Source of the DNA: Bacteroidia bacterium
GTDB lineage: Bacteria > Bacteroidota > Bacteroidia > Bacteroidales > Prolixibacteraceae
NCBI GenBank assembly: GCA_026391315.1
Contig: JAPLDT010000062.1
Coordinates: forward strand, 1 to 64,000
Length of the DNA stretch: 64,000 bases
Direction of reading: 5' to 3'
Part shown: positions 1 through 64,000 of the stretch, piece after piece
Numbering within the stretch: the stretch's first letter is position 1
Layout of the letters: every line of letters begins with the position of its first letter
Program-made: the position numbers and the translations under genes
The notes under the pieces: model-generated
Told to the model about the DNA's origin: nothing
The model's input: the letters and a program-made list of their open reading frames with translations, nothing else
Databases searched by the model: none

Positions 1-26
1 GTTTAGGTAACAAAATACTTTGTGCT

Positions 27-116
27 TCCTTTGTGTTAACCTTTGTGACCTTGGTGGTTATATTTTTGGTTTTCAATACGATCCCTCATATGCGGGACAA
101 AGGTTAACACAAAGGA
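27..116. repeat. 20-bp inverted repeat upstream of the PAP2 gene
   Basis: The arms at 27-46 and 97-116 are perfect reverse complements (core CTTTGTGTTAACCTTTG and its complement), separated by 50 bp. The left arm lies in a run of short CACAAAG-type words (minus strand), a kind of simple intergenic repeat often seen in Bacteroidetes. It sits 30 bp before the start codon at 146, so it could be a transcribed 5' hairpin or a degenerate mobile repeat. Function unknown. Confidence 0.6.
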
Positions 117-145
117 CACCAAAAGGGTTTTAATTCTTATTAAAA

Positions 146-928
146 ATGACAAGATCAATTATTCTAATCCTTCTGATGTTTATTGGTGGAACTGTTTCCG
201 CACAATACCCATCAGCAACTTCCTTCTATTCCTATCACATCAGTCCATCAGACAGTGCGAAGGTGAACGGCAACTCTGCCCGCTATGGTAATTCTCCGCA
301 TATATCGGCAGTTATTCCAATATCACTTGTTGCAACAGGCGTCATCGTGGAATCCCTTCCGTCACATACGCTTTTCAGCAAGGAGCGGATACAGCAACAT
401 ATTCAGGGGCAATTGAATGGCTTCAGGACTTCGGCCGATAATTACCTTCAGTTTATACCCATTGCTGCCATGTTCGGCCTTAAAATGGCAGGAGTGAAGA
501 GCAAAAGTGATTTTCTGAACCAGGCGATCATTACCGCCAAGTCTGAATTGCTGGTGACTGCCATTGTCTTTTCCATGAAACATTTTATTCATGACATGCG
601 CCCGGATGGTAGCACCGACAATACCATGCCCTCGGGTCATACAGCCCAGGCCTTTGCTTCTGCAACATTGCTTGATATGGAATACCGCGAAACCTCCCCC
701 TGGATAAGTGTTGGTGGCTATCTGTGCGCAACCGCGACAGGTTTTTTCCGCGTAGCCAACAACCGCCACTGGGCATCTGATGTGCTGATAGGAGCCGGGA
801 TCGGCATTGCTTCAGTGAAGCTGGTCTATCTGACACACCGCTACAAATGGGGTAAAATGTCAACGGCTGTAGTAGTTCCCACGATCTATCAAAACGGAGG
901 GGGAGTGGCTTTTGCCATGAAATTCTAG
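146..928 (+). CDS. PAP2-superfamily phosphatase (secreted/membrane)
   Basis: 260 aa. The N-terminus is a signal peptide or membrane anchor ending near SAQYP. The PAP2 phosphatase signature is visible in the second half in the right order: KHFIHDMRP (motif 1, KxxxxxxRP), MPSGHT (motif 2) and RVANNRHWASD (motif 3, R-x5-H-x3-D). The family removes phosphate from lipid phosphates such as undecaprenyl diphosphate or phosphatidic acid at the outer face of the inner membrane. ATG at 146 gives a normal signal peptide. The gene stands alone, with an inverted repeat upstream and the B12 locus convergent downstream. The exact substrate cannot be told from sequence. Confidence 0.85.
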   Translation: MTRSIILILLMFIGGTVSAQYPSATSFYSYHISPSDSAKVNGNSARYGNSPHISAVIPISLVATGVIVESLPSHTLFSKERIQQHIQGQLNGFRTSADNYLQFIPIAAMFGLKMAGVKSKSDFLNQAIITAKSELLVTAIVFSMKHFIHDMRPDGSTDNTMPSGHTAQAFASATLLDMEYRETSPWISVGGYLCATATGFFRVANNRHWASDVLIGAGIGIASVKLVYLTHRYKWGKMSTAVVVPTIYQNGGGVAFAMKF

Positions 929-929
929 T

Positions 930-976
930 ATAATGCCAATCTATGCTCATTTCTTTGCATAAAGTCGGCATTTCTC
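930..976 (+). terminator. Possible weak hairpin after the PAP2 gene
   Basis: Interrupted pairing of ATGCC/TATGC near 934-945 with GCATA/GGCAT near 957-973, just after the stop codon. The stem has mismatches and no long T run, so this is a weak terminator candidate. Confidence 0.25.
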
Positions 977-1034
977 AATAGAAAGACATTTCTCAACCGC
1001 AAACTGACTAGGTGTTGATCTGTTTCATACGACG

Positions 1035-1101
1035 TTGCCCTGAGCGGAGCCGAAGGGCAAAAATATCAAAGAGAACCGGGTCCCCGAGCGGAGCCGAGGG
1101 G
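1035..1101. repeat. Two copies of a short dispersed palindromic repeat (CCCTGAGCGGAGCCGAAGGG type)
   Basis: 1037-1058 reads GCCCTGAGCGGAGCCG then AAGGGC, and 1080-1101 is a near copy (GTCCCCGAGCGGAGCCGAGG). Both are imperfect palindromes with GCCCT/AGGGC- or CCCC/GGGG-like ends. Related words (CCCTGAGCGTAGCCGAAGGG on the minus strand) recur at 5104-5222. Such REP-like elements are common between Bacteroidetes genes. They sit just past the 3' end of the BtuG-like gene and may also act as its 3' hairpin. Confidence 0.7.
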
Positions 1102-1106
1102 TCACA

Positions 1107-2165
1107 TTATTGAAAGCAAAATCTCCCCGGTATAATCCCTGATTTAAACGTATCCAGAAGTTTGCCGGAGGAGGAAAAGCGGGAGATAATGCCTGATTGC
1201 TGGTAATCCAGCGCATCGCCAACGTAAATATTCCCATTGTGGGGATCAACGCCTAAACTGTACAACAATTTTGATTGGAGCGCCAGGAAGGGCTTGTCGG
1301 GCAATTGATCAGCCAGAACCGACATTTTTTGGACATCATTGCCCAACAGAAAAAACAAATTTTCGCCAGGTCCGTCTATTACAAGTTTTACCGGTTTCGC
1401 GGTAGCAGGAAATCCAAAACTCTTTTCGATCATTTTGGTAGCAGGATCGATTTTTTGCAGCATGGCTAAGTTGGTGGAACTATTTCCCGGCAGGGACTGG
1501 CAGAGTACCCAGATCTTGTTGTAACGGTCCAAAACCAGTCCGCATGGTTGCAGACCCGTGGCAATTTCAGCAACGACAAGGTCCCTTTCGGTATCAATGA
1601 CCAGTACGGTTTTATCTCCCGACCAGCAGGTGACAAACAGCAGGTTCCCGAATTGCACCATCTCCTCGGTAGATGAGTGCGAAGGGCAAGGGATTGATCC
1701 GGTTACAAGGTTGGTCGTTGGATCCACAATGAAAATTTTACCTGCATACAGGTCTGTTACATAGGCCTTTTGGTTGTTGATGAAATGGATAAACCTGGGC
1801 GAGGTCAATCCAGTGATTTTTCCTGTGTATTTTCCGTTTGCGACATCAATCACATAGATTTTTCCAGAATTATTGATCACAATATACCCTTTCGAATTCC
1901 AAATGGTCATCGATTCGGCCACATCGCCCAATGGCAATCCGTTAACTTTGTAGAAAAGATCGTTCTGTACCGCCCTTTTCAATGTATCGTATGATGAGAG
2001 GGTTGCATTCCCATACATGAAGTTCCCTTCATTGACTACAAACACAGCTCCTGTAGGAATCTGAACGTTTTCCTGTTGCCTATGTTCCCTGATCCAGGCA
2101 TCATCTTTCATACAGCCGGCTAAGAGGCCAAACAGCAGTAAAAGAGATAAACTCCTGAGGGTCAT
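1107..2165 (-). CDS. BtuG-like surface lipoprotein, YncE/DUF5074-type beta-propeller
   Basis: 352 aa from the ATG at 2165, chosen because it gives a clean lipoprotein signal (MTLRSLSLLLLFGLLAGC). An upstream in-frame codon would overlap the receptor gene. The body repeats propeller-blade strands such as GKIYVIDVANGKYTGKI, AGKIFIVDPTTNLVTGSI and KTVLVIDTERDLVVAEI. In Bacteroides, BtuG is a seven-bladed propeller lipoprotein that captures cobalamin at the cell surface and sits on BtuB. This gene lies 10 bp after a TonB receptor in a cobalamin-riboswitch operon, so the same role is likely. The assignment rests on fold and context, not on visible B12 ligands. Confidence 0.78.
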   Translation of the reverse strand: MTLRSLSLLLLFGLLAGCMKDDAWIREHRQQENVQIPTGAVFVVNEGNFMYGNATLSSYDTLKRAVQNDLFYKVNGLPLGDVAESMTIWNSKGYIVINNSGKIYVIDVANGKYTGKITGLTSPRFIHFINNQKAYVTDLYAGKIFIVDPTTNLVTGSIPCPSHSSTEEMVQFGNLLFVTCWSGDKTVLVIDTERDLVVAEIATGLQPCGLVLDRYNKIWVLCQSLPGNSSTNLAMLQKIDPATKMIEKSFGFPATAKPVKLVIDGPGENLFFLLGNDVQKMSVLADQLPDKPFLALQSKLLYSLGVDPHNGNIYVGDALDYQQSGIISRFSSSGKLLDTFKSGIIPGRFCFQ

Positions 2166-2175
2166 ATTTCCTGGT

Positions 2176-4173
2176 TCAAAAATCATAGCGCAGCACGAGT
2201 TGGTAATTTCTTCCGGGCATTGGTCGCTGGAGTACAGTCCGATAGTCTTCATTAAAGATATTCAGTACTTTACACTCGGACGTCAATCTGTTTTTCATGG
2301 AGGGAAAAGTAATTCCGACCAGTAGATTGTTCATGAAATAAGGATAAAGGTAATCAGAGATCGTATCTTCACTGTTGGCGGTGGTGGTGTACCTTTTGCT
2401 GTAATAATTCCACATCCAGTCTACATGGAAACTAGACCAGGAGAGATTGACGTTTACATTGGCAGAATTTTCAGGGATATAAGGCAGTTGTTTACCGTAT
2501 GCCGGACTATTCTCCGACAGATTGACCGATTTGGTATATGCGTAATTTCCTTTTACTGCATACCGGAAGGAACTAAATTGCCCGTTCCACGCCACGTTTG
2601 CCTCTATACCGCGGCTAACAACCTTTGCAATGTTAAACGGCTCCCAATAGCCCTGAAAAGTAGGTAGCCAGATGATCCAGTCACTGACATTTGAACGATA
2701 AACTGAAATTCCGGTATGAAGCCTGCTATTTCCAAAAATAAACTCATCGACTGCCCCAAAATCGAGCAGGTTTTCTTTTTCAGATCTTAACAGAGGATTT
2801 CCTCCCGGAAGGTAATAAAGATCGTTGAGCGTGGGAGAATGGATATTTTGCGCTGCGGAGCCTGAAAAAACGAACGATTTTGCAGGATCTGGCTGATAAT
2901 TAATCCTTAGCAGCGGCAGGAATCCTTTGTGGGCGAAATCAATTACTTCCTCCCGTATCATCAAAACAGCATTCCAGTTGGCACTAAACTGCTTTTCAAT
3001 CCTGGCATAGATGGAATTTTCTAATCTGCTCTTGTCATATCCTGACAGATTGGTGGTTGTCTTTGAATTTTCATTGAGCACATGGTGCAAACTGGCATGG
3101 AATCCTGTTTCAATGGCAAGTTTTTCGTCGAATTGATAACGGTAACTAAATTTGTTGACAAAGGAGGTTATTTTAGAATCTGCATCTACAACAACCTGAT
3201 CAGAAGCCCCGCTAACCTTGTTTTCAAGCTTATAGGAGGAGTTTTGCAAGTTCAAGGCAGACAATACTGATAACCGGCCCTTTGAGCCATAATGCTTCCA
3301 TTCTGCCACCGAACGAAGGGCATTTTCCGTTTGCCGGTTGATATTCGCTTGCTCATTGCTTTCATTGGTAAGCAATTGCGGTATACTCCGCTCATTGTGC
3401 TGTAACCAACTCTTGACAGACAACGAATTGTTTGGGCCAGCTTGAAAGTATAACTCCTCCAGAAGCCCATAGTTAAGGTAACCGGCATTTTTATTGGTCG
3501 CAAAGGGATAAATGTACTGATTGGTTTGTGGATCAATCGTCGCATTCAACTTGTTCACGAAAGGAAAGTCATTCTGGGATGAATTGTAATAAAATGCGCT
3601 TTTTGACTGAACTTTTCTGTTTCCAATGCTGAGCTGGGCATACTCATCAAATGTTTTAAAACTCCCATAGCTGCTTAAAAGCTTTCCCGATAGGGTATTG
3701 CTCCAGTTTGCCCTGTTATCGAGACGAATGGTACCGCCCAAAGCCCCTGCAGACTCTGTCATGGAAGATGATCCGTGAAGCACCTTCACTTCATCCGTAA
3801 AATAGACAGGAATCAAAGAGAAATCGACCATTCCCAGCATGGGAGAGTTTAATTCCAAGCCATTCCAGCTTACTTTCGTGTGCGATGGGGCCGTTCCACG
3901 AAAGGAGGCTGTTGCCATCGCACCTCTTCCATACTCTTTGATAAAAATGGGAGTATTCTGGGAAAGAAGTTCTGAAAGCCTTACAGAGCTTGATCTGACG
4001 AGTGTTATTGAATCAACTTCCGACCTGGTTTCATTGAATTTGTTTGATACTTTTCTACCAAGAATTTGAATTGTCTGCAATTGGAGGGTATCCTTCAGCG
4101 ATTGTGCCCTCATTTCTTCGCAAAAAGGAAGGATGCTTAAGACCAAAACCAATTTGAGGAGCAAAAGTCTCAT
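2176..4173 (-). CDS. btuB: TonB-dependent receptor, probable cobalamin transporter BtuB
   Basis: 665 aa. After a signal peptide (ends near RAQS) comes an N-terminal plug domain (LSELLSQNTPIFIKEYGRG, ATASFRGTAPSHTKVSWNG, VKVLHGSSSMTESAGALGG), then a long beta-barrel ending in RYDF with the C-terminal Phe typical of outer-membrane barrels. The ATG at 4173 overlaps the upstream stop codon as TGATG, suggesting translational coupling; one codon earlier is a TTG. The family imports large ligands across the outer membrane using TonB energy. The riboswitch upstream and the BtuG-like neighbour point to vitamin B12 or a related corrinoid. Without the riboswitch it would only be called a generic TonB receptor. 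Confidence 0.85.
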   Translation of the reverse strand: MRLLLLKLVLVLSILPFCEEMRAQSLKDTLQLQTIQILGRKVSNKFNETRSEVDSITLVRSSSVRLSELLSQNTPIFIKEYGRGAMATASFRGTAPSHTKVSWNGLELNSPMLGMVDFSLIPVYFTDEVKVLHGSSSMTESAGALGGTIRLDNRANWSNTLSGKLLSSYGSFKTFDEYAQLSIGNRKVQSKSAFYYNSSQNDFPFVNKLNATIDPQTNQYIYPFATNKNAGYLNYGLLEELYFQAGPNNSLSVKSWLQHNERSIPQLLTNESNEQANINRQTENALRSVAEWKHYGSKGRLSVLSALNLQNSSYKLENKVSGASDQVVVDADSKITSFVNKFSYRYQFDEKLAIETGFHASLHHVLNENSKTTTNLSGYDKSRLENSIYARIEKQFSANWNAVLMIREEVIDFAHKGFLPLLRINYQPDPAKSFVFSGSAAQNIHSPTLNDLYYLPGGNPLLRSEKENLLDFGAVDEFIFGNSRLHTGISVYRSNVSDWIIWLPTFQGYWEPFNIAKVVSRGIEANVAWNGQFSSFRYAVKGNYAYTKSVNLSENSPAYGKQLPYIPENSANVNVNLSWSSFHVDWMWNYYSKRYTTTANSEDTISDYLYPYFMNNLLVGITFPSMKNRLTSECKVLNIFNEDYRTVLQRPMPGRNYQLVLRYDF

Positions 4174-5249
4174 CAATAGCTTTTTTTGTCCAATAGGTGA
4201 ATATCTGCCGCACCACTTATTTCGGTGGATATTTCATTTAACCAGCCTGCAATTTGGAAGACTCCGCTCTGAACCATGATAAAATTAACTTTTGAAAGGT
4301 TGACCGGTACTCCTGCCGCATCGACAGCCGAAGAAATATCAAAGAAATTAGCCTTCAACTTGACGTTATAATCCTCATTGTCATAACATTCAGCATACCC
4401 AAACCTGAATAACCCGCTAATGGGCATCCAAAGTTGGATAGTGGGATCTTTCGAAGTGTTGGCGTATGCATTGGGCAATTTCTCGCCGGAGAAGGTCACG
4501 GAGGTTTTATCGCCGTATCCGCCCCACCACCAGCTTCCGGTTCCGAATTGCGGAACGAGTGTGCCCTCTTTACCTAGGTTATCTTTCCAGGTTACGTAGC
4601 CGGAAGTGCCTGGTTTGAAATAGGTAACCTGATAATTATGAATAGTTTCCGGATTGTTGTATTCACTTCCTTTGAGTTCCAGCCATGGGCCGTCGTTGGG
4701 AAGGCCATCGTTGTTGGTATCAGCCATCACATACACGACACCTGGCTCAGAGCCGACCGAAGGCTGTGTGTACACTGCAATATCAGGACCATTCGTATTG
4801 TTTACTGCATGATCAAATCCTGCGATGATATACCCACCCCAACCGCCCAGGTAGGTAAATGATTTTCCGTTGGTCCAGGGCTCACCAATAAAAGCATTGC
4901 ATTTCTCATTGGGAGGGACGAGCGACGCGTGTTGCCCTGGCCCATACTGGTAATCGAATACTTTGGCAATATAGGGCGACTGGTTGGTTGTTTGAACCGA
5001 TTCATCGGTGGTTGCCGATTCTTTGGAACATGCAGAAATAGAAAATGTTATGACTAAGATAGCAATTATTGAGATGAAATACTCAGGCCATTCCAATGAT
5101 TGACCAGAAAATCGAACCCTATGACTACACTCTGGAACCGATCCCGAAATCGAACCCTTTGACAAGCTCAGGGACCGAATCGAAAATCGAACCCTTCGGC
5201 TACGCTCAGGGACCGACTCGAGAAACGAATATTGTTTTCTTCGAACCAC
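4173..5249 (-). CDS. Cell-surface lipoprotein of the B12-uptake operon, 5' end altered by repeats
   Basis: Up to 358 aa, with no ATG start in frame. The longest reading begins at GTG 5249. A TTG at 5096 would start just before the hydrophobic segment IISIIAILVIT-type and the lipobox SISAC. Between them lie three tandem ~38-bp repeat units translated as SVPERSRRVRF/SLSLSKG-like peptide, an insertion of dispersed repeat DNA rather than normal coding sequence. The mature part (FDYQYGPGQHAS, LGGWGGYIIAGFDH, EPGVVYVMADTNNDGLPND) matches a Bacteroidetes family of unknown function often placed with BtuB. It is the first gene after the riboswitch, and its stop overlaps the btuB start. A surface corrinoid-binding or accessory role is inferred. 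The true start is uncertain. Confidence 0.7.
   Translation of the reverse strand: MVRRKQYSFLESVPERSRRVRFSIRSLSLSKGSISGSVPECSHRVRFSGQSLEWPEYFISIIAILVITFSISACSKESATTDESVQTTNQSPYIAKVFDYQYGPGQHASLVPPNEKCNAFIGEPWTNGKSFTYLGGWGGYIIAGFDHAVNNTNGPDIAVYTQPSVGSEPGVVYVMADTNNDGLPNDGPWLELKGSEYNNPETIHNYQVTYFKPGTSGYVTWKDNLGKEGTLVPQFGTGSWWWGGYGDKTSVTFSGEKLPNAYANTSKDPTIQLWMPISGLFRFGYAECYDNEDYNVKLKANFFDISSAVDAAGVPVNLSKVNFIMVQSGVFQIAGWLNEISTEISGAADIHLLDKKSY
5104..5222. repeat. Three tandem copies of a ~38-bp REP-like unit inside a coding 5' end
   Basis: On the plus strand each unit has the pattern AATCGAACCCT-n6-ACGCTCAGGGACCGA: a diverged copy near 5106-5143, then near 5144-5182 and 5183-5220. The last two carry TTTGACAAGCTCAGGG and TTCGGCTACGCTCAGGG. 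The core CCCTGAGC is shared with the copies at 1035-1101. All units keep the reading frame of the lipoprotein gene open. Confidence 0.75.
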
Positions 5250-5341
5250 TGTGATCTAATAAATTAAATGTTTAAGCCTACAGGAGGAGAAACAACTGGT
5301 TGTCATTCGCCTGCACGCTTTTATCCCGAAAGCTTAAATTG

Positions 5342-5515
5342 TGAATGGCTGGTCTTCTGACTTATCCCGATTCTTAATCTCCTTCCCGTTTATTTGAGAA
5401 CAAACAGTGGATCAATGATCAAAAACGTACTATCCCTTGCAGGATCGGGCTTACAGCAGCGGGAACTGTACCGGATTCTCACCGGATTCCCAATTAAGCC
5501 GTGCGGCACCTATTC
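5342..5515 (-). promoter_or_regulatory. Cobalamin (vitamin B12) riboswitch
   Basis: Read on the minus strand, the region starts with AATAGGTGCCGCACGGC, continues with the conserved core GGGAATCCGGTGAGAATCCG then ACAGTTCCCGCTGCTGTAAG, and ends with the B12-box-like AGTCAGAAGACCAGCC. These elements occur in the order and spacing of the AdoCbl/cobalamin riboswitch class. It precedes the three-gene B12 uptake operon, so high cobalamin should switch the operon off. A pair TTTAAGC/GCTTAAA just downstream (5270-5338) could be part of the expression platform. Confidence 0.95.
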
Positions 5516-5582
5516 ACTACAAAAGTAAATTAAAAAATTGGATTGGGGCAGAAATGAGGAGAAATTGTCAGTAAAATATTTG

Positions 5583-5617
5583 ATCATTCTTTCCATTTTG
5601 CGAATGGAAAGAATGAT
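5583..5617. repeat. Perfect 15-bp palindromic hairpin
   Basis: ATCATTCTTTCCATT (5583-5597), a 5-nt loop (5598-5602) and the exact complement at 5603-5617. Neither strand has a T run after it, so it does not look like an intrinsic terminator. It lies between the riboswitch and the pepD promoter and could be a protein-binding site or an RNA hairpin. Confidence 0.6.
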
Positions 5618-5646
5618 GGCAAATACGCCAATATTTTCTTGTACTG

Positions 5647-5677
5647 TTGATAGTCAGGGATGTTTAACCTATCTTTG
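5647..5677 (+). promoter_or_regulatory. Bacteroidetes-type promoter for pepD
   Basis: TTG at 5647-5649 and TATCTTTG at 5670-5677 (TAnnTTTG, -7 element) with 20 bp between them. This matches the Bacteroidetes housekeeping promoter and places the transcript start near 5683, about 70 nt before the pepD ATG. Confidence 0.6.
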
Positions 5678-5755
5678 GAGAATAGGGATTTTTCTCTCAT
5701 ATATCGTTCTTGTTATTATGTGTTACTTTAATTTAAATAGAATAAGTTTTTCTAT

Positions 5756-7210
5756 ATGAATAGTTTAAAAGAATTAAGTCCTTCTTCCATTTGGCACTAT
5801 TTCAATGAAATTTGTCAGGTGCCACGTCCGTCTAAACGGGAGGAAAAGATTATAAAATACCTTGAAAGTTTTGCTGCCTCTCATCAGTTGGAGATCCGTA
5901 AAGACCAAGTTGGAAACCTGGTGATCAAAAAGAGTGGCACGAATGGGCTGGAGCAAGGAAACATTGTTGTTTTGCAATCGCACATGGATATGGTGTGTGA
6001 GAAGAATCAAGGTATTGACCATGATTTTTTCAAGGATCCAATTGTTCCAATTGTAGAAAACGGATGGGTTAGGGCTCGAAATACAACGTTGGGAGCAGAT
6101 TGCGGCATAGGAATGGCAGCGGTTTTAGCTATTTTGGCCGATAATAGCCTTAGACATCCACCTATTGAGGCGTTGTTTACAGTTGATGAAGAAACCGGTT
6201 TAACCGGCGCAAAAGCGCTGCAATCAGGCATGCTGAAGGGGAAAATTTTACTCAACCTTGATTCGGAGGATGAAGGCGAGTTATTTATTGGTTGTGCCGG
6301 AGGAATCGATTCGGTTGGAACCTTCAAATACGAAACAAAAACGGTTCCGAACCATTTTGTTGCCTTCAAAATTAGTGTAACAGGATTGCTTGGAGGACAT
6401 TCGGGTGATGACATTGAAAAGGGTAGGGGGAATGCCATTAAATTATTGAATCGCTTTCTATATCAATTAGATAGATCGTGCGAATATTATATTGGTCGGT
6501 TTAATGGGGGCAATCTTCGCAATGCAATTCCGCGTGAGGCAAATGTCATTTTGATAGTTCCACAGGATAAGAAGGAACACCTGATCATTGAAATCAACCA
6601 TTTCAGGGTGGAAATGGAAAATGAACTGTTGGGAAAGGAACCGAAATTTAAACTTGTCCTGGAAAGCACCGATTTGCCTGATTCTGTATTGACCCGGGAG
6701 AGTAATACTAAATTTGTGAACTTATTGTACGCTTTGCCGCACGGGATCCATTCTATGAGCGCCAAGATGCCTGGACTGGTGGAGAGTTCAACCAATCTGG
6801 CGAGTGTTAAATTTAAGGAAGAATCTATTGTTGAGATTATTACAAGTCAAAGAAGCGATAAGGAGAGTGGAAAACAGGACATATACCAAATGGTGGAGTC
6901 CACCTTTTTACTTGCCGGCGCCACTGTAAAGCATGGCGAAGGCTACTGTGGCTGGACACCAAATCCATCTTCGATAACCCTGGATATTTCAAAAAAGTGT
7001 TATGAAGAGCTTTTTGGTATAAAACCAGTAGTCAGATCGATTCATGCAGGTCTGGAATGCGGGTTGTTTCTGGAGACATTCCCTGAACTGGATATGATTT
7101 CATTTGGACCAACACTCAGAGGCGTTCACTCTCCGGATGAGAAAATTGAGATCGCCTCGGTCGGAAAATTCTGGAAATTTTTGACTGAATTGTTGCCCAG
7201 ACTGGCCTGA
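5756..7210 (+). CDS. pepD: Aminoacyl-histidine dipeptidase (PepD, M20C family)
   Basis: 484 aa, the usual PepD length. It is a cytosolic di-zinc peptidase that hydrolyses Xaa-His and other dipeptides. Visible motifs: QSHMDMV (metal ligand His76 and Asp78), TLGADCGIG (bridging Asp115), VDEETGLTGA (catalytic Glu145 and metal ligand Glu146), HSGDDIEKGRGNA in the lid domain and HAGLECGLF near the C-terminus. No signal peptide. It has its own promoter upstream and ends at a bidirectional terminator shared with the M28 peptidase gene. Confidence 0.93.
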   Translation: MNSLKELSPSSIWHYFNEICQVPRPSKREEKIIKYLESFAASHQLEIRKDQVGNLVIKKSGTNGLEQGNIVVLQSHMDMVCEKNQGIDHDFFKDPIVPIVENGWVRARNTTLGADCGIGMAAVLAILADNSLRHPPIEALFTVDEETGLTGAKALQSGMLKGKILLNLDSEDEGELFIGCAGGIDSVGTFKYETKTVPNHFVAFKISVTGLLGGHSGDDIEKGRGNAIKLLNRFLYQLDRSCEYYIGRFNGGNLRNAIPREANVILIVPQDKKEHLIIEINHFRVEMENELLGKEPKFKLVLESTDLPDSVLTRESNTKFVNLLYALPHGIHSMSAKMPGLVESSTNLASVKFKEESIVEIITSQRSDKESGKQDIYQMVESTFLLAGATVKHGEGYCGWTPNPSSITLDISKKCYEELFGIKPVVRSIHAGLECGLFLETFPELDMISFGPTLRGVHSPDEKIEIASVGKFWKFLTELLPRLA

Positions 7211-7216
7211 GATAGT

Positions 7217-7256
7217 TTAACGGGGGTAAATTAATCGTTTAATTTACCCCCGTTAA
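7217..7256. terminator. Bidirectional terminator between pepD and the M28 peptidase gene
   Basis: A perfect 17-bp stem, 7217-7233 (TTAACGGGGGTAAATTA) and 7240-7256, with a 6-nt loop. The genes are convergent and the stem is GC-rich in its middle with A/T ends, so it can serve both strands. Confidence 0.85.
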
Positions 7257-7265
7257 TTACTTCTA

Positions 7266-9029
7266 TTACAGCGTAACCAGGAATACTTTCTTCTCGGTTC
7301 CACGCATGATATCGACGGAGATGATCTGGCCGGGCGAATAGGCCTTCATTCTGGCCATGTAGTCGTAAATACTGCCTACTTTTTTACCATCGATCGCGAT
7401 GATTATGTCTCCCTTCAAAAGACCGGCCTTCGAGGCAGGTCTGCCTGGTGTAACCCCATCTATGCGCATTCCATCTTTTTCTGTTCCTGCAAAATCAGGA
7501 ATGATGCCCAGAGAAACTTTCAAATCTGTTCGTGTGGAGATGCCAACTTTCGGTCCGCTCTCCTGGTAAGTCAGCCTTTTGCTACGATTGGCTACTTCCT
7601 TAATCAACAGATAGGTGCTCTCTGTAATCATTTTTTCGCCTGTGATGTTGATTCTGTCGTAGGTGTCTTTTGGCGTGTGGTACTGGTCATGTACGCCGGT
7701 TGTAAAATATATGACAGGAATATTTTCCCCATAAAATGAAGCATGGTCGGATGGTCCATATCCCTCTTTGGATATTTTAAGGTTGAATCCATGAACAAGA
7801 CTGTCAACCAATGTATTGGTTTCTAGTGCCGTACCAACTCCGCCGATGGTCAGATCCTTTGCTGAATCGAGGCGGCCTACCATATCAAAATTAAACATGG
7901 CATCAGCCTTTTTGAGAGAGAAAGGAGGTTCTTTTACAAAAGCTTTTGAACCAATTAATCCAAATTCTTCAGCAGTGAATGCTACAAAAAGGATGGGACG
8001 CTTGTTGTTTTTTTCGTGTGAGAACTTTTGAGCAAGTTCTATAACTGCTGCAACGCCGGAGGCATTGTCGTCGGCGCCATGATGCACGGCAACTGTGTCA
8101 GGCATTCTGGATCCTGAACCTGCTCCGCCATAACCCAGGTGATCGTAATGGGCCCCAACAACGATAAACTCCTCAGCCAGTTTTGGATCCCTGCCTGGAA
8201 CCATCCCAACAATATTTTGTGTGACAGTGATTTTAGGAAGGACAGAAGCCTCACCTTGCACAGCAATATCTGTCTGTTTGAAATAGGGCTTTTGATCTTT
8301 TTTGATTCTATTTTCAATTTCAGTGAAGCTGAATTGCTTGTCTAGGATCAGATCTGCAGTCTTTTGAGAAATTTTCATGACCGGAACAGAATAGGGAGCG
8401 CTGTTTTTGTCAAACATTGCCGCTTTAGCAGCCCCATTGGTATTAAAATCCGGAGTAACAATTAAGATTCCACCCGCATGGTGGTCAATGGCATTCAGAA
8501 CTTTGGTACGAAGATCGCTCTGTTTCTTCATTTCCTTGTTTTGTGCCAGGTGATCAGGAACTCCATCAATAATAAGTACCCAACTGTTTTCTGCCTGAAA
8601 ATTTTGATAATCGTCCCATTTCAAACTATCCGTCGCAATAGTCATGCCATATCCGGCTACGGCCAATTTACCGGCAAACGATTTATTGGCTGAGAAAAAC
8701 AGTGGTTCATAATCCGCCCCCAAATCAAAAGTTCGCTGGGCAGAAGTAAGATGATTCTCCTTGCCAAACTTAAACCCAGTTATTAATTTAACTGGCTGAT
8801 ATCCTTTGTTATAAAGCATTTTAATGCCTGATTTTCTGAATTTTTCGGCAATAAAATGTGCCGCAAGTGAATCGCCTGGTAAGCCAGGCTTTCTGCCTTG
8901 AAACTCTTCTGATGAAAGTATTTTAATGGAGGAAGCGAGCTCTTTGTCTGTGATTTTTGGCTGATATTGTACAGTACAAGCCGAAAAAAGCACAAATGCG
9001 CACAGAGAGAGTTTTACGAAAATCTTCAT
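7266..9029 (-). CDS. M28-family zinc aminopeptidase with PA and PDZ domains (lipoprotein)
   Basis: 587 aa. Lipobox FSACTV with Cys18, so probably anchored in the envelope. A PA-like insert (about 100-230) precedes the M28 metal-binding motifs: GAHYDHLG (His294), HHGADDNASG (Asp320), FTAEEFGLIGS (Glu354/355), FDMVGRL (Asp382) and YHTPKDT. The C-terminal ~90 residues form a PDZ domain (GMRIDGVTPGRPASKAGLLKGD). The family removes N-terminal residues from peptides, and the PDZ probably guides substrate binding. Single-gene unit; a TATATTTG -7-like word lies on the minus strand at 9064-9071. Confidence 0.9.
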   Translation of the reverse strand: MKIFVKLSLCAFVLFSACTVQYQPKITDKELASSIKILSSEEFQGRKPGLPGDSLAAHFIAEKFRKSGIKMLYNKGYQPVKLITGFKFGKENHLTSAQRTFDLGADYEPLFFSANKSFAGKLAVAGYGMTIATDSLKWDDYQNFQAENSWVLIIDGVPDHLAQNKEMKKQSDLRTKVLNAIDHHAGGILIVTPDFNTNGAAKAAMFDKNSAPYSVPVMKISQKTADLILDKQFSFTEIENRIKKDQKPYFKQTDIAVQGEASVLPKITVTQNIVGMVPGRDPKLAEEFIVVGAHYDHLGYGGAGSGSRMPDTVAVHHGADDNASGVAAVIELAQKFSHEKNNKRPILFVAFTAEEFGLIGSKAFVKEPPFSLKKADAMFNFDMVGRLDSAKDLTIGGVGTALETNTLVDSLVHGFNLKISKEGYGPSDHASFYGENIPVIYFTTGVHDQYHTPKDTYDRINITGEKMITESTYLLIKEVANRSKRLTYQESGPKVGISTRTDLKVSLGIIPDFAGTEKDGMRIDGVTPGRPASKAGLLKGDIIIAIDGKKVGSIYDYMARMKAYSPGQIISVDIMRGTEKKVFLVTL

Positions 9030-9175
9030 TTGATAAATTTTATTGGGACTATGTTTGGATGGACAAATATAATGATCTCTTCAGGTTTTTTAATACTTCA
9101 GGATGAACAGGATCAATGAATATTTAGTTTATTTGTAAAAAGTTACCTGAAATAAAATTCTTTTGAAGATTGCGT

Positions 9176-10225
9176 ATGAGATTAATCTTTGGTCATTTTC
9201 GTTGGATCTCCTATGGTTTTTTTATTCTGCTTACTTCCTGTGTCTCAATGGGTAAGATATCGATCCAGGTTTCAGTACCTCCCCAAAAACCCATATCAAA
9301 TGAGATACAGAGTGTAGCGTTAATGAACCGAAGTATGAACCGTTCATTTTCAAACTTGAATCAGGACTCACTTGAAAATTTATTTATTAGAAAGAAATTG
9401 GTTTTGGATGAACTAATGCTTGACAGTTTGGCCGCCGATACCACCCTGAAAACCATTGGAAATGCCTTGTACGAATCAGGCAGATTCGATGTTGTTATTC
9501 CTGTCCATAGAAATCTTCCAAATATCAATCTTTCATACGCGACCAAATCCCCTTCGCTTAATTTGGCACAGGTAAAACAGATTTGTACTGAATTTAAAAC
9601 GGATGCCCTGTTATCACTGGAGAACTTTTACGAAAATGTTAATACATCATATCAGGTTGGATATGAAAGAATTACAGATATTGGAACCACCAGGCAATAC
9701 AATATTATTGTTCAGGTAGCCTATCATTCCAACTGGAAGTTGTATCAACCTGCCGAAAAACTGAAAGTTGCCAGTTTTGAAGTCAGTGACACCATTTTTT
9801 GGGAAAGAAGCGGAAACTCACTGCAAGAAACGTATGAGGAACTGCCAACCATCAAAGATGCCCTTATAAGTGGTGCGATTGAAAACGGACAGTCCCTTTC
9901 CGGATATATCTCACCTGGCTGGCAGGAACAGGAAAGAAATTACTTTATTACCAACAATAGCGAGGCAGACAGGGCTTTAGCTTATGTAAAAAGCAACTAT
10001 TGGAAAGATGCTGAAAAGATTTGGATGAAATTCTCAACCTCCACCTCTTCCGGTTTTAGAAGCATGATTGAATACAATCTGGCTCTTGCCGCTGAAATGA
10101 ATGGCGATTTGAAAGTGGCCGTTCAGTGGGCTGAAAAATCGTTTAAATCAAAATACAGCAGAACAGCGGAGGAATATATTAAATTGTTAAACAAACTCCT
10201 AAATGAGAAACCACTTTTAAATTAA
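9176..10225 (+). CDS. Lipoprotein of unknown function (DUF6340-like)
   Basis: 349 aa. ATG at 9176 preferred to a TTG two codons upstream. Signal peptide with lipobox LLTSC, so a lipidated envelope protein. The middle has a Rossmann-like alternating pattern (VKQICTEFKTDALLSLENFYEN). The C-terminus looks like a short TPR pair (ALAYVKSNYWKDAEKIWMKF; EYNLALAAEMNGDLKVAVQW). It resembles a conserved Bacteroidetes family (DUF6340) with no known function. fabG follows 15 bp downstream and may be cotranscribed. Confidence 0.7.
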   Translation: MRLIFGHFRWISYGFFILLTSCVSMGKISIQVSVPPQKPISNEIQSVALMNRSMNRSFSNLNQDSLENLFIRKKLVLDELMLDSLAADTTLKTIGNALYESGRFDVVIPVHRNLPNINLSYATKSPSLNLAQVKQICTEFKTDALLSLENFYENVNTSYQVGYERITDIGTTRQYNIIVQVAYHSNWKLYQPAEKLKVASFEVSDTIFWERSGNSLQETYEELPTIKDALISGAIENGQSLSGYISPGWQEQERNYFITNNSEADRALAYVKSNYWKDAEKIWMKFSTSTSSGFRSMIEYNLALAAEMNGDLKVAVQWAEKSFKSKYSRTAEEYIKLLNKLLNEKPLLN

Positions 10226-10240
10226 TTTAAATATTTGTAT

Positions 10241-10987
10241 ATGAAATTGTTAGAGGGAAAGACAGCAATTGTTACCGGTGCTAGCCGGGGTATTGGAAAA
10301 TCCATTGCAGTTCTGTTCGCGCAACAGGGTTGTAATATAGCTTTTACGGATCTTTTTTACGATGATATTGCTAAGGAGACTGAAAATGAGCTAATTTCTT
10401 TGGGAGTTAAGGCAAAAGCCTATGCTTCTGACGCTTCAAAATTCGATGATACCATTCAGGTAGTTGAGCAGATCGTTAAGGACTTTGGCGCTATCGATGT
10501 GCTTGTGAACAATGCCGGCATCACAAAGGATACTTTGTTGATGAGAATGACGCAGGAACAATGGGATGCAGTGATCAATGTAAATCTTAAATCGGTTTTT
10601 AATTTCACAAAAGCTGCCCAGATGACGATGTTAAAACAAAAGGGCGGATCAATTATCAACATGAGTTCTGTGGTGGGGGTGAGCGGTAATGCTGGTCAAT
10701 CCAACTATTCTGCATCAAAAGCCGGTATCATAGGATTTACCAAATCGATTGCGAAAGAGTTGGGATCCAGGGGTATTCGTTCAAATGCAATCGCTCCGGG
10801 TTTCATTATCACTGAGATGACTGCTAAAATACCGGAGGATGCCCGTAAACAGTGGGAAGCATCTATTCCAATGAAAAGGGGTGGACTGCCAGAGGAGGTG
10901 GCAAAGGTCGCACTATTTCTTGCCTCCGATCTATCTTCCTATGTTTCAGGACAGGTAATCAGTGTTTGCGGAGCGATGAATACGTAG
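10241..10987 (+). CDS. fabG: 3-oxoacyl-[ACP] reductase FabG (SDR family)
   Basis: 248 aa from the ATG at 10241 (a TTG lies two codons earlier). NADPH-binding TGASRGIG at the N-terminus, NNAG, catalytic Ser in MSSVVG and the YSASKAG Tyr/Lys pair, then SNAIAPGFI and a C-terminal SSYVSGQVISV. The enzyme reduces 3-ketoacyl-ACP in fatty-acid synthesis in the cytosol. Other SDR activities cannot be fully excluded, but length and motifs fit FabG closely. Confidence 0.9.
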   Translation: MKLLEGKTAIVTGASRGIGKSIAVLFAQQGCNIAFTDLFYDDIAKETENELISLGVKAKAYASDASKFDDTIQVVEQIVKDFGAIDVLVNNAGITKDTLLMRMTQEQWDAVINVNLKSVFNFTKAAQMTMLKQKGGSIINMSSVVGVSGNAGQSNYSASKAGIIGFTKSIAKELGSRGIRSNAIAPGFIITEMTAKIPEDARKQWEASIPMKRGGLPEEVAKVALFLASDLSSYVSGQVISVCGAMNT

Positions 10988-10989
10988 GA

Positions 10990-11052
10990 TAGAGCGTAAT
11001 AAGCATAAAAAAAGCCGCTAAATGCGGCTTTTTTTATGCTTATTACGCTCTA
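10990..11052. terminator. Very long bidirectional terminator hairpin
   Basis: Perfect 29-bp stem (10990-11018 with 11024-11052) and a 5-nt loop. It contains AAAAAAAGCCGC and GCGGCTTTTTTT, so it gives a GC stem plus a T run on both strands. It separates fabG from the convergent barrel gene, whose stop codon lies at its right edge. Confidence 0.92.
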
Positions 11053-11628
11053 TTAGAATATTTTAAAACCTAAAGATACCGTAAATGCGTTTGCTTTGGG
11101 TTGAAAGTTAGAACTTATGTCGGAAGTATTAATTGATTTGGAGAGCCCCCATGCGTAACGGATATCCAGTGTAAAATTCAGGACATCGACTCCTGCGCCC
11201 AATTGGTAATCCCATACAGAATTGTTGAAATTGTATTTGAGATTTTGATCGCTTTTGTATCCGGTAGGAAAGGAGATGGCTGGACCAGTAAAGGCGCGGA
11301 TAGAGGCAAGTTTAAGATCGAGCACCTTAAATCCCAGCAATACCGGGATCTGGATTGACTTCATTTTTATGGCATCGGTGGTAGATCCAACAGAAAACCC
11401 ACCATTTTGTACAACATACAAAAATTCGGGCTGCAGGTAGAGTTTACTACCTCCGAACCGACCAAAGGCGCCAAAATTATAACCTAATTTCGCACTTGGC
11501 GTAAAAGTACTCATATCAGAAGTAAGGTTTGATCTGTTCCACCCAGCTTTAATGCCAAGATCAAAAGTCGCGGCAAATGTTACCATCGCCAATAATAGAA
11601 ATGATAAAGTCATCAGTGTCTTTTTCAT
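11053..11628 (-). CDS. Outer-membrane beta-barrel protein (PorT/OMP_b-brl type)
   Basis: 191 aa from the ATG at 11628 (an upstream TTG is less likely). Signal peptide MKKTLMTLSFLLLAMVTFA, then alternating amphipathic strands (FDLGIKAGWNRSNLTSD, LGYNFGAFGRFGG, LYLQPEFLYV) ending in LGFKIF with a terminal Phe, the usual barrel-assembly signal. It matches the porin-family/PorT-like 8-strand barrels of Bacteroidetes. Substrate or role unknown. Confidence 0.75.
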   Translation of the reverse strand: MKKTLMTLSFLLLAMVTFAATFDLGIKAGWNRSNLTSDMSTFTPSAKLGYNFGAFGRFGGSKLYLQPEFLYVVQNGGFSVGSTTDAIKMKSIQIPVLLGFKVLDLKLASIRAFTGPAISFPTGYKSDQNLKYNFNNSVWDYQLGAGVDVLNFTLDIRYAWGLSKSINTSDISSNFQPKANAFTVSLGFKIF

Positions 11629-11732
11629 ATTGATCAATTTTAGTTTTTATTTATTTCAAATTTATATAAAAAATATTGATAATCCGTGTATGCTCTGGTT
11701 GCTGTACCTATAATTATCGTTACAGACAGGCT

Positions 11733-12443
11733 TTAATCCTTAGTAAACTCAGCGTGATCACTTGAATTAAAATTCCCTTTAATTTTATTATAAAGCAAAA
11801 TATTTGATGTGTTGCTTATGACGATTTTTCCATTGGTAAGCATAGCAACATCAAGATCCGATTGCAGTATACCATTCATTAACAAAGCCAGGTTTAAGTT
11901 GATCAGGCTTGTATAATTATTAACTGCATTTAGAACGGTCCCTCCTTCGGCTTCGGCTTTAAACGCAATATCTTCATTTACGATAACCCGGATAGGTATA
12001 ACAGTTCCGGTAGCATTTGCATAAGTACCTGATAAATAAAATACAGGGGATGCGCCTGCATCGGCTTTGTATGCTTTTATTTCCAGTGATATTTCTTCAT
12101 AAACACCAGGTTGAAGAATGATTTCCCCAATAACTGAATTAATACTGAACAGGTCAATTTTTTTTATCCCTTTCCACTCATAATCAATACTGGAAGAACC
12201 TTGAGTGTTTTCACTTTCCTTCTTTTTTGCCTCAAAATCAATTTTGGATACATTTATATAGCAAGTATCCCATACGAAACCTGGAATGGCTAGGGATGCA
12301 GACTTGAGAACTGAAAAGGATTTATTGGTTGCCTGGGTTCTAATGCTAAGCGTGGAGGAACTACTGGATGTATCTTTTTTGCATGAAGCAAACATCATTA
12401 CTGCGACTACTGCAAATGCCGTCAATATTTTAAACTTTTTCAT
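11733..12443 (-). CDS. Lipoprotein of unknown function, DUF4382-like
   Basis: 236 aa. Lipobox MMFASCKK followed by a Ser-rich linker. The middle carries WDTCYINVSKIDFEA...YEWKGIKKIDLFS and LQPGVYEEISLEI, a pattern like DUF4382 domains (YVTI-xKIEL...IDLL...LPxGxYxxIRL). Probably an outer-membrane lipoprotein. It has a divergent copy of the direct-repeat promoter at 12485-12551, so it may belong to the same regulon as the envelope genes at 46-63 kb. Confidence 0.55.
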   Translation of the reverse strand: MKKFKILTAFAVVAVMMFASCKKDTSSSSSTLSIRTQATNKSFSVLKSASLAIPGFVWDTCYINVSKIDFEAKKKESENTQGSSSIDYEWKGIKKIDLFSINSVIGEIILQPGVYEEISLEIKAYKADAGASPVFYLSGTYANATGTVIPIRVIVNEDIAFKAEAEGGTVLNAVNNYTSLINLNLALLMNGILQSDLDVAMLTNGKIVISNTSNILLYNKIKGNFNSSDHAEFTKD

Positions 12444-12484
12444 TTCATTTTATTTTACATCGCGAATTAATTTTCACAACGGGA

Positions 12485-12551
12485 CGAAGTTCTATACTTT
12501 GGTTACTGATATTGTTACATAAACATTTAAATTATTTACATAATTCACATG
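12485..12551 (-). promoter_or_regulatory. Direct-repeat activator site, sixth (weaker) copy
   Basis: As written on the plus strand, TTACATAAAC starts at 12515 and TTACATAATTCACATG at 12536: spacing 21 bp, the same as the five strong copies. At the expected -7 position (12485-12492, minus strand) the word is GAACTTCG, a poor match to TAnnTTTG. It lies 72 bp (proximal half-site) upstream of the DUF4382-like lipoprotein gene. Confidence 0.5.
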
Positions 12552-12822
12552 TGTTCGGGTAAATATTTTTTTTTTATGAATTGTCTTAAGTCCTGATAAG
12601 CAAAGAGAACGAACCACCCACAAGGTACCCAACTCCTCATAGTTTAATTTGTAGGGATTATAATTTATCTTCGAAGATATTCCAACTTTTGGCAGTGAAA
12701 TAGGATATTCAACAAAAGGAAGGATTGGATCAATCAAATGCTCATTCCATTCAGTAGTTAGTCGTTTGAATTCCAAATGATTGTGAAATTTTGCCGCCTG
12801 CGATAGCCTATTAACTAATCAG

Positions 12823-13149
12823 CAGATTGCTTCGTCGTTCCTCCTACCAATGACAGATTTTGTAATATACTGAATATCAAATAGGTGCAAAAATGTATTT
12901 AACAGCTTCATTATGCACAAATATTTTCTGTCATCTTCACATTGTGCCCAAAAAATTGACTCGCAATGACGGTATGCTGTTGATTTTGTGATGGTTGAGA
13001 GAAGGAGGCGGGTCGTCAGTTTTCGGTAATAGCAGAATCGCAGCCCGCCTCCTTCTCTCAACCATCACCTCCAAAAAAATGATCCGTCATTGCGAACACT
13101 GCCTGTCCCGATTTTTCATCGGGACAGGCACGAAGTGTGAAGCAATCTG
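12823..13149. repeat. 327-bp composite palindromic repeat (REP/MITE-like)
   Basis: Ends are exact complements: CAGATTGCTTC (12823-12833) and GAAGCAATCTG (13139-13149). Nested inside are TCGCAATGACGG (12961-12972) with CCGTCATTGCGA (13084-13095), a perfect 25-bp pair at 12988-13012 and 13044-13068, and a small hairpin GCCTGTCCCGAT/ATCGGGACAGGC (13101-13112, 13118-13129). GTCATTGCGA...GAAGCAATC words are a widespread dispersed repeat in bacterial genomes. No transposase is present. Small ORFs crossing it are repeat translations. Confidence 0.8.
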
Positions 13150-13226
13150 TTGAGAGTCGCATAATATATTTTCTTAACTTAATGACTTTGCCCCAACGGG
13201 ACAAAAAAACAAATTTTAAACAGTCT

Positions 13227-13952
13227 CTAAAGATTTCTCTCTTTGCTAATCAGTTGGTAAGCTTCATTAACCTTTTTAAATTTCTCATTTGCAGCTTGTT
13301 GAATTTCTTCGCCCAGATAGCTTACTTTGTCCGGGTGATACTTCACTGCCATTTTGCGATAAGCTTTTTTTACCTCCTCGTCAGTGGACGTTGGTACCAA
13401 TTCCAATACATCATAGGCCCAATCAGTCTTTGGTATCAACATGGCTTCAATAGAGGTATAATCTGCCGTTGAAATTCCAAGATTGATGGATATATGCCTG
13501 ATTAATTTTAGTTCATCGGGATGAATTTCACCGTCGGAAGCCGCTATACCAAAAAGAAAATGAATAAGTTGCAGCCTGCCTGGATAATCCATGTAGTTTT
13601 TTATCTGCTGACAGACATCGGCAACCGGAATATTTTGTTTTGTCAAATCCTGAAGTATCCTTAAGGCATTCTGTGCACCTTCCGCGCCAAAATTGGCTTT
13701 AAAGAATTCCTTCACATAATTTAGTTCTGACTTCATGATCTTTCCGTCAGCATTCAATACTGCGGAAACCAGAACAAGCAAACTGAAAAGGTAATCATTG
13801 GGTGTCGTCTGTATTCCGTTTCCAAATGTTCTTGTATTGGGATCTGATTTTTCGGAAAGATCAAACAATGTTCCCAAAACAAAACCTGCCAATGCACCGA
13901 TAGGACCGCCCAGTGTCCATCCCAAACTACTACCTATCCATTTTCCAAACAT
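13227..13952 (-). CDS. TerB-like/DjlA-type protein with C-terminal J domain
   Basis: 241 aa. A Gly-rich membrane-type N-terminus (GSSLGWTLGGPIGALAGFVLG) is followed by a TerB-like helical domain (about 60-160) with the pattern DGEIHPDELKLI. The C-terminus is a J domain (residues ~175-241) with the YHPDKV motif (HPD) that stimulates DnaK ATPase. This is the DjlA arrangement: a membrane-attached DnaK co-chaperone. The start overlaps the 3' end of coaE by 23 bp, so it is the last gene of the nusB-to-coaE cluster. Confidence 0.85.
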   Translation of the reverse strand: MFGKWIGSSLGWTLGGPIGALAGFVLGTLFDLSEKSDPNTRTFGNGIQTTPNDYLFSLLVLVSAVLNADGKIMKSELNYVKEFFKANFGAEGAQNALRILQDLTKQNIPVADVCQQIKNYMDYPGRLQLIHFLFGIAASDGEIHPDELKLIRHISINLGISTADYTSIEAMLIPKTDWAYDVLELVPTSTDEEVKKAYRKMAVKYHPDKVSYLGEEIQQAANEKFKKVNEAYQLISKERNL

Positions 13953-14541
13953 GACTCTTCGACTTTAAACGTTGGTCCAATTTTAAAATTTGTGATATAA
14001 TTAGCTGATTATCATTGTTTTCTATAACAAAATCAGTCATTTTTATTTTTTCTTTGTCCATCAGTTGATTGTTCATACGTTGCACGACATCTTCAGGTTT
14101 TGAATGATCTCTTTTAGAAACACGTTCAATTCGTTCCTGTTCATCAGCAACAACCAATATGGTGAAATCGAAGTTGCGGTAGTTTCCGGTTTCAAAAAGG
14201 ATGGCTGCTTCGTAAATTACATAGGGAAAATTTGAATTCCTGGCACTCCATTTCTCAAATTCCCTATGCACAGCAGGATGAATAATACTATTGAGTTTCT
14301 CCAGTAGTCCACGGTCATTAAACACAATGGAAGCCAGCTTCTTACGGTTTAACAATCCTTCCTTGGAATAAATTTCTGGTCCAAATATTCCAATCAATTC
14401 AGAAATAATTTTAGGATCTTCATTTTGTAATCTTCCGGCTTCAACATCGGCTTGGAATACAGGTATACCCAATACGCTGAAAACCCGGCAAACTGTCGAT
14501 TTTCCGCTTCCTATACCACCTGTAATACCAACCTTCAGCAT
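13930..14541 (-). CDS. coaE: Dephospho-CoA kinase
   Basis: 203 aa. It transfers phosphate from ATP to the 3'-OH of dephospho-CoA, the last step of coenzyme A synthesis. P-loop GGIGSGKST at residues 8-16, Asp in FQADVEAGRL, conserved IHPAVHREF and the VVADEQERIERVSKRD segment near the lid. Length matches the family. It starts 12 bp after the ybbR-like gene and overlaps the J-domain gene. Confidence 0.95.
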   Translation of the reverse strand: MLKVGITGGIGSGKSTVCRVFSVLGIPVFQADVEAGRLQNEDPKIISELIGIFGPEIYSKEGLLNRKKLASIVFNDRGLLEKLNSIIHPAVHREFEKWSARNSNFPYVIYEAAILFETGNYRNFDFTILVVADEQERIERVSKRDHSKPEDVVQRMNNQLMDKEKIKMTDFVIENNDNQLIISQILKLDQRLKSKSHVWKMDR

Positions 14542-14553
14542 AAACTTCTGTTT

Positions 14554-15552
14554 TTAGTGTTCCAGTATGTACTCAACTTCCTTGGGAGAATAGCTTACAG
14601 CCAACACAACATTTGAATGGCTTTCGAAAGTTACTGTCAATCGTGGATCTTTAAGAGAGATCTTTTCAAAATTAATAAATGCATGGAAGGTGCTGTAATC
14701 CAGCTTTTTGTATTTACTGAGTCCTATCCGGCAGGTAACCTTAACTTTTCCTGGGAACGTCTTGATATTAATATCGGAAGGATTGTTAATAACCTGAATA
14801 GGAATTTCAAAGGTTACTTCAGTGTTTTGTTCCACAGGTATGGTTAAATTCACCTCTTTGGTGTCTAATTTTACCCCGGACGGTGGTTGAATAGTTATCC
14901 GCTGTTCAACTGGATGGGCTAATTTGGTGAATGAATAAAAACTTGTCGGAATGAATTTTAAAGTATCCAAAATATCTTTTGGTCCGCTTACCAGGAATGA
15001 ATCAGGAACAGTTGTTGGTTCACCAGCCAATGAGTACTGACTTTCAAAACTGAGTTTTAATGTGGGTTTAACTTTGACCTTTTTCGAAATGATTTTACTG
15101 AAATTGAAAACAAGTGTGTCTGGTTTGATGGACAGAATTCTTATCTCACTACTGATTTGCTTCTCAATCTCCTCTTTGTGGTTGATGGCCGGGACTGTGT
15201 ACTTGTACCTGTTTCCCCTGTTCTGCGCATTGTCAATCAATTCGCTGACATTTAACAAGATGGGTGAAAATACCAACCTGAGATTGTAGCTTAACAAAGT
15301 ATATCCGTAGGCATCAACAACTAAATCCAAATTCTTTGGGAGAGAACTTGAAAGCTGTTTATCCTTTGGAAAATCAACATAATTTACCGGAACACTGATT
15401 CTGCTTGTATAACGCTTTTCCAAACTGTTTAACAACCATAATAGCGAGGAGAGCGCCAGGCAGACAACAAACACAAGCGCCTTATGGTAGCTGAAATTCT
15501 TGACTTTACGTTTAACGAACAAGAATATTTTTTTTACCCAAATTTGCTCCAT
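14554..15552 (-). CDS. YbbR/CdaR-like membrane-anchored protein
   Basis: 332 aa from the ATG at 15552 (MEQIWVKKIF). Upstream in-frame codons run through the hairpin at 15582-15616 and are unlikely to be coding. One N-terminal membrane helix (ALVFVVCLALSSLLWLL) is followed by an extracytoplasmic part with YbbR-like repeats (SVPVNYVDFPKDKQL, VSGPKDILDTL, QRITIQPPSGVKLD). In Firmicutes CdaR modulates a diadenylate cyclase. In Bacteroidetes this protein usually lies, as here, between yajC and coaE, and its role is not established. Confidence 0.75.
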   Translation of the reverse strand: MEQIWVKKIFLFVKRKVKNFSYHKALVFVVCLALSSLLWLLNSLEKRYTSRISVPVNYVDFPKDKQLSSSLPKNLDLVVDAYGYTLLSYNLRLVFSPILLNVSELIDNAQNRGNRYKYTVPAINHKEEIEKQISSEIRILSIKPDTLVFNFSKIISKKVKVKPTLKLSFESQYSLAGEPTTVPDSFLVSGPKDILDTLKFIPTSFYSFTKLAHPVEQRITIQPPSGVKLDTKEVNLTIPVEQNTEVTFEIPIQVINNPSDINIKTFPGKVKVTCRIGLSKYKKLDYSTFHAFINFEKISLKDPRLTVTFESHSNVVLAVSYSPKEVEYILEH

Positions 15553-15581
15553 CGGTATAATTTTTAATCCGGCTCGTTTAA

Positions 15582-15616
15582 AATAGAAATGGCCGGATAA
15601 CCCGGCCATTTCTATT
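15582..15616 (-). terminator. Hairpin between yajC and the ybbR-like gene
   Basis: Perfect 15-bp stem AATAGAAATGGCCGG (15582-15596) with its complement at 15602-15616 and a 5-nt loop. On the minus strand it begins at the yajC stop codon and is followed by only a short T stretch. It may be a partial terminator that lowers expression of ybbR-coaE relative to yajC. Confidence 0.7.
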
Positions 15617-15932
15617 ATTTTGCTACCGGAGCATCAGTCATATCCTTAAGCACCACACTTTTATCAACTTTCAGTTTAATATTAGGTGCTACCTCAAGAT
15701 AGATGATTTGATCTTTAATCTCATCAATTCTTCCGTAAATGCCGCCTGACGTGACAACCTTGTCTCCCCTTTGGAGGGCATCCCTGAATTTTTGTGTCTC
15801 TTTCTGACGTTTCATCTGAGGACGAATCATAAAAAAGTAAAAGACAACAATAATTAATACCAGAGGCAAAAACATGCCCAACATACTTTGTTGTGGCTGT
15901 GATTGAGCGATAACGAACAGTAATGTACTCAT
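15615..15932 (-). CDS. yajC: Preprotein translocase subunit YajC
   Basis: 105 aa. One N-terminal membrane helix (MLGMFLPLVLIIVVFYFFMIRP) followed by the family signature QMKRQKETQKFRDALQRGDKVVTSGGIYGRI. YajC associates with SecDF at the inner membrane and supports Sec-dependent export. The ATG overlaps the DUF1573 gene stop (ATGA). Confidence 0.95.
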   Translation of the reverse strand: MSTLLFVIAQSQPQQSMLGMFLPLVLIIVVFYFFMIRPQMKRQKETQKFRDALQRGDKVVTSGGIYGRIDEIKDQIIYLEVAPNIKLKVDKSVVLKDMTDAPVAK

Positions 15933-16393
15933 TTTAAATTATTTAAATCCATATTAAAATTCTTATTTTCTACAAACGCGCCAATTGTCAATGTTTTGGT
16001 TTCACCGTTTGAGGTCTCAATTTCAACGGACTTAACCTGATTTCCCCATTCTCCTGCCGTCTGAAAAATCACCTCAATGGTAGAACTGCCACCAGAAACG
16101 ATCTCTTCTTTGCTGAATTGAACGGTCAGACATCCGCAAGTAGGTTCTACCTTTGTCAAGCGAAAAGGGGAACTCCCACCGTTCTTATACTGAAAAGAAT
16201 AGGCCACCGTTTCTCCCTCTTTCAAGGTACCAAAATTATGCATTTCTTTGGTAAATTCAATCCTGCCGGGTGCCTTTTTTTTGTTGGTGTCGATTGAAAC
16301 GGAAGGGGTGGAGTGGTTGGATGATTTATTCCTGCAACCCATTAACAGGATTGCCATAATCATAGAAAATGCCATGAAGTATCTGTTGATCAT
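15929..16393 (-). CDS. DUF1573 lipoprotein
   Basis: 154 aa. Lipobox ILLMGCRN. The DUF1573 domain shows HNFGTLKEGETVAYSFQYKNGG and VEPTCGCL, the core of this Ig-like (ASPM-SPD-2/Hydin type) fold common in Bacteroidetes envelope proteins. The start overlaps the nusB stop by 4 bp and the stop overlaps yajC by 4 bp, so the three genes are translationally linked. Function unknown. Confidence 0.85.
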   Translation of the reverse strand: MINRYFMAFSMIMAILLMGCRNKSSNHSTPSVSIDTNKKKAPGRIEFTKEMHNFGTLKEGETVAYSFQYKNGGSSPFRLTKVEPTCGCLTVQFSKEEIVSGGSSTIEVIFQTAGEWGNQVKSVEIETSNGETKTLTIGAFVENKNFNMDLNNLK

Positions 16394-17337
16394 CCTTCCA
16401 AAAGTCCTCGTCCTTCTTTCACAATTTTCCCCTGCTCTTTAAAATCTTTGGTGATTCTATCCAAAACTCCATTGATAAAGATGCTGCTTCGTTGGGTACT
16501 GTAATACTTAGCCAACTCGATGTATTCGTTTAATGTCACCTTGATGGGAACTGAAGGGAATTCAGTAAGCTCAGTAAGAGCAAGTTCCATAATCAGAATA
16601 TCCATGGTGGCTACTCTGTCAACATCCCAGTTCTTCGTGTAGGTTTCGATCGTCTTTCTGTTTTCCTCATTCTTGGCAAGGGTCTTCCTGAATAACTTAA
16701 CAGTAAAATCCCTATCTTCCTCATCCTTATACAAAGAAGAGAGGTGGTCATTGATGTTGTTCTCTTCCCTGAACTTTTTGAGTGTCTTTATTACCATGGA
16801 AACTACAAAATCAAGATCATCGTTCCAATAAATGCTTTGTTCTTCAAATTCATTGAAGACAAACTCATTTTTGAGCAGGATCTCAGGGTAAAAATCTTCA
16901 CAAAACCTTCTGTCGATCTGGAAGTTATCTTCACTGGTCGCGAGATAATTGAAGTACAGTTCAGATTCTACCATTGATTGGTAAATCTTCTTTACAAGCT
17001 CCTGACTGTTAACCCAATTGACTTTGTTTTTCTGAACGAAGGTTGCCAGATCTTTGTTACTTCTTAACTTATTGATCAGACGGTTGGAAACAAAACGCAG
17101 ATTTGGATTTAGCTCCTCCTTGGTCGGAAAATTCTTCTGCTTTCTTAGCTCAATTAATCTATCTGCGTAGTCACTAAGTTCGATTGGCAGCGACAACAAC
17201 AGGTGATAAAGTTCGTAGGTTTTCTGAATACTAAAATGCAATTCATTTTCAGATGCGCTTATTTGTTTATCTGGTGTTGAAACGTGCGCGTAGAGTATTT
17301 GCAGAACTTTTGTACGGATAATCCTTCGACTTATCAT
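16390..17337 (-). CDS. nusB: Transcription antitermination protein NusB (long Bacteroidetes form)
   Basis: 315 aa. NusB joins NusE (S10) on boxA RNA during rRNA transcription. The N-terminus MISRRIIRTKVLQILYAHV and the C-terminal block DRVATMDILIMELALTELTEFPSVPIKVTLNEYIELAKYY (in part) with SSIFINGVLDRI are the NusB signatures. The ~170-residue middle insertion makes it about twice the E. coli length, which is usual in Bacteroidetes. It heads the cluster nusB-DUF1573-yajC. Confidence 0.93.
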   Translation of the reverse strand: MISRRIIRTKVLQILYAHVSTPDKQISASENELHFSIQKTYELYHLLLSLPIELSDYADRLIELRKQKNFPTKEELNPNLRFVSNRLINKLRSNKDLATFVQKNKVNWVNSQELVKKIYQSMVESELYFNYLATSEDNFQIDRRFCEDFYPEILLKNEFVFNEFEEQSIYWNDDLDFVVSMVIKTLKKFREENNINDHLSSLYKDEEDRDFTVKLFRKTLAKNEENRKTIETYTKNWDVDRVATMDILIMELALTELTEFPSVPIKVTLNEYIELAKYYSTQRSSIFINGVLDRITKDFKEQGKIVKEGRGLLEG

Positions 17338-17396
17338 GCTAATTTATTTTTCCTTTAATGGCAAAAGTACAATAAAAAAGCGGCTAACCCATCATT

Positions 17397-18425
17397 TTAG
17401 CTTAAATGAGCCTTCAAAAGGGCTGCCAGATTAAGAACATCCTCCGCTGTTGTATCGAAAGAGGTCATTAATCTGACTTCACCTTTGGGTTCATCCCAAT
17501 CGTAAAAAAAGTACTCCTTTCTGATGATTGGAATGATTTCCCGGGGGAGAATAGCAAAAATCCCATTTGCATCTACCTTTTGGGTTACCTTGATGGCTTT
17601 GATTTCTGAAATTAAACCTAACAGCATTTTGGCCATTTCATTGGCATGTTTGGCATTGGACTTCCAAATTTCATCTTTTAGGTATGGAATGAATTGTGCT
17701 GAAACAAATCTCATTTTCGAATACAATTGGGCGGCCTGTTTCCGATAATACTTCGTGTGTTTTGCCAAGGATGGTTGGAAAATCAATACAGCTTCACCCA
17801 ACATCAAACCATTTTTTGTACCTCCAAACGAAAGCAGGTCAACACCGGCATCTTTTGTGAAATCCCTGAAATTCAGGCCCAATGAGACCGCAGCATTGGC
17901 TATTCTGGCCCCATCCATGTGGAGATACATTCCAAGGCCGTGAACGATACTTGCCAACTCTTTGATCTCTTCTACCGAATAAACTGTGCCCATTTCGGTA
18001 ACCTGGGAAATGCTTAACAAGCCTGGTTGTGCATGGTGTTCAAAGTCAAAACCGTGCAATTTCTTTACCAATTCGGCGGGTTCGACCTTCCCGTTACCTG
18101 AAGGGATTGAAATCAGTTTGCTTCCTGTAAATTTCTCAGGAGCGCCACATTCATCCACATAGATATGTGCTGTTTCAGCACATAAAATGGAGTTAAAAGA
18201 GTGACACAGAGTCTGTATCGATAAGATATTGGCGCCTGTACCTGTCAATGTAAAGAAAACTTCAGTTTCATGACCAAACTCTTTTTTAAAGAGACTTTTT
18301 GCGTTTTCAGTATAAATATCATCGCCATAACCTACAGCATGACCCACATTTGCCATTTCAATGGCTTTCAGAATATTAGGATGTATTCCAGAATTATTAT
18401 CGCTTGCAAAACCCCGTTTACTCAT
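17397..18425 (-). CDS. ltaE: Low-specificity threonine aldolase / beta-eliminating lyase family
   Basis: 342 aa. A PLP enzyme that splits L-threonine or allo-threonine into glycine and acetaldehyde. Visible are the N-terminal FASDNNSGIHPN, the PLP-contacting HMDGARIANA (Asp171) and the Schiff-base lysine in SFGGTKNGLM (Lys204). The length is typical. It stands alone, divergent from the photolyase gene. Substrate preference within the family is not visible. Confidence 0.85.
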   Translation of the reverse strand: MSKRGFASDNNSGIHPNILKAIEMANVGHAVGYGDDIYTENAKSLFKKEFGHETEVFFTLTGTGANILSIQTLCHSFNSILCAETAHIYVDECGAPEKFTGSKLISIPSGNGKVEPAELVKKLHGFDFEHHAQPGLLSISQVTEMGTVYSVEEIKELASIVHGLGMYLHMDGARIANAAVSLGLNFRDFTKDAGVDLLSFGGTKNGLMLGEAVLIFQPSLAKHTKYYRKQAAQLYSKMRFVSAQFIPYLKDEIWKSNAKHANEMAKMLLGLISEIKAIKVTQKVDANGIFAILPREIIPIIRKEYFFYDWDEPKGEVRLMTSFDTTAEDVLNLAALLKAHLS

Positions 18426-18548
18426 AAAATATGGAAATTAAGATTTGAATAGTTCTGTTTTTTTGTTGAACAAAGGTAGATTTAGTTTTGTTTTTTCATA
18501 TATTTCAGACACATTTCATGCGAATATAATTTGCTTTCTAAAGGTCGC

Positions 18549-18607
18549 ATGGAATACCCAAATATTCATTTTCGTTTGGTGTGAAAATTTTCTCGTGGGT
18601 ATTTCAT
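18549..18607 (+). repeat. 59-bp palindromic repeat, copy A
   Basis: Begins ATGGAATACCCA and ends TGGGTATTTCAT, which pair as a 12-bp stem with one G-T mismatch; the centre reads TTTCGTTTGGTGTG. It is the reverse-oriented relative of copy B (30880-30938), most positions being identical. It ends 13 bp before the photolyase ATG. Confidence 0.8.
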
Positions 18608-18620
18608 TTATTTTTTTCGG

Positions 18621-19946
18621 ATGCCAAGTCAAAAGGAGAAGCCTGTTGTTAATATTTTCTGGATGCGGAGAGACCTGAGGCTGGATGATAATACCGCCTT
18701 GTATCACGCGTTGAAGACCCGCGAGAATGTGCTGCCATTGTTTATTTTCAATCCTGATATTTTATCCAGAATTCCTGACGTTTCGGATTACAGAATCAAT
18801 TTTATTTATGAATCTGTACTGCAAATCAAAAATGAATTGGAAAAAATTGGATCAACGCTTTGTGTCCTTTATGGCCGGCCAATGGATATTTTCAAATCTT
18901 TAATCGAAAAGTATCATATCTGCAGTGTCTATTGCAACAGGGATTATGAGCCTTATACGAATCACAGGGATATGCATGTGGAAAGGTTACTGAAGATGAA
19001 TCGAACTGAATTTATCACTTACAAGGATCATGTGTTATTTGAAAAAGATGAATTGGTTAAAAAGGATGGAAAACCCTATACCATCTTTACAGCATATAAA
19101 AACAGGTTCCTGGAAAAATTGAATCAGGATAGTGTCCGTGCCAACAAAACCTCGCTATACTTCCATAATTTTATCAGGATGAAACCGATGGCCATGCCAA
19201 CGATTGAATCACTTGGTTTTTCGAGGGTAGCGAATATTTTCCCACCCAGGTCACTTCCGCAAAGTTTGTTGGAAAATTATGAGGAAAACCGCGATTTTCC
19301 TGCCAGGAATGGTACTTCGAAATTGAGTCTTCACCTGAGATATGGTACAGTAAGCATCAGAAAGATTACTACCCTGGCAATGCTCCATTCCCAAACTTTT
19401 TTATCTGAACTGATCTGGAGAAATTTTTACAGCCAGATTCTGTGGTTTTTCCCCCAGGTTTCCACCAGGGCTTTTAAACCCGCCTATGACAATATACGTT
19501 GGGAAAATGACCAGAACCACTTTCAGGCCTGGTGTGATGGTGTGACCGGATATCCCCTGGTGGACGCAGGAATGCGGGAACTTAATCAGACCGGATTTAT
19601 GCACAACCGGGTCAGGATGGTGACGGCCAGCTTTCTGTGTAAGCACCTGTTAATTGATTGGAAGTGGGGTGAAACCTATTTCGCCGCAAAATTGAACGAT
19701 TACGACCTTGCCTCCAACAATGGAGGGTGGCAATGGGCCTCAGGTTCAGGTTGTGATGCGGCTCCCTATTTCAGAATATTCAATCCGGAATTGCAGATCC
19801 AAAGGTTTGATCCGGAATACATTTACATCAAAAAGTGGATACCCGAGTTTGGGACTGACAAATATCCTGTACAAATCATTGATCATGCCTTTGCAAGAGA
19901 CAGAGCCATTGCCAGGTACAAAGAAGGATTGGCTGAAGTTGGTTAA
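18621..19946 (+). CDS. phrB: Deoxyribodipyrimidine photolyase (cryptochrome/photolyase family)
   Basis: 441 aa. It repairs UV-induced pyrimidine dimers in DNA using light, FAD and an antenna cofactor. The N-terminal domain starts VNIFWMRRDLRLDDNTALYHAL. The FAD domain holds SLHLRYGTVSIRK, ELIWRNFYSQI, GYPLVDAGMRELNQTGFMHNRVRMV and LNDYDLASNNGGWQW with the conserved Asn-Asn-Gly-Gly loop, all hallmarks of class I CPD photolyases. A palindromic repeat lies directly before the start. The 3' end overlaps the convergent exonuclease gene by 4 bp. Confidence 0.93.
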   Translation: MPSQKEKPVVNIFWMRRDLRLDDNTALYHALKTRENVLPLFIFNPDILSRIPDVSDYRINFIYESVLQIKNELEKIGSTLCVLYGRPMDIFKSLIEKYHICSVYCNRDYEPYTNHRDMHVERLLKMNRTEFITYKDHVLFEKDELVKKDGKPYTIFTAYKNRFLEKLNQDSVRANKTSLYFHNFIRMKPMAMPTIESLGFSRVANIFPPRSLPQSLLENYEENRDFPARNGTSKLSLHLRYGTVSIRKITTLAMLHSQTFLSELIWRNFYSQILWFFPQVSTRAFKPAYDNIRWENDQNHFQAWCDGVTGYPLVDAGMRELNQTGFMHNRVRMVTASFLCKHLLIDWKWGETYFAAKLNDYDLASNNGGWQWASGSGCDAAPYFRIFNPELQIQRFDPEYIYIKKWIPEFGTDKYPVQIIDHAFARDRAIARYKEGLAEVG

Positions 19947-21295
19947 TACTCAAGAATCTTAAGATACCTGTGATATTTTTTGAGGTAGCTTTTAATGATT
20001 ATCCGCGTATCCCAATTGTCTTTTTTCTTACGAATACAATCATTCAATGTCTCCCAATCGGCATGGGATACATTACCGGATAAAAATCCATATCCAATAT
20101 ATTTCCCCTGAGAAATTTTTACAACAGCCACTTCGTCTGTGTTCCTGATATTTTCAATAATAAAGAAATTCTGGGATTGGAACAGCCAGGGCCTGATTGC
20201 CTCCAATACCCTTGGATTATAGAATTCAGGTTTTTCCTTTCCTTCACAAGCGCCCAAACAACTGCCAATTCTTGAATTGAAGCAGGGTGAGTGTTGATCA
20301 TCCAGATGGCAAAGCTTTTTACACAGGGTGTGTGCTTCGGCCTTTGTATGAAGTAAATCAATAGCTTCCTGATAGAAAGTAAAAGAGGTTAAGGGAATTG
20401 ACTCGTCAGTTATCTTTTGAACCTGCAAATTCAGGAATCCTTCATTGTCTTCAAACGAAAAGATGCCGTAATTGTTGGCGGACCTTCTCTGCATTCGGTT
20501 GTAAAACGGGCGGGAAGTCTTTATTTCTTCTGATTCTTGAAGAAGAGCAACCAATTCGCTTCCGGTAACTTCATGACTGACAGAGGTTATTCTTTCACTC
20601 ATCTCCATCGCTTTTTTTGTCAGGCGATTGTTGAGATGGGCAATCACACGCTGATGTATGTTTTTGCTTTTACCGATGTAGATGAGATCTCCTTTGGCAT
20701 CATAAAAGTAGTAGACTCCGCAGCTTCCGGGCAGGGATGCAATTGTTTCCTCCGTAAGATTTCCTCTCCGTGAGGAGAAAAGATCGTGATCGGCTGTCTC
20801 ATTCTGCCTAAGAATTTTTTCAAAGAGTTTCACGGTAGCCAGCGCATCTCCACCGGCTCTATGACGCCCTTCGATGCTGATATTCAAGTCCTGGCAAATG
20901 TTTCCCAAAGAGTAGGAGCGAAGTCCGGGGATTAGCTTCCTGCTAAGGCTTACCGTGCACATGGTTTTGCGTTTGTAATCATACCCCAGACGTTTAAACT
21001 CTTCACGGACAAAAGAATAATCAAATGCAGCATTATGGGCCACAAACGTAGTATTTGCAGTGATTTCCACAATTTTTTTGGCTATTTCATAGAACTTTGG
21101 TGCAGATTCCACCATTTCGTTGGAAATGCCTGTCAATTGGGTGATGTTCCAGGGGATGCCACATTCAGGATTCACGAGCGAACAGAATGAATCTATGATT
21201 TCACTCCCATTGTAGATGTATATGGCAATTTCGGTGATCTTGCCATTGAATGGCGAACTACCTGTTGTTTCTACATCAATGATGGCATAATTCAT
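19943..21295 (-). CDS. DEDDh exonuclease fused to a GIY-YIG (UvrC-type) nuclease domain
   Basis: 450 aa. Residues 1-165 are a DnaQ-like 3'-5' exonuclease: AIIDVETTG (Asp-Glu), VAHNAAFDY and HRAGGDALAT. Residues ~190-275 are a GIY-YIG domain (GVYYFYDAKGDLIYIGKSKNIHQRV) followed by a UvrC-like region, including the CHLDDQHSPCFNSRIGSCLGAC cysteine segment in part. This resembles the polymerase III epsilon/Cho fusions linked to nucleotide-excision-type repair. It lies tail to tail with the photolyase, which fits a DNA repair theme. The biological substrate is not known. Confidence 0.88.
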   Translation of the reverse strand: MNYAIIDVETTGSSPFNGKITEIAIYIYNGSEIIDSFCSLVNPECGIPWNITQLTGISNEMVESAPKFYEIAKKIVEITANTTFVAHNAAFDYSFVREEFKRLGYDYKRKTMCTVSLSRKLIPGLRSYSLGNICQDLNISIEGRHRAGGDALATVKLFEKILRQNETADHDLFSSRRGNLTEETIASLPGSCGVYYFYDAKGDLIYIGKSKNIHQRVIAHLNNRLTKKAMEMSERITSVSHEVTGSELVALLQESEEIKTSRPFYNRMQRRSANNYGIFSFEDNEGFLNLQVQKITDESIPLTSFTFYQEAIDLLHTKAEAHTLCKKLCHLDDQHSPCFNSRIGSCLGACEGKEKPEFYNPRVLEAIRPWLFQSQNFFIIENIRNTDEVAVVKISQGKYIGYGFLSGNVSHADWETLNDCIRKKKDNWDTRIIIKSYLKKYHRYLKILEY

Positions 21296-21511
21296 TATTT
21301 ATAAGGCCTTTGCTTTTTATCTTAAGGGTGATATTTTTCTTAATCTCTAAATTACCAAATTTGAATTTCTGTGAATAATGAGTAATTAGAAAATCAAACG
21401 TGGGATCAGAAATCAAACAAAATTATTTTTTCTGGTTGGAAAAATTGGAATATTTAATCCGCGTGGAACCATCATTTTTCCTGATCCGGAGTGCCGTCAA
21501 AAGATTATTGC

Positions 21512-21519
21512 TACATTTG
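21512..21519 (+). promoter_or_regulatory. -7 element of the tRNA-Arg promoter
   Basis: TACATTTG (TAnnTTTG) ends 12 bp before the first tRNA base. No clear -33 TTG is seen at the ideal distance. Confidence 0.4.
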
Positions 21520-21531
21520 CGGCTCTTTATT

Positions 21532-21603
21532 GGCCCCATAGTTTAATGGATAGAATGGAAGATTCCGGTTCTTTTGATCTGGGTTCGAATCCCGGTGGGG
21601 TCA
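21532..21603 (+). tRNA. tRNA-Arg (anticodon CCG)
   Basis: 72 nt. Acceptor stem GGCCCCA pairs with TGGGGTC, discriminator A at 21603, CCA not encoded. D arm GTTT/GAAT; anticodon stem GAAGA/TCTTT with loop TTCCGGT, giving anticodon CCG (reads CGG); T arm CTGGG-TTCGAAT-CCCGG. All arms fold without gaps. Confidence 0.96.
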
Positions 21604-21604
21604 C

Positions 21605-21641
21605 AAATACCTCTGCAATCAATTGATTTTCAGAGGTATTT
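21605..21641. terminator. Terminator between tRNA-Arg and the class II aldolase gene
   Basis: 11-bp stem AAATACCTCTG (21605-21615) with 21631-21641, followed on the plus strand by CCTTTTC. It lies between the convergent tRNA and aldolase genes, so it may serve both. Confidence 0.65.
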
Positions 21642-21646
21642 CCTTT

Positions 21647-22258
21647 TCATTTCCCTAGTTCCAATAGCACCAATGATGCTTCTTTCACAGTCTTGCCAAA
21701 GGCGATGATTCCCTCCTCATGACCTCCCATCACAAAAACCCTTTTACTCAAGGTCTCGGGCAGTGATATGATCTTGATAATTTCACTGGCCATGGCAGGA
21801 GTTCCATATTTAACATTACTGGATGTAGTAGGCAGGATTCCAAGATACTGGTTCCAAAGCATACGATTGTGAACATGAACAACAGCGCCTGCATTGGAAA
21901 GGGAAGCATAAATAGCCGAGTGACTCATCGACTCCGCTGATGCTTTGATCAATCCGCGGCACCAAATGGTATTAAAGTCTGGTTCGCATCTTTCAACCAA
22001 TGAATAATGAGCCATTTCAAGCTTGGACAGACAACCTGTTGCAGTGCCTGATATGTAAAATTGATCGGTGCCGGGTGTCCGAATGGAGACATTACCAAAA
22101 CCAATTCCGTCAGGATAAGCGCCTATCAAACCCTTATTCCACAAAAGTGTTCTCCAAAAGTTTAATGGATGAAAGAGTTCCGTTGGGATTTCTATCCTTT
22201 CGTTTACAAGGTTACAATTGAATTTAATATAGCCCTCCAGGGGCTGGTACATATTCAT
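21647..22258 (-). CDS. Class II aldolase/adducin-family protein, MtnB-like
   Basis: 203 aa. Class II aldolase fold with GNVSIR, the catalytic-type Glu in KASAESMSHSAIY, the metal-binding VHVHNRMLW and a third His in VMGGHEEGIIAFG. Its start is 3 bp after the mtnA-like gene stop. MtnB dehydrates methylthioribulose-1-phosphate, the step right after MtnA, so MtnB or a related dehydratase/aldolase in 5'-thio sugar salvage is the best guess. Length matches MtnB. Other class II aldolases remain possible. Confidence 0.75.
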   Translation of the reverse strand: MNMYQPLEGYIKFNCNLVNERIEIPTELFHPLNFWRTLLWNKGLIGAYPDGIGFGNVSIRTPGTDQFYISGTATGCLSKLEMAHYSLVERCEPDFNTIWCRGLIKASAESMSHSAIYASLSNAGAVVHVHNRMLWNQYLGILPTTSSNVKYGTPAMASEIIKIISLPETLSKRVFVMGGHEEGIIAFGKTVKEASLVLLELGK

Positions 22259-22261
22259 TTT

Positions 22262-23368
22262 TCAAGTTTTCTCCGGGAAAAGAGTCCTAATCCCTTTTTC
22301 GTTTGCTTCACAAATTCCCCGTTCAGTAATCAGGCCTGTGACCAGTCGCGAAGGCGTGACGTCGAAGCCGTAATTGGCTGTAGGCGATCCTTTAGCGACT
22401 ACCCTGACTCTTCCGATCAGACCGTTTTCCTGCATTCCCTCCATCCAGCATACCTCATCTCCATCCCGCTGTTCAATAGGTATTTCACGAATCCCGTCTT
22501 CCATATTAAAATCAATGGAGGATGAAGGCAGGGCAACATAGAATGGTATTTGGTTATCGTTTGAGGCCAAAGCTTTCAGATAGGTACCTATTTTGTTGGC
22601 TACATCACCATTTAAAGTTGTTCTGTCGCTTCCAACGATGCAGATATCAACCAGTCCGTGCTGCATCAAATGACCCCCGGTGTTGTCGGGAATGACCGTA
22701 TGGGCTACACCTTCCTGAGATAGTTCCCATGCTGTTAAACGTGCACCCTGATTTCTAGGCCTGGTTTCATCAACCCATATATGAATGGGTATTTTCTTTT
22801 GAAATGCTTTATATATTGGTGCCGTAGCAGTACCCCAATCGATACAGGCCAGCCAACCTGCATTGCAATGGGTCAGAATATTAACCGGTTGTCCGCTTTT
22901 TTTCTTACTGATGGCCTCAATGAGGGTACATCCAAAATTGCCGATTGCTTCTGACCATTTAATCTCCCTCATTTTCAATCTGTTTGCTTCCTTTAGCGCT
23001 ATTTTGCATGCTATCTCTTTCGAAGTGCATACTTTCAGGGAATTAACCATTTCATCAATAAGAATGGCAAGGTTAACCGCTGTAGGACGAGATGATTTAA
23101 GGTATTCGGCAGATTCCCTTAAAACGATTTGCCAGTTGCTTTCATTGGAATGAAGTAAACCAAGATAAATGCCATAAGCGCCAGTTACACCGATAAGTGG
23201 CGCCCCACGGACGATCATATTCCGGATCGTCTCAAATACATCCCTTATAGTTACCAAATCCACAATGCTAAATTCAAAGGGCAGCTTGCGCTGGTCAATC
23301 ACCTGAACGATCTGTGGATTTTTCGGGTGGATCCAAATTGTGTGATAATTCTTATTATTGACCAGCAT
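22262..23368 (-). CDS. mtnA: S-methyl-5-thioribose-1-phosphate isomerase
   Basis: 368 aa from the ATG at 23368 (MLVNNKNYHTIWIHP), preferred because upstream residues look non-coding. It isomerises methylthioribose-1-phosphate to the ribulose form in methionine salvage. Conserved MIVRGAPLIGVTGAYG, LTHCNAGWLACIDWGTA (active-site Cys), WVDETRPRNQGARLTAWEL and IVGSDRTTLNGDVANKIGTY are all present. It forms a two-gene unit with the MtnB-like gene. The rest of the pathway is not in this window. Confidence 0.92.
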   Translation of the reverse strand: MLVNNKNYHTIWIHPKNPQIVQVIDQRKLPFEFSIVDLVTIRDVFETIRNMIVRGAPLIGVTGAYGIYLGLLHSNESNWQIVLRESAEYLKSSRPTAVNLAILIDEMVNSLKVCTSKEIACKIALKEANRLKMREIKWSEAIGNFGCTLIEAISKKKSGQPVNILTHCNAGWLACIDWGTATAPIYKAFQKKIPIHIWVDETRPRNQGARLTAWELSQEGVAHTVIPDNTGGHLMQHGLVDICIVGSDRTTLNGDVANKIGTYLKALASNDNQIPFYVALPSSSIDFNMEDGIREIPIEQRDGDEVCWMEGMQENGLIGRVRVVAKGSPTANYGFDVTPSRLVTGLITERGICEANEKGIRTLFPEKT

Positions 23369-23508
23369 GAATGTGATATGATTTGAAAATATTAACATTT
23401 GAATATACAAATATCTACTAACGTTTTTATGAAACAATTTTTTTGATTGATTTTTTTGATTTGGTCTTAAAATTCTTAATTTTAGATTGTTAATTTAAAT
23501 CCTAAACA

Positions 23509-24279
23509 ATGAAAACGAGAACGTTATTTTTATTATTCTTACTTTTTTCCATCAGCGTTGCAGGACAAGAAGTATCAAATAATCAGGATACAATTATTCA
23601 AAAGCGCAAAAATGTAGTTAAATTCTTACCGGAAAACCTGGTTCTCAACTCTCTTACGTTTGAGTATGAGCGGAAATTTAGTCCAAAAAGCTCTTTCATT
23701 CTTGGTGTAGGTATTGCATCGCCAAAGCCTTTTGCCGAAAAATTTGGCATTAATAGTGCTGACAATAAGATCACAAATGACGCTTTTAGTACCATGTCCG
23801 TTCGCGTCGCCTACCGTCATTATGCGGGACACCATGTCAGACCGGTTGGGTTTTATTTCTCGCCTTACCTGAAATACCAGAAAATCGCTGCCAATGCTGA
23901 TAATCAAAGAACAATAACAGAGGGATATCCACCTGTTACCACACAATATGATGAAAAATACGATGTTAAAGGAAATACATTGAATTTTGGGATACAATGG
24001 GGTGTTCAATTCTTGATTGCCAAAAGGTTGTGCATTGATTTCTACTTTCTGGGAATTGAAGCCGGTCTGGCAGATGTAACCGCGACAGTAAAATCACCAA
24101 ATGTCATCATGATTGATAAAGTCGAAAGCGGCGTAAGGGACAATATAGATAAATTGCCATCCTTTCTTTCCAGTAAAATCAAAGTCACAAGGAATGGCTC
24201 CGACCAGGTTGATGTTAGTGGCAAATCAATGCCATATCCCTGGCTTCGCAGTGGCATTAGCATTGGATTGGCTTTTTGA
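23509..24279 (+). CDS. Secreted/outer-membrane beta-barrel protein, DUF3575-like
   Basis: 256 aa. Signal peptide MKTRTLFLLFLLFSISVAGQ. The mature part shows barrel-like strands (LTFEYERKFSPKSSFILGVGIA, VRVAYRHYAGHHVRPVGFYFSPYLKY, GNTLNFGIQWGVQF) and ends in GISIGLAF with terminal Phe. Resembles Bacteroidetes DUF3575-type barrels. Role unknown. Confidence 0.65.
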   Translation: MKTRTLFLLFLLFSISVAGQEVSNNQDTIIQKRKNVVKFLPENLVLNSLTFEYERKFSPKSSFILGVGIASPKPFAEKFGINSADNKITNDAFSTMSVRVAYRHYAGHHVRPVGFYFSPYLKYQKIAANADNQRTITEGYPPVTTQYDEKYDVKGNTLNFGIQWGVQFLIAKRLCIDFYFLGIEAGLADVTATVKSPNVIMIDKVESGVRDNIDKLPSFLSSKIKVTRNGSDQVDVSGKSMPYPWLRSGISIGLAF

Positions 24280-24295
24280 AAACTATCCGCTTAAG

Positions 24296-24335
24296 CAACA
24301 AAAGGGCCGGAACAATTCATCCGGTCCTTTTGTTG
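24296..24335. terminator. Bidirectional terminator after the DUF3575-like gene
   Basis: CAACAAAAGGGCCGGA (24296-24312) pairs with TCCGGTCCTTTTGTTG (24320-24335) with one G-T pair. T stretches occur on both sides, and it lies between convergent genes. Confidence 0.8.
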
Positions 24336-24932
24336 TTAATAAATATTTTTAATCTGTATTGGGCCGGAGTCTTTCATCGAAAGCATTGCATTGATTAACC
24401 TGGCTTCTTCGTAATATTTTAACTCCTCCGGTCTGATATTACGCGGAAAGACCTTCCGATTAAACAAATACTCAGTTCTTCTTGTACCCGGGAGTAGTGG
24501 TAATGCCGGGGTATACCAATATCCATTCTGCAGAAAAATAATATTTGTAAAACTGGTATCTGTAATTAGACCGTTCCGGACAATCAGTATTTCATCCTGA
24601 CTACCGCGATCATCCAACAAACGATTCAGCGAATCCCTGTTTTTGTATTTAAAGGAATAGTCAATCGCATTCCCTTCAACTAATTTCAGACTCTCGATCT
24701 TTTTTAATGTATATGGCTCATATTCAATATTTTCGATTACACCTGAATAGGTAACCCGGCAGCGTACCTTCTCGTATTTCAAGTCCTGGGGTACTTCCAG
24801 GGATTGCGACAGAAAAATAGGAGCACATACCCCATGGAAATGTCGTCTGGTACGGTTCATCCGGTCCTCATGAAGAGAAATCCGATGAAAAGTCCCATTT
24901 TCATAACAGATTGTTTCAATGAGTTGTAACAT
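24336..24932 (-). CDS. pabC: Class IV aminotransferase, probable 4-amino-4-deoxychorismate lyase
   Basis: 198 aa. Short PLP fold-type IV protein with the LHEDRMNRT N-terminal motif, the Lys in YSFKYKNRDSLNRL and RNGLITDTSFTNIIF, a block typical of PabC/IlvE relatives. PabC releases p-aminobenzoate and pyruvate from aminodeoxychorismate for folate synthesis. It overlaps pabB by 17 bp, which supports PabC. It is shorter than E. coli PabC (269 aa), a common state in Bacteroidetes. Confidence 0.8.
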   Translation of the reverse strand: MLQLIETICYENGTFHRISLHEDRMNRTRRHFHGVCAPIFLSQSLEVPQDLKYEKVRCRVTYSGVIENIEYEPYTLKKIESLKLVEGNAIDYSFKYKNRDSLNRLLDDRGSQDEILIVRNGLITDTSFTNIIFLQNGYWYTPALPLLPGTRRTEYLFNRKVFPRNIRPEELKYYEEARLINAMLSMKDSGPIQIKNIY

Positions 24933-25896
24933 ATATTTTGTCTATTAATTCATTGTACTCTTTTTCAGGATTGCTATGCATGGTAATTCCACCACCGCTT
25001 TTGTAAAAAAATTTGCCATTTATCTTCTCGATAAAACGAATCATGACAGCTGAGTCCAGATTATTCCCGTCAAAAATTCCAAAAACACCGGAATAGTACC
25101 CCCGTTCGTATCCTTCAGCCTCCTTAATTATTTTTAATGTAGAATCTTTAGGTGCCCCGCAAATGGATCCTGCCGGCAACAATTTGCATACAATTGATCC
25201 TATATTTGATTGATAACCGAGTGGTAATGTGCCTGAAATTTCCGAACTAACCTGAAGCAATCTCTTGTCATGCGCAACAATCTCCTCCAGATACCTGTAC
25301 CTCTTCACGTGAACATTGGTTGCCACCATGGATAAGTCGTTGCGAATCAAATCAACTATGGTAGCATGTTCTGCTTTTTCTTTTTCGTCAGCCATGATAA
25401 TATCTTCTGCGCCAGGGATCGCGGCATCAATCGTACCTTTCATGGGAAAGGAGGAAATTTCCCCATTCGATATCCTGACAAAACACTCTGGCGAAAAAAC
25501 AACAAACTGATCTTTGAACAGCAGACGGTAGGGAGCGCTGCTTTTTGCGAATATCCGTTTAAGGCTCCAATTGGTCTCTATTTCTGTCGGGAATGTCAGG
25601 TTTAGTAAGAACGTATTGCCCAAATGGATCTGATTCAGAACTTTCTGAAAGGCGGTAAGGTAAAGTGGGAAACCAATGGGGTTTTTACCAAAATGCAGAT
25701 GTTGTTTACCCATCACAGCAATATCTTTGTTGCGCAGTCCATTTGCCGAAAAATAAATCCCCTCCTTCGCCGCATCCTGGAAAGTATAAATAGCCGGACT
25801 ATTCATTTCATAATCAATGACAAACAAAAATGGAGTTCCCTTTTGTCCAAGATTGTTCATCTTTTGAATAAAAATATCAAGATTGGTTGTCAACAT
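24916..25896 (-). CDS. pabB: Aminodeoxychorismate synthase component I
   Basis: 326 aa. Chorismate-binding fold: NTFLLNLTFPTEI, FSPECFVRISNGEISSFPMKGTI, EKAEHATIVDLIRNDLS, LPAGSICGAPKDSTLKII and KSGGGITMHSNPEKEYNEL. With a glutamine amidotransferase partner (not in this window) it aminates chorismate on the folate route. It lacks the N-terminal third of longer PabB proteins but keeps the catalytic part, as in many Bacteroidetes. Its ATG is 2 bp after the Crp-family gene stop and its end overlaps pabC. Confidence 0.88.
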   Translation of the reverse strand: MLTTNLDIFIQKMNNLGQKGTPFLFVIDYEMNSPAIYTFQDAAKEGIYFSANGLRNKDIAVMGKQHLHFGKNPIGFPLYLTAFQKVLNQIHLGNTFLLNLTFPTEIETNWSLKRIFAKSSAPYRLLFKDQFVVFSPECFVRISNGEISSFPMKGTIDAAIPGAEDIIMADEKEKAEHATIVDLIRNDLSMVATNVHVKRYRYLEEIVAHDKRLLQVSSEISGTLPLGYQSNIGSIVCKLLPAGSICGAPKDSTLKIIKEAEGYERGYYSGVFGIFDGNNLDSAVMIRFIEKINGKFFYKSGGGITMHSNPEKEYNELIDKIYVTTH

Positions 25897-25898
25897 TG

Positions 25899-26570
25899 TT
25901 ACCGTCCAAGAATAGAATTTAGCTTTTTAAGATCTTTTATCACAATGTTATCCCTTGACCAGGTAAAAATATCTTGTTTTTCCATCTCCTGAATCGTTCG
26001 CGACAATGAAGGACGGGTAACGCCGAAAAGTTCTGCAAGATTGGTCTGAGTTTGGTCAATAGCCACGTAATTGTTCCCACCGCTTTTCACCATTTGCAAA
26101 ATGTAGTATGCAATCTTCTCTTTGATTGTTCTAAGGGATAAGAAGGTGATCTTACCGCTTAAAAATTGCGCTTTACCTGATACAATATTGATATAATTCA
26201 CCATTACCCGTGATTCAAGTGAAAGCATATCAGTAAATTCCTTTTTCAGAATAATCATGATTTTACCATCAGTTTTGGCGTTCAAAAAAACCGGAAATTT
26301 ACTCTTTGGCCCATAAAGAAAGGCAGCAGCAACCATTTGTGGAGGATCCAACTCCTCTATTTTTAGGGAATTTCCGGCAAAATCAACCATTTCGCCTTGA
26401 AGTCGACCCTCCATCAATAGAATGGCTTTGTCGACAGGATCTCCAGCCTGGGCTAAGAGTTCTCCGGTCCTAAAATGGCGGATCTGGTGCTTTACCTGAC
26501 TGAATAGAAGGGTAAGTTCCTCTAAAGTTAATCCCCTGAATAGCGGAGAGTTCAATAAAATTGGATACAT
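25899..26570 (-). CDS. Crp/Fnr-family transcriptional regulator
   Basis: 223 aa. N-terminal cyclic-nucleotide-binding-type barrel (LLAQAGDPVDKAILLMEGRLQGEMVD in part) and a long dimer helix. The C-terminal winged helix has TQTNLAELFGVTRPSLSRTIQEMEKQ. No N-terminal Cys cluster is seen, so it is not a classical oxygen-sensing FNR. A ferredoxin gene is divergent to it and a perfect TGTAAC-AAAT-GTTACA palindrome lies between them. The class often placed like this in anaerobes is HcpR, which responds to nitrosative stress; that is inference. It reads into pabB with a 2-bp gap. Confidence 0.85.
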   Translation of the reverse strand: MYPILLNSPLFRGLTLEELTLLFSQVKHQIRHFRTGELLAQAGDPVDKAILLMEGRLQGEMVDFAGNSLKIEELDPPQMVAAAFLYGPKSKFPVFLNAKTDGKIMIILKKEFTDMLSLESRVMVNYINIVSGKAQFLSGKITFLSLRTIKEKIAYYILQMVKSGGNNYVAIDQTQTNLAELFGVTRPSLSRTIQEMEKQDIFTWSRDNIVIKDLKKLNSILGR

Positions 26571-26591
26571 AACAGTAAATTCTATTGTAAA

Positions 26592-26636
26592 TGTAACAAA
26601 TGTTACAGATTAAGCTTAATGTATGTACTACTTTTG
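26592..26636 (+). promoter_or_regulatory. Crp/Fnr-type operator and promoter of the ferredoxin gene
   Basis: A perfect 16-bp palindrome TGTAACAAATGTTACA (26592-26607) and a -7 element TACTTTTG (26629-26636). The palindrome centre is about 43 bp upstream of the predicted transcript start, the class II activator position. A second palindrome ATTAAGCTTAAT (26609-26620) lies between. The same site is 22 bp upstream of the divergent regulator's own start and could autoregulate it. Confidence 0.7.
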
Positions 26637-26694
26637 ATTCGGAAAGTAACTTTTATTGTTAGGTTATTAACCGTGGAAAATAAAAAAAAGGATT

Positions 26695-27576
26695 ATGAAG
26701 CGAGATATTATTAAAATTGATGAAGAAAAATGCACCGGTTGCGGAGACTGCGTGCCAAATTGTCATGAAGGAGCATTGCAGATCATTGACGGGAAGGTTC
26801 GGCTCGTAAGTGAATTGATGTGCGATGGGTTGGGGGCTTGCATTGGCCATTGCCCGGAAGGCGCCATCACCATCGAACAACGGGAGGCTGAGCCTTATGA
26901 TGAGTTAAAGGTCATGGAAGCAATGGTTTTAAAGGGATTTAATACCGTTATTGCCCATTTGCGACACCTCAGGGAGCACAGTGAAACCTTTTACCTGAAA
27001 CAAGGTATGGGTTATTTGATTGAACATGAAGCGACTTTGTCTTTTGCTATCCAAGATGTAAAAAATGCTGTACATCAGACAGTTGCGCCTGCGAATAATC
27101 CTTCCTGTAGTGGGGGTTGTCCGGGTTCGCAGACGGTAGTTTTTGATTCTTCCACACTTAGACCTGTTGGAAACACGCAAACTGTACCTCTAGCTTCTCA
27201 ATTGAGGCAATGGCCTGTGCAGTTGCATTTGATTAATCCTGCCGCTATCTATTTTCAGGGTTCCGATCTCTTGGTTGCATCCGATTGTTCAGCCTTTTCT
27301 TTGGGCGACTTTCATTCCAATTGGTTAAAAAACAGATCATTGGTAATAGCTTGTCCTAAATTGGACCAAGGAAAGGAGATTTACCTGAAAAAATTAATAG
27401 ATCTTGTTGAACAATCAAAAGTTAATACGATTACGGTGCTAATCATGGAAGTGCCTTGCTGCGGAGGATTGTTGCAATTGGTTCAAATGGCCGTTCAGCG
27501 TTCAGTGAGAAAAGTTCCCGTAAAGGCCGTAACTGTCAGTATCAAAGGCGAAATATTAAATGAACAGTGGGTTTAA
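26695..27576 (+). CDS. 4Fe-4S ferredoxin-domain protein
   Basis: 293 aa. The N-terminus has CTGCGDCVPNC (Cys13, 16, 19, 23), a full 4Fe-4S motif, and a second cluster-like set CDGLGACIGHCPEGAI (Cys43, 49, 53) lacking the usual first spacing. A CSGGCPGS motif occurs near residue 140 and a CCGG pair near the C-terminus. Cytosolic, no signal peptide. Such proteins occur next to HcpR-type regulators and cupins in anaerobes, probably passing electrons to a redox partner. A cupin gene follows 51 bp later. Exact role unknown. Confidence 0.8.
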   Translation: MKRDIIKIDEEKCTGCGDCVPNCHEGALQIIDGKVRLVSELMCDGLGACIGHCPEGAITIEQREAEPYDELKVMEAMVLKGFNTVIAHLRHLREHSETFYLKQGMGYLIEHEATLSFAIQDVKNAVHQTVAPANNPSCSGGCPGSQTVVFDSSTLRPVGNTQTVPLASQLRQWPVQLHLINPAAIYFQGSDLLVASDCSAFSLGDFHSNWLKNRSLVIACPKLDQGKEIYLKKLIDLVEQSKVNTITVLIMEVPCCGGLLQLVQMAVQRSVRKVPVKAVTVSIKGEILNEQWV

Positions 27577-27627
27577 TATATTTATGTATCTTATTTTAAA
27601 TTAATAACTTATAAAATAGTTTATACA

Positions 27628-27969
27628 ATGGAATCAGCAAAAATATTCAATTTGGCAGCAGATATTGCCTATTCAAAAGATGCTGTTGTCAGCAAAACAA
27701 TAATTAAAAAATCGGTCGGAACTGTAACCCTTTTCGCCTTTGATGCCGGACAGGGCCTAAGTCAGCATGTTGCACCTTTTGATGCATTGGTTCAGATTCT
27801 GGATGGCGAGTGTTCCTTTTCCATCGAAGAAACAAAATATGAAATGGCATTGGGTGACTGTATCATCTTACCTGCTGGTAAAGTACATGCAGTAGAGGCA
27901 CTTGTACCTTTCAAAATGCTGTTAACGATGATTAAAGCAGGCGATTTTCCGGTGAGTCGGGCAGAATGA
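27628..27969 (+). CDS. Small cupin-domain protein
   Basis: 113 aa, a single cupin barrel. Motif 1-like GQGLSQHVAPFDALVQILDG and motif 2-like LGDCIILPAGKVHAVEA, with His residues able to bind a metal. It follows the ferredoxin gene on the same strand and may share its promoter. Function (sensor, isomerase or storage) cannot be told. Confidence 0.8.
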   Translation: MESAKIFNLAADIAYSKDAVVSKTIIKKSVGTVTLFAFDAGQGLSQHVAPFDALVQILDGECSFSIEETKYEMALGDCIILPAGKVHAVEALVPFKMLLTMIKAGDFPVSRAE

Positions 27970-28078
27970 TGCCAGAATAGTCCTGCCTTCGCCGCTAAAT
28001 TCAACTCTAGGTGTACCCTAATTTTTCATAAAAAGGTATTGGTTTTGATTATCTTTGTATCAAAATCATTATAGTATT

Positions 28079-28669
28079 ATGAAGCGTCTGGGTACCTATT
28101 TTTTACAGGGATTGTTGCTGATCTCACCACTGGCAGCAACGGTATATATTGTATTCTTCCTTTTTCAGTTTACGGATGGCTTGTTAAGTACTTACCTCGA
28201 GAAATATTTTCAACTAAGAATTCCTGGTCTTGGCATATTAATCATTGTTTTCTTGCTTATATTTTTGGGAATAATTGGGGAAACAATTTTTGCTAAACCT
28301 GTCAAGTTACTTATTAATAGAATTTTAAACAGAACACCCATCCTTCGATTGATATATACTTCATTCAAGGACTTGTTCTCCGCTTTTGTCGGGAAAGAGA
28401 AGAAATTTCACCGTCCGGTCGTTGTTTTGGTGGATGAGAAGAATGATATCTGGAGAATGGGGTTCTTGACCAACGATAAAATGGGTGAAATGGGGCTGGA
28501 TGGGAAGGTTGCGGTCTATTTCCCATTGTCCTACAACATCTCAGGTATATTGTACATCGTTCCTGCAAACAGGATCAAACCACTAAACATCTCACCGGCT
28601 GAAGCCATGAAATTTATTTTGTCCGGAGGGGTTTCTGAGATGGATGGTTTATCGGATAAAACCGTTTAG
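28079..28669 (+). CDS. DUF502 membrane protein
   Basis: 196 aa from the ATG at 28079 (a TTG lies eight codons earlier). Two N-terminal membrane helices (FLQGLLLISPLAATVYIVFFLFQF and IPGLGILIIVFLLIFLGIIG, each in part) and a soluble part with RTPILRLIYTSFKDLFSAFVG and PLSYNISGILYIVP, the DUF502 signature. Inner-membrane protein of unknown role. A TATCTTTG -7 word at 28050-28057 could be its promoter. Confidence 0.85.
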   Translation: MKRLGTYFLQGLLLISPLAATVYIVFFLFQFTDGLLSTYLEKYFQLRIPGLGILIIVFLLIFLGIIGETIFAKPVKLLINRILNRTPILRLIYTSFKDLFSAFVGKEKKFHRPVVVLVDEKNDIWRMGFLTNDKMGEMGLDGKVAVYFPLSYNISGILYIVPANRIKPLNISPAEAMKFILSGGVSEMDGLSDKTV

Positions 28670-28748
28670 CCTACTGACAAATTTACATTCTGTTTTTTTG
28701 GTTTACTTTTTGCTGTTTACTATTTGGTTAAATTTTAAAAACAAAGTT

Positions 28749-29423
28749 ATGATCTGGATTATTTTTATTGGATTTGCATTGGCCAGCTGGCTGGTCAGTC
28801 ATCAGTTGAAAAGCAGGTTTGCCAATTATTCCAAAATACCCACTGCAAACGGCATGTCCGGCAAAGAAGTCGTTGAAAAAATGCTGCGGGATAATAATAT
28901 CTATGGTGTCAAAATTGAATCGGTAGAAGGAGAATTGACCGATCATTATAATCCAGCCGATAAAACCATAAATCTCAGTGAAGAAGTTTATTACGGAACG
29001 AATGTGGCTGCAGCAGCGGTTGCGGCCCACGAAACAGGTCATGCATTACAACACGCTCAGGCCTATGCATGGCTTGGGTTGCGCTCTTCTCTCGTCCCGG
29101 CCGTTAGTTTCAGTTCAAGATACATGCAGTGGATTTTGCTTGGGGGTATCCTACTGATAAATACATTTCCCGCACTTCTGCTTTTTGGCATTTTCCTTTT
29201 TGCCATGACGACACTCTTCAGTTTCATCACTTTACCAGTTGAAATAAATGCAAGCAACAGGGCTTTGGTCTGGTTGCAAACCAGTGGCATTACAACTACT
29301 CAGACTCATGAGAAAGCTGAAGATGCGCTTAAATGGGCTGGTTACACCTATGTCATTGCAGCTTTAGGATCATTGGCTACTTTGTTGTATTATATCTCAA
29401 TTTATATGGGCAGAAGGAATTAA
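28749..29423 (+). CDS. Putative neutral zinc metallopeptidase (Zn_peptidase_2), membrane-bound
   Basis: 225 aa-class protein from the ATG at 28749 (MIWIIFIG). The longer upstream reading overlaps the DUF502 gene. Membrane helix at the N-terminus, then TINLSEEVYYGTNVAAAAVAAHETGHALQH in part, with the HExxH zinc motif at His94-Glu95-His98, and two or three further membrane helices. Typical of the YugP-like family, predicted integral-membrane peptidases with unknown substrate. Confidence 0.88.
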   Translation: MIWIIFIGFALASWLVSHQLKSRFANYSKIPTANGMSGKEVVEKMLRDNNIYGVKIESVEGELTDHYNPADKTINLSEEVYYGTNVAAAAVAAHETGHALQHAQAYAWLGLRSSLVPAVSFSSRYMQWILLGGILLINTFPALLLFGIFLFAMTTLFSFITLPVEINASNRALVWLQTSGITTTQTHEKAEDALKWAGYTYVIAALGSLATLLYYISIYMGRRN

Positions 29424-29497
29424 TTAGTTTCAATTTTTGCCGCTGCTGTGAGATTTGATTTTCTGTTGTATATTTTAATGCCCCCTAAAACATTTAA

Positions 29498-30703
29498 TTA
29501 CATTGTATTTCCTGATTGGTTGACGAATGGCGCCCTTTTAAATTCCGCATTTCTGTCAAACAGGTAACGATAAGTCACATGTGTCTTATAGATTGAGCCT
29601 CCAATGAACGAAGCAACTTTCATCATCACTGGGTTAAAATCGCCAATCCAGTTCAATTCAAAGGTTTTGTATTTAAAAGTCGGCTTGAGAATTTGTTTCT
29701 GGAAAAACAGTACCAAGGCTCCCTCAACGCCTTTGTTCTGAAATGAAGGAATTACCCCAAAGATACGACCTATTACCCTGTCAACGCTGTGGCTGATTCT
29801 AAGTTCCCAAATAAATCGCAACTTATTGAACCAATTGAATTTACCATTAAATTTTTTTGTGATCTGACCGATATCGGGCATCATGATAAAAAAGGCAATT
29901 GGTTCGCCTTTGTGATAACCGTAAATGATGAGTCTTTCATCCATGATGGGCTCCATCGATTTGAGCAACGATAAGGCCTCCTGGTCAGTAATATCTTTTG
30001 TGCCCGTAAACTTGCTCCATGCCTGGTTGTAGATAATTTTAAAATCAAGGGCAAATTGGGTATTTCCTTTTTCAATCAATTTAAACTCGTAATCAGGATT
30101 GGTCAATATCCTGCTTGCTGTTCTGTGCAGAACCGGATGAAGATCAGAAGTATCCTCAAAGGTACGCTGATAAGTATATTGGTTGAAATAGTTTTTGAAT
30201 CCATACCCCTCAAACAGATCCTTGTAATAAGGGTAATTGTAAGGCATTTGAAAGACCGGTTCATGAAAACCATCCACAAGACATCCCCAAAAAGCATCCC
30301 GCATTCCCGGATTTATCGGACCGTCCATCGCCTGAAGGTGATTGGATTGTAACCATTCCTTTGCTACATCAAAAAGCATTTCGGCAACCTCCATGTCATT
30401 GACAGCGTCAAAAAATCCAACACCTCCGGTAGGTATGTCATGCTGAGTAAAGGAATCTTCCATATAAAAGGCAGCAATCCTTCCCAGGCACTGTCCTTTA
30501 GAATCTTTTAGAATCCATCTTGTGATATCTCCCTTTTTGAGTTGCTTGTTGTGGTTTTTGTCAAAAATCTCTTCAACCTGAATATCCAAAGGACGGTTCC
30601 AATTGTTGTCATTGCCATACAGTGCCGCCGGAAATCCATGAAATTCCTTAATTTGTGCAGAATTTTTAACTTCAATAATTAAGTACTGTGCTTTGGACGA
30701 CAT
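29498..30703 (-). CDS. Conserved protein of unknown function, GNAT-like C-terminal half
   Basis: 401 aa from the ATG at 30703 (MSSKAQYLIIEVKN); a longer reading to 30781 is possible. The N-terminal half has FHGFPAALYGNDNNWNRPL and GRIAAFYM, and the middle GPINPGMRDAFWGCLVDGF. The second half resembles an N-acyltransferase fold (EPIAFFIMMPDIGQI, IFGVIPSFQNKGVEGALV with a pantetheine-loop-like Gly segment). I recognise it as a widespread Bacteroidetes hypothetical. A cytosolic acyltransferase role is plausible but unproven. Convergent with the Zn-peptidase gene. Confidence 0.6.
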   Translation of the reverse strand: MSSKAQYLIIEVKNSAQIKEFHGFPAALYGNDNNWNRPLDIQVEEIFDKNHNKQLKKGDITRWILKDSKGQCLGRIAAFYMEDSFTQHDIPTGGVGFFDAVNDMEVAEMLFDVAKEWLQSNHLQAMDGPINPGMRDAFWGCLVDGFHEPVFQMPYNYPYYKDLFEGYGFKNYFNQYTYQRTFEDTSDLHPVLHRTASRILTNPDYEFKLIEKGNTQFALDFKIIYNQAWSKFTGTKDITDQEALSLLKSMEPIMDERLIIYGYHKGEPIAFFIMMPDIGQITKKFNGKFNWFNKLRFIWELRISHSVDRVIGRIFGVIPSFQNKGVEGALVLFFQKQILKPTFKYKTFELNWIGDFNPVMMKVASFIGGSIYKTHVTYRYLFDRNAEFKRAPFVNQSGNTM

Positions 30704-30879
30704 ATTTTTCCGGTTAGTTTGCAGGTCAAATGTAAAAATTCCTTTTTGTTTGGGAAACAAAATCTTTGTAAAATGTATCATATTAGGTTACAGGCTGATT
30801 GCAAAATTTCATATTTTTCAGTAGCTTTGAGTATCACATGCGCGTCAATTTTGACCATAAAAAACAATATTATAAACAA

Positions 30880-30938
30880 ATGAAATACCCATGAGACAAA
30901 TATCACACCAACCGAAAATGAATATGTGGGTATTCCAT
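30880..30938 (+). repeat. 59-bp palindromic repeat, copy B
   Basis: Begins ATGAAATACCCA and ends TGGGTATTCCAT (12-bp stem, one G-T), with centre CACACCAACCGAAAATG. Same length as copy A in the opposite orientation. It ends 29 bp before the ATG of the serine hydrolase gene. Confidence 0.8.
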
Positions 30939-30967
30939 GTGGCAATTAAAAAACAAATTATATACAC

Positions 30968-32326
30968 ATGAAAAGAAGTATCTGGATTCCACTTCTCATA
31001 GTTGCTGCAATTCTCATCATTGGAACATCTCAGTATCCGAAATTAAGCATTGCAACTGGATATGGAGCAAAATGTATGGCTTCAGGGGTATTTGTTGCAG
31101 GTCGTGAGGCAAACAGCGTAAAAGAGAATGATCTTGATTATTCCATTGTAAAATACACCACAAGCCATGTTGATTATCAGGAGAAGAGTGTAACCACGAC
31201 TATTTTTGGACTTGCCAAACAAAAAGCGATCTACCGTGAAGGTCTGGGATGCTGTTTGGTTACAGAACGGCAATTATTTCAGCATTTGGTAGCCCCTTCG
31301 CTGCAAAAAATAGCATCAGTGACGTCATGGAGGAATCCCTGGCCTGACGGGGAGGGTAAAAGTGACTCCTTGTTTTCTGAACTGGATACCACGAAACTAC
31401 AAAATGCGGTTGGTTGGGCCTTTGATGAATCAGGAGTGAAGTTAAAGAGAACTGCAGCAGTGGTGGTTATTTACAAAGGAAAGCTGGTTACAGAACAGTA
31501 TTGGAAAGAGCAATCCATTACTCCCGACACCAGACTTTGGGGTTGGTCAATGAACAAAAGCATTGTAAATGCGATGATTGGGGTCCTGGTTAAGCAGGGA
31601 AGGATGTCTGTTCAGGCTTTAGCACCGATCGAAGAGTGGCTTCGCGATAAGCGCAGGGAAATAAAAATAAATGACCTTTTGCACATGAGCAGTGGTCTGA
31701 AATGGAATGAAGATTATGGCGATCTTTCGGATGTTACCACGATGCTGTACAAGGAACAAGACTGTTACAAATTTGCCATTGGATTCCCATCGGAGAAAAT
31801 TCCGGACAGCGAATGGAAATACTCCTCTGGAACAACCAATATTCTTTCCGGGATAATCAGAAAAACATTGAAAAATGATCAACAATACTTCGAGTTTCCT
31901 TACCATGAAATTGCCAATAAAATTGGAATGTCCAGCTTAATTTTAGAGACGGACGCCAATGGAAATTTTGTTGGTTCCTCGTATGGATACGCAACAGCAC
32001 GGGATTGGGCCAAATTTGGTCAATTGTATTTGCAAGATGGTGTTTGGAAGGGAGATAGCATCTTACCAAAGGGATGGGTATCTTATACTACAACATCAGC
32101 CAAGGCTGCGAATGGTAAATATGGTGCGTTCTTCTGGCTTAATCGCTCAGGGAGCATGCCAGATGTTCCAGAAGATATGTTCGCATGTCAAGGTCACAGA
32201 GGCCAGCGCGTGTTCATTATTCCATCCAAACAACTGGTGGTTGTCCGATTGGGTTTTGGCGAGGAAAAATTTGACCACAATCAATTTTTAAAAGGGATTT
32301 TGTCGGCATTTGCTCCTTCGAAATAG
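30968..32326 (+). CDS. Serine hydrolase (class C beta-lactamase-related)
   Basis: 452 aa. N-terminal membrane anchor or signal (WIPLLIVAAILIIGTS). Ser-x-x-Lys catalytic motif SMNK (Ser194, Lys197), second motif YSSG (Tyr285) and a C-terminal HRGQRVFIIPSKQLVVV block matching the third motif region. The family includes penicillin-binding proteins, esterases and 6-aminohexanoate hydrolase-like enzymes. A periplasmic or cell-surface hydrolase is likely; a resistance role is not indicated. A palindromic repeat lies just upstream. Confidence 0.85.
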   Translation: MKRSIWIPLLIVAAILIIGTSQYPKLSIATGYGAKCMASGVFVAGREANSVKENDLDYSIVKYTTSHVDYQEKSVTTTIFGLAKQKAIYREGLGCCLVTERQLFQHLVAPSLQKIASVTSWRNPWPDGEGKSDSLFSELDTTKLQNAVGWAFDESGVKLKRTAAVVVIYKGKLVTEQYWKEQSITPDTRLWGWSMNKSIVNAMIGVLVKQGRMSVQALAPIEEWLRDKRREIKINDLLHMSSGLKWNEDYGDLSDVTTMLYKEQDCYKFAIGFPSEKIPDSEWKYSSGTTNILSGIIRKTLKNDQQYFEFPYHEIANKIGMSSLILETDANGNFVGSSYGYATARDWAKFGQLYLQDGVWKGDSILPKGWVSYTTTSAKAANGKYGAFFWLNRSGSMPDVPEDMFACQGHRGQRVFIIPSKQLVVVRLGFGEEKFDHNQFLKGILSAFAPSK

Positions 32327-32392
32327 GTTTGCATTTTGTTGAGTTCTCATTTAGAACGACAGTTTTGCCATTATTATTTACCTTTGTCAGCT

Positions 32393-33427
32393 ATGGAGCC
32401 GTATAGAACGAAATTTTTACCCCCTGAATGGTATCCGCAAAGTGGAGTCATGTTAACATGGCCTCATGCAAAGAGTGATTGGATTGATCTTTTAGATGAG
32501 GTAGAAGCTTGTTTTATATTAATAGCCAATGAGATACTAAAAGAAGAAAAGCTATTGGTGGTCTGCTCCAATCCTGATGCCGTTGCTTTGAAGATTGATC
32601 AATCTTTGGCCGGGAATCTGCTTTTGATCCAACTCGATTCCAACGATACATGGGCCAGAGATCATGGACCGGTTACCGTGATGGTCAATGGTACACCTCA
32701 ATTGTATGATTTTCAGTTCAATGGTTGGGGATTGAAGTTTCCTGCCTGGCTGGATAATCAAATAACTGATCAAATGTTCAAAGTCGGACTTTTCTCTAAA
32801 AGTGTCAGGTACACCAATCGCATGAATTTTGTTTTCGAAGGGGGAAGTTTTGAGACGGACGGGTTGGGAACCATGCTCACCACTGAAGCTTGCCTGCTTT
32901 CAAAGAACAGAAATCAGAATATGACGAAACAGGAGATAGAGTCCTATTTAATTAAAACGTTTGATATTCAGCGAATTCTTTGGCTATCATCCGGTTATCT
33001 GGCCGGAGATGACACAGATAGCCACATAGATACATTGGCACGGTTTTGCCACGAGAAGTGTATCGCTTACGTCAAATGCAGTGATCCTTCGGATGAGCAT
33101 TACCTTCAACTAAAACAAATGGAGGAGGAGATCAAATCGTTTAAAACCTTTGATGGAAAAGCATATGAGCTAATAGAACTTCCAATGGCCAATTATGTGG
33201 AAGATGAAACAGGCGCCAGATTGCCGGCAACATATGCCAATTTTTTGATTATCAATAATAAAGTACTTATACCATTCTATTCCACTGCCAAGGATGAAAT
33301 TGCCCGTATGAACCTGCAAAAAGCATTTCCTGACCGGGAGGTAGTTGGCATTGAGTGCTCAACTTTGATAAAACAGCATGGATCGCTTCACTGTGTTACC
33401 ATGCAGCTACCGTTCGGTGTAATATAA
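32393..33427 (+). CDS. aguA: Agmatine deiminase
   Basis: 344 aa from the ATG at 32393 (MEPYRTKFLPPEWYPQSG). It converts agmatine to N-carbamoylputrescine and ammonia. Signature blocks GVMLTWPHAKSDW, SNDTWARDHGP, FVFEGGSFETDGLG, GDDTDSHIDTLARF and the catalytic cysteine near the end in HGSLHCVTMQLP (Cys334). A TACCTTTG -7-like word ends 6 bp before the start codon. The next gene encodes the following step of the pathway. Confidence 0.95.
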   Translation: MEPYRTKFLPPEWYPQSGVMLTWPHAKSDWIDLLDEVEACFILIANEILKEEKLLVVCSNPDAVALKIDQSLAGNLLLIQLDSNDTWARDHGPVTVMVNGTPQLYDFQFNGWGLKFPAWLDNQITDQMFKVGLFSKSVRYTNRMNFVFEGGSFETDGLGTMLTTEACLLSKNRNQNMTKQEIESYLIKTFDIQRILWLSSGYLAGDDTDSHIDTLARFCHEKCIAYVKCSDPSDEHYLQLKQMEEEIKSFKTFDGKAYELIELPMANYVEDETGARLPATYANFLIINNKVLIPFYSTAKDEIARMNLQKAFPDREVVGIECSTLIKQHGSLHCVTMQLPFGVI

Positions 33428-33456
33428 AACTGTAAAATTACCTAGTAATCAATGAT

Positions 33457-34335
33457 ATGCTAAAAGTAGCCCTTATCCAGCAATCCAACTCTTCTGATGT
33501 TGGTTTGAACAGAAAGAAACTGACCGAAAATATTAAAAAATGCGCATCAGAAGGTGCTGAATTGGTTGTTTTGCAGGAATTGCACCAGTCACTTTATTTC
33601 TGCCAGACTGAGGACACGGCCAATTTCGATTTGGCTGAAATTATTCCGGGAAAATCTTCCGAATACTATGGTAAACTTGCCAGTGAGTTACAGATAGTAT
33701 TGGTTACATCACTTTTCGAGAAGAGGGCAGCTGGTTTGTACCACAATACAGCAGTGATTTTCGAAAAGGATGGTTCAATAGCAGGGATTTACCGTAAAAT
33801 GCACATTCCGGATGATCCCAACTATTATGAAAAATTCTATTTCACACCAGGCGACCTGGGTTTTAAGCCAATACAAACCTCGGTAGGGAAATTGGGGGTA
33901 TTGGTCTGCTGGGATCAATGGTACCCTGAAGCCGCTCGTTTAATGGCGCTTGCCGGCGCTCAAATCCTAATCTATCCTACAGCTATTGGTTGGACATACA
34001 GGGACACTGAATCTGAACAAAAAAGGCAACTGGATGCATGGCTTATGGTTCAGAGAGGACATGCGATTGCCAACGGCATTCCGGTAATTGCAGTTAATCG
34101 CACTGGAGTAGAGATCGATTATTCAACTAATACACAAGGAATTAAATTTTGGGGACATAGTTTTGTCGCTGGTCCTCAGGGTGAATTTTTAGCATTGGCA
34201 CCAGAGGCAGAAGATGCCAATCTGCTTGTAGACATTGACCTCGATAATTCCGAAAATGTGAGAAGATGGTGGCCATTTTTAAGAGACAGAAGGATTGATG
34301 CATACGAGGATTTAACCAAACGTTATCTTGATTGA
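33457..34335 (+). CDS. aguB: N-carbamoylputrescine amidase
   Basis: 292 aa. Carbon-nitrogen hydrolase with the Glu41 (LQELHQS), Lys114 (YRKMHIP) and Cys151 (LVCWDQWYPE) triad. The segments DPNYYEKFYFTPGDLGF and WPFLRDRRIDAYEDL are typical of AguB. It hydrolyses N-carbamoylputrescine to putrescine, CO2 and ammonia. It lies 29 bp after aguA. Confidence 0.95.
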   Translation: MLKVALIQQSNSSDVGLNRKKLTENIKKCASEGAELVVLQELHQSLYFCQTEDTANFDLAEIIPGKSSEYYGKLASELQIVLVTSLFEKRAAGLYHNTAVIFEKDGSIAGIYRKMHIPDDPNYYEKFYFTPGDLGFKPIQTSVGKLGVLVCWDQWYPEAARLMALAGAQILIYPTAIGWTYRDTESEQKRQLDAWLMVQRGHAIANGIPVIAVNRTGVEIDYSTNTQGIKFWGHSFVAGPQGEFLALAPEAEDANLLVDIDLDNSENVRRWWPFLRDRRIDAYEDLTKRYLD

Positions 34336-34336
34336 A

Positions 34337-35029
34337 ATGGAAAATCTATTTTTAAAGTACATGGGCGATCGGTTGGAATCTTCTTCAACCAAACTAGCTC
34401 ATCAGGGTCCGGTTATCACTATTTCCAGGGAGTGTGGCTGCCCGGGGAACGACATTGCAGCGATGCTGATGAACAAACTAAACAAAAAAATGGTCAAGGA
34501 TGGCCATGCTCCCAAATGGAAATGGGTTAACAAAGAGATCCTGTTAAAAACATCCGAGGAGCTTAAAATGAATCCGCGTGATGTGGAAACCTATGTAAAA
34601 GCCAGGGAAAGCGGAGTTTTGCATGATCTTGTGGCCTCTTTTACTGAAACTTACTATGTCAGAAATGCCAACATTAAGAAAGTCATTCATGATGTGATTC
34701 TACATCTGGCCATTGAAGGACATGTTATCATTGTTGGAAGAGGAGGAGGAGCGATTGCCTGGAACATTTCTAAATCACTTCATCTGTATCTTGAAGCTCC
34801 CCTGTCGTGGAAATCGGGTGTGGTAAGTACCCAGAAGGGTATCCCGCTCGCCGAAGCCAGGAAGTTTGTTCTGGAAAGAGATATCCAACGGTTGAAGTTC
34901 AGAGACAATTTCAGGGCTAAATTTTCTGATGAAATATATTACGATGAGCGCTTTAACTGCAAGTCGCTCACCAATGAACAAATTTGTGAGTTGGCCTTCC
35001 ATGCAGCAGAGCTTAAAAAGCTAATATAA
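34337..35029 (+). CDS. Cytidylate-kinase-like family protein
   Basis: 230 aa from the ATG at 34337. It belongs to the 'cytidylate kinase-like' group: GPVITISRECGCPGNDIA (P-loop-like but not a standard GxxGxGKS), MENLFLKYMGD, IVGRGGGAIAWN and RDIQRLKFRDNFRAKFSD. The true substrate of this group is not established. It starts 1 bp after the aguB stop and ends 15 bp before the ATP synthase operon, so it may be cotranscribed with both. Confidence 0.75.
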   Translation: MENLFLKYMGDRLESSSTKLAHQGPVITISRECGCPGNDIAAMLMNKLNKKMVKDGHAPKWKWVNKEILLKTSEELKMNPRDVETYVKARESGVLHDLVASFTETYYVRNANIKKVIHDVILHLAIEGHVIIVGRGGGAIAWNISKSLHLYLEAPLSWKSGVVSTQKGIPLAEARKFVLERDIQRLKFRDNFRAKFSDEIYYDERFNCKSLTNEQICELAFHAAELKKLI

Positions 35030-35044
35030 ATACATTTGTAAAAG

Positions 35045-35260
35045 ATGGCTGACGACAATAAATTTGATTATCTGAAATCTTATGCAAAATATTTTGGATT
35101 AGTCTTCCAAATGATTGTGCTTGTCGTGATTGGAGCCTTTGGAGGAAAGTGGCTGGATGGCTACTTTCAAAATGAAACACAAATATGTACAATAATTTTG
35201 ATTATTGTTGCAGCCATTTTATCGCTCTACCTTTTTTTCAAAACCATTTTTACCAAATGA
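35045..35260 (+). CDS. atpZ: AtpZ/AtpI-type small membrane protein of the ATP synthase operon
   Basis: 71 aa with two membrane helices (FGLVFQMIVLVVIGAFGGKWLDGYF in part; IILIIVAAILSLYLFF). The GGKWLDGYF turn is typical of AtpZ/F0F1-ATPase subunit. The AtpZ/AtpI group is thought to help assembly or Mg2+ supply of the ATP synthase. First gene of the operon. Confidence 0.8.
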   Translation: MADDNKFDYLKSYAKYFGLVFQMIVLVVIGAFGGKWLDGYFQNETQICTIILIIVAAILSLYLFFKTIFTK

Positions 35261-35284
35261 TTGACCTAATTCCTACCATGTGAT

Positions 35285-35686
35285 ATGATTAGCAAAGAGA
35301 AACGTTTTTTCCTTAAAAAGGCTTTGTTGTTTTGTTTGGTACTAATTAGTATCTCCTTACTTCTTTTTAATACCCTGTTGAACGAATTTTACCTGAAGAT
35401 CTTTCCGCTTCAGTTTGGTGTCGTTGCGCTGATAACTGTCTTTAGCCATTTGAAGCTGATGAATGCGAGCCAGCAGAACCCCAGGAGGTTTAGTACAACC
35501 TATTTGTCCACTATGTCTGTCCGATTGTTCATTTACCTGGTATTTATGCTGATTTGTCTGTTAATAGACAGAACCAGGGCAGTTGATTTCGTGGTAACTT
35601 TTTTGGTGCTTTATTTGGCTTTCACAATTTTTGAAGTCGTGGAAATTTCGAATTTTCTAAAAAAAAATCCAAATTCTTCAAATTAA
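35285..35686 (+). CDS. Small membrane protein in the ATP synthase operon (unknown)
   Basis: 133 aa, four predicted membrane helices (ALLFCLVLISISLLLF, IFPLQFGVVALITVF, VRLFIYLVFMLICLLI, FVVTFLVLYLAFTIFEVVE). Position between atpZ and atpB is where AtpI-like proteins are found, and the topology is compatible, but I see no clear AtpI signature. Ends 31 bp before the atpB ATG. Confidence 0.75.
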   Translation: MISKEKRFFLKKALLFCLVLISISLLLFNTLLNEFYLKIFPLQFGVVALITVFSHLKLMNASQQNPRRFSTTYLSTMSVRLFIYLVFMLICLLIDRTRAVDFVVTFLVLYLAFTIFEVVEISNFLKKNPNSSN

Positions 35687-35717
35687 AAAATTAAATTTGT
35701 CGCACAAAAAACCAGAA

Positions 35718-36824
35718 ATGCTCAAGGCTTTTAGAATATTTATAATCCTCTATGCTCTAGGTACGTCCTCAATTTTGGCGGCAAAAGCTCAGGAACACAA
35801 AATTGCGGGTGCTGAACCTGCCAGCGAAAAATTCAATGCAAGTAAGTTGATCATGGAGCACATTGCCGACTCCTATGAGTGGCATATTGCGAAATTTGGA
35901 GATACACATGTCAGTCTTCCTTTACCGGTTATTTTGTACAGCTCTCATACGGGTTTTCATTTTTTTATCTCCAATAAATTTCATCACGGAACTGAAAGTT
36001 ATTCCGGCTTTCGCATTGCCGGGGAAGAATCCAAATACAAGGGAAAAGTAGTTGAAGTGGCTGCCGATGGAACGGAGATGAGGCCATACGACTTCTCAAT
36101 CACAAAAAATGTAATGTCGCTCTTTTTTAGCATCTTTTTTTTGTTTCTGATCTTCTTTTCCATAGCAAAACGATACAAGGAAGGATTTGACAGGGCACCG
36201 AAAGGAATTCAAAGCTGGCTGGAACCAATCGTAATTTTTGTGCGCGATGATGTGGTCAAAGCCTCAATTGGTGAAGAGAAGTATAGAAAATATCTCCCAT
36301 ACTTGTTGACGGTGTTTTTCTTTATCCTCATTAACAATGTGATGGGATTAATTCCAATCCTACCGGGAGGAGCAAATCTTACTGGCAATATTGCCGTTAC
36401 CATGATCTTGGCGCTTTTCACCTTCGCTATTATCTCATTCAGTGGCTCAAAAGATTATTATATGCATATTGTCAACGCTCCCGGAATTCCCTGGTGGTTA
36501 AAGTTGCCAATTCCTTTGATGCCTATTGTTGAGATAATGGGTGTTTTTACCAAACCGTTTGTTTTGATGGTGCGGTTATTTGCCAACATTACTGCTGGTC
36601 ATATTATTGCACTGGGATTTTATAGTCTGATCTTCATCTTTGGGGAGAAAAGTGTTTATGCCGGATTAGGTGTTTCGATCGTATCCATTCTTTTCACCAT
36701 TTTTATGGGTCTGCTTGAGCTGTTGGTTGCATTTATCCAGGCATACGTTTTTACACTTCTATCAGCTTTGTACATTGGTATGGCCCTGGAACAGCATCAT
36801 GAACATGCAGGGGAAAGTCATTGA
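35718..36824 (+). CDS. atpB: ATP synthase F0 subunit a
   Basis: 368 aa from the ATG at 35718 (MLKAFRIFIILYALGTSS). Proton-channel subunit in the inner membrane. Essential Arg in the VMLRLFANITAGH-type helix, here LMVRLFANITAGHIIALG, with LLELLVAFIQAYVFTLLSALYIG at the C-terminus. About 100 residues longer than E. coli AtpB because of an N-terminal signal-like segment and soluble domain (AKAQEHKIAG...), a feature of Bacteroidetes AtpB. Confidence 0.95.
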   Translation: MLKAFRIFIILYALGTSSILAAKAQEHKIAGAEPASEKFNASKLIMEHIADSYEWHIAKFGDTHVSLPLPVILYSSHTGFHFFISNKFHHGTESYSGFRIAGEESKYKGKVVEVAADGTEMRPYDFSITKNVMSLFFSIFFLFLIFFSIAKRYKEGFDRAPKGIQSWLEPIVIFVRDDVVKASIGEEKYRKYLPYLLTVFFFILINNVMGLIPILPGGANLTGNIAVTMILALFTFAIISFSGSKDYYMHIVNAPGIPWWLKLPIPLMPIVEIMGVFTKPFVLMVRLFANITAGHIIALGFYSLIFIFGEKSVYAGLGVSIVSILFTIFMGLLELLVAFIQAYVFTLLSALYIGMALEQHHEHAGESH

Positions 36825-36884
36825 TTTAAATGGTTTATTGATTTAAAATATTTATACACAGCAATTTAATAACTTTAAAAGTAA

Positions 36885-37148
<264 letters not shown>

Positions 37149-37190
37149 TATCATACTGCCTTTAATATTAATTTTTAAATCTTCAATCCC

Positions 37191-37685
37191 ATGGGTTTGG
37201 TAATGCCTGATTTTGGTCTGTTGTTCTGGATGGTGCTCTCATTCTCGCTATTGATGTGGTTATTAGGCAAATTTGCCTGGAAACCAATTCTGACAGCGCT
37301 CTCTGCAAGGGAAGATTCGATTGAGAAAGCGCTTAAATCAGCAGAGCTTGCTAAAAATGAAATGGTTAAATTACAAGCTGGCAACGAAAAACTGCTGAAA
37401 GAAGCCATAATGGAAAGAGAAAGAATAGTAAAAGAGGCCAGGGAATTAAAAGATTCTATCGTACGGGATGCGAAAAATGTGGCCGTTACCGAGGCAAATA
37501 AAGTGATGGAAGAGGCAAAGTCTGCCATCGCTAGAGAGAGAACAGAAGCCGTGAACGAAATGAAATCGGTCATCTCTTCCTTCTCTATCGATATAGCCGA
37601 GAAAATATTAAAAGAACATCTTTCAGACAGTAAAAAACAGAAGGATTTGGTGGCCAACTATTTGGAAAACATTAAATTGAATTAG
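37191..37685 (+). CDS. atpF: ATP synthase F0 subunit b
   Basis: 164 aa. N-terminal membrane helix (LLFWMVLSFSLLMWLLGKFAW) followed by a long charged coiled coil (AREDSIEKALKSAELAKNEM...), the peripheral stalk of the enzyme. Position between atpE and atpH is standard. Confidence 0.95.
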   Translation: MGLVMPDFGLLFWMVLSFSLLMWLLGKFAWKPILTALSAREDSIEKALKSAELAKNEMVKLQAGNEKLLKEAIMERERIVKEARELKDSIVRDAKNVAVTEANKVMEEAKSAIARERTEAVNEMKSVISSFSIDIAEKILKEHLSDSKKQKDLVANYLENIKLN

Positions 37686-37728
37686 TCGCTGATAAAATCA
37701 GATTGTTAGTTTATCAAATCGAAAAAAA

Positions 37729-38277
37729 TTGAACGAGAGTAAAATATCAGTACGTTACGCCAAGGCGCTTTTTTCTTCTGCTGTTGAAAGAAATTTGTTG
37801 GATGTTATAAAAAAAGATGTTGATTTTTTGCTTCAACTCCTTCAAACACAACCCAGATTAAAAGAGTTATTGACAAGTCCTGTTGTTAAAGCGAAGGAAA
37901 AGGGAGGTTTTTTGGATAAGATTTTCAAGAATCAATGCCAACAGCTCACCATGGATTTTCTTCACTTGCTACTGAAGAACAACAGAGAAGTATATTTGTT
38001 GGAGATGTGCCTGAATTTTGAGTCTTTGTACAGCAAACTGACAGGAATAAAATCCGCCAAACTAACCACTGCCGTTGAATTGGACGATGCTCAATTACAG
38101 CAGTTTAACCAATTAATTCAGGTTCATTTCGGAAGTAAGGCAGAGGTATTGACTACCGTAGACGAAAATTTACTTGGTGGGTTTATCCTGAAAGTAGAAG
38201 ATCAACAGTTGGACGCATCTGTTTCGACCCTATTGAAAAAGATGAGAAGAGAATTGGTAAGTAATATTAAAAATTAA
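37729..38277 (+). CDS. atpH: ATP synthase F1 subunit delta, TTG start
   Basis: 182 aa. Begins at TTG (37729). Residues 2-15 NESKISVRYAKALF are the normal N-terminus of delta, and no in-frame ATG or GTG exists nearby. The C-terminal domain with VDENLLGGFILKVEDQQLDASV is typical. It connects the F1 head to the b stalk. The rare start may tune its level relative to other subunits. Confidence 0.93.
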   Translation: MNESKISVRYAKALFSSAVERNLLDVIKKDVDFLLQLLQTQPRLKELLTSPVVKAKEKGGFLDKIFKNQCQQLTMDFLHLLLKNNREVYLLEMCLNFESLYSKLTGIKSAKLTTAVELDDAQLQQFNQLIQVHFGSKAEVLTTVDENLLGGFILKVEDQQLDASVSTLLKKMRRELVSNIKN

Positions 38278-38287
38278 ATAGAAGATT

Positions 38288-39868
38288 ATGGCTGGATTAA
38301 AACCTGCTGAAGTATCTGAAATTTTAAAACAACAGTTGGATGGCTTCAAAACGGTTGCCGAACTTGAAGAAGTCGGCACAGTTTTGCAGGTAGGCGATGG
38401 GATTGCCAGGGTTTACGGACTATCCAATGTTCAATCGAATGAAATGGTTGAGTTCGATAGCGGTGTCATGGGTATCGTTCTGAACCTTGAAGAGGATAAC
38501 GTAGGCATTGTACTTTTAGGACCTACCGAAAAAATTAAAGAGGGTGACAGCGTAAAACGGTCAAATAAGATTGCCTCCATCCAGGTTGGAGAGGGTCTTT
38601 TAGGCCGTGTTGTTAATACTCTGGGTGAACCACTGGATGGCAAAGGGCCGATTACAGGCCAATTGTATGAGATGCCTCTCGAGAGGAAGGCTCCCAGTGT
38701 CATATACCGTCAACCGGTCTCCGAACCTCTTCAAACAGGTATCAAAGCAATTGATTCTATGATCCCCATTGGCAGAGGTCAGCGCGAATTGATCATTGGC
38801 GACCGACAGACTGGCAAGACCACCATTGCCATTGATACCATCATCAATCAGAAAGAGTTTTTCAAAAAGGGTGAACCAGTGTATTGCATCTATGTGGCCA
38901 TTGGTCAAAAGGGATCCACTGTGGCAAACATTGCAAAAACTTTGCAGGAACATGGTGCCATGGATTATACTGTCATCGTAATGTCAACAGCCTCTGATCC
39001 TGCAGCTTTGCAATTTTATGCTCCTTTTGCAGGGGCTGCCATCGGCGAATTTTTCAGAGATTGCGGGAATGCGGCTTTGATTGTTTACGATGATCTCTCC
39101 AAACAGGCAGTATCCTATCGTGAAGTCTCCCTGTTGCTTCGCAGACCGCCGGGTCGTGAAGCTTATCCCGGTGATATTTTCTATTTGCATTCCAGGCTAC
39201 TGGAGCGTTCAGCAAAGATCAACCAAACCCTGGCAGTGGCTCGGCAAATGAATGACGTTCCTGAATCCATCAGGCACCTCATAAAAGGTGGTGGTTCATT
39301 GACCGCTCTTCCTATTATCGAGACCCAGGATGGCGACGTTTCTGCATATATTCCAACCAACGTTATCTCCATCACCGATGGTCAGATTTTCCTTGAGTCG
39401 CACCTTTTCAATGCCGGTATCAGACCCGCCATCAATGTTGGTATCTCCGTTTCCCGTGTTGGAGGAGATGCTCAGATCAAATCCATGAAAAAGGTGGCTG
39501 GTACACTGAAACTGTCTCAGGCAGAATTCAGAGAGCTGGAAGCCTTTTCGAAATTTGGATCCGATCTGGATGCAGCAACAAAATCAGTGCTTGAGAAGGG
39601 ATCCAGAAATGTAGAAATCCTTAAGCAGGGAAGTGCCTCTCCAATGCCGGTTGAAGAACAGATTGCCATACTTTACTGTGGTACAAAGGGTCTGCTGATG
39701 GATGTTCCAAAAGAAAGAATAAAGGATTTCGAAAAGGAATATTTGCAACTTCTTGCAACTCAGTATGCAGCTATTTTACACCAATTGAGCCTTGGTGAAC
39801 TCAATGATGAGATTACCGCGACTCTTGAACTGGCTGCTAAAAAGACAATTCAAAATTTTGTCTATTAA
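38288..39868 (+). CDS. atpA: ATP synthase F1 subunit alpha
   Basis: 526 aa. Regulatory nucleotide-binding subunit: P-loop [46 protein letters not shown] (in part) and [12 protein letters not shown] are clear. Length is normal. 10 bp after atpH. Confidence 0.98.
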
Positions 39869-39898
39869 AATGAGCATTTTGAAGCAAAATATTGGCAG

Positions 39899-40798
39899 AT
39901 GGCAAATTTAAAAGAGATGCGACTCCGGATTGTGTCTGTGAAGTCGACACAACAGGTTACCCGGGCCATGAAAATGGTCTCTGCTGCCAAGCTGCGGAAA
40001 GCCCAGGATGCCATTATTCAGATACGGCCCTACGCTGAAAAATTGCATGATATTCTGGTTAATCTGGTGGAACAGAATGGCTCTTCTGATTTTGAAAACA
40101 AATATGCCGGACACAAGGAGGTCAAAAAGGTTCTCATTATTGCGATAACTTCAAACAGGGGTCTTTGCGGTGGGTTTAATGCAAATGTTGTCAAGAAAGT
40201 TGAAGAATTGCTTGCAACAACCTATGCTGATTTTTACGAAAAAAGGATGGTCGATGTGATTGCCATTGGGAAAAAAGGAGTAGATGGGTTGAGAGCAAAA
40301 AACATTTCTGTGTCCGGAACGTTGCCTCAATTGTATGACGGACTTCAGTACAGCAGTGCAGAAGTGGTTGCCCAGGATCTGATGAATTCCTTTTCTAATG
40401 GTGAGTATGATCGTATTGATTTGGTATACAATCAATTCAAAAATGCTGCCATCCAGAAATTGATGGTTGAACAATTCTTGCCTGTTGAAATCAGGGAGGA
40501 GCCAACCCATATTGCAGATACACACCACTATTTTAGCAATTATATCTTTGAACCAAGCGTTCAGGAGATTATGGAAACGGTCATTCCTAAGTCTCTTAAA
40601 ATCCAGTTTTACAAGGCAATATTGGATTCGTTGGCTTCGGAACATGGGGCCAGAATGACAGCCATGCACAAAGCCACAGACAATGCATCCGAATTGGTTC
40701 GCGCATTAAATCTCCAGTACAACAAGGCACGGCAATCGGCCATTACAGGTGAAATTTTAGAAATTGTTAGTGGGGCCAATGCTTTGCAGAGTTCATAA
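39899..40798 (+). CDS. atpG: ATP synthase F1 subunit gamma
   Basis: 299 aa. Central rotor shaft. N-terminal helix RLRIVSVKSTQQVTRAMKMVSAAKLRKA, ITSNRGLCGGFNANV and the C-terminal helix ASEHGARMTAMHKATDNA match the family. Confidence 0.97.
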   Translation: MANLKEMRLRIVSVKSTQQVTRAMKMVSAAKLRKAQDAIIQIRPYAEKLHDILVNLVEQNGSSDFENKYAGHKEVKKVLIIAITSNRGLCGGFNANVVKKVEELLATTYADFYEKRMVDVIAIGKKGVDGLRAKNISVSGTLPQLYDGLQYSSAEVVAQDLMNSFSNGEYDRIDLVYNQFKNAAIQKLMVEQFLPVEIREEPTHIADTHHYFSNYIFEPSVQEIMETVIPKSLKIQFYKAILDSLASEHGARMTAMHKATDNASELVRALNLQYNKARQSAITGEILEIVSGANALQSS

Positions 40799-40835
40799 AT
40801 CATGGAAGATAATATCCATTTGATTCAAAATTTAG

Positions 40836-42368
<1,533 letters not shown>

Positions 42369-42399
42369 ATTCTTTGTTCTATTTCAAAATAACTGATGT

Positions 42400-42651
42400 A
42401 TGCATTTGGAAATCATTACGCCGGAAAAAAGACTCTTTTCAGGTGAGACAGAGTTGGTTAAGCTTCCCGGAACCGGAGGTTCTTTTGAAGTATTGATGAA
42501 CCATGCTCCTGCTATCTCCACGCTTGCTGAAGGGAAAATCAAAGTAAAGGAGCCGAATGGAAACGTTACCTATTTTGAAATCACTGGTGGTGTGGTGGAA
42601 ATCAAAAGCAATAATATTATTGTTTTAGTTGATTCAACAGGTTTGGTCTGA
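42400..42651 (+). CDS. atpC: ATP synthase F1 subunit epsilon (short form)
   Basis: 83 aa. Only the N-terminal beta-sandwich is present (MHLEIITPEKRLFSGE, GSFEVLMNHAPAIS, GVVEIKSNNIIVL). The C-terminal helical hairpin that inhibits ATP hydrolysis in E. coli is absent, as in many Bacteroidetes. Last gene of the operon. Confidence 0.93.
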   Translation: MHLEIITPEKRLFSGETELVKLPGTGGSFEVLMNHAPAISTLAEGKIKVKEPNGNVTYFEITGGVVEIKSNNIIVLVDSTGLV

Positions 42652-42734
42652 TTGAAATTGATTTTGCCGGATAATCTCTAAATCAGCAATTTAATATCAA
42701 GAAAGGTTCTGAAAATTAATTAAAATTCTTAGAA

Positions 42735-43931
42735 ATGGGAAAAGTATTGATTATTGGCGCAGGTGGGGTTGGTACGGTTGTTGCCTACAAAATGGCCGAG
42801 TTACCTGAAGTTTTTTCAGAGATTTTGCTTGCCAGCAGAACCAAAGAAAAATGTGATGCCATTGCAGCCAGAATAGGTAGCAGCAACCTGAAAACTGCCC
42901 GGGTAAATGCCGACAATGTGCCGGAACTCGTTCAGTTGATACAGGCATTTCAACCCGATTTAGTAGTCAATGTTGCACTACCTTACCAGGATCTGACCAT
43001 CATGGATGCTTGTCTGGAGACTGGAGTTTCCTACCTGGATACAGCCAATTATGAGCCACTGGATGAGGCTAAATTTGAATACAAATGGCAGTGGGCCTAC
43101 AGGGAAAGATTTAAAAAAGCCGGATTGACAGCTATTCTCGGTTGCGGTTTCGATCCCGGAGTCTCAGGCATTTATACTGCCTATGCGGCAAAACATCACT
43201 TCGATGAAATTCGATATCTTGACATTGTCGACTGTAACGCAGGTAACCATGGAAAAGCTTTCGCAACAAATTTCAATCCTGAGATCAATATCAGGGAGGT
43301 AACCCAAAAGGGTAAGTATTGGGAGAATGGTGAATGGATCATGACTGAACCTCACGAAATACATCAACCGCTTACCTATCCGCGAATTGGAGAGAAAGAA
43401 TCCTATTTAATTTTTCACGAAGAGCTTGAATCATTGGTAATAAACTTTCCAACCATTCGCAGGGCACGATTTTGGATGACATTTGGTCAGGAATATTTGA
43501 CCCATTTAAGGGTTATTCAGAATATCGGAATGGCTGGTATACAGCCTATTAATTACGAAGGGAAAGAGATTGTTCCCATTCAGTTTCTGAAAGCCGTGTT
43601 ACCCAAGCCAGAAGAATTGGGTGTCAATTATACAGGCGAAACCTCCATAGGATGCAGGATCAAAGGGATCAAGGACGGAAAGGAGAAAACCTATTATGTA
43701 TACAACAACTGCTCTCATGAGGCAGCATACGCTGAAACCGGAACACAGGCAATCAGTTATACGACCGGTGTTCCAGTCATGATTGGCGCCATGATGTTCC
43801 TGGAGGGAAAATGGAAAAAGCCAGGTGTCTACAATGTGGAAGAGTTCGATCCGGATCCTTTTATGAAGGAACTGAATATTCATGGATTACCATGGTATGA
43901 GTTAAGTGACGTTGATTTGGAATTGGATTAA
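42735..43931 (+). CDS. Carboxynorspermidine/carboxyspermidine dehydrogenase (saccharopine dehydrogenase family)
   Basis: 398 aa. N-terminal Rossmann GAGGVGTVVAYKMAELPEVF, ASRTKEKCDAIAARI, VVNVALPYQDLTIMDACLETGVSYLDTANYEP (in part) and GCGFDPGVSGIYTAYA match the CANSDH/CASDH group. This enzyme condenses putrescine or diaminopropane with aspartate semialdehyde, leading to spermidine or norspermidine after decarboxylation. With aguA and aguB upstream, which make putrescine, a spermidine route via carboxyspermidine is likely. A decarboxylase (nspC) is not in this window. Confidence 0.88.
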   Translation: MGKVLIIGAGGVGTVVAYKMAELPEVFSEILLASRTKEKCDAIAARIGSSNLKTARVNADNVPELVQLIQAFQPDLVVNVALPYQDLTIMDACLETGVSYLDTANYEPLDEAKFEYKWQWAYRERFKKAGLTAILGCGFDPGVSGIYTAYAAKHHFDEIRYLDIVDCNAGNHGKAFATNFNPEINIREVTQKGKYWENGEWIMTEPHEIHQPLTYPRIGEKESYLIFHEELESLVINFPTIRRARFWMTFGQEYLTHLRVIQNIGMAGIQPINYEGKEIVPIQFLKAVLPKPEELGVNYTGETSIGCRIKGIKDGKEKTYYVYNNCSHEAAYAETGTQAISYTTGVPVMIGAMMFLEGKWKKPGVYNVEEFDPDPFMKELNIHGLPWYELSDVDLELD

Positions 43932-43949
43932 TATCTGAATAAATATGAT

Positions 43950-43980
43950 AAGCCCGGAATTGAATTCCGGGCTTTTTTTT
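43950..43980 (+). terminator. Intrinsic terminator after the carboxyspermidine dehydrogenase gene
   Basis: Stem AGCCCGGAAT (43951-43960) with ATTCCGGGCT (43964-43973), followed by a T run through 43980. Classical rho-independent terminator. Confidence 0.93.
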
Positions 43981-44184
43981 CATAATTATTTATATCAAAT
44001 ATTCTGTTTGATAAGTTAAATGACCATTTTGATAATTGTAAACATGTATTTGATTTATTTACATACTATAACATTAATTTATAATTAACATATTAATATA
44101 TTGTATAATATTAATTTTCTGCACGTTATGTTTGTTCTTATTTAGAATGTATAAGCTGTTTTGTATTACAATATGTAAATTAAA
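43981..44184. other. AT-rich intergenic region before the sigma factor gene
   Basis: No gene or clear structure seen apart from very high A+T content with several ATTAAT/TATAAT words. The promoter of the sigma factor gene follows at 44185-44215. Confidence 0.5.
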
Positions 44185-44215
44185 TTTGGAAATCTCGATT
44201 CATTTGATATCTTTG
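44185..44215 (+). promoter_or_regulatory. Promoter of the sigma factor gene
   Basis: TTTG at 44185-44188, 19-bp spacer, TATCTTTG (TAnnTTTG) at 44208-44215. This matches the Bacteroidetes housekeeping consensus, predicts a start near 44221 and a leader of about 50 nt. Confidence 0.65.
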
Positions 44216-44272
44216 AAGTACTGTTTGATAAGCGAGATTAATAATTTAATCATTGAAACTTAAATTTGTGCC

Positions 44273-44779
44273 ATGACAACGATTCAATTTCAGAATTCAT
44301 TGACGGGTCTGGAGAACAAAATGTTCTATTTCGCTTTAAGTTTAACCAGCAACTCAGACAAAGCGCACGACCTGGTACAGGAGACCTTTTTGAGAGCGCT
44401 TACCTACCAGAGCAAGTTTTCAGCTGATACCAATCTGATGGCATGGGTGTATACCATTATGAAAAACACCTTCATCAATGAATACCGACGAAATATTAAG
44501 GCCAAAACTACCCTGGAGAGTCAGTCAAACAGTTTGCACATCTCTTTCTCCAAAGATGACTTCTATCCTTCAGTCGATTCAATTCACGCAGAAAAGGAAA
44601 TTTACAAGAAAATTGCGCTTTTGGAAGAGGAGTTCAGGGAACCATTCCAGTTATTCTTAAATGGTTACAAATACAAGGAAATAGCAGAAAGGCTGGATCT
44701 CCCCCTGGGAACAGTGAAAAGCAGAATTTTCTTCACAAGAAAGAAATTAAGCCGATGTTTAAGTGAATATGTTAACTAG
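44273..44779 (+). CDS. ECF-type RNA polymerase sigma factor
   Basis: 168 aa. Region 2: ALSLTSNSDKAHDLVQETFLRAL with the core-binding and -10 recognition residues, and AWVYTIMKNTFINEYRRN. Region 4: LFLNGYKYKEIAERLDLPLGTVKSRIFFTRKKL, a helix-turn-helix for -35 recognition. No anti-sigma gene adjoins it and no fused sensor domain is seen. It opens the envelope/stress region and is an alternative candidate regulator of it, although the shared promoters there look activator-type. Confidence 0.88.
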   Translation: MTTIQFQNSLTGLENKMFYFALSLTSNSDKAHDLVQETFLRALTYQSKFSADTNLMAWVYTIMKNTFINEYRRNIKAKTTLESQSNSLHISFSKDDFYPSVDSIHAEKEIYKKIALLEEEFREPFQLFLNGYKYKEIAERLDLPLGTVKSRIFFTRKKLSRCLSEYVN

Positions 44780-44802
44780 AGTTTTAGTAAAGCGATTTGA
44801 AT

Positions 44803-44842
44803 GACAGCTTTCTGAGAATTTCAGGAAGCTGTCTCTTTTTTA
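44803..44842 (+). terminator. Terminator after the sigma factor gene
   Basis: Stem GACAGCTT (44803-44810) with AAGCTGTC (44826-44833) plus further pairing in TCTGA/TCAGG, followed by a T run. Confidence 0.85.
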
Positions 44843-44870
44843 CATCCTTGTTAGGTATGAAGTTGGGGCA

Positions 44871-44904
44871 AAAAAAACGGTCACCTTAAGCAGATGACCG
44901 TTTT
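44871..44904 (-). terminator. Terminator of the 46149-44914 operon
   Basis: Stem AAAACGGTCA (44874-44883) with TGACCGTTTT (44895-44904). On the minus strand it follows the 47-aa gene by 10 bp and ends with an eight-T run, so it closes that operon. Confidence 0.85.
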
Positions 44905-44913
44905 GGAAGGTGA

Positions 44914-45057
44914 TTATCCTTTTATAATACGTAATAATATTGCCACGACGGCAATGATAAGAAGTATGTGAATGATTGAGCCTGCGCTGTATGCAAAAAA
45001 ACCGATTGCCCAAAAAATGATCAGAAGTACAGCAATAATGTAAAGAAGTGATCCCAT
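44914..45057 (-). CDS. Lmo0937-family small membrane protein (47 aa)
   Basis: A short gene: ATG at 45057, TAA at 44914, protein MGSLLYIIAVLLIIFWAIGF then FAYSAGSIIHIL followed by LIIAVVAILLRIIKG. Two membrane helices with the FWAIGFFAYSAG-IHILLIIAVVAIL pattern match the lmo0937/DUF5670 family, small stress-associated membrane proteins. It starts 12 bp after the stop of the barrel gene and precedes a strong terminator, so it is the last gene of a three-gene unit. Confidence 0.85.
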   Translation of the reverse strand: MGSLLYIIAVLLIIFWAIGFFAYSAGSIIHILLIIAVVAILLRIIKG

Positions 45058-45069
45058 AGTATTTTTTAT

Positions 45070-45603
45070 TTAGTGAAATGCAAGGCCAATTGTTGATACA
45101 CCCGTAGACAGATCAAGGAATAAACCAACCTTTTGACTAAGGTGGTATTCCGCGCCGATATGCAAATCAAGAAACAGGGGATTTACCGTATGGTAGTTGT
45201 TATCTTGATAATAACCACTGTCCCATCTTGTGTTAACAATGGCAAAACCCAATGATCCTGCAAGATAAAAATCCCAGTCCTGGCCTGCCCCCAGAATTTG
45301 ATCAAAATAGTAGGTTCCTTTACCACCTATTGGGATAACGGTCTCCCGGTAATAATTATAGTGATAGGTATAAAAAGTGGCAAAAGGTGCCAGGGTAAAA
45401 TTGTTGGCCACGCCAAATTCGTAGTTGATACTCAGGACAGGCACAGAATGACCTATATATCCATAATATCCGGAGTATCCTCCTATTCCTAAACCCAGGT
45501 TCAGCGTATTTCCGTATCTTTCGGAATACTTGGAATTTTGTGCCGATAAATTACTCCCTGCTAACAGCAGTAGGAGAAGCATTGAAATAACAGTAGTTTT
45601 CAT
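45070..45603 (-). CDS. Outer-membrane beta-barrel protein
   Basis: 177 aa. Signal peptide ends at LSAQ. Strands such as NTLNLGLGIGGYSGYYGYIG, VPVLSINYEFGVANNFTLAPFATFYTYHY (in part), WDFYLAGSLGFAIVNTRW and FLDLHIGAEYHLSQKVGLFLDLSTG suggest an 8-strand barrel. No specific family recognised. 27 bp after the upstream secreted protein and 12 bp before the 47-aa gene. Confidence 0.65.
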   Translation of the reverse strand: MKTTVISMLLLLLLAGSNLSAQNSKYSERYGNTLNLGLGIGGYSGYYGYIGHSVPVLSINYEFGVANNFTLAPFATFYTYHYNYYRETVIPIGGKGTYYFDQILGAGQDWDFYLAGSLGFAIVNTRWDSGYYQDNNYHTVNPLFLDLHIGAEYHLSQKVGLFLDLSTGVSTIGLAFH

Positions 45604-45630
45604 GTTTAAAAGTTTTATTAATGTTTATGT

Positions 45631-46149
45631 TTAGTCGTCGTGTCTCTCATTGCCGCGACCTTTGTTTTTATTTCCATTGTCGTTACGATTGTCCTTTTTC
45701 TCATATCGTCCCCGGTTTGCCTGGTTGTTTTCACGGTAATACCTGGAGCTTTCGTTTCCTCTTTGGGGACGCTGCCCAATGGTTTGCTGGTATTCCCTGT
45801 TTCGGCCTCTGGAATATTTTGTTTTATATTCATTAAAATTGGAATAAGGAGTATTACCACGATAGTTGTTCATGGGTACTTTATAACCGCTATACAAATT
45901 GTAATCCCTGTAACGGTTAGGTAGATAGGATCTGTAGACCCAGTTTCTTCCTTCAAAATAGATGAACATGGATGATTGAACATCGTAATAGGCTTCCACA
46001 TCCGGAAGATAGTAGTAACGTGCATCATAATGTTCAACAGGAGCCCATTGCGGAGGAGAACCTAGATTAAAACGCACCGAAATTTGGGCCTGTGCCGAAC
46101 CTGCCAAAAGCAGAACCAGACCAAAAAGGAATAATCTAAACGTTTTCAT
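45631..46149 (-). CDS. Secreted protein with basic Arg/Asn/Gly-rich tail
   Basis: 172 aa. Signal peptide ends at AQAQ. The N-terminal domain contains WAPVEHYDARYYYLPDVEAYYDV and FEGRNWVYRSYLP, an aromatic-rich pattern seen in Bacteroidetes envelope proteins. The last ~70 residues are low-complexity and highly charged (RGRNREYQQ, NRGRYEKKDNRNDNGNKNK), likely disordered or surface binding. Function unknown. It heads the operon that ends at 44914, possibly read through from the OmpA gene 98 bp upstream. Confidence 0.6.
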   Translation of the reverse strand: MKTFRLFLFGLVLLLAGSAQAQISVRFNLGSPPQWAPVEHYDARYYYLPDVEAYYDVQSSMFIYFEGRNWVYRSYLPNRYRDYNLYSGYKVPMNNYRGNTPYSNFNEYKTKYSRGRNREYQQTIGQRPQRGNESSRYYRENNQANRGRYEKKDNRNDNGNKNKGRGNERHDD

Positions 46150-46247
46150 TTTGAGTAATTTGTCTGTTTAATAATGTTTTTATTGTAATTGATCTCTTGA
46201 TATTGTATGGTGTTTTCAAATTTGTCAATAAGAATTAACCATTATAA

Positions 46248-47042
46248 TTATTCCAAAAGTTTGTAAATCTCTTTCAAATCAGGAGATAGAATTACCTCTG
46301 TTCTGCGGTTAGCTGCACGACCTTCAATTGCTTCATTGGGCATAATAGGGTGGAACTGGCTTCTGCCTGATGCAGTGATGCGATTGGGGTCAAAACCGTT
46401 ATCAACGGTTAATATACGGACAATAGCAGTAGCTCTTGCCGTGCTCAGATCCCAATTGTCCTTGAATACCTTCGTTTTAATCGGAACGTTGTCGGTATGC
46501 CCTTCAATCATTACCGAGATATCATTGGTGTTATTAATGACCAATGAAAGTGATTTTAGCGCTTCTTTACCTTTTGGATCAACTACATCGCTTCCGGATT
46601 TGAATAACAGTTTTTCTGCCAGGGAAACGTATACATTTCCATCTTTGATGTAGACATTTAGTTCATCGGTTTTGTAACTCATCATGGCTTCTGCAATTGA
46701 ATTTTTCAGCTTTGTCATGACATTTTTTTGAGCCTGAATCATATCCTGAAGTCTTTTCAGGCGCTTTGCCTGATCGGCAATGGTCATTTTCGATTCGGCA
46801 GAAAGTGTTTTCAAATCACCAAGCACCAACGAGTTTTCGTTCATCAATGCAGTCTTCTGATTGTTAAGATCATTGACCTGTGTATTACAATCATTCAGAC
46901 GGCTTTGAACAGTTGCTTTATCATTTTGCAATTGATTGGCCCGGGCTTCTGAAGCCTTATATTTTTGGCTGGATACACATGACACGAATGAAATGCTGAT
47001 GATAAGGGATAGGAAGATGAGATGATGAAATGGTTTTTTCAT
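46248..47042 (-). CDS. OmpA-family lipoprotein (peptidoglycan-binding)
   Basis: 264 aa from the ATG at 47042 (MKKPFHHLIFLSLIISISFVSC, in part), a lipoprotein signal. A coiled coil (residues ~25-120; LQNDKATVQSRLNDCNTQV) is followed by an OmpA C-terminal domain: SVMIEGHTDNVPI, NWDLSTARATAIV, GRSQFHPIMPNEAIEGRAANRRTEVIL (in part). It ties the outer membrane to peptidoglycan. Its promoter is copy 1 of the direct-repeat element (47072-47140). Confidence 0.88.
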   Translation of the reverse strand: MKKPFHHLIFLSLIISISFVSCVSSQKYKASEARANQLQNDKATVQSRLNDCNTQVNDLNNQKTALMNENSLVLGDLKTLSAESKMTIADQAKRLKRLQDMIQAQKNVMTKLKNSIAEAMMSYKTDELNVYIKDGNVYVSLAEKLLFKSGSDVVDPKGKEALKSLSLVINNTNDISVMIEGHTDNVPIKTKVFKDNWDLSTARATAIVRILTVDNGFDPNRITASGRSQFHPIMPNEAIEGRAANRRTEVILSPDLKEIYKLLE

Positions 47043-47071
47043 TGTCGTTTTATTAAGTGAAAATATTGGAT

Positions 47072-47140
47072 CAAAGTTGATGCTCTTTTGGAGGGAAAGT
47101 GTTACACAAATCTTGATTATTATTACATGATTCACACTTT
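47072..47140 (-). promoter_or_regulatory. Direct-repeat activator promoter, copy 1 (OmpA gene)
   Basis: Plus-strand half-sites TTACACAAAT (from 47102) and TTACATGATTCACAC (from 47123), 21 bp apart. On the minus strand, 22 bp after the proximal half-site, the -7-like element is CAACTTTG (47072-47079). Proximal half-site is 60 bp from the start codon. Confidence 0.75.
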
Positions 47141-47146
47141 TAAAAC

Positions 47147-48979
47147 TTATTGAAAGGTCACAATGCCAGGTTTCCCGATTTCAAAATCCCTGAATCCCAA
47201 ATCGTTTGTCCTAAATGAGTTTGTTTTTAAAACGTTGTGATCCTTCCCTGGAATGGATGGATAGAAGGCAATGGAAATCTGGAATGCATTCAAAACCAGG
47301 TTTTCATTCTTAATCAACAGACCAAGTCCAATCTGGGAGTAAAGTTTATTGATTCCAGTCCCTGAGGAGGAATCTCCGAGCATGTCAAGTACTGTTATGT
47401 TGAGAAATGGACCAAAACGGAATCCAATGAAGTTCCAGGGAGTATACGCCTGAGTTTGCAGGGTAAGCAAGAGACGTCCTGTTCCTGATAGGCCCGCCAC
47501 ATTAAATCCATCCAATCCATGGCCATCATTCATGGTAAGTGTATCATAGGAAGAGAGGTTCATGCCAATAGCAATTTGAGGCTTTACGAACTGCCTGAAT
47601 TTCCATTTACCTATTTCCATTAAACCGGTGAAATAGATTAGACCAGCCGATAAAATACCCTGTCGGGGATGAGATGCTTCAAAAAAGGTTCCGTATTCGA
47701 TATTGGAGGAGAGATAGCCCCAAGAGTTGTAGTTTCCGAATGAAACCCGTGCACCCAGATAGGGTCTGCTTATACTGTTTTTGGTCTGGAATCCACCAGT
47801 CAGACTTAAGGCTTTTCCAATCGGGACATCTTCTGTAATACCAAATTTGAAAATGTACTTGTCCTGAACATATTTTCGGGTTGAGATGCCAAAGCTGGCC
47901 AGGTACAAATTTTCATTGAAATATTGGTTTTGCGGATCCAATAATAGAGTCGGTTTTTCAAGATATCGTAAACGTATAAAACGTACTGCAGAAATAAAAT
48001 TGGTTGTACGCACATATTCCGAATTGCCTTTGTAAAGCTGTATGGCATTCCCGGCCCAGTAATCCTGAACGTTGAATTGTATTCGCTGTGGGAGGTAAAT
48101 CAGGCTGCTGGTTCTGACTGAATCGAGCCGGTATTGTTGGGTGATACTTACACCGGCAGCCCACTTTGCAAAGGGCGAAAAGAATGGACGGTCAATGGCA
48201 ATTTGTCTGTTGAAATTTTCGTGCTCCAGCATGTCGTAATGCAGTCTTGCACCAATGTAACTGTTTCTAAAATTGGGGATTGCGTAAGTAGTGGTAAAGG
48301 AATTAACTCCTTTCGTATAATCCCTGCCATACACATTTTGAAAAGTATGGCCCAAACCTAAAAAATTTTGGTCTGTCAAACCAAATGTCATGCTTGAAGC
48401 AGACGCAGATCCATTTGGAATAATGCTCCAGTTATCTAAAACACGAATAAAAATATCAACTGAGTCTGAGTTCTTAGAAACGGATTTAATGTAAAAAGTT
48501 ACATCGCGTATATATTCCCTGCTTCGGACCAATCGTTCAGATTCCTTGACAAGCAAGGAGTCGAATAATTGGTTTTTTCTGATTAACAGCAGATTACGGA
48601 TGGTGATGGTCAGAGATTTTATGTGCAGGTCGTTACCTGTTTTGGCCAGGAAATTTCCCGGAGCCACAATTGTGTCGGCCATTGAATAACCAAACGGATC
48701 AAGGGTTACAATGTCGATATGACGAATGACTTTCCCCTCAAACGCACTATATGGTTTAACAATTAATTTCTTGTATATTTTCTTCTTTGCCTGATTAGTT
48801 GCAACAGGCTTAAAAACAAAGGAGTACATCAATTTCGTAAACTTCCCTTGTTTTGAAAAAGTCTCAATTTTCTTATACAGACGGGTTGAGTCTTTTGGGG
48901 CAGTAGGTTGCTGTGGAAATGCAAAATCACTGGTTAAGGATAAAATAATGAAAATGAGGAGAATATTCTTGAACCACAT
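47147..48979 (-). CDS. Outer-membrane barrel protein with N-terminal POTRA-like domain
   Basis: 610 aa. Signal peptide ends at FAFPQQ. Residues ~75-180 (KVIRHIDIVTLDPFGYSMADT, LHIKSLTITIRNLLLIRKNQLFDS, in part, ERLVRSREYIRDVTFYI) resemble a POTRA/BamA-type periplasmic domain; the rest is a 16-strand-sized barrel (GLTDQNFLGLGHTFQ, GARLHYDMLEHENF). The gene is 24 bp after mlaD and the strand agrees, so it may be the outer-membrane partner of the MlaEFD transporter. A widespread Bacteroidetes family without known function. Confidence 0.7.
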   Translation of the reverse strand: MWFKNILLIFIILSLTSDFAFPQQPTAPKDSTRLYKKIETFSKQGKFTKLMYSFVFKPVATNQAKKKIYKKLIVKPYSAFEGKVIRHIDIVTLDPFGYSMADTIVAPGNFLAKTGNDLHIKSLTITIRNLLLIRKNQLFDSLLVKESERLVRSREYIRDVTFYIKSVSKNSDSVDIFIRVLDNWSIIPNGSASASSMTFGLTDQNFLGLGHTFQNVYGRDYTKGVNSFTTTYAIPNFRNSYIGARLHYDMLEHENFNRQIAIDRPFFSPFAKWAAGVSITQQYRLDSVRTSSLIYLPQRIQFNVQDYWAGNAIQLYKGNSEYVRTTNFISAVRFIRLRYLEKPTLLLDPQNQYFNENLYLASFGISTRKYVQDKYIFKFGITEDVPIGKALSLTGGFQTKNSISRPYLGARVSFGNYNSWGYLSSNIEYGTFFEASHPRQGILSAGLIYFTGLMEIGKWKFRQFVKPQIAIGMNLSSYDTLTMNDGHGLDGFNVAGLSGTGRLLLTLQTQAYTPWNFIGFRFGPFLNITVLDMLGDSSSGTGINKLYSQIGLGLLIKNENLVLNAFQISIAFYPSIPGKDHNVLKTNSFRTNDLGFRDFEIGKPGIVTFQ

Positions 48980-49003
48980 TTGTTGTTGCCATTTATGCCG
49001 GTT

Positions 49004-49723
49004 TTATTTCTTTTGTTCTGCATTTTTTTTCTCCTCCGCCTTAGCTTCAGCTGCTTTTTCTTTCTTTTTGAAATAACCTCTGAAAAGGAAATTATGCTTG
49101 GCCGCATTCATGTTTTCATCCAATCCTTTGGAGCTTTTCTTAAGATTGACGATGGTCTGATTTAAATTCTCTGCAATGGTCGTATCCTGGATTAACCGGC
49201 CAAGCGTTCCTTCCCCACCGTTAATTTTGGTCATAATATCAGCCAGTTGATACGAAATTACTTCGGCATTGCCCGCAGTCACCTGTAAACTTGATATAAT
49301 AGCATCGGTTTCTACTGGTTCTTTCGACTCAAGCTGTTGACCTGCCAATGCCAGGGGGGCATTCGTACTTCCCTGGGTAATGATCAGAAGCCTGTCGCCG
49401 ATTAGTCCTTCCGATCCAATTGCGACTTCACTGTCACTCTTTATAAATTGTTTCACCTCCTTTTTAATCGTCATAGTAACCTTAACGGTTGAATCGTTGA
49501 TAATGGTGATGTTGTCTACAGTGCCTATATTGATCCCTGAAAAACGAATATTATTCCCAACCTGTAATCCACTTACATTGTGAAAAGTTGAATTGAGCGT
49601 ATATACCGGATTAAATAAATTTTTTTGTTTTCCGATGATAAATATGGCGAATACAAAGAGCACCAATCCCCCTGCAACAAAAAGCCCTAGCCTTACTTTA
49701 AATTTTTCTGTATGCGTTTCCAT
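49004..49723 (-). CDS. mlaD: MlaD/MCE-family lipid-binding protein
   Basis: 239 aa. One N-terminal membrane helix (LFVAGGLVLFVFAIFIIGK) and one MCE domain (TLNSTFHNVSGLQVGNNIRFSGINIGTVDNI in part; VAIGSEGLIGDRLL), then a helical tail. Part of a phospholipid ABC transporter at the inner membrane, holding lipid in the periplasmic ring. Third gene of the mlaE-mlaF-mlaD set. Confidence 0.9.
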   Translation of the reverse strand: METHTEKFKVRLGLFVAGGLVLFVFAIFIIGKQKNLFNPVYTLNSTFHNVSGLQVGNNIRFSGINIGTVDNITIINDSTVKVTMTIKKEVKQFIKSDSEVAIGSEGLIGDRLLIITQGSTNAPLALAGQQLESKEPVETDAIISSLQVTAGNAEVISYQLADIMTKINGGEGTLGRLIQDTTIAENLNQTIVNLKKSSKGLDENMNAAKHNFLFRGYFKKKEKAAEAKAEEKKNAEQKK

Positions 49724-49758
49724 TATTTTTGATATTAATTTTGCAACTTGTAGGACAA

Positions 49759-50535
49759 TTATTTAAAGAATGATTTGATTAAAACATCATCTGATTTTTC
49801 AAATTCTGCTAATTTTCCTTCCTTGTAAACTTCACCATTCTGCAACATAATAACACGGTTGGCCGTCATGCGGGCACATTCAATATCATGGGTAATGATG
49901 ATGGAGGAAGTTTTATATTTTTTTTGAATGCGGTCGATGAGTAAACTTATTTCGTCTGACGTTACCGGATCCAAACCGGTAGTAGGCTCATCATAAAGCA
50001 TAATCAGTGGGTCGACCACAATGGTTCGTGCCAGACTGATTCGCTTCCGCATTCCTCCGGATAGTTGTGATGGCATTTTATCAATGGCATCAGCCAATCC
50101 GACATTCTCTAATACTTCTTTTACTTTTTCGTCTATTTCCTTTTGGGTGAGGTCTCTTTTTACCCTACGCAAAGGAAATTCAAGATTTTGTTTTACGGTC
50201 ATGGAATCATACAGCGCACCACTCTGAAAAAGAAAACCAATTTTAGTTCTCAACTCGCCTAATTCATGGCTTTTTAACGTACCTACATTTTGTCCAAGCA
50301 CATCGATTGTTCCACCTCCGGGATTTAATAACCCAACAATACATTTGATTAGCACCGATTTTCCTGAACCTGATTTTCCAAGGACAACGAGATTTTCGCC
50401 ATTAAATAGTTGTAAAGAGACATTTTTTAAAACCTCCTGATCGCCAAAGCTTTTCATCAGGTTACTTATTCCAATGACCTGTTGTTTGCTGTTTTTTTTA
50501 TCCGGGGCAAGCGTTGTAGTTTGAGTATCCCTCAT
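49759..50535 (-). CDS. mlaF: ABC transporter ATP-binding protein MlaF-type
   Basis: 258 aa from the ATG at 50535 (MRDTQTTT); an upstream in-frame ATG would overlap mlaE. Walker A GKSGSGKSVLI, signature LSGGMRKRISLART, Walker B LIMLYDEPTTGLDPV and His in ITHDIECA. Powers lipid transport together with MlaE. Confidence 0.92.
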   Translation of the reverse strand: MRDTQTTTLAPDKKNSKQQVIGISNLMKSFGDQEVLKNVSLQLFNGENLVVLGKSGSGKSVLIKCIVGLLNPGGGTIDVLGQNVGTLKSHELGELRTKIGFLFQSGALYDSMTVKQNLEFPLRRVKRDLTQKEIDEKVKEVLENVGLADAIDKMPSQLSGGMRKRISLARTIVVDPLIMLYDEPTTGLDPVTSDEISLLIDRIQKKYKTSSIIITHDIECARMTANRVIMLQNGEVYKEGKLAEFEKSDDVLIKSFFK

Positions 50536-50548
50536 AATTTTCAAATTA

Positions 50549-51394
50549 TTAAAGCATATCGGTAATTTGCACTGCAATTACATCCACTACCAACACCAGG
50601 AGTGATCCTAACACAACGGCTGAATTGGCTGCTATGCCTACGCTTTCTGTCCCACGTCCTGCATTGTATCCTTTGTAACAACCAACCAGTCCAATAACAG
50701 CGCCGAAAAAAACAGATTTTACAAAGGCAGGTAAAAAGTCAATAAATTCAATATGGCTAAATGCCTGCGAGAAAAACAGGACAAATGTGACATCCCCCTT
50801 GATATTTGCACCGGCCCAGCTTCCAAGAATTCCCAGGGCATCGGCATATAAAATTAGCAGGGGGATCATCAGTGTGGCCGCGAGTACCCTAGTAACCACT
50901 AAAAATCGCATTGGATTGGTGGCTGATACTTCCATTGCCTCAATTTGTTCTGTTACTTTCATGGAGCCCAATTCGGCGCCCATGCCTGAACCAATCTTTC
51001 CGGCACAGATCAAAGCTGTTATCACCGGTCCCATTTCGCGGATAAGTGAGACAGCCACCATTCCCGGAAGCATCGCATCCGCTCCGAATTTTGCAAGCGA
51101 AGGACGCGCTTGAATGGTAAGCACCAGACCCATGATAATTCCCGTTATCGAGATAAGGGGTAATGTTTTATTTCCTATTTGATAGCACTGGCGCAAAAAT
51201 TCTTTGAATTCGAAATTGCGTGAAAATGTCTCTTTGATCGTGCTGTTAATGAACAACAAAACGTCGGCGAAATCAGTTAGAAAATTGCTTACTTCTGCTT
51301 TTTTTGAAATAGTAGAATTGCTGATCTTGATACTGAGTTCCTTTGCTTTTCGAAGGTTAGGAATCAACTTTGTGACTTTGATAATTTTTTTCAT
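50549..51394 (-). CDS. mlaE: ABC transporter permease MlaE-type
   Basis: 281 aa. Several membrane helices and the MlaE signatures GIIMGLVLTIQARPSLAKFGA, LIREMGPVITALICAGKIGSGMGAELGSMKVTEQIEAMEV (in part) and NPMRFLVVTRVLA. Forms the inner-membrane channel of the lipid transporter. First gene of the set; 13 bp before mlaF. Confidence 0.93.
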   Translation of the reverse strand: MKKIIKVTKLIPNLRKAKELSIKISNSTISKKAEVSNFLTDFADVLLFINSTIKETFSRNFEFKEFLRQCYQIGNKTLPLISITGIIMGLVLTIQARPSLAKFGADAMLPGMVAVSLIREMGPVITALICAGKIGSGMGAELGSMKVTEQIEAMEVSATNPMRFLVVTRVLAATLMIPLLILYADALGILGSWAGANIKGDVTFVLFFSQAFSHIEFIDFLPAFVKSVFFGAVIGLVGCYKGYNAGRGTESVGIAANSAVVLGSLLVLVVDVIAVQITDML

Positions 51395-51432
51395 GATGCC
51401 GCGTTTGATCCATTGAAATACAAAACCAATCT

Positions 51433-51474
51433 AAAAAGGCATCATTCCTGGAATACCAATAAACGATGCCTTTT
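51433..51474 (-). terminator. Terminator of the 46-aa CsbD-like gene
   Basis: Stem AAAAGGCATC (51434-51443) with GATGCCTTTT (51465-51474). On the minus strand it follows the stop codon by 16 bp and ends in five T. Confidence 0.8.
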
Positions 51475-51490
51475 CAAATTAATCCGACAA

Positions 51491-51631
51491 TTAAAATGCT
51501 CCGATGATTTTGTGCAATTCCTCTTTTGTTTTGCCAAGCGTAATTTGAAGTTTTCCAATCATCTCTTCTTTTTTCCCTTCCTCAAACATCAGATCATTGT
51601 CTGTGAGAATGGCAAATTTCTGTTTGTTCAT
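51491..51631 (-). CDS. CsbD-like small stress protein (46 aa, shortened N-terminus)
   Basis: ATG at 51631, TAA at 51491. The protein begins MNKQKFAILTDNDLMFEEGK, continues KEEMIGKLQITLGKTKEELH and ends KIIGAF. It matches the C-terminal part of CsbD family proteins (KxKFAxLTDDDL...EGKxEELxGKLQ), which usually carry about 12 more residues including a WNxxKGKLKQK segment. Here an in-frame stop upstream rules that out. Its promoter is copy 2 of the direct-repeat element. CsbD-type proteins accumulate under general stress in other bacteria; their role is unknown. Confidence 0.7.
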   Translation of the reverse strand: MNKQKFAILTDNDLMFEEGKKEEMIGKLQITLGKTKEELHKIIGAF

Positions 51632-51666
51632 GGTATACAGTTATTATCGTGAAAATTTTCACTTTG

Positions 51667-51736
51667 TAAAGGTGGGCCTCAAAACACCATTATTGCTTAC
51701 ACAATTCCAAATAAGAATTACATCATTCACACATTA
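51667..51736 (-). promoter_or_regulatory. Direct-repeat activator promoter, copy 2 (CsbD-like gene)
   Basis: Plus-strand half-sites TTACACAATT (51697) and TTACATCATTCACACATTA (51718), 21 bp apart. After 22 bp the minus-strand -7-like element is CACCTTTA (51667-51674). The proximal half-site lies 66 bp from the start codon. Best half-site repeat: GAATGATGTAA and GAATTGTGTAA. Confidence 0.8.
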
Positions 51737-51770
51737 AAGAGGCTGCATGAATCTAATCAGACAGCCTCTT
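51737..51770 (-). terminator. Hairpin after the large OmpA-like gene
   Basis: 9-bp stem AAGAGGCTG (51737-51745) with CAGCCTCTT (51762-51770). It lies between the OmpA-like gene end (51863) and the CsbD promoter. The T run is short, so a moderate terminator. Confidence 0.6.
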
Positions 51771-51862
51771 CCGGGGTCTTCAGGTAGTAAGCTTTTAGTT
51801 ATTTGCTATTGGCTTTTAGCTGAAGAGCTTTTTCTTATTCTAATCAAACAATGTTTGAAGAA

Positions 51863-53899
51863 TTAATTGGCAGGAACTATATCAATGACAACTGTTCTAT
51901 TGTAAAAACGTTCCTCAGGATATTTGTTGTCAAACGGAGCCATGTTAAGATCCTCTCCGAATCCATAAACTTCAAATTTAACATCGCTTCTGCCGGCTTT
52001 TGCCAATCCCTTTTCAAGAATAGTCCTGACATCGTTGGCTCTCTCCACTGACAATTTCTGGTTGTAATCTTTTTCTCCGATAATGTCAGTATGACCGTGA
52101 ATAATCACTTTGGCATTATTTGGGATCTTTGGAATCACTACTTCAGTCAGGTATTTGTCATAGATACCAATGGCTTTCGCATTGTTGAATTCATAGATGA
52201 CGCTGAATCTCATCATCTCCTCAGTTTTAGGAGGAGTCCAAAGTACCATGTGGGCGCTGACCTCTTTTTTGACAACTTTTCCACTCTTGGTTTGGCCTAT
52301 CATGGTGACTTTGTAATCACCTACTGGTCTGGTACCCAGGATCGATTTGCCAGGGAGACTAGCATTGTCTTTGGTATATGGCCCAAAATATTGCATTTGT
52401 CCCTGTTCATCAACCACTACCAATGACCATGAGGTGAACGCTTTTTCTGCCCCTTCTGCATTGAAAGTCACATAACTGTCAAGAGGCGCTTCCTGTAAAG
52501 AGACGATCTCAACTGGTTTCATTGGTACATCCGGACCACTTTGGAACTCCATCATTAAAGCTGGAGATTCACTCATAATTGAAACCCTGTTGTCTCCTTC
52601 GCGAAGCAAAACGAGTTCTTTTGTTCCCCAAGGTTGTTCAGATGGAATTTTAGGTTTGATCCTGCCTTCAACAGAGATTCTCGATCCGTCAATTCCAAAA
52701 ACATCTACCAGGTAAATTTTCACTGACTCAGCCATTTGTTTTCCGACCTTTGGTCCTTCCATGGATGATCCTGTCAGCATGACAACGGTAGATGGATTTT
52801 TAGACATACGATCACCCAAGATGTTTAGCACATTGTAGTATACCGTCATTTGTCGTTGTGCACGACCCGACAATTCCTTAGGTGTAAAGACTTCCAGTTG
52901 TTCTTCTTTAAAATCTTTGACCTGATCTTTTCTCAGTAAAACATAGCGATCAGGAATCTGTGTTGATTTCCCATTGAAAAATACATAGTTGCGAAGTGGG
53001 AAAGTTTCCCTTACCCTGCGCTCAACAACAATATTTTTTGGTGCATTCAATGTGAATTGTACATCAGGTTCAACTACAACAATGGCAGGTACCAATACCT
53101 CTAAAGGTTCTTCAATAACGTGTCCGCGTCCTAGTTTGAGGGCGATACCAGCTCTTAGCGTAGTCAGATTCCATGACTCAACAGTTCGCGGATCCTGTCC
53201 GAAATAGGGCTGGAAAGAGACAAACGGAGAAATTACAAATTGTGTGCGTTTGTTTTGTGAAGAAATGGGGATATCATATCCGGCACCGATTTGCATGGAA
53301 ACCAGACTGTTTCTGACATCGCTAAAATCCCCTTTCACTTCAGGATCGGCAACTTGCAGAGGATATGCAGGATTTGTTCCCTGTTGGTATGTGAACGACT
53401 TTGAAGTATTGAACGCAAAACGAGGACCCGCATACAGATAAAAATCTGATTTGAAAGGAGCGAAGCGCAAGCTTGGTTCTATTGTAAAATAAGCAAGACC
53501 AGTCTTAAGGTCCTCAGGACAGTTACAAGGTGACAAGACCTGATCAAATTTTCCTTTACGGCCATCATAACCGAATTGTAGCATCAAACCCAATCGTGTA
53601 TTTGGACGATGGTATTCAATAAGAGGTGCGACGAAAAGTCCAACGCCATTGCCATTGTAGAAAGCGGATGGAACCGTCAGGGCTGAATTCAACATCTGTG
53701 TTGTACCGCGGTAGAAGTTTACATTTGCTCCACCGGCCACTCCAAAATACCAGGATGGTCTAGTGTACTTTACGTTCTGCGCATGAACGGAGGCCTGAAC
53801 ACCTGTCAGAATCAAGGCACTTATAATAAGACTCTTAACTGTCAGCCTATAAGGGAACCACGCTAAGCGTGATTCCTTTTTATAATTTATTGTTTTCAT
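51863..53899 (-). CDS. Large OmpA-family outer-membrane protein
   Basis: 678 aa. Signal peptide (VKSLIISALILTGVQASVHAQ, in part), an N-terminal barrel of ~250 residues (WYFGVAGGANVNFYRG, GLMLQFGYDGRKGKF), a middle region, and a C-terminal OmpA domain (FEFNNAKAIGIYDKYL-like FNNAKAIGIYDKYLTEV, KVIIHGHTDIIGEKDYNQKLSVERANDV in part, YNRTVVIDI). A second, older OmpA-like half (MTVYYNVLNILGDRMSKNP, VVMLTGSSMEGPKVGK) precedes it. Anchors the outer membrane to the cell wall. Separated from the upstream gene by a terminator hairpin. Confidence 0.85.
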   Translation of the reverse strand: MKTINYKKESRLAWFPYRLTVKSLIISALILTGVQASVHAQNVKYTRPSWYFGVAGGANVNFYRGTTQMLNSALTVPSAFYNGNGVGLFVAPLIEYHRPNTRLGLMLQFGYDGRKGKFDQVLSPCNCPEDLKTGLAYFTIEPSLRFAPFKSDFYLYAGPRFAFNTSKSFTYQQGTNPAYPLQVADPEVKGDFSDVRNSLVSMQIGAGYDIPISSQNKRTQFVISPFVSFQPYFGQDPRTVESWNLTTLRAGIALKLGRGHVIEEPLEVLVPAIVVVEPDVQFTLNAPKNIVVERRVRETFPLRNYVFFNGKSTQIPDRYVLLRKDQVKDFKEEQLEVFTPKELSGRAQRQMTVYYNVLNILGDRMSKNPSTVVMLTGSSMEGPKVGKQMAESVKIYLVDVFGIDGSRISVEGRIKPKIPSEQPWGTKELVLLREGDNRVSIMSESPALMMEFQSGPDVPMKPVEIVSLQEAPLDSYVTFNAEGAEKAFTSWSLVVVDEQGQMQYFGPYTKDNASLPGKSILGTRPVGDYKVTMIGQTKSGKVVKKEVSAHMVLWTPPKTEEMMRFSVIYEFNNAKAIGIYDKYLTEVVIPKIPNNAKVIIHGHTDIIGEKDYNQKLSVERANDVRTILEKGLAKAGRSDVKFEVYGFGEDLNMAPFDNKYPEERFYNRTVVIDIVPAN

Positions 53900-53935
53900 A
53901 TATTATATAATAATTTATTGTTTTTTAAAGGGTAA

Positions 53936-53955
53936 ATCCCCCCGCAAGGGGGGAT
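53936..53955 (-). terminator. Terminator of the ice-binding-type lipoprotein gene
   Basis: Perfect stem ATCCCCCC (53936-53943), loop GCAA, GGGGGGAT (53948-53955), 13 bp after the stop codon on the minus strand. Confidence 0.75.
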
Positions 53956-53968
53956 AAACGTTAATTTA

Positions 53969-55990
53969 TTAAGGCTTTGTAACAGTACTTGCATCTAACG
54001 TAACCGCAGCAATTCTTGTCAATGCTCTTCCGTTAAGTACAGCACCGGTATTGAGCGTAATTGATTGATCAGCCAGAATATTTCCGTAGAAAACAGAGGT
54101 TGTTCCAAGTGTTGCTGAAGTACCAACAATCCAAAAGATGTTATTTGCTTGTGCGCCACCTGCCAAAACAATACTGGTAGCAGGATCTGTGGTAAGTGTT
54201 GAGCCCAATTGGAATATCCATACTGCATTTGCGTCACCTTGCGCATCCAGGGTTAAAATTCCATTTGCTCCCGTTCCTGATATTCCACTCGTTGAAGAGT
54301 TAGAATACAGACCTGGGGCAAGGGTAAGACCACCGAGTTGTCCGGGCAATGAAATAGCATTTAATGATCTACTTTGACCATCTATATAAGCTGATGTTAA
54401 GCAGAGTTTTGCAGCGGCGGCAGTTGGAGTTGTAATTTGCTGCGTTCCATTAATTATTCCTGGAGGGAAACCAATCAATGCTGACCCCGGACTCAATCCA
54501 ACATCTCCGGTAATTATTGTAGGACCGGTGCTGGTAATGGTCGAGCCGGCAAGTATAGCAAACGGTGCAGCACAACCAAGATCGATTGCTAATGGACCTG
54601 ATGGAGGTATTATGACTGCCGTAAAGTTTGCGGTGATATTTTTATTCGCATTCATGGTAACAGTCAATGGGTTCGTCGTGCCAGTAGCATCTACGCTCCA
54701 TGATGAAAATGTGTAACCAGCATTTGGCCTTGCTACAAGCTCTACCAAAGCTCCACTTGTGTAGGTTGTCTGATCAGGGTTTTTCAATACAGTTCCATTA
54801 ACTGCTGTTACATTTAATGTGTAGCTTATTGCTGCATAGTTTGCTGTCAACGTCCTGTTTCCGGAAATAGTAAACAAATAGCTTGCACTTGTTGATGCAA
54901 CAGTTGTACCTTCTGTCCAGTTCGTGAAAGTAAATCCGGTATTTGGAACCGCGGTTACAGTTACTGATAAACCTGAATTAAATGTGCCGCCTCCGCTCGT
55001 TGTTCCGCCTAATAACGGGTTGGATACTACTGTAACCAAATATTTAGGTATAAAGTTGGCAACCAGTGTTTTGTTGCCAGCCATTGCCAACTGATAGCTT
55101 GCATTAGTGGATACAATAGTTGTACCATCTGTCCAGTTTAAGAAGACAAAACCAGCATTTGCAACTGCAGCTACTGTTACGGTTGAGCCCTGTAAAAATA
55201 CTCCTGCTCCGCTGGTTGTTCCGCCGAGTAATGGACTGGATGACAATGTCAATTGTGGAATTGTAGTAAAACTCCATACATAATCTACTGCCATTGGTGT
55301 GCCTAGGGTATTCTTTACTCCTGCAGAAATTGTACCGGTATAAACGGTGAAAGGAGCAAGATTACTGGTAGGAGTAAAGGATGCAGTAGTGCTCGTATAT
55401 GAGAATTTTCCAGGTACTGTTGAGGAACCTTGTTTGATGGTAAAGTTGGTAGCCGGCGTTTTTAGCGTTAATGAGTCAATTGGTACGTTAAAAGTTGCGA
55501 CAATTACTTTGTTAAGGAGTACCCCAGTGGCATTGTTTGCAGGATCACTGGTAACCAATGGAGGAATGTCCGTTGCAAAAGACCATACATAATCGGTCTG
55601 TAATGCATTGCTTGATAGATCCCTGGCTGCAGTAGTCACTCTTCCGGTATAAGTAGTGCTTGGTGTTAGAGGATTAGCAGGTGTAAATAGTGCTGTTACT
55701 CCTGAGTAAGTTACTGTACCGGTAACCGCCGTCATAGTATTTACTCCGGCGATTGTGGTCGAAGCCATCAGGGTAAAGGATGATCCTGTAATTGTTGCGG
55801 GATTCATTTTTTCATTGAAAGTCGCAGATACGACCTGGTTGAGAGGCACTTTAACAGCCCCGTTTGCCGGGATTGTTGATATCACAAGTGGACATACACC
55901 CACTGTCGCCTGATAATCATTTTTTTTGCACCCACTGATTAATACAACCAATATTAATGTAAGCGTCATGAATAGTACTTTAATTTTCAT
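53969..55990 (-). CDS. Lipoprotein with Ig-like repeats and a C-terminal DUF3494 (ice-binding-type) domain
   Basis: 673 aa. Lipobox LVVLISGCKK. Two Big_5-type Ig domains (TIPANGAVKVPLNQVVSATF; SDPANNATGVLLNKVIVATF), three ~75-residue bacterial repeat domains (SSPLLGGTTSGAGVF, GFVFLNWTDGTT; SNPLLGGTTSGGGTF, GFTFTNWTEGTT; GYTFSSWSVDATG) and a C-terminal DUF3494 domain (LGCAAPFAILAGSTITSTG, ITGDVGLSPGSALIGFPPG, ILADQSITLNTGAVLNGRAL). Proteins of this type bind ice or act as surface adhesins. Promoter copy 3 is directly upstream. Confidence 0.85.
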   Translation of the reverse strand: MKIKVLFMTLTLILVVLISGCKKNDYQATVGVCPLVISTIPANGAVKVPLNQVVSATFNEKMNPATITGSSFTLMASTTIAGVNTMTAVTGTVTYSGVTALFTPANPLTPSTTYTGRVTTAARDLSSNALQTDYVWSFATDIPPLVTSDPANNATGVLLNKVIVATFNVPIDSLTLKTPATNFTIKQGSSTVPGKFSYTSTTASFTPTSNLAPFTVYTGTISAGVKNTLGTPMAVDYVWSFTTIPQLTLSSSPLLGGTTSGAGVFLQGSTVTVAAVANAGFVFLNWTDGTTIVSTNASYQLAMAGNKTLVANFIPKYLVTVVSNPLLGGTTSGGGTFNSGLSVTVTAVPNTGFTFTNWTEGTTVASTSASYLFTISGNRTLTANYAAISYTLNVTAVNGTVLKNPDQTTYTSGALVELVARPNAGYTFSSWSVDATGTTNPLTVTMNANKNITANFTAVIIPPSGPLAIDLGCAAPFAILAGSTITSTGPTIITGDVGLSPGSALIGFPPGIINGTQQITTPTAAAAKLCLTSAYIDGQSRSLNAISLPGQLGGLTLAPGLYSNSSTSGISGTGANGILTLDAQGDANAVWIFQLGSTLTTDPATSIVLAGGAQANNIFWIVGTSATLGTTSVFYGNILADQSITLNTGAVLNGRALTRIAAVTLDASTVTKP

Positions 55991-56022
55991 TTTTTTAATT
56001 TAAATGATGGAATTTATAGTGG

Positions 56023-56092
56023 TAAAAGTAAGCCCGGCTATTTATTTGAGTGTTACATAATTTGTTGAAAGAGTTACATCATTCACACATTA
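56023..56092 (-). promoter_or_regulatory. Direct-repeat activator promoter, copy 3 (ice-binding-type lipoprotein gene)
   Basis: Half-sites TTACATAATT (56053) and TTACATCATTCACACATTA (56074), 21 bp apart. -7-like element TACTTTTA (minus strand, 56023-56030) after exactly 22 bp. Proximal half-site 63 bp from the start codon. Confidence 0.8.
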
Positions 56093-56100
56093 GCCGACCT

Positions 56101-57387
56101 TTAGTTAATTACACCATAAACGTCTGGTAAAAAGATTACTTTTTTACCTTCAACAATTACCGGATTGTAAACAATAAAAACAGGTACTTTATGGGGAAGT
56201 TTAATGGTTTTTGTTTCTGTGTTTTTTCTGCCACTCTTCAATTTTTTTATGTTAATTTCTCCATTAAGCAATCTATCAGCAAGAACAAAAGGTTTTTCCA
56301 ACCTCACACAGCCATGACTTAAAAACCTGTAATCCTTTGTAAAAGCTCCCTGCCAGCTTGTAGCATGCAGAAATATACTGAATGGATTTGCCAATTCGAA
56401 CTTTATAATTCCCAGCGAATTCCTGCTTCCGGTTCCTTGCCTGAAAAAATAGGGAAAGCTCTTTTCATCATAGGATTTCCATTTTACTATGGATTCATCT
56501 ATTACATGACCCTTGGCATCAACTACTTCAAAATTATTCAGTTCAAGGTAATTTTCCTTTATTTGAACTTTAGGCAAAATTTCCGTCACTGCAATTGAAT
56601 GAGGTACATTCCAGCGAGGAAAGGTTACAACATCCGTAACAAAAGATGCAATCGTTGGGGTAGGAGTCATTTTCTTTCCTACCACAGCCCGCATTTTTAC
56701 CTTCAAAAAATCATTTTGAAAATATCTTACTTCTGTTTCGGGAATATTTACAACAATGCGTTCGAAAGGGTGATTTATAGAGAAATATCTCCTGTAATTC
56801 ATGGCAAGCGCTATCTTTTTATATTTCAGTGAATCCATTGTCCTGATAGAATCGTTCAGAAAATTCTTTAAAACTAAATATTCATGATCTTTACAATCGA
56901 GTCTGGAGACCATTTCGGAGACCGATTCGTGGGATTTTGAATTGCGCAACTGATTGATGTAGACCGAGTCATGAGAAAGACTAACTCCATCGTAATCGAA
57001 TTTGATATTGCCTTGCTGAAGTACTTTGATGAAATTTAGTACAAGACCTGTAATTTGCCTGTCACGTTGCTCTTTGTAAATACTATCCAATGAATTATTG
57101 CTTAGCAGAGCAACCCGAATCAGATTGGATTGAGGTTTGTCAGTTGAGATACCCAAATGACCCGCTGACTCAATCATCAGGAGCCACTCAGTAGCTTTTT
57201 TTTTGTTTTCCTCAGATGAAAACCAAAAAAGCTGCTGATGGTTTTGGAGATAAAAATTTTGAACGATGGTCTCTTCCGGTACAACTGATTGTTGTGAGAA
57301 ACTATTGAAAACAAGACAAACAACTACAAGGAAAGTAAGTAAACACCATTTGATGACGGCAACTATTTTTCCGGCAAAGTACAACAT
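56101..57387 (-). CDS. L,D-transpeptidase (YkuD/YcbB-type)
   Basis: 428 aa. N-terminal signal or anchor (VIKWCLLTFLVVVCLVF). Middle scaffold region, then the YkuD catalytic motif: HATSWQGAFTKDYRFLSHGCVRLEKP (in part) with His and Cys of SHGCVRLE. These enzymes make 3-3 cross-links in peptidoglycan or attach proteins to it. It starts 18 bp after the upstream DUF6600-type gene, so it should share promoter copy 4. A link between wall cross-linking and the secreted DUF6600 protein is likely. Confidence 0.88.
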   Translation of the reverse strand: MLYFAGKIVAVIKWCLLTFLVVVCLVFNSFSQQSVVPEETIVQNFYLQNHQQLFWFSSEENKKKATEWLLMIESAGHLGISTDKPQSNLIRVALLSNNSLDSIYKEQRDRQITGLVLNFIKVLQQGNIKFDYDGVSLSHDSVYINQLRNSKSHESVSEMVSRLDCKDHEYLVLKNFLNDSIRTMDSLKYKKIALAMNYRRYFSINHPFERIVVNIPETEVRYFQNDFLKVKMRAVVGKKMTPTPTIASFVTDVVTFPRWNVPHSIAVTEILPKVQIKENYLELNNFEVVDAKGHVIDESIVKWKSYDEKSFPYFFRQGTGSRNSLGIIKFELANPFSIFLHATSWQGAFTKDYRFLSHGCVRLEKPFVLADRLLNGEINIKKLKSGRKNTETKTIKLPHKVPVFIVYNPVIVEGKKVIFLPDVYGVIN

Positions 57388-57405
57388 ATGGATAGGATTT
57401 AAATA

Positions 57406-58881
57406 TTAATCATTCTGCTTTTTATCCTCTCCGGACCGGCGTTCTTTTGGTTGTTCTTTCGGTTTTTGGTTCTGAGGTTTTACAGTATTCTGCTGTTGCC
57501 TTTCATTGTTTCTTACAGGGGCTGCCTGCTGTGGTTGTTGTGGAGGCTGAGATCTGTTGGTGTTCTCCGGTCTGGTCGCATTCTGTTGTTGCCTTTCACT
57601 GTTACCGGCGGGTGCAGCTTGCTGAGGCTGCTGTGAAGGTTGAGATCTGTTGATGTTCTGTTGTCTCATATTATTCTGTTGTTGCCTCTCGTTGTTACCG
57701 GCAGGTGCAGCTTGCTGAGGCTGTTGAGAAGACTGAGACCGGTTGATGTTCTGTTGTCTCATATTATTCTGTTGTTGCTTCTCGTTGTTACCGGCAGGTG
57801 CGGCTTGCTGCGGCTGCTGTGAAGGTTGAGACCTGTTGATGTTCTGTTGTCTCATATTATTCTGTTGTTGTCTCTCGTTGTTATTGGCAGGAGCAGTTTG
57901 CTGAGGTTGTTGTGAAGGCTGGAACCTGTTGTTCTCCTGTTGTCTCGTATTGTTATTCTGCTGTTGCCTTTCATTGTTATTTACCGGAGGTATGTCGCGC
58001 GACTGCCTTTGCCTGATATCATTGCTGTTTCCCGGATTATTATTCCTAGGCTGAGTGGATACACTTCTTTCAGAAGGACGTTTTACATTCTCCAGATTTT
58101 CAATTCTTCTTGGAGCAGGGTTTCGGTCAGACCCACCATTTCTCACTATTTCAGGTCTATACATTCTTAACTGATCATTGTTCTGATCCCTACCCGGTCT
58201 ATTGCTTTCCTGAATTGTTTGCGGATTAATCCTTCGACCTGTAACTCTCTGTACATCCTCTCTGGCAGGTCCGGTAACGTAAGTAGTATGCCTACTATTA
58301 TCAATATAGGTTGTATTGATCATTGTAGAGTTTCTTATAATCATGGCATGCTCAGATCGATCGACAGAATAATTATAGATATCGCGTCTTTCCAAATCCA
58401 TATCCCTTACAAACATCCAATGGTCGTTGTATCTATTGTATGGCCTACCAAAACTGAGATAGATGCTAATGCCAGGCTCCATTGGCGACCAGCCATAATA
58501 TCCATCTGCTCTTCTCCAGTTCACCCAGGAGGGACCCCATTCGTTGTCGGGTACCCAGAGCCATCCATAATAGTTGTCATAACTCCAGCGGCCATAATGG
58601 AAAGGTGCCCATCCCCATTCGTAATCCGAAACCCAGGTCCAGCCATAGTCGGTAAGTGTCCAATAACCCGCCGTTGAATAGGGGACAAAGTCAGGGCCGA
58701 CATCCGGGATCCAGACATAGCCATAATCTCTATAATCGACCCATTGCCCGTAAGGACTTAAAGCATCATAGAAAACCTGAAAGCTGACGTTCTCCGGCTG
58801 GGCGGAAATCTGTTTTGGATTGATTAATGCAGCAATTACCAAAGCGATAACCATTGCTAATTTCTTGATATTTAGTTTCAT
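57406..58881 (-). CDS. DUF6600-type secreted protein with Gln/Asn-rich tandem repeats (paralogue 1)
   Basis: 491 aa. Signal peptide ends near ISAQ. N-terminal domain rich in Trp/Tyr (FYDALSPYGQWVDYRDYGYVW in part, WTWVSDYEWGWAPFHYGRW, WGPSWVNWRRADGYYGWSPM), a DUF6600-like aromatic-repeat fold. From about residue 300 comes a disordered tail with 31-residue repeats (NNERQQQNNMRQQNINRSQ, then PSQQPQQAAPAG), five to six copies, middle ones nearly identical. Likely cell-wall or surface associated. Paralogue at 61644. Function unknown. Confidence 0.7.
   Translation of the reverse strand: MKLNIKKLAMVIALVIAALINPKQISAQPENVSFQVFYDALSPYGQWVDYRDYGYVWIPDVGPDFVPYSTAGYWTLTDYGWTWVSDYEWGWAPFHYGRWSYDNYYGWLWVPDNEWGPSWVNWRRADGYYGWSPMEPGISIYLSFGRPYNRYNDHWMFVRDMDLERRDIYNYSVDRSEHAMIIRNSTMINTTYIDNSRHTTYVTGPAREDVQRVTGRRINPQTIQESNRPGRDQNNDQLRMYRPEIVRNGGSDRNPAPRRIENLENVKRPSERSVSTQPRNNNPGNSNDIRQRQSRDIPPVNNNERQQQNNNTRQQENNRFQPSQQPQQTAPANNNERQQQNNMRQQNINRSQPSQQPQQAAPAGNNEKQQQNNMRQQNINRSQSSQQPQQAAPAGNNERQQQNNMRQQNINRSQPSQQPQQAAPAGNSERQQQNATRPENTNRSQPPQQPQQAAPVRNNERQQQNTVKPQNQKPKEQPKERRSGEDKKQND
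57514..57981. repeat. 93-bp tandem repeats in the DUF6600-type gene
   Basis: Five units of ~93 bp (31 codons; the first is one codon longer). Units at about 57606-57885 differ by only a few bases, so recent expansion by slippage or recombination is likely. Repeat number is expected to vary between strains. Confidence 0.8.
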
Positions 58882-58910
58882 TTGATAATAATTTGTTTTT
58901 CATTTGCCAA

Positions 58911-58972
58911 ATGGAATACCCATGAGGTTAATGCCATCTCGTTTGGTGATTTCCAAATCATGGCTATTTCAT
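58911..58972 (-). repeat. 62-bp palindromic repeat, copy C (diverged)
   Basis: Plus strand begins ATGGAATACCCA and ends TGGCTATTTCAT, with centre CTCGTTTGGTGAT. On the minus strand its orientation relative to the downstream gene equals that of copy B. It lies 30 bp before the DUF6600-type start codon and between that gene and its activator site (59020-59087). Confidence 0.7.
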
Positions 58973-59019
58973 GTTAATAAGATTTACTAACGGGCTAACC
59001 GCAGATTTTTTTAATCGCA

Positions 59020-59087
59020 TAAAGGTAGGAGCACACCCGAAGTCAATGGTTACACAATTCCTGAAAAGAATTACATCATTCACATAT
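59020..59087 (-). promoter_or_regulatory. Direct-repeat activator promoter, copy 4 (DUF6600 + L,D-transpeptidase)
   Basis: Half-sites TTACACAATT (59050) and TTACATCATTCACATAT (59071), 21 bp apart. -7-like element TACCTTTA (minus strand, 59020-59027) after exactly 22 bp. 169 bp upstream of the start codon, farther than in other copies because a palindromic repeat lies in between. Confidence 0.78.
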
Positions 59088-59092
59088 CCATC

Positions 59093-61615
59093 TTAGAATT
59101 TAACCTTCTTATAAAAAATTGTCTTGGTAATTTCTGCCGCTGCGATGTAAAACACGACAATCAACATCAGAAGCAGATAGGTTGAAAGGGAGAGTGGGCT
59201 GAATCCAAAAATTGTTCCAAGAGGGGTGAAGGGTAGTATCAGGGTAACAACAGCAATTGACAATGTTGCTATCAACAGATATTTTCCAGGTCGGCTCCTG
59301 AAGAAGGGTTTTCTGCTTCGGATAACAAGTACAATGATCGATGCAGAGATAACAGATTCCAAAAACCATCCAGTCCTGAATTGGCCTTCATTGGCATGGA
59401 GTATTAGCAAAAGTAACCCGAAAGTCAGGTAATCAAATACGGAACTTACCAGCCCAAAGGTAATCATGAACATACGAATAGCCTTGATGTCCCAGCGTCT
59501 TGGATAATTAATCATTTCCTCATCAACATTGTCTGTAGCAATGGTCATCTCAGGAAAGTCTGTCATCAGGTTGGTGAGTAGAATCTGTTTGGGCAATAAT
59601 GGAAGAAATGGAATAAACAGAGACAATCCAGCCATGCTGAACATATTTCCAAAATTGGCGCTGGTTGCCATGAATACATACTTTAGCGTATTGGCAAAGG
59701 TTGTTCGTCCTTCTCTCACGCCTTCGACAAGTACACTCAGATCCTTTTCGAGCAATACAATATCGGCAGCATCTTTTGCAACATCTGCCGCAGTATCTAC
59801 CGAAATTCCAACATCTGCAGCATGAAGAGCGGAGGCATCATTGATCCCATCACCCATGTATCCGACCACGTTACCGGCCTTTCGCATGGCTATGATAATA
59901 CGTTCTTTTTGATTGGGTTCTATTTCAGCAAATACATCCACTCCGCCCACACTTCTGAGCAATGCGGCATCGCTCATTTGATGGAGTTCAGGACCAGTGA
60001 GGATGCTGGTATCTGACAGTCCCATCTTTTTACTCAGACTGGCTGCCACAAGATGGTTATCACCTGTGATAACTTTGAGCGAAACACCCATTTTCCGCAG
60101 GATAACAATTGTATCGGCGATATTCGCCTTGGGCGGGTCAAAAAGGGTAAGAAATCCTAAGAAAGTCATATCCTTCTCATCATCTTTGTTAATGGGCGAT
60201 TCAGATGACAGGTTTTTGTAGGCAATTCCAATCGTGCGAAAGCCATCATTGCTAAATGCTTCGAAGTGGTTCTGAATCTGTTTCTGCAACGATGCTATTT
60301 TAACCACACTTCCTTCTTTAATTTCCACAGATGAACAGACATTCAGTATATTAGACAAGGCGCCTTTGGTTACCATCAAATGTGAATCTCCTTGCTTAAC
60401 GGATACGCTTAGGCGTTTCCGAAGAAAATCATAGGGAATTTCGTCATGCTTCTTATACCCCTTAATGTCTATCTTCCGAAAGTTTAGGATGGCTTCATCG
60501 ATAGGATTTGTGAATCCTGTTTCAAATGAAGCGTTTAGGTAAGCAAAAAGGAACGCTTTTTCGCTCGCATCTCCGTTCACATCGAGTGCAGATTCTACCT
60601 TTACCGTTCCTTCCGTAAGCGTGCCGGTTTTATCAGAACAGATGATATTCATGCTGCCAAAGTTTTCAATTGAGGCAAGCCGTTTAACAATGACTTTCTT
60701 CGCCGCCATCTTCTTGGCGCCATGAGCAAGGTTGATGCTGATGATGGCGGGCAATAGCTGTGGCGTTAAACCAACTGCAAGCGCAAGTGAAAATAGAAAA
60801 GCCTCAAGGACAGGCCGGTGCAAATAAACATTGATAGCAAATATGAGTATAACCAACACCAGGGTAACTTCTCCGAGAAAATAACCAAATCGACGGATAC
60901 CGCGTTCAAATTCTGTTTCAGGCGCTTTAAGCTTGAGTCGTTCTGATACTTTGCCAAATTCAGTATTTGTGCCGGTAAGCGTAACCAGGGCTTTTGCATT
61001 CCCGCTCACCACATGCGTACCCATCCAAACCGAATTTGATCGTTTAGCAAGGGGTGTACCGGCAGGTAATACGGAAATTTCCTTTTCTGCAGGAAAAGTT
61101 TCTCCTGTCAGCATAGCCTCATCCACAAAAAGATCTTTCGATTCAAGAATCAGGCAGTCACCCGGAACAATGTCGCCGGCATTCAGAATAACGATGTCAC
61201 CCGGAACAATGGCTTCTACCGGAATTTCCACCTCTTTTCCATCGCGAAGAACAGCCGCTTTAATTTGCACCAGGGCAAGCAATTTTGCTACCGCATTGGA
61301 GGCACTGTACTCTTGCCAAAAACCAAGAAGTCCGCTAACAATGACGATGCTGAGAATAATGGAAGCATCAACAAAGTTGTGCAAGAACAATGACAAACCA
61401 GTAGCTCCCAAAAGAATGAGAATGATTGGACTTTTAAACTGGCCGATAAGAAGCGTAAATGCACCCGATTGTTTCTGGGGTTTCAGACTATTGGCACCAT
61501 AGCTTGCGAGCCTTTTTTTTGCTTCAGCGGTTGTAATGCCGCTGATTGTAATCTGAAGCTTGTTAAGTAATTCGGATGCGGAGATGCTCCAAAAGGACGA
61601 CAAGTTTTGATCCAT
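59093..61615 (-). CDS. mgtA: Magnesium-translocating P-type ATPase
   Basis: 840 aa. P-type ATPase with phosphorylation motif SDKTGTLTEG, TGE-type actuator LTGETFPAEKE, hinge GYMGDGINDASALHAADVGISVDTAADVAKDAADIVLLEKDL (in part) and NPIDEAI. The N-terminal cation ATPase segment (KRLASYGANSL) and the MgtA-like NLMTDFPEMTIATDNVD support Mg2+ uptake. It follows the second DUF6600-type gene by 28 bp, so it is probably expressed from promoter copy 5. Confidence 0.92.
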   Translation of the reverse strand: MDQNLSSFWSISASELLNKLQITISGITTAEAKKRLASYGANSLKPQKQSGAFTLLIGQFKSPIILILLGATGLSLFLHNFVDASIILSIVIVSGLLGFWQEYSASNAVAKLLALVQIKAAVLRDGKEVEIPVEAIVPGDIVILNAGDIVPGDCLILESKDLFVDEAMLTGETFPAEKEISVLPAGTPLAKRSNSVWMGTHVVSGNAKALVTLTGTNTEFGKVSERLKLKAPETEFERGIRRFGYFLGEVTLVLVILIFAINVYLHRPVLEAFLFSLALAVGLTPQLLPAIISINLAHGAKKMAAKKVIVKRLASIENFGSMNIICSDKTGTLTEGTVKVESALDVNGDASEKAFLFAYLNASFETGFTNPIDEAILNFRKIDIKGYKKHDEIPYDFLRKRLSVSVKQGDSHLMVTKGALSNILNVCSSVEIKEGSVVKIASLQKQIQNHFEAFSNDGFRTIGIAYKNLSSESPINKDDEKDMTFLGFLTLFDPPKANIADTIVILRKMGVSLKVITGDNHLVAASLSKKMGLSDTSILTGPELHQMSDAALLRSVGGVDVFAEIEPNQKERIIIAMRKAGNVVGYMGDGINDASALHAADVGISVDTAADVAKDAADIVLLEKDLSVLVEGVREGRTTFANTLKYVFMATSANFGNMFSMAGLSLFIPFLPLLPKQILLTNLMTDFPEMTIATDNVDEEMINYPRRWDIKAIRMFMITFGLVSSVFDYLTFGLLLLILHANEGQFRTGWFLESVISASIIVLVIRSRKPFFRSRPGKYLLIATLSIAVVTLILPFTPLGTIFGFSPLSLSTYLLLMLIVVFYIAAAEITKTIFYKKVKF

Positions 61616-61643
61616 AATTTCTCACATTACTGGTTTTGTTTAT

Positions 61644-62954
61644 CTATGGCTTTGATTCTTTTTGTTGTTCTTTCCTGTTATTTTGAGGTTTCTCACTGTT
61701 CTGCTGCTGTTGTTTTGCATTGTTGTTGGCTGGTGTCGCATTCCTTTGCTGTTGTACTGGTTGTTGTACAGGCTGAACCCTGTCATTATTTTGCGGCCTT
61801 GCAGTATTTGGTTGCTGTTGTCTTCCATTATTATTGGCTGGTGTTGCATTCCTTTGCTGTTGTTCTGGTTGTTGTGCCGGCTGAATCCTGGTGTTATTTT
61901 GCGGTCTTGCAGTATTTGGCTGCTGTTGCCTTTCCTTATTATTGGCCGGAGTTACATTTCTTTGCTGTTCTGCAGGTTGTTGTGTTGGTTGAACCCTGGT
62001 ATTATTTTGCGGCCTTACAGTATTTGGTTGCTGTTGTCTTTCCTTATTATTGGCCGGAGTTGCATTCCTTGGCTGTTGCTCAGGCCGTACCCTCGTATTG
62101 TTGTTGTTCTGAGGGCTTGTATTCCCAGGTTGAGTGGTCATCTTTCGTTCCTCAGGTCGTTTCACATCCTTCAGGTTGGTTATCCTGGATGGTTTATATT
62201 CCCTGTTATTGCTTTTATTCACCTGAGGTCTGTAAATCTGCAACAGGCCATTGTTCATCTGTTGTCCCGGTCTGCTATTTTCACGAATAGCAACAGGAAT
62301 AATCTTTCTGCCGGTAACTTTTTGAACATCAGCTCTGGCCGGCCCGGAAACATAGGTAGTATGCCGACTATTATCAATATAAGTTGTATTAATCACCGTT
62401 GAGTTTCGAACGATCCGGTCATGATCAGTTCGATTGACATAATAGCGATTGATATCGGATCTTTCAAAATCCCTGTCTCTCACAAACAACCAGTGATCAT
62501 TGTTGCTGTTGTATGGTCTGCCAAAACTGATACTGATACTAATCCCCGGCTCCATTGGAGACCAGCCATAATAGCCATCGGCTCTTCTCCAATTCACCCA
62601 TGATGGACCCCATTCATTGTCTGGCACCCAGAACCAACCATAATAATTATCATAATCCCATCGACCATAATGAAAAGGCGCCCATCCCCATTCGTAATTT
62701 GACACCCAGGTCCAGCCATAGTTAGTCAATATCCAATGACCTTCTGTTGAATAAGGAACAAAGTCCGATCCTGCATCAGGAATCCATACATAACCATATT
62801 TTGGATAGTCTACCCATTCGCCGTATGGACTTAATTGATCATAAAAAACCTGGTAACTCACATTGGCATGTTGTGATGATGCATGTTTTGGAAATATTAC
62901 CGAAGATGTAACAAACATTAGTAAAACTACTAATCGCTTAATGTTTCTTTTCAT
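61644..62954 (-). CDS. DUF6600-type secreted protein with tandem repeats (paralogue 2)
   Basis: 436 aa. Signal peptide, then a Trp/Tyr-rich domain nearly identical in pattern to the 57406 protein (WTWVSNYEWGWAPFHYGRW; WGPSWVNWRRADGYYGWSPM). The tail has three 36-residue repeats (PANNKERQQQPNTARPQNNT) different from the paralogue, so the tails diverged after duplication. It stands before mgtA, as the other copy stands before an L,D-transpeptidase gene. Confidence 0.72.
   Translation of the reverse strand: MKRNIKRLVVLLMFVTSSVIFPKHASSQHANVSYQVFYDQLSPYGEWVDYPKYGYVWIPDAGSDFVPYSTEGHWILTNYGWTWVSNYEWGWAPFHYGRWDYDNYYGWFWVPDNEWGPSWVNWRRADGYYGWSPMEPGISISISFGRPYNSNNDHWLFVRDRDFERSDINRYYVNRTDHDRIVRNSTVINTTYIDNSRHTTYVSGPARADVQKVTGRKIIPVAIRENSRPGQQMNNGLLQIYRPQVNKSNNREYKPSRITNLKDVKRPEERKMTTQPGNTSPQNNNNTRVRPEQQPRNATPANNKERQQQPNTVRPQNNTRVQPTQQPAEQQRNVTPANNKERQQQPNTARPQNNTRIQPAQQPEQQQRNATPANNNGRQQQPNTARPQNNDRVQPVQQPVQQQRNATPANNNAKQQQQNSEKPQNNRKEQQKESKP
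61734..62057. repeat. 108-bp tandem repeats in the second DUF6600-type gene
   Basis: Three units of 36 codons coding for PANNxxRQQQPNTxRPQNN-type peptide, followed by a partial fourth copy to the 3' end. Confidence 0.8.
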
Positions 62955-63048
62955 GATGATTGGAATTTAAATGCTCTTATAGTATTGGAATATAAATAGA
63001 AAGGATACAACCCTTCTATACTTTTACCCGCGTACAGATAGATTTGCT

Positions 63049-63118
63049 TAAAGATACTGGCATGAATTGCCATAAATGTTACAAAACTTTTGGAAAGAGT
63101 TACATCATTCACACATTA
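63049..63118 (-). promoter_or_regulatory. Direct-repeat activator promoter, copy 5 (DUF6600 paralogue 2 + mgtA)
   Basis: Half-sites TTACAAAACT (63079) and TTACATCATTCACACATTA (63100), 21 bp apart. -7-like element TATCTTTA (minus strand, 63049-63056) after exactly 22 bp. 125 bp from the start codon. Confidence 0.8.
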
Positions 63119-63136
63119 TACTTAGGAGTACAGAAC

Positions 63137-64000
63137 TCAGGGTACAATATTTATTGTTTTATGAGAATCTAATTTTTCTAATGTTTTTTTTTGTTGAAGA
63201 TAGATTTTAGCTTCATCCGGAGTTCCGAGTAATATGGCGATCCATCGTGTTTTCTCGCTTTGTTCCATAATAATCTTAATTGTCATGGTAAAGGGAACTG
63301 AAAGAAACATTCCTACCGGACCTAAAATATATCCCCAAAAAAGAAGAGAGAGCAATACAACCAATGCGGAAAGCCCCATGCCTCTTCCCAATAATTTGGG
63401 TTCAATAAAGTTGCCCAGTACGTTGTGGATAATCACAAATGAACCCAATGTCCATACGGCACCACCTACTCCAAGTTGGATCAAGGCAAAGAGAACCGCC
63501 GGAATGGTCGCAAAAATGGATCCAATGTTTGGGATATAATTCATCAGGCCAGCCACAGTTGCCCATAGGAGAGGGTAGTCAACACCAATGATCAGCAATG
63601 CAATGTAAATAAGAACACCATTGGTTAAACATATGAGTGTTTTTATGACAAGGTAGTGGCGCGTATTTCTTGTAATGGTTGATAGATAAGAAATTGATTG
63701 ATTTGATAAACCCAGGACAGCTTTAGCTTTGACAGTAAAACTGCTGAATTCCATGAGCATAAATAAAATGACAAGAAATATCAGGAAGGCATTTCCTATC
63801 AATTTTAGTAGTTCTTTCAATGCCCCCGAGGTGAACTCGAATATCTTTGCCGACTGAATAATTTCAGATAGCTTTTCCTTTGGAATATTTAAACCGTGAT
63901 CATTTAAAAACTGAATAATAGAGTTGAAAATACCGACAAGCATTGATTCATATTTTGAAACACTGCTTAAAAAGAATGATAAGGTTCCCCCGATTAGGAC
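63137..64000 (-). CDS. AI-2E-family transporter (partial, 5' end beyond the window)
   Basis: At least 287 aa. The frame stays open to the right edge (residues read VLIGGTLSFFLSSVSKYES before the internal Met at 63943), so the start lies outside. Several membrane helices, ALLIIGVDYPLLWATVAGLMNYIPNIGSIFATIPAVLFALIQLG (in part), and the C-terminal LSALVVLLSLLFWGYILGPVGMFLSVPF mark the AI-2E family (PF01594). Known members include AI-2 exporters and Na+/H+ antiporters; the substrate here is unknown. Confidence 0.85.
   Translation of the reverse strand, partial: VLIGGTLSFFLSSVSKYESMLVGIFNSIIQFLNDHGLNIPKEKLSEIIQSAKIFEFTSGALKELLKLIGNAFLIFLVILFMLMEFSSFTVKAKAVLGLSNQSISYLSTITRNTRHYLVIKTLICLTNGVLIYIALLIIGVDYPLLWATVAGLMNYIPNIGSIFATIPAVLFALIQLGVGGAVWTLGSFVIIHNVLGNFIEPKLLGRGMGLSALVVLLSLLFWGYILGPVGMFLSVPFTMTIKIIMEQSEKTRWIAILLGTPDEAKIYLQQKKTLEKLDSHKTINIVP

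Follow-up and report, generated by a model that had tools for sequence, protein, structure and literature searches.

A direct-repeat element in many Bacteroidota, most likely bound by a single AraC-type activator of stress-protection genes

The element and its target genes in the window

The window analyzed here is a 64-kb stretch of a Prolixibacteraceae genome (G000, hereafter the own genome). In it, the pattern TGTGAATNATGTAA-N16-TGTAA, which comprises two direct half-sites, has six exact matches, all on the minus strand; in 100 dinucleotide shuffles it occurs 0.20 times on average, even with up to three mismatches allowed, and no shuffle (0/100) reaches six. The first of these elements, TGTGAATGATGTAA-N16-TGTAA at 63079-63113, has its distal half-site at the high-coordinate end and is followed, 22 bp past the proximal half-site, by a -7-like box, TATCTTTA (63049-63056). 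Its first target is a minus-strand gene, like all targets below, for a DUF6600 protein (61644-62954; PF20245, E=9e-32), which starts 124 bp past the end of the element; downstream of it, presumably in the same operon, lies an mgtA-like gene for a cation-transporting P-type ATPase (59093-61615; Pfam E1-E2_ATPase and the N- and C-terminal Cation_ATPase domains). The element at 59050-59084, with the box TACCTTTA (59020-59027), ends 168 bp before a second DUF6600-like gene (57406-58881), recognized by eye from its similarity to the first, after which comes an L,D-transpeptidase (YkuD) gene, probably cotranscribed (56101-57387; PF03734, E=4e-20). An ice-binding-like lipoprotein gene (53969-55990; PF11999, E=6e-54) starts 62 bp past the end of the element at 56053-56087, whose box is TACTTTTA (56023-56030). 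Behind the element at 51697-51731 and its box CACCTTTA (51667-51674), the first gene codes for a short CsbD-like protein of 46 aa (51491-51631; PF05532, E=1e-8, with 35.4 bits falling below the curated cut-off of 40), and Mla-type permease, ATPase, and MlaD-like genes, so named by eye, follow in what is likely the same operon (49004-51394). Finally, the element at 47102-47136, with the box CAACTTTG (47072-47079), ends 59 bp before an OmpA-family lipoprotein gene (46248-47042; PF00691, E=3e-18).

These five half-site pairs had been placed by the original prediction, and recomputation returns the same positions, with plus-strand TTAC starts 21 bp apart in 5/5, and the same octamers 22 bp past the proximal TGTAA; the promoter architecture that it ascribed to the listed units is indeed shared. 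The sixth element, at 12515-12549, had been overlooked. Its octamer, GAACTTCG (12485-12492), is an incomplete match to NANNTTTR, and a site with similar flanks in another genome of the family (G076) has GAACTTTG. The target here is a DUF4382-like lipoprotein gene (11733-12443; PF14321, E=9e-4, with 19.9 bits where the cut-off is 25), and a clear DUF4382 gene (87 bits) lies behind another element on contig C63 of the own genome.

Directly behind sites there are also genes for superoxide dismutase, a ferritin-like protein, CsbD-like proteins, YtxH, and a transaldolase, the last followed by phosphoketolase and aldolase genes, and a universal stress protein gene is the second gene behind a site. 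An envelope-stress regulon had been proposed; envelope genes are among the targets, but with so many nonenvelope stress genes behind sites the term is too narrow. Taking these genes together, the regulon looks like one of general stress, and the targets suggest a role beyond envelope stress alone.

Distribution and promoter architecture of the element

Allowing two mismatches at most, the core TGAATNATGTAA-N16-TGTAA occurs 41 times in the own genome (23 times exactly), and a reversed control 8 times. With open reading frames (ORFs) of at least 100 aa and a same-strand ATG ORF required within 350 bp, 26 of the 27 own sites at up to one mismatch lie outside ORFs and within that distance of a gene start, compared with 11.7% of random positions; an ORF of this size encloses 73% of random positions and none of the 27. 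This is the check on position that the original prediction had set, and the outcome supports it. When ORFs were called more loosely, from 45 aa and with GTG or TTG starts accepted, at least six own sites, that at 12515 among them, fell inside some ORF. The own sites are concentrated, many of them on contigs C22, C41, and C66. The half-sites are constant from site to site and the spacers variable. One exact core match, G000:C90:28399, has neither the TGTG start nor a -7-like box and is probably a chance occurrence. In the comparison with related genomes, 63 of the 120 from the family contain one site or more, and reversed-pattern controls give 3 matches in these 120 and 3 in 296 genomes of the phylum. 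We regard the recurrent promoter element as real, and it is widespread.

Primary-sigma promoters of Bacteroidota carry a separate conserved -33 element, TTTG; in the profile of 137 sites from other loci, no conserved TTTG of this type is found between the half-site and the -7 box. The box itself is held at a nearly fixed distance, starting at 22 bp in 100 of the 137 sites and at 21 bp in 17, with any other single offset accounting for at most 5. NANNTTTR is present at one of these two offsets in 117/137 sites, as expected of a primary-sigma -7 box with a degenerate first base. The consensus given for this box in PMC9723704 is TAnnTTTG at positions -12 to -5. That the boxes might be weak, as had been suggested from a final A, is supported, but this A (a fraction of 0.34 of the 137 sites) is not the sole departure from TAnnTTTG, the first base being C in 0.45 and T in 0.22 of them.

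AraC1 as the candidate regulator

The regulator was held not to be identifiable in the window, and we concur: the only match in the own genome to the protein that we term AraC1 is on contig C41, from which the regulator can likely be named. AraC1 (G000:C41:20939-21529) has 197 aa from a TTG start; its operon further encodes a PAS hybrid histidine kinase and a receiver. The start of an exact element lies 113 bp ahead of the MVSNRC methionine codon of AraC1. Its DNA-binding region is of the AraC type, with a double helix-turn-helix (HTH_18, 57.5 bits against a cut-off of 33.6), and a Foldseek search with its predicted model recovers an AraC-type DNA-binding domain (6swi, E=2e-5, probability 1.00). 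In our alignment (A1), His156 of the second recognition helix is invariant and Asn159 almost so. The N-terminal domain of this model resembles the copper chaperone Atx1 (2xmv; probability 1.00, TM 0.70 of the target, with a weak E of 0.22).

When the best AraC1 locus is taken from each of 30 genomes by protein similarity, the own genome included, 27 of the 30 have the element upstream, where an operator of the gene's own operon would lie. In the named loci, 80 in number and taking in the second paralogue as well, an upstream element (up to three mismatches, within 400 bp) is found in only 28, and 39 of 89 homologue rows have neither an upstream element nor one at the stop codon. Of two culturable relatives, Sunxiuqinia indica (L110) has AraC1 preceded by the element, and Flavobacterium cucumis (L141) has the homologue with no upstream element under these settings. 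A gene of the kinase cluster comes next on the same strand in 26/27 cases where an AraC gene of the named loci is preceded by the element. One genome, G092, fuses AraC part and kinase into a single protein, the former N-terminal; two further open frames of 869 and 964 aa (G111 and G103) proved not to be such fusions, leaving that of G092 as the sole case.

The presence of AraC1 and of the element go together. Taking a strong homologue as one with E<=1e-62 and presence as at least one site, the element occurs in 50 of the 51 family genomes with a strong homologue and in 13 of the 69 without (p=4e-20, the 120 genomes being related and not independent). The one genome with a homologue and no sites, G062, has a protein of the Cys-bearing type discussed below (E=3e-67). 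Five of those with sites and no strong homologue (G075, G076, G079, G083, and G108; 3 to 15 sites) are assemblies 66 to 84% complete. Seven others have one or two sites (G010, G033, G055, G069, G086, G087, and G099); of these assemblies, G010, G033, G086, and G087 reach a completeness of 97% or more. The genome G061, 100% complete, lacks an AraC1 homologue at E<=1e-12 and has four sites; at two of these the -7-like match is full. As an equal marker of the element, the ice-binding family was rejected: all 30 of the 120 genomes that have it also have the element, yet it is absent from 33 of the 63 element genomes.

The original prediction called for a dimeric activator, naming LytTR, AraC, and response-regulator proteins; the spacing suits such a protein, AraC is one of the three classes, and we found nothing linking LytTR to the element. 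It is nevertheless conceivable, if unlikely, that AraC1 is a mere member of the regulon and that some other dimeric regulator occupies the element, for example a LytTR or OmpR/NarL-type response regulator served by the same kinase. LytTR and response-regulator dimers are equally compatible with a direct-repeat period of 21 bp, the receiver gene is the last of the AraC1 operon, and G061 has its sites without AraC1. However, no LytTR or response-regulator gene was seen linked to elements, while AraC1 and AraC2 genes adjoin them in several families; inspection by eye of the N-terminal 110 residues of each ORF revealed no LytTR beside own-genome sites, and Pfam assigns the receiver protein no DNA-binding domain. 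LytTR proteins, present in 119 of 120 family genomes (all subfamilies pooled), fail to separate genomes with the element from those without, and with such ubiquity this distribution is uninformative as to LytTR. Far less probable is recognition by an ECF sigma factor, for instance, the product of the plus-strand gene at 44273-44779 (assigned by Pfam). This gene adjoins the element cluster, and ECF -35 boxes frequently end in AAC, but the downstream box is primary-sigma -7-like at a fixed 22 bp, and homologues of this particular gene occur in 108/120 genomes regardless of the element (p=0.76, for genomes with at least three sites), which leads us to reject it as the regulator. That the element is a repeat, a mobile sequence, or an AT-rich pattern arisen by chance, with no regulatory role, as the confinement of many own sites to three contigs might hint, deserves next to no credence given its fixed half-sites amid differing spacers, the rarity of reversed-pattern matches, and its avoidance of ORFs.

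Proposed mechanism and relation to known systems

Taking these findings together, we consider it quite probable that the element is the AraC1 operator, at which a dimer recruits the primary-sigma polymerase to a kinase-fed regulon of general and envelope stress. Binding, activation, signal flow, and inducing conditions are what we infer here. With its half-sites repeated directly at a distance of two helical turns, the element would be occupied by an AraC1 dimer. Both half-sites offer TGTAAC as box B; box A is GTGAAT in the distal half-site and weaker, AAART, in the proximal. The proximal half-site, placed just upstream of the -7 box, would replace the -33 element, such that AraC1 would bring the polymerase, carrying its primary sigma factor, to the weak YAnCTTTR boxes. 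AraC1 would also activate its own operon, and the PAS hybrid histidine kinase and the receiver presumably pass the stress signal to it.

Several parallels are suggested by known systems. AraC at araI1-I2, where activation is of the class II AraC/XylS type, recruits RNA polymerase in a like manner, from two direct half-sites 21 bp apart with the proximal one adjoining the core promoter; both systems have an AraC-type DNA-binding domain and an element before the regulator gene. In contrast, the N-terminal domain of AraC1 is copper-chaperone-like in the predicted model, whereas AraC has a sugar-binding cupin, and the element serves a Bacteroidota -7 type core promoter at many stress genes and not a sugar operon. 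Hybrid two-component systems of Bacteroides, which act on polysaccharide loci, also join histidine kinase, receiver, and AraC-type domain in one signaling unit, as does the AraC1 system, fused in the single case of G092. However, the AraC part is a separate gene in the own genome and N-terminal to the kinase in G092, so that a single protein with kinase, receiver, and C-terminal AraC domain is found in neither, and the targets are stress genes. The target list (CsbD, superoxide dismutase, ferritin-like, YtxH, envelope, and universal stress protein genes) recalls the general stress regulons of the SigB, RpoS, and PhyR-EcfG types; those depend on an alternative sigma factor, whereas here an AraC-type activator apparently acts from an operator placed 22 bp ahead of a -7 box of the primary-sigma type.

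To our knowledge, control of the general stress response in Bacteroidota is poorly understood, and a precise operator, a candidate activator with its kinase, and a list of targets make the question directly testable. No description of the element or regulon was found in the literature searched, which included few subscription journals and no bioRxiv preprints, or among the titles and abstract openings listed by broader searches; the passages of PMC9723704 consulted do not contain the word AraC.

One possibility, which we advance tentatively, is that AraC1 and the PAS kinase form a general-stress master switch in much of Bacteroidota without a dedicated stress sigma factor, doing the job of SigB, RpoS, or PhyR-EcfG elsewhere, and that AraC1 arose from a metal-sensing HMA-AraC protein by loss of the first cysteine of MxCxxC and rewiring to the kinase. 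The Cys-bearing AraC paralogues have the domain layout of AraC1, with mostly 45-55% identity among those fetched, and unlike it retain MVCxxC; one of them (G103, L207) precedes a P-type ATPase with an HMA domain. Upstream elements are absent from all 30 rows with MVC; in 7 of them the element coincides with or closely follows the stop codon, and the other 23 have it in neither place. In a quick tree, built from an unfinished search, the dividing branch has a support of 78.

The element and its placement

The original prediction had read five minus-strand elements in the window as the envelope-stress regulon of a dimeric activator; both the 21-bp half-site period and the 22-bp distance between the proximal TGTAA and the -7-like octamer were reproduced exactly in all five. 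The window matches the pattern TGTGAATNATGTAA-N16-TGTAA exactly at six places, every one on the minus strand, against a mean of 0.20 in 100 window shuffles even with up to three mismatches allowed. The sixth (12515-12549, minus strand) lies upstream of a DUF4382-like lipoprotein gene, and a clear DUF4382 gene elsewhere in the genome (contig C63) is likewise preceded by the element. A search of the 4.69-Mb genome with the core pattern finds 41 matches with at most two mismatches (23 exact), the majority on the window's own contig, C22, and on C41 and C66; the reversed pattern, a control for chance matches, gives 8.

A site counted as promoter-like in placement when no ORF of 100 aa or more contained it and a same-strand ATG ORF started no more than 350 bp away. 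Such placement is found for 26 of the 27 own-genome sites with at most one mismatch, the remaining one being outside ORFs without such a start, compared with 11.7% of 1200 positions drawn at random from these loci. It also holds for 30/33 sites in 30 family motif loci (two inside ORFs, one without a start) and for 73/79 in the named loci, drawn from the best 80 of 571 AraC matches (two inside ORFs, four without a start). With a less strict ORF caller, at least six own-genome sites fall inside some ORF.

A profile of 137 sites from the other fetched loci (L045-L184, near-duplicates merged) has a consensus of approximately AAxGTGTGAATNATGTAACTYTTTxxAAARTTxTGTAACA, followed by a weakly conserved stretch and YAnCTTTR. 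The NANNTTTR offset is 22 in 100 of these and 21 in 17, every other single offset accounting for at most 5; among the 27 own-genome sites, it is 22 in 20 and 21 in 2. Since TAnnTTTG occupies -12 to -5 in F. psychrophilum, according to PMC9723704, the proximal TGTAA would span roughly -39 to -35, with the distal element lying near -69 to -56. No separate conserved TTTG is seen 5' of the -7 box in the 137-site profile. The half-site positions resemble the arrangement of AraC at araI1-I2.

AraC1 as the candidate regulator

The original prediction identified no regulator in the window. The window's ECF sigma gene (44273-44779), which adjoins the cluster, was rejected as a candidate, its homologues being present in 108/120 family genomes regardless of the element (P = 0.76). 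On contig C41, an exact element precedes an operon encoding a small AraC-family protein (AraC1), a hybrid kinase (1078 aa; PAS, HisKA, HATPase, and REC), and a receiver (144 aa). The AraC frame begins with TTG in 36/39 rows (LKLYIKYMVSNRCK type). Pfam recovers HTH_18 and HTH_AraC in AraC1 and no others, and no NCBIfam model scores at or above its cut-off. In the predicted model (pLDDT 82, pTM 0.60), an N-terminal beta-alpha-beta-beta-alpha-beta domain precedes the AraC DNA-binding fold; this domain aligns structurally with the copper chaperone Atx1 at a probability of 0.99-1.00, yet with an E value of about 0.2, and serine replaces the first cysteine of its MxCxxC site. In one genome (G103; L207:1662-4535), an AraC1 relative lies immediately 5' of a gene for an HMA-domain P-type ATPase, a position that hints at a metal-sensing ancestor. 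In another (G092; L205:757-3372), AraC1 and the PAS hybrid kinase form one in-frame fusion, with the AraC part N-terminal.

Considering the best AraC1 locus in each of 30 family genomes, including our own, the element lies upstream in 27, with at most one mismatch in 20, two in 5, and three in 2; no upstream element was found at L088, L100, or L101, of which L088 is close to a contig end and has a differing leader sequence. Among the 120 family genomes, at least one site occurs in 50/51 with a strong AraC1 homologue (E ≤ 1e-62) versus 13/69 without (P = 4e-20, a value that overstates independence because the genomes are kin), and at least three in 43/51 versus 6/69. Restricting this to the 96 genomes at least 90% complete gives at least one site in 40/41 versus 5/55. 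Genomes having just a weaker AraC match carry at least three sites in 4/35 cases, a contrast partly built in by construction. In the phylum-wide sample, 29/296 genomes have a site with at most one mismatch, part of these probably by chance (the reversed control gave 3 matches), and 107/296 have an AraC1 homologue at E ≤ 1e-40; the sole site of G148 begins 219 bp upstream of its homologue. Among the best 80 of 571 matches, a kinase-cluster gene is next on the same strand in 26/27 AraC genes with an upstream site (one, at L113, being a 123-aa piece) and in 17/39 AraC rows without a detected site, membership being BLAST-based, with Pfam confirmation for our own and the G092 kinases.

This co-occurrence favors AraC1 as the likely regulator; AraC1 could also be a regulon target rather than the master. 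Four sites (L064, L213, L219, and L225), two with a full and two with a near -7-like match, occur in G061, which is rated 100% complete and lacks any AraC1 homologue at E ≤ 1e-12. Five more family genomes (66-84% complete) with 3-15 sites and seven with one or two are without a strong homologue, G062 has a Cys-bearing AraC homologue and no site, and 39/89 homologue rows among the best 80 of 571 matches have neither an upstream nor a stop-codon element.

Seven family loci carry a second paralogue, AraC2, that shares 63-69% identity with AraC1. In five (L083, L085, L092, L094, and L099), its stop codon is the TGA within the TGTGAAT of an element that precedes the next gene, as also in named loci such as L151, L167, and L168; at L079 the element immediately follows the stop, and at L100 none was found. 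In 15 of the 80 named loci the element lies at exactly +556, the stop-codon register. In a quick tree, one change accounts for the 54 upstream-element rows and one for the 29 with the element at or just after the stop, rows with neither placement being left out of the count and the dividing branch having a support of 78.

Proposed mechanism, targets, and spread

Taking as established the element, its spacing and placement, its co-occurrence with AraC1, the adjoining kinase, and the predicted fold, we propose that an AraC1 dimer would bind the element and activate, in class II fashion, primary-sigma promoters bearing weak -7 boxes, with the kinase supplying signal input; AraC1 would also positively autoregulate. 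Class II activation is a known mode of action of AraC-type proteins; the literature searched gave no description of AraC1, its operator, or its regulon.

The first genes behind own-genome sites encode OmpA-family, DUF6600, ice-binding-like, bestrophin-like, CsbD-like, YtxH, superoxide dismutase, ferritin-like, DUF3108, DUF6496, DUF4382, and several small family-less proteins, the YtxH and DUF6496 sites having two mismatches each. Another site precedes transaldolase, then phosphoketolase and a class-I aldolase, and behind one site the second gene encodes a universal stress protein. The two DUF6600-type genes at 57406-62954 have long Q/N-rich repetitive C-terminal tails and an element each. Among the best 80 of 571 matches, genes behind sites encode AraC (20), ice-binding-like (16), cupin-like (10; Pfam score under the cut-off), small-protein (9), and CsbD-like (8) clusters, in loci centred on AraC genes and with clusters partly named by eye.

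The family compared here is probably Prolixibacteraceae, as the AraC rows of G036, G094, and G112 are identical to rows from Sunxiuqinia indica and from two assemblies assigned to Prolixibacteraceae. The best 80 of 571 homologues also include some from records named Flavobacteriaceae, Chitinophagaceae, Saprospiraceae, and Cytophagales. Those in records labelled Ignavibacteria, Limnohabitans, and Melioribacteraceae (L108, L147, and L153) may reflect binning errors or transfer.
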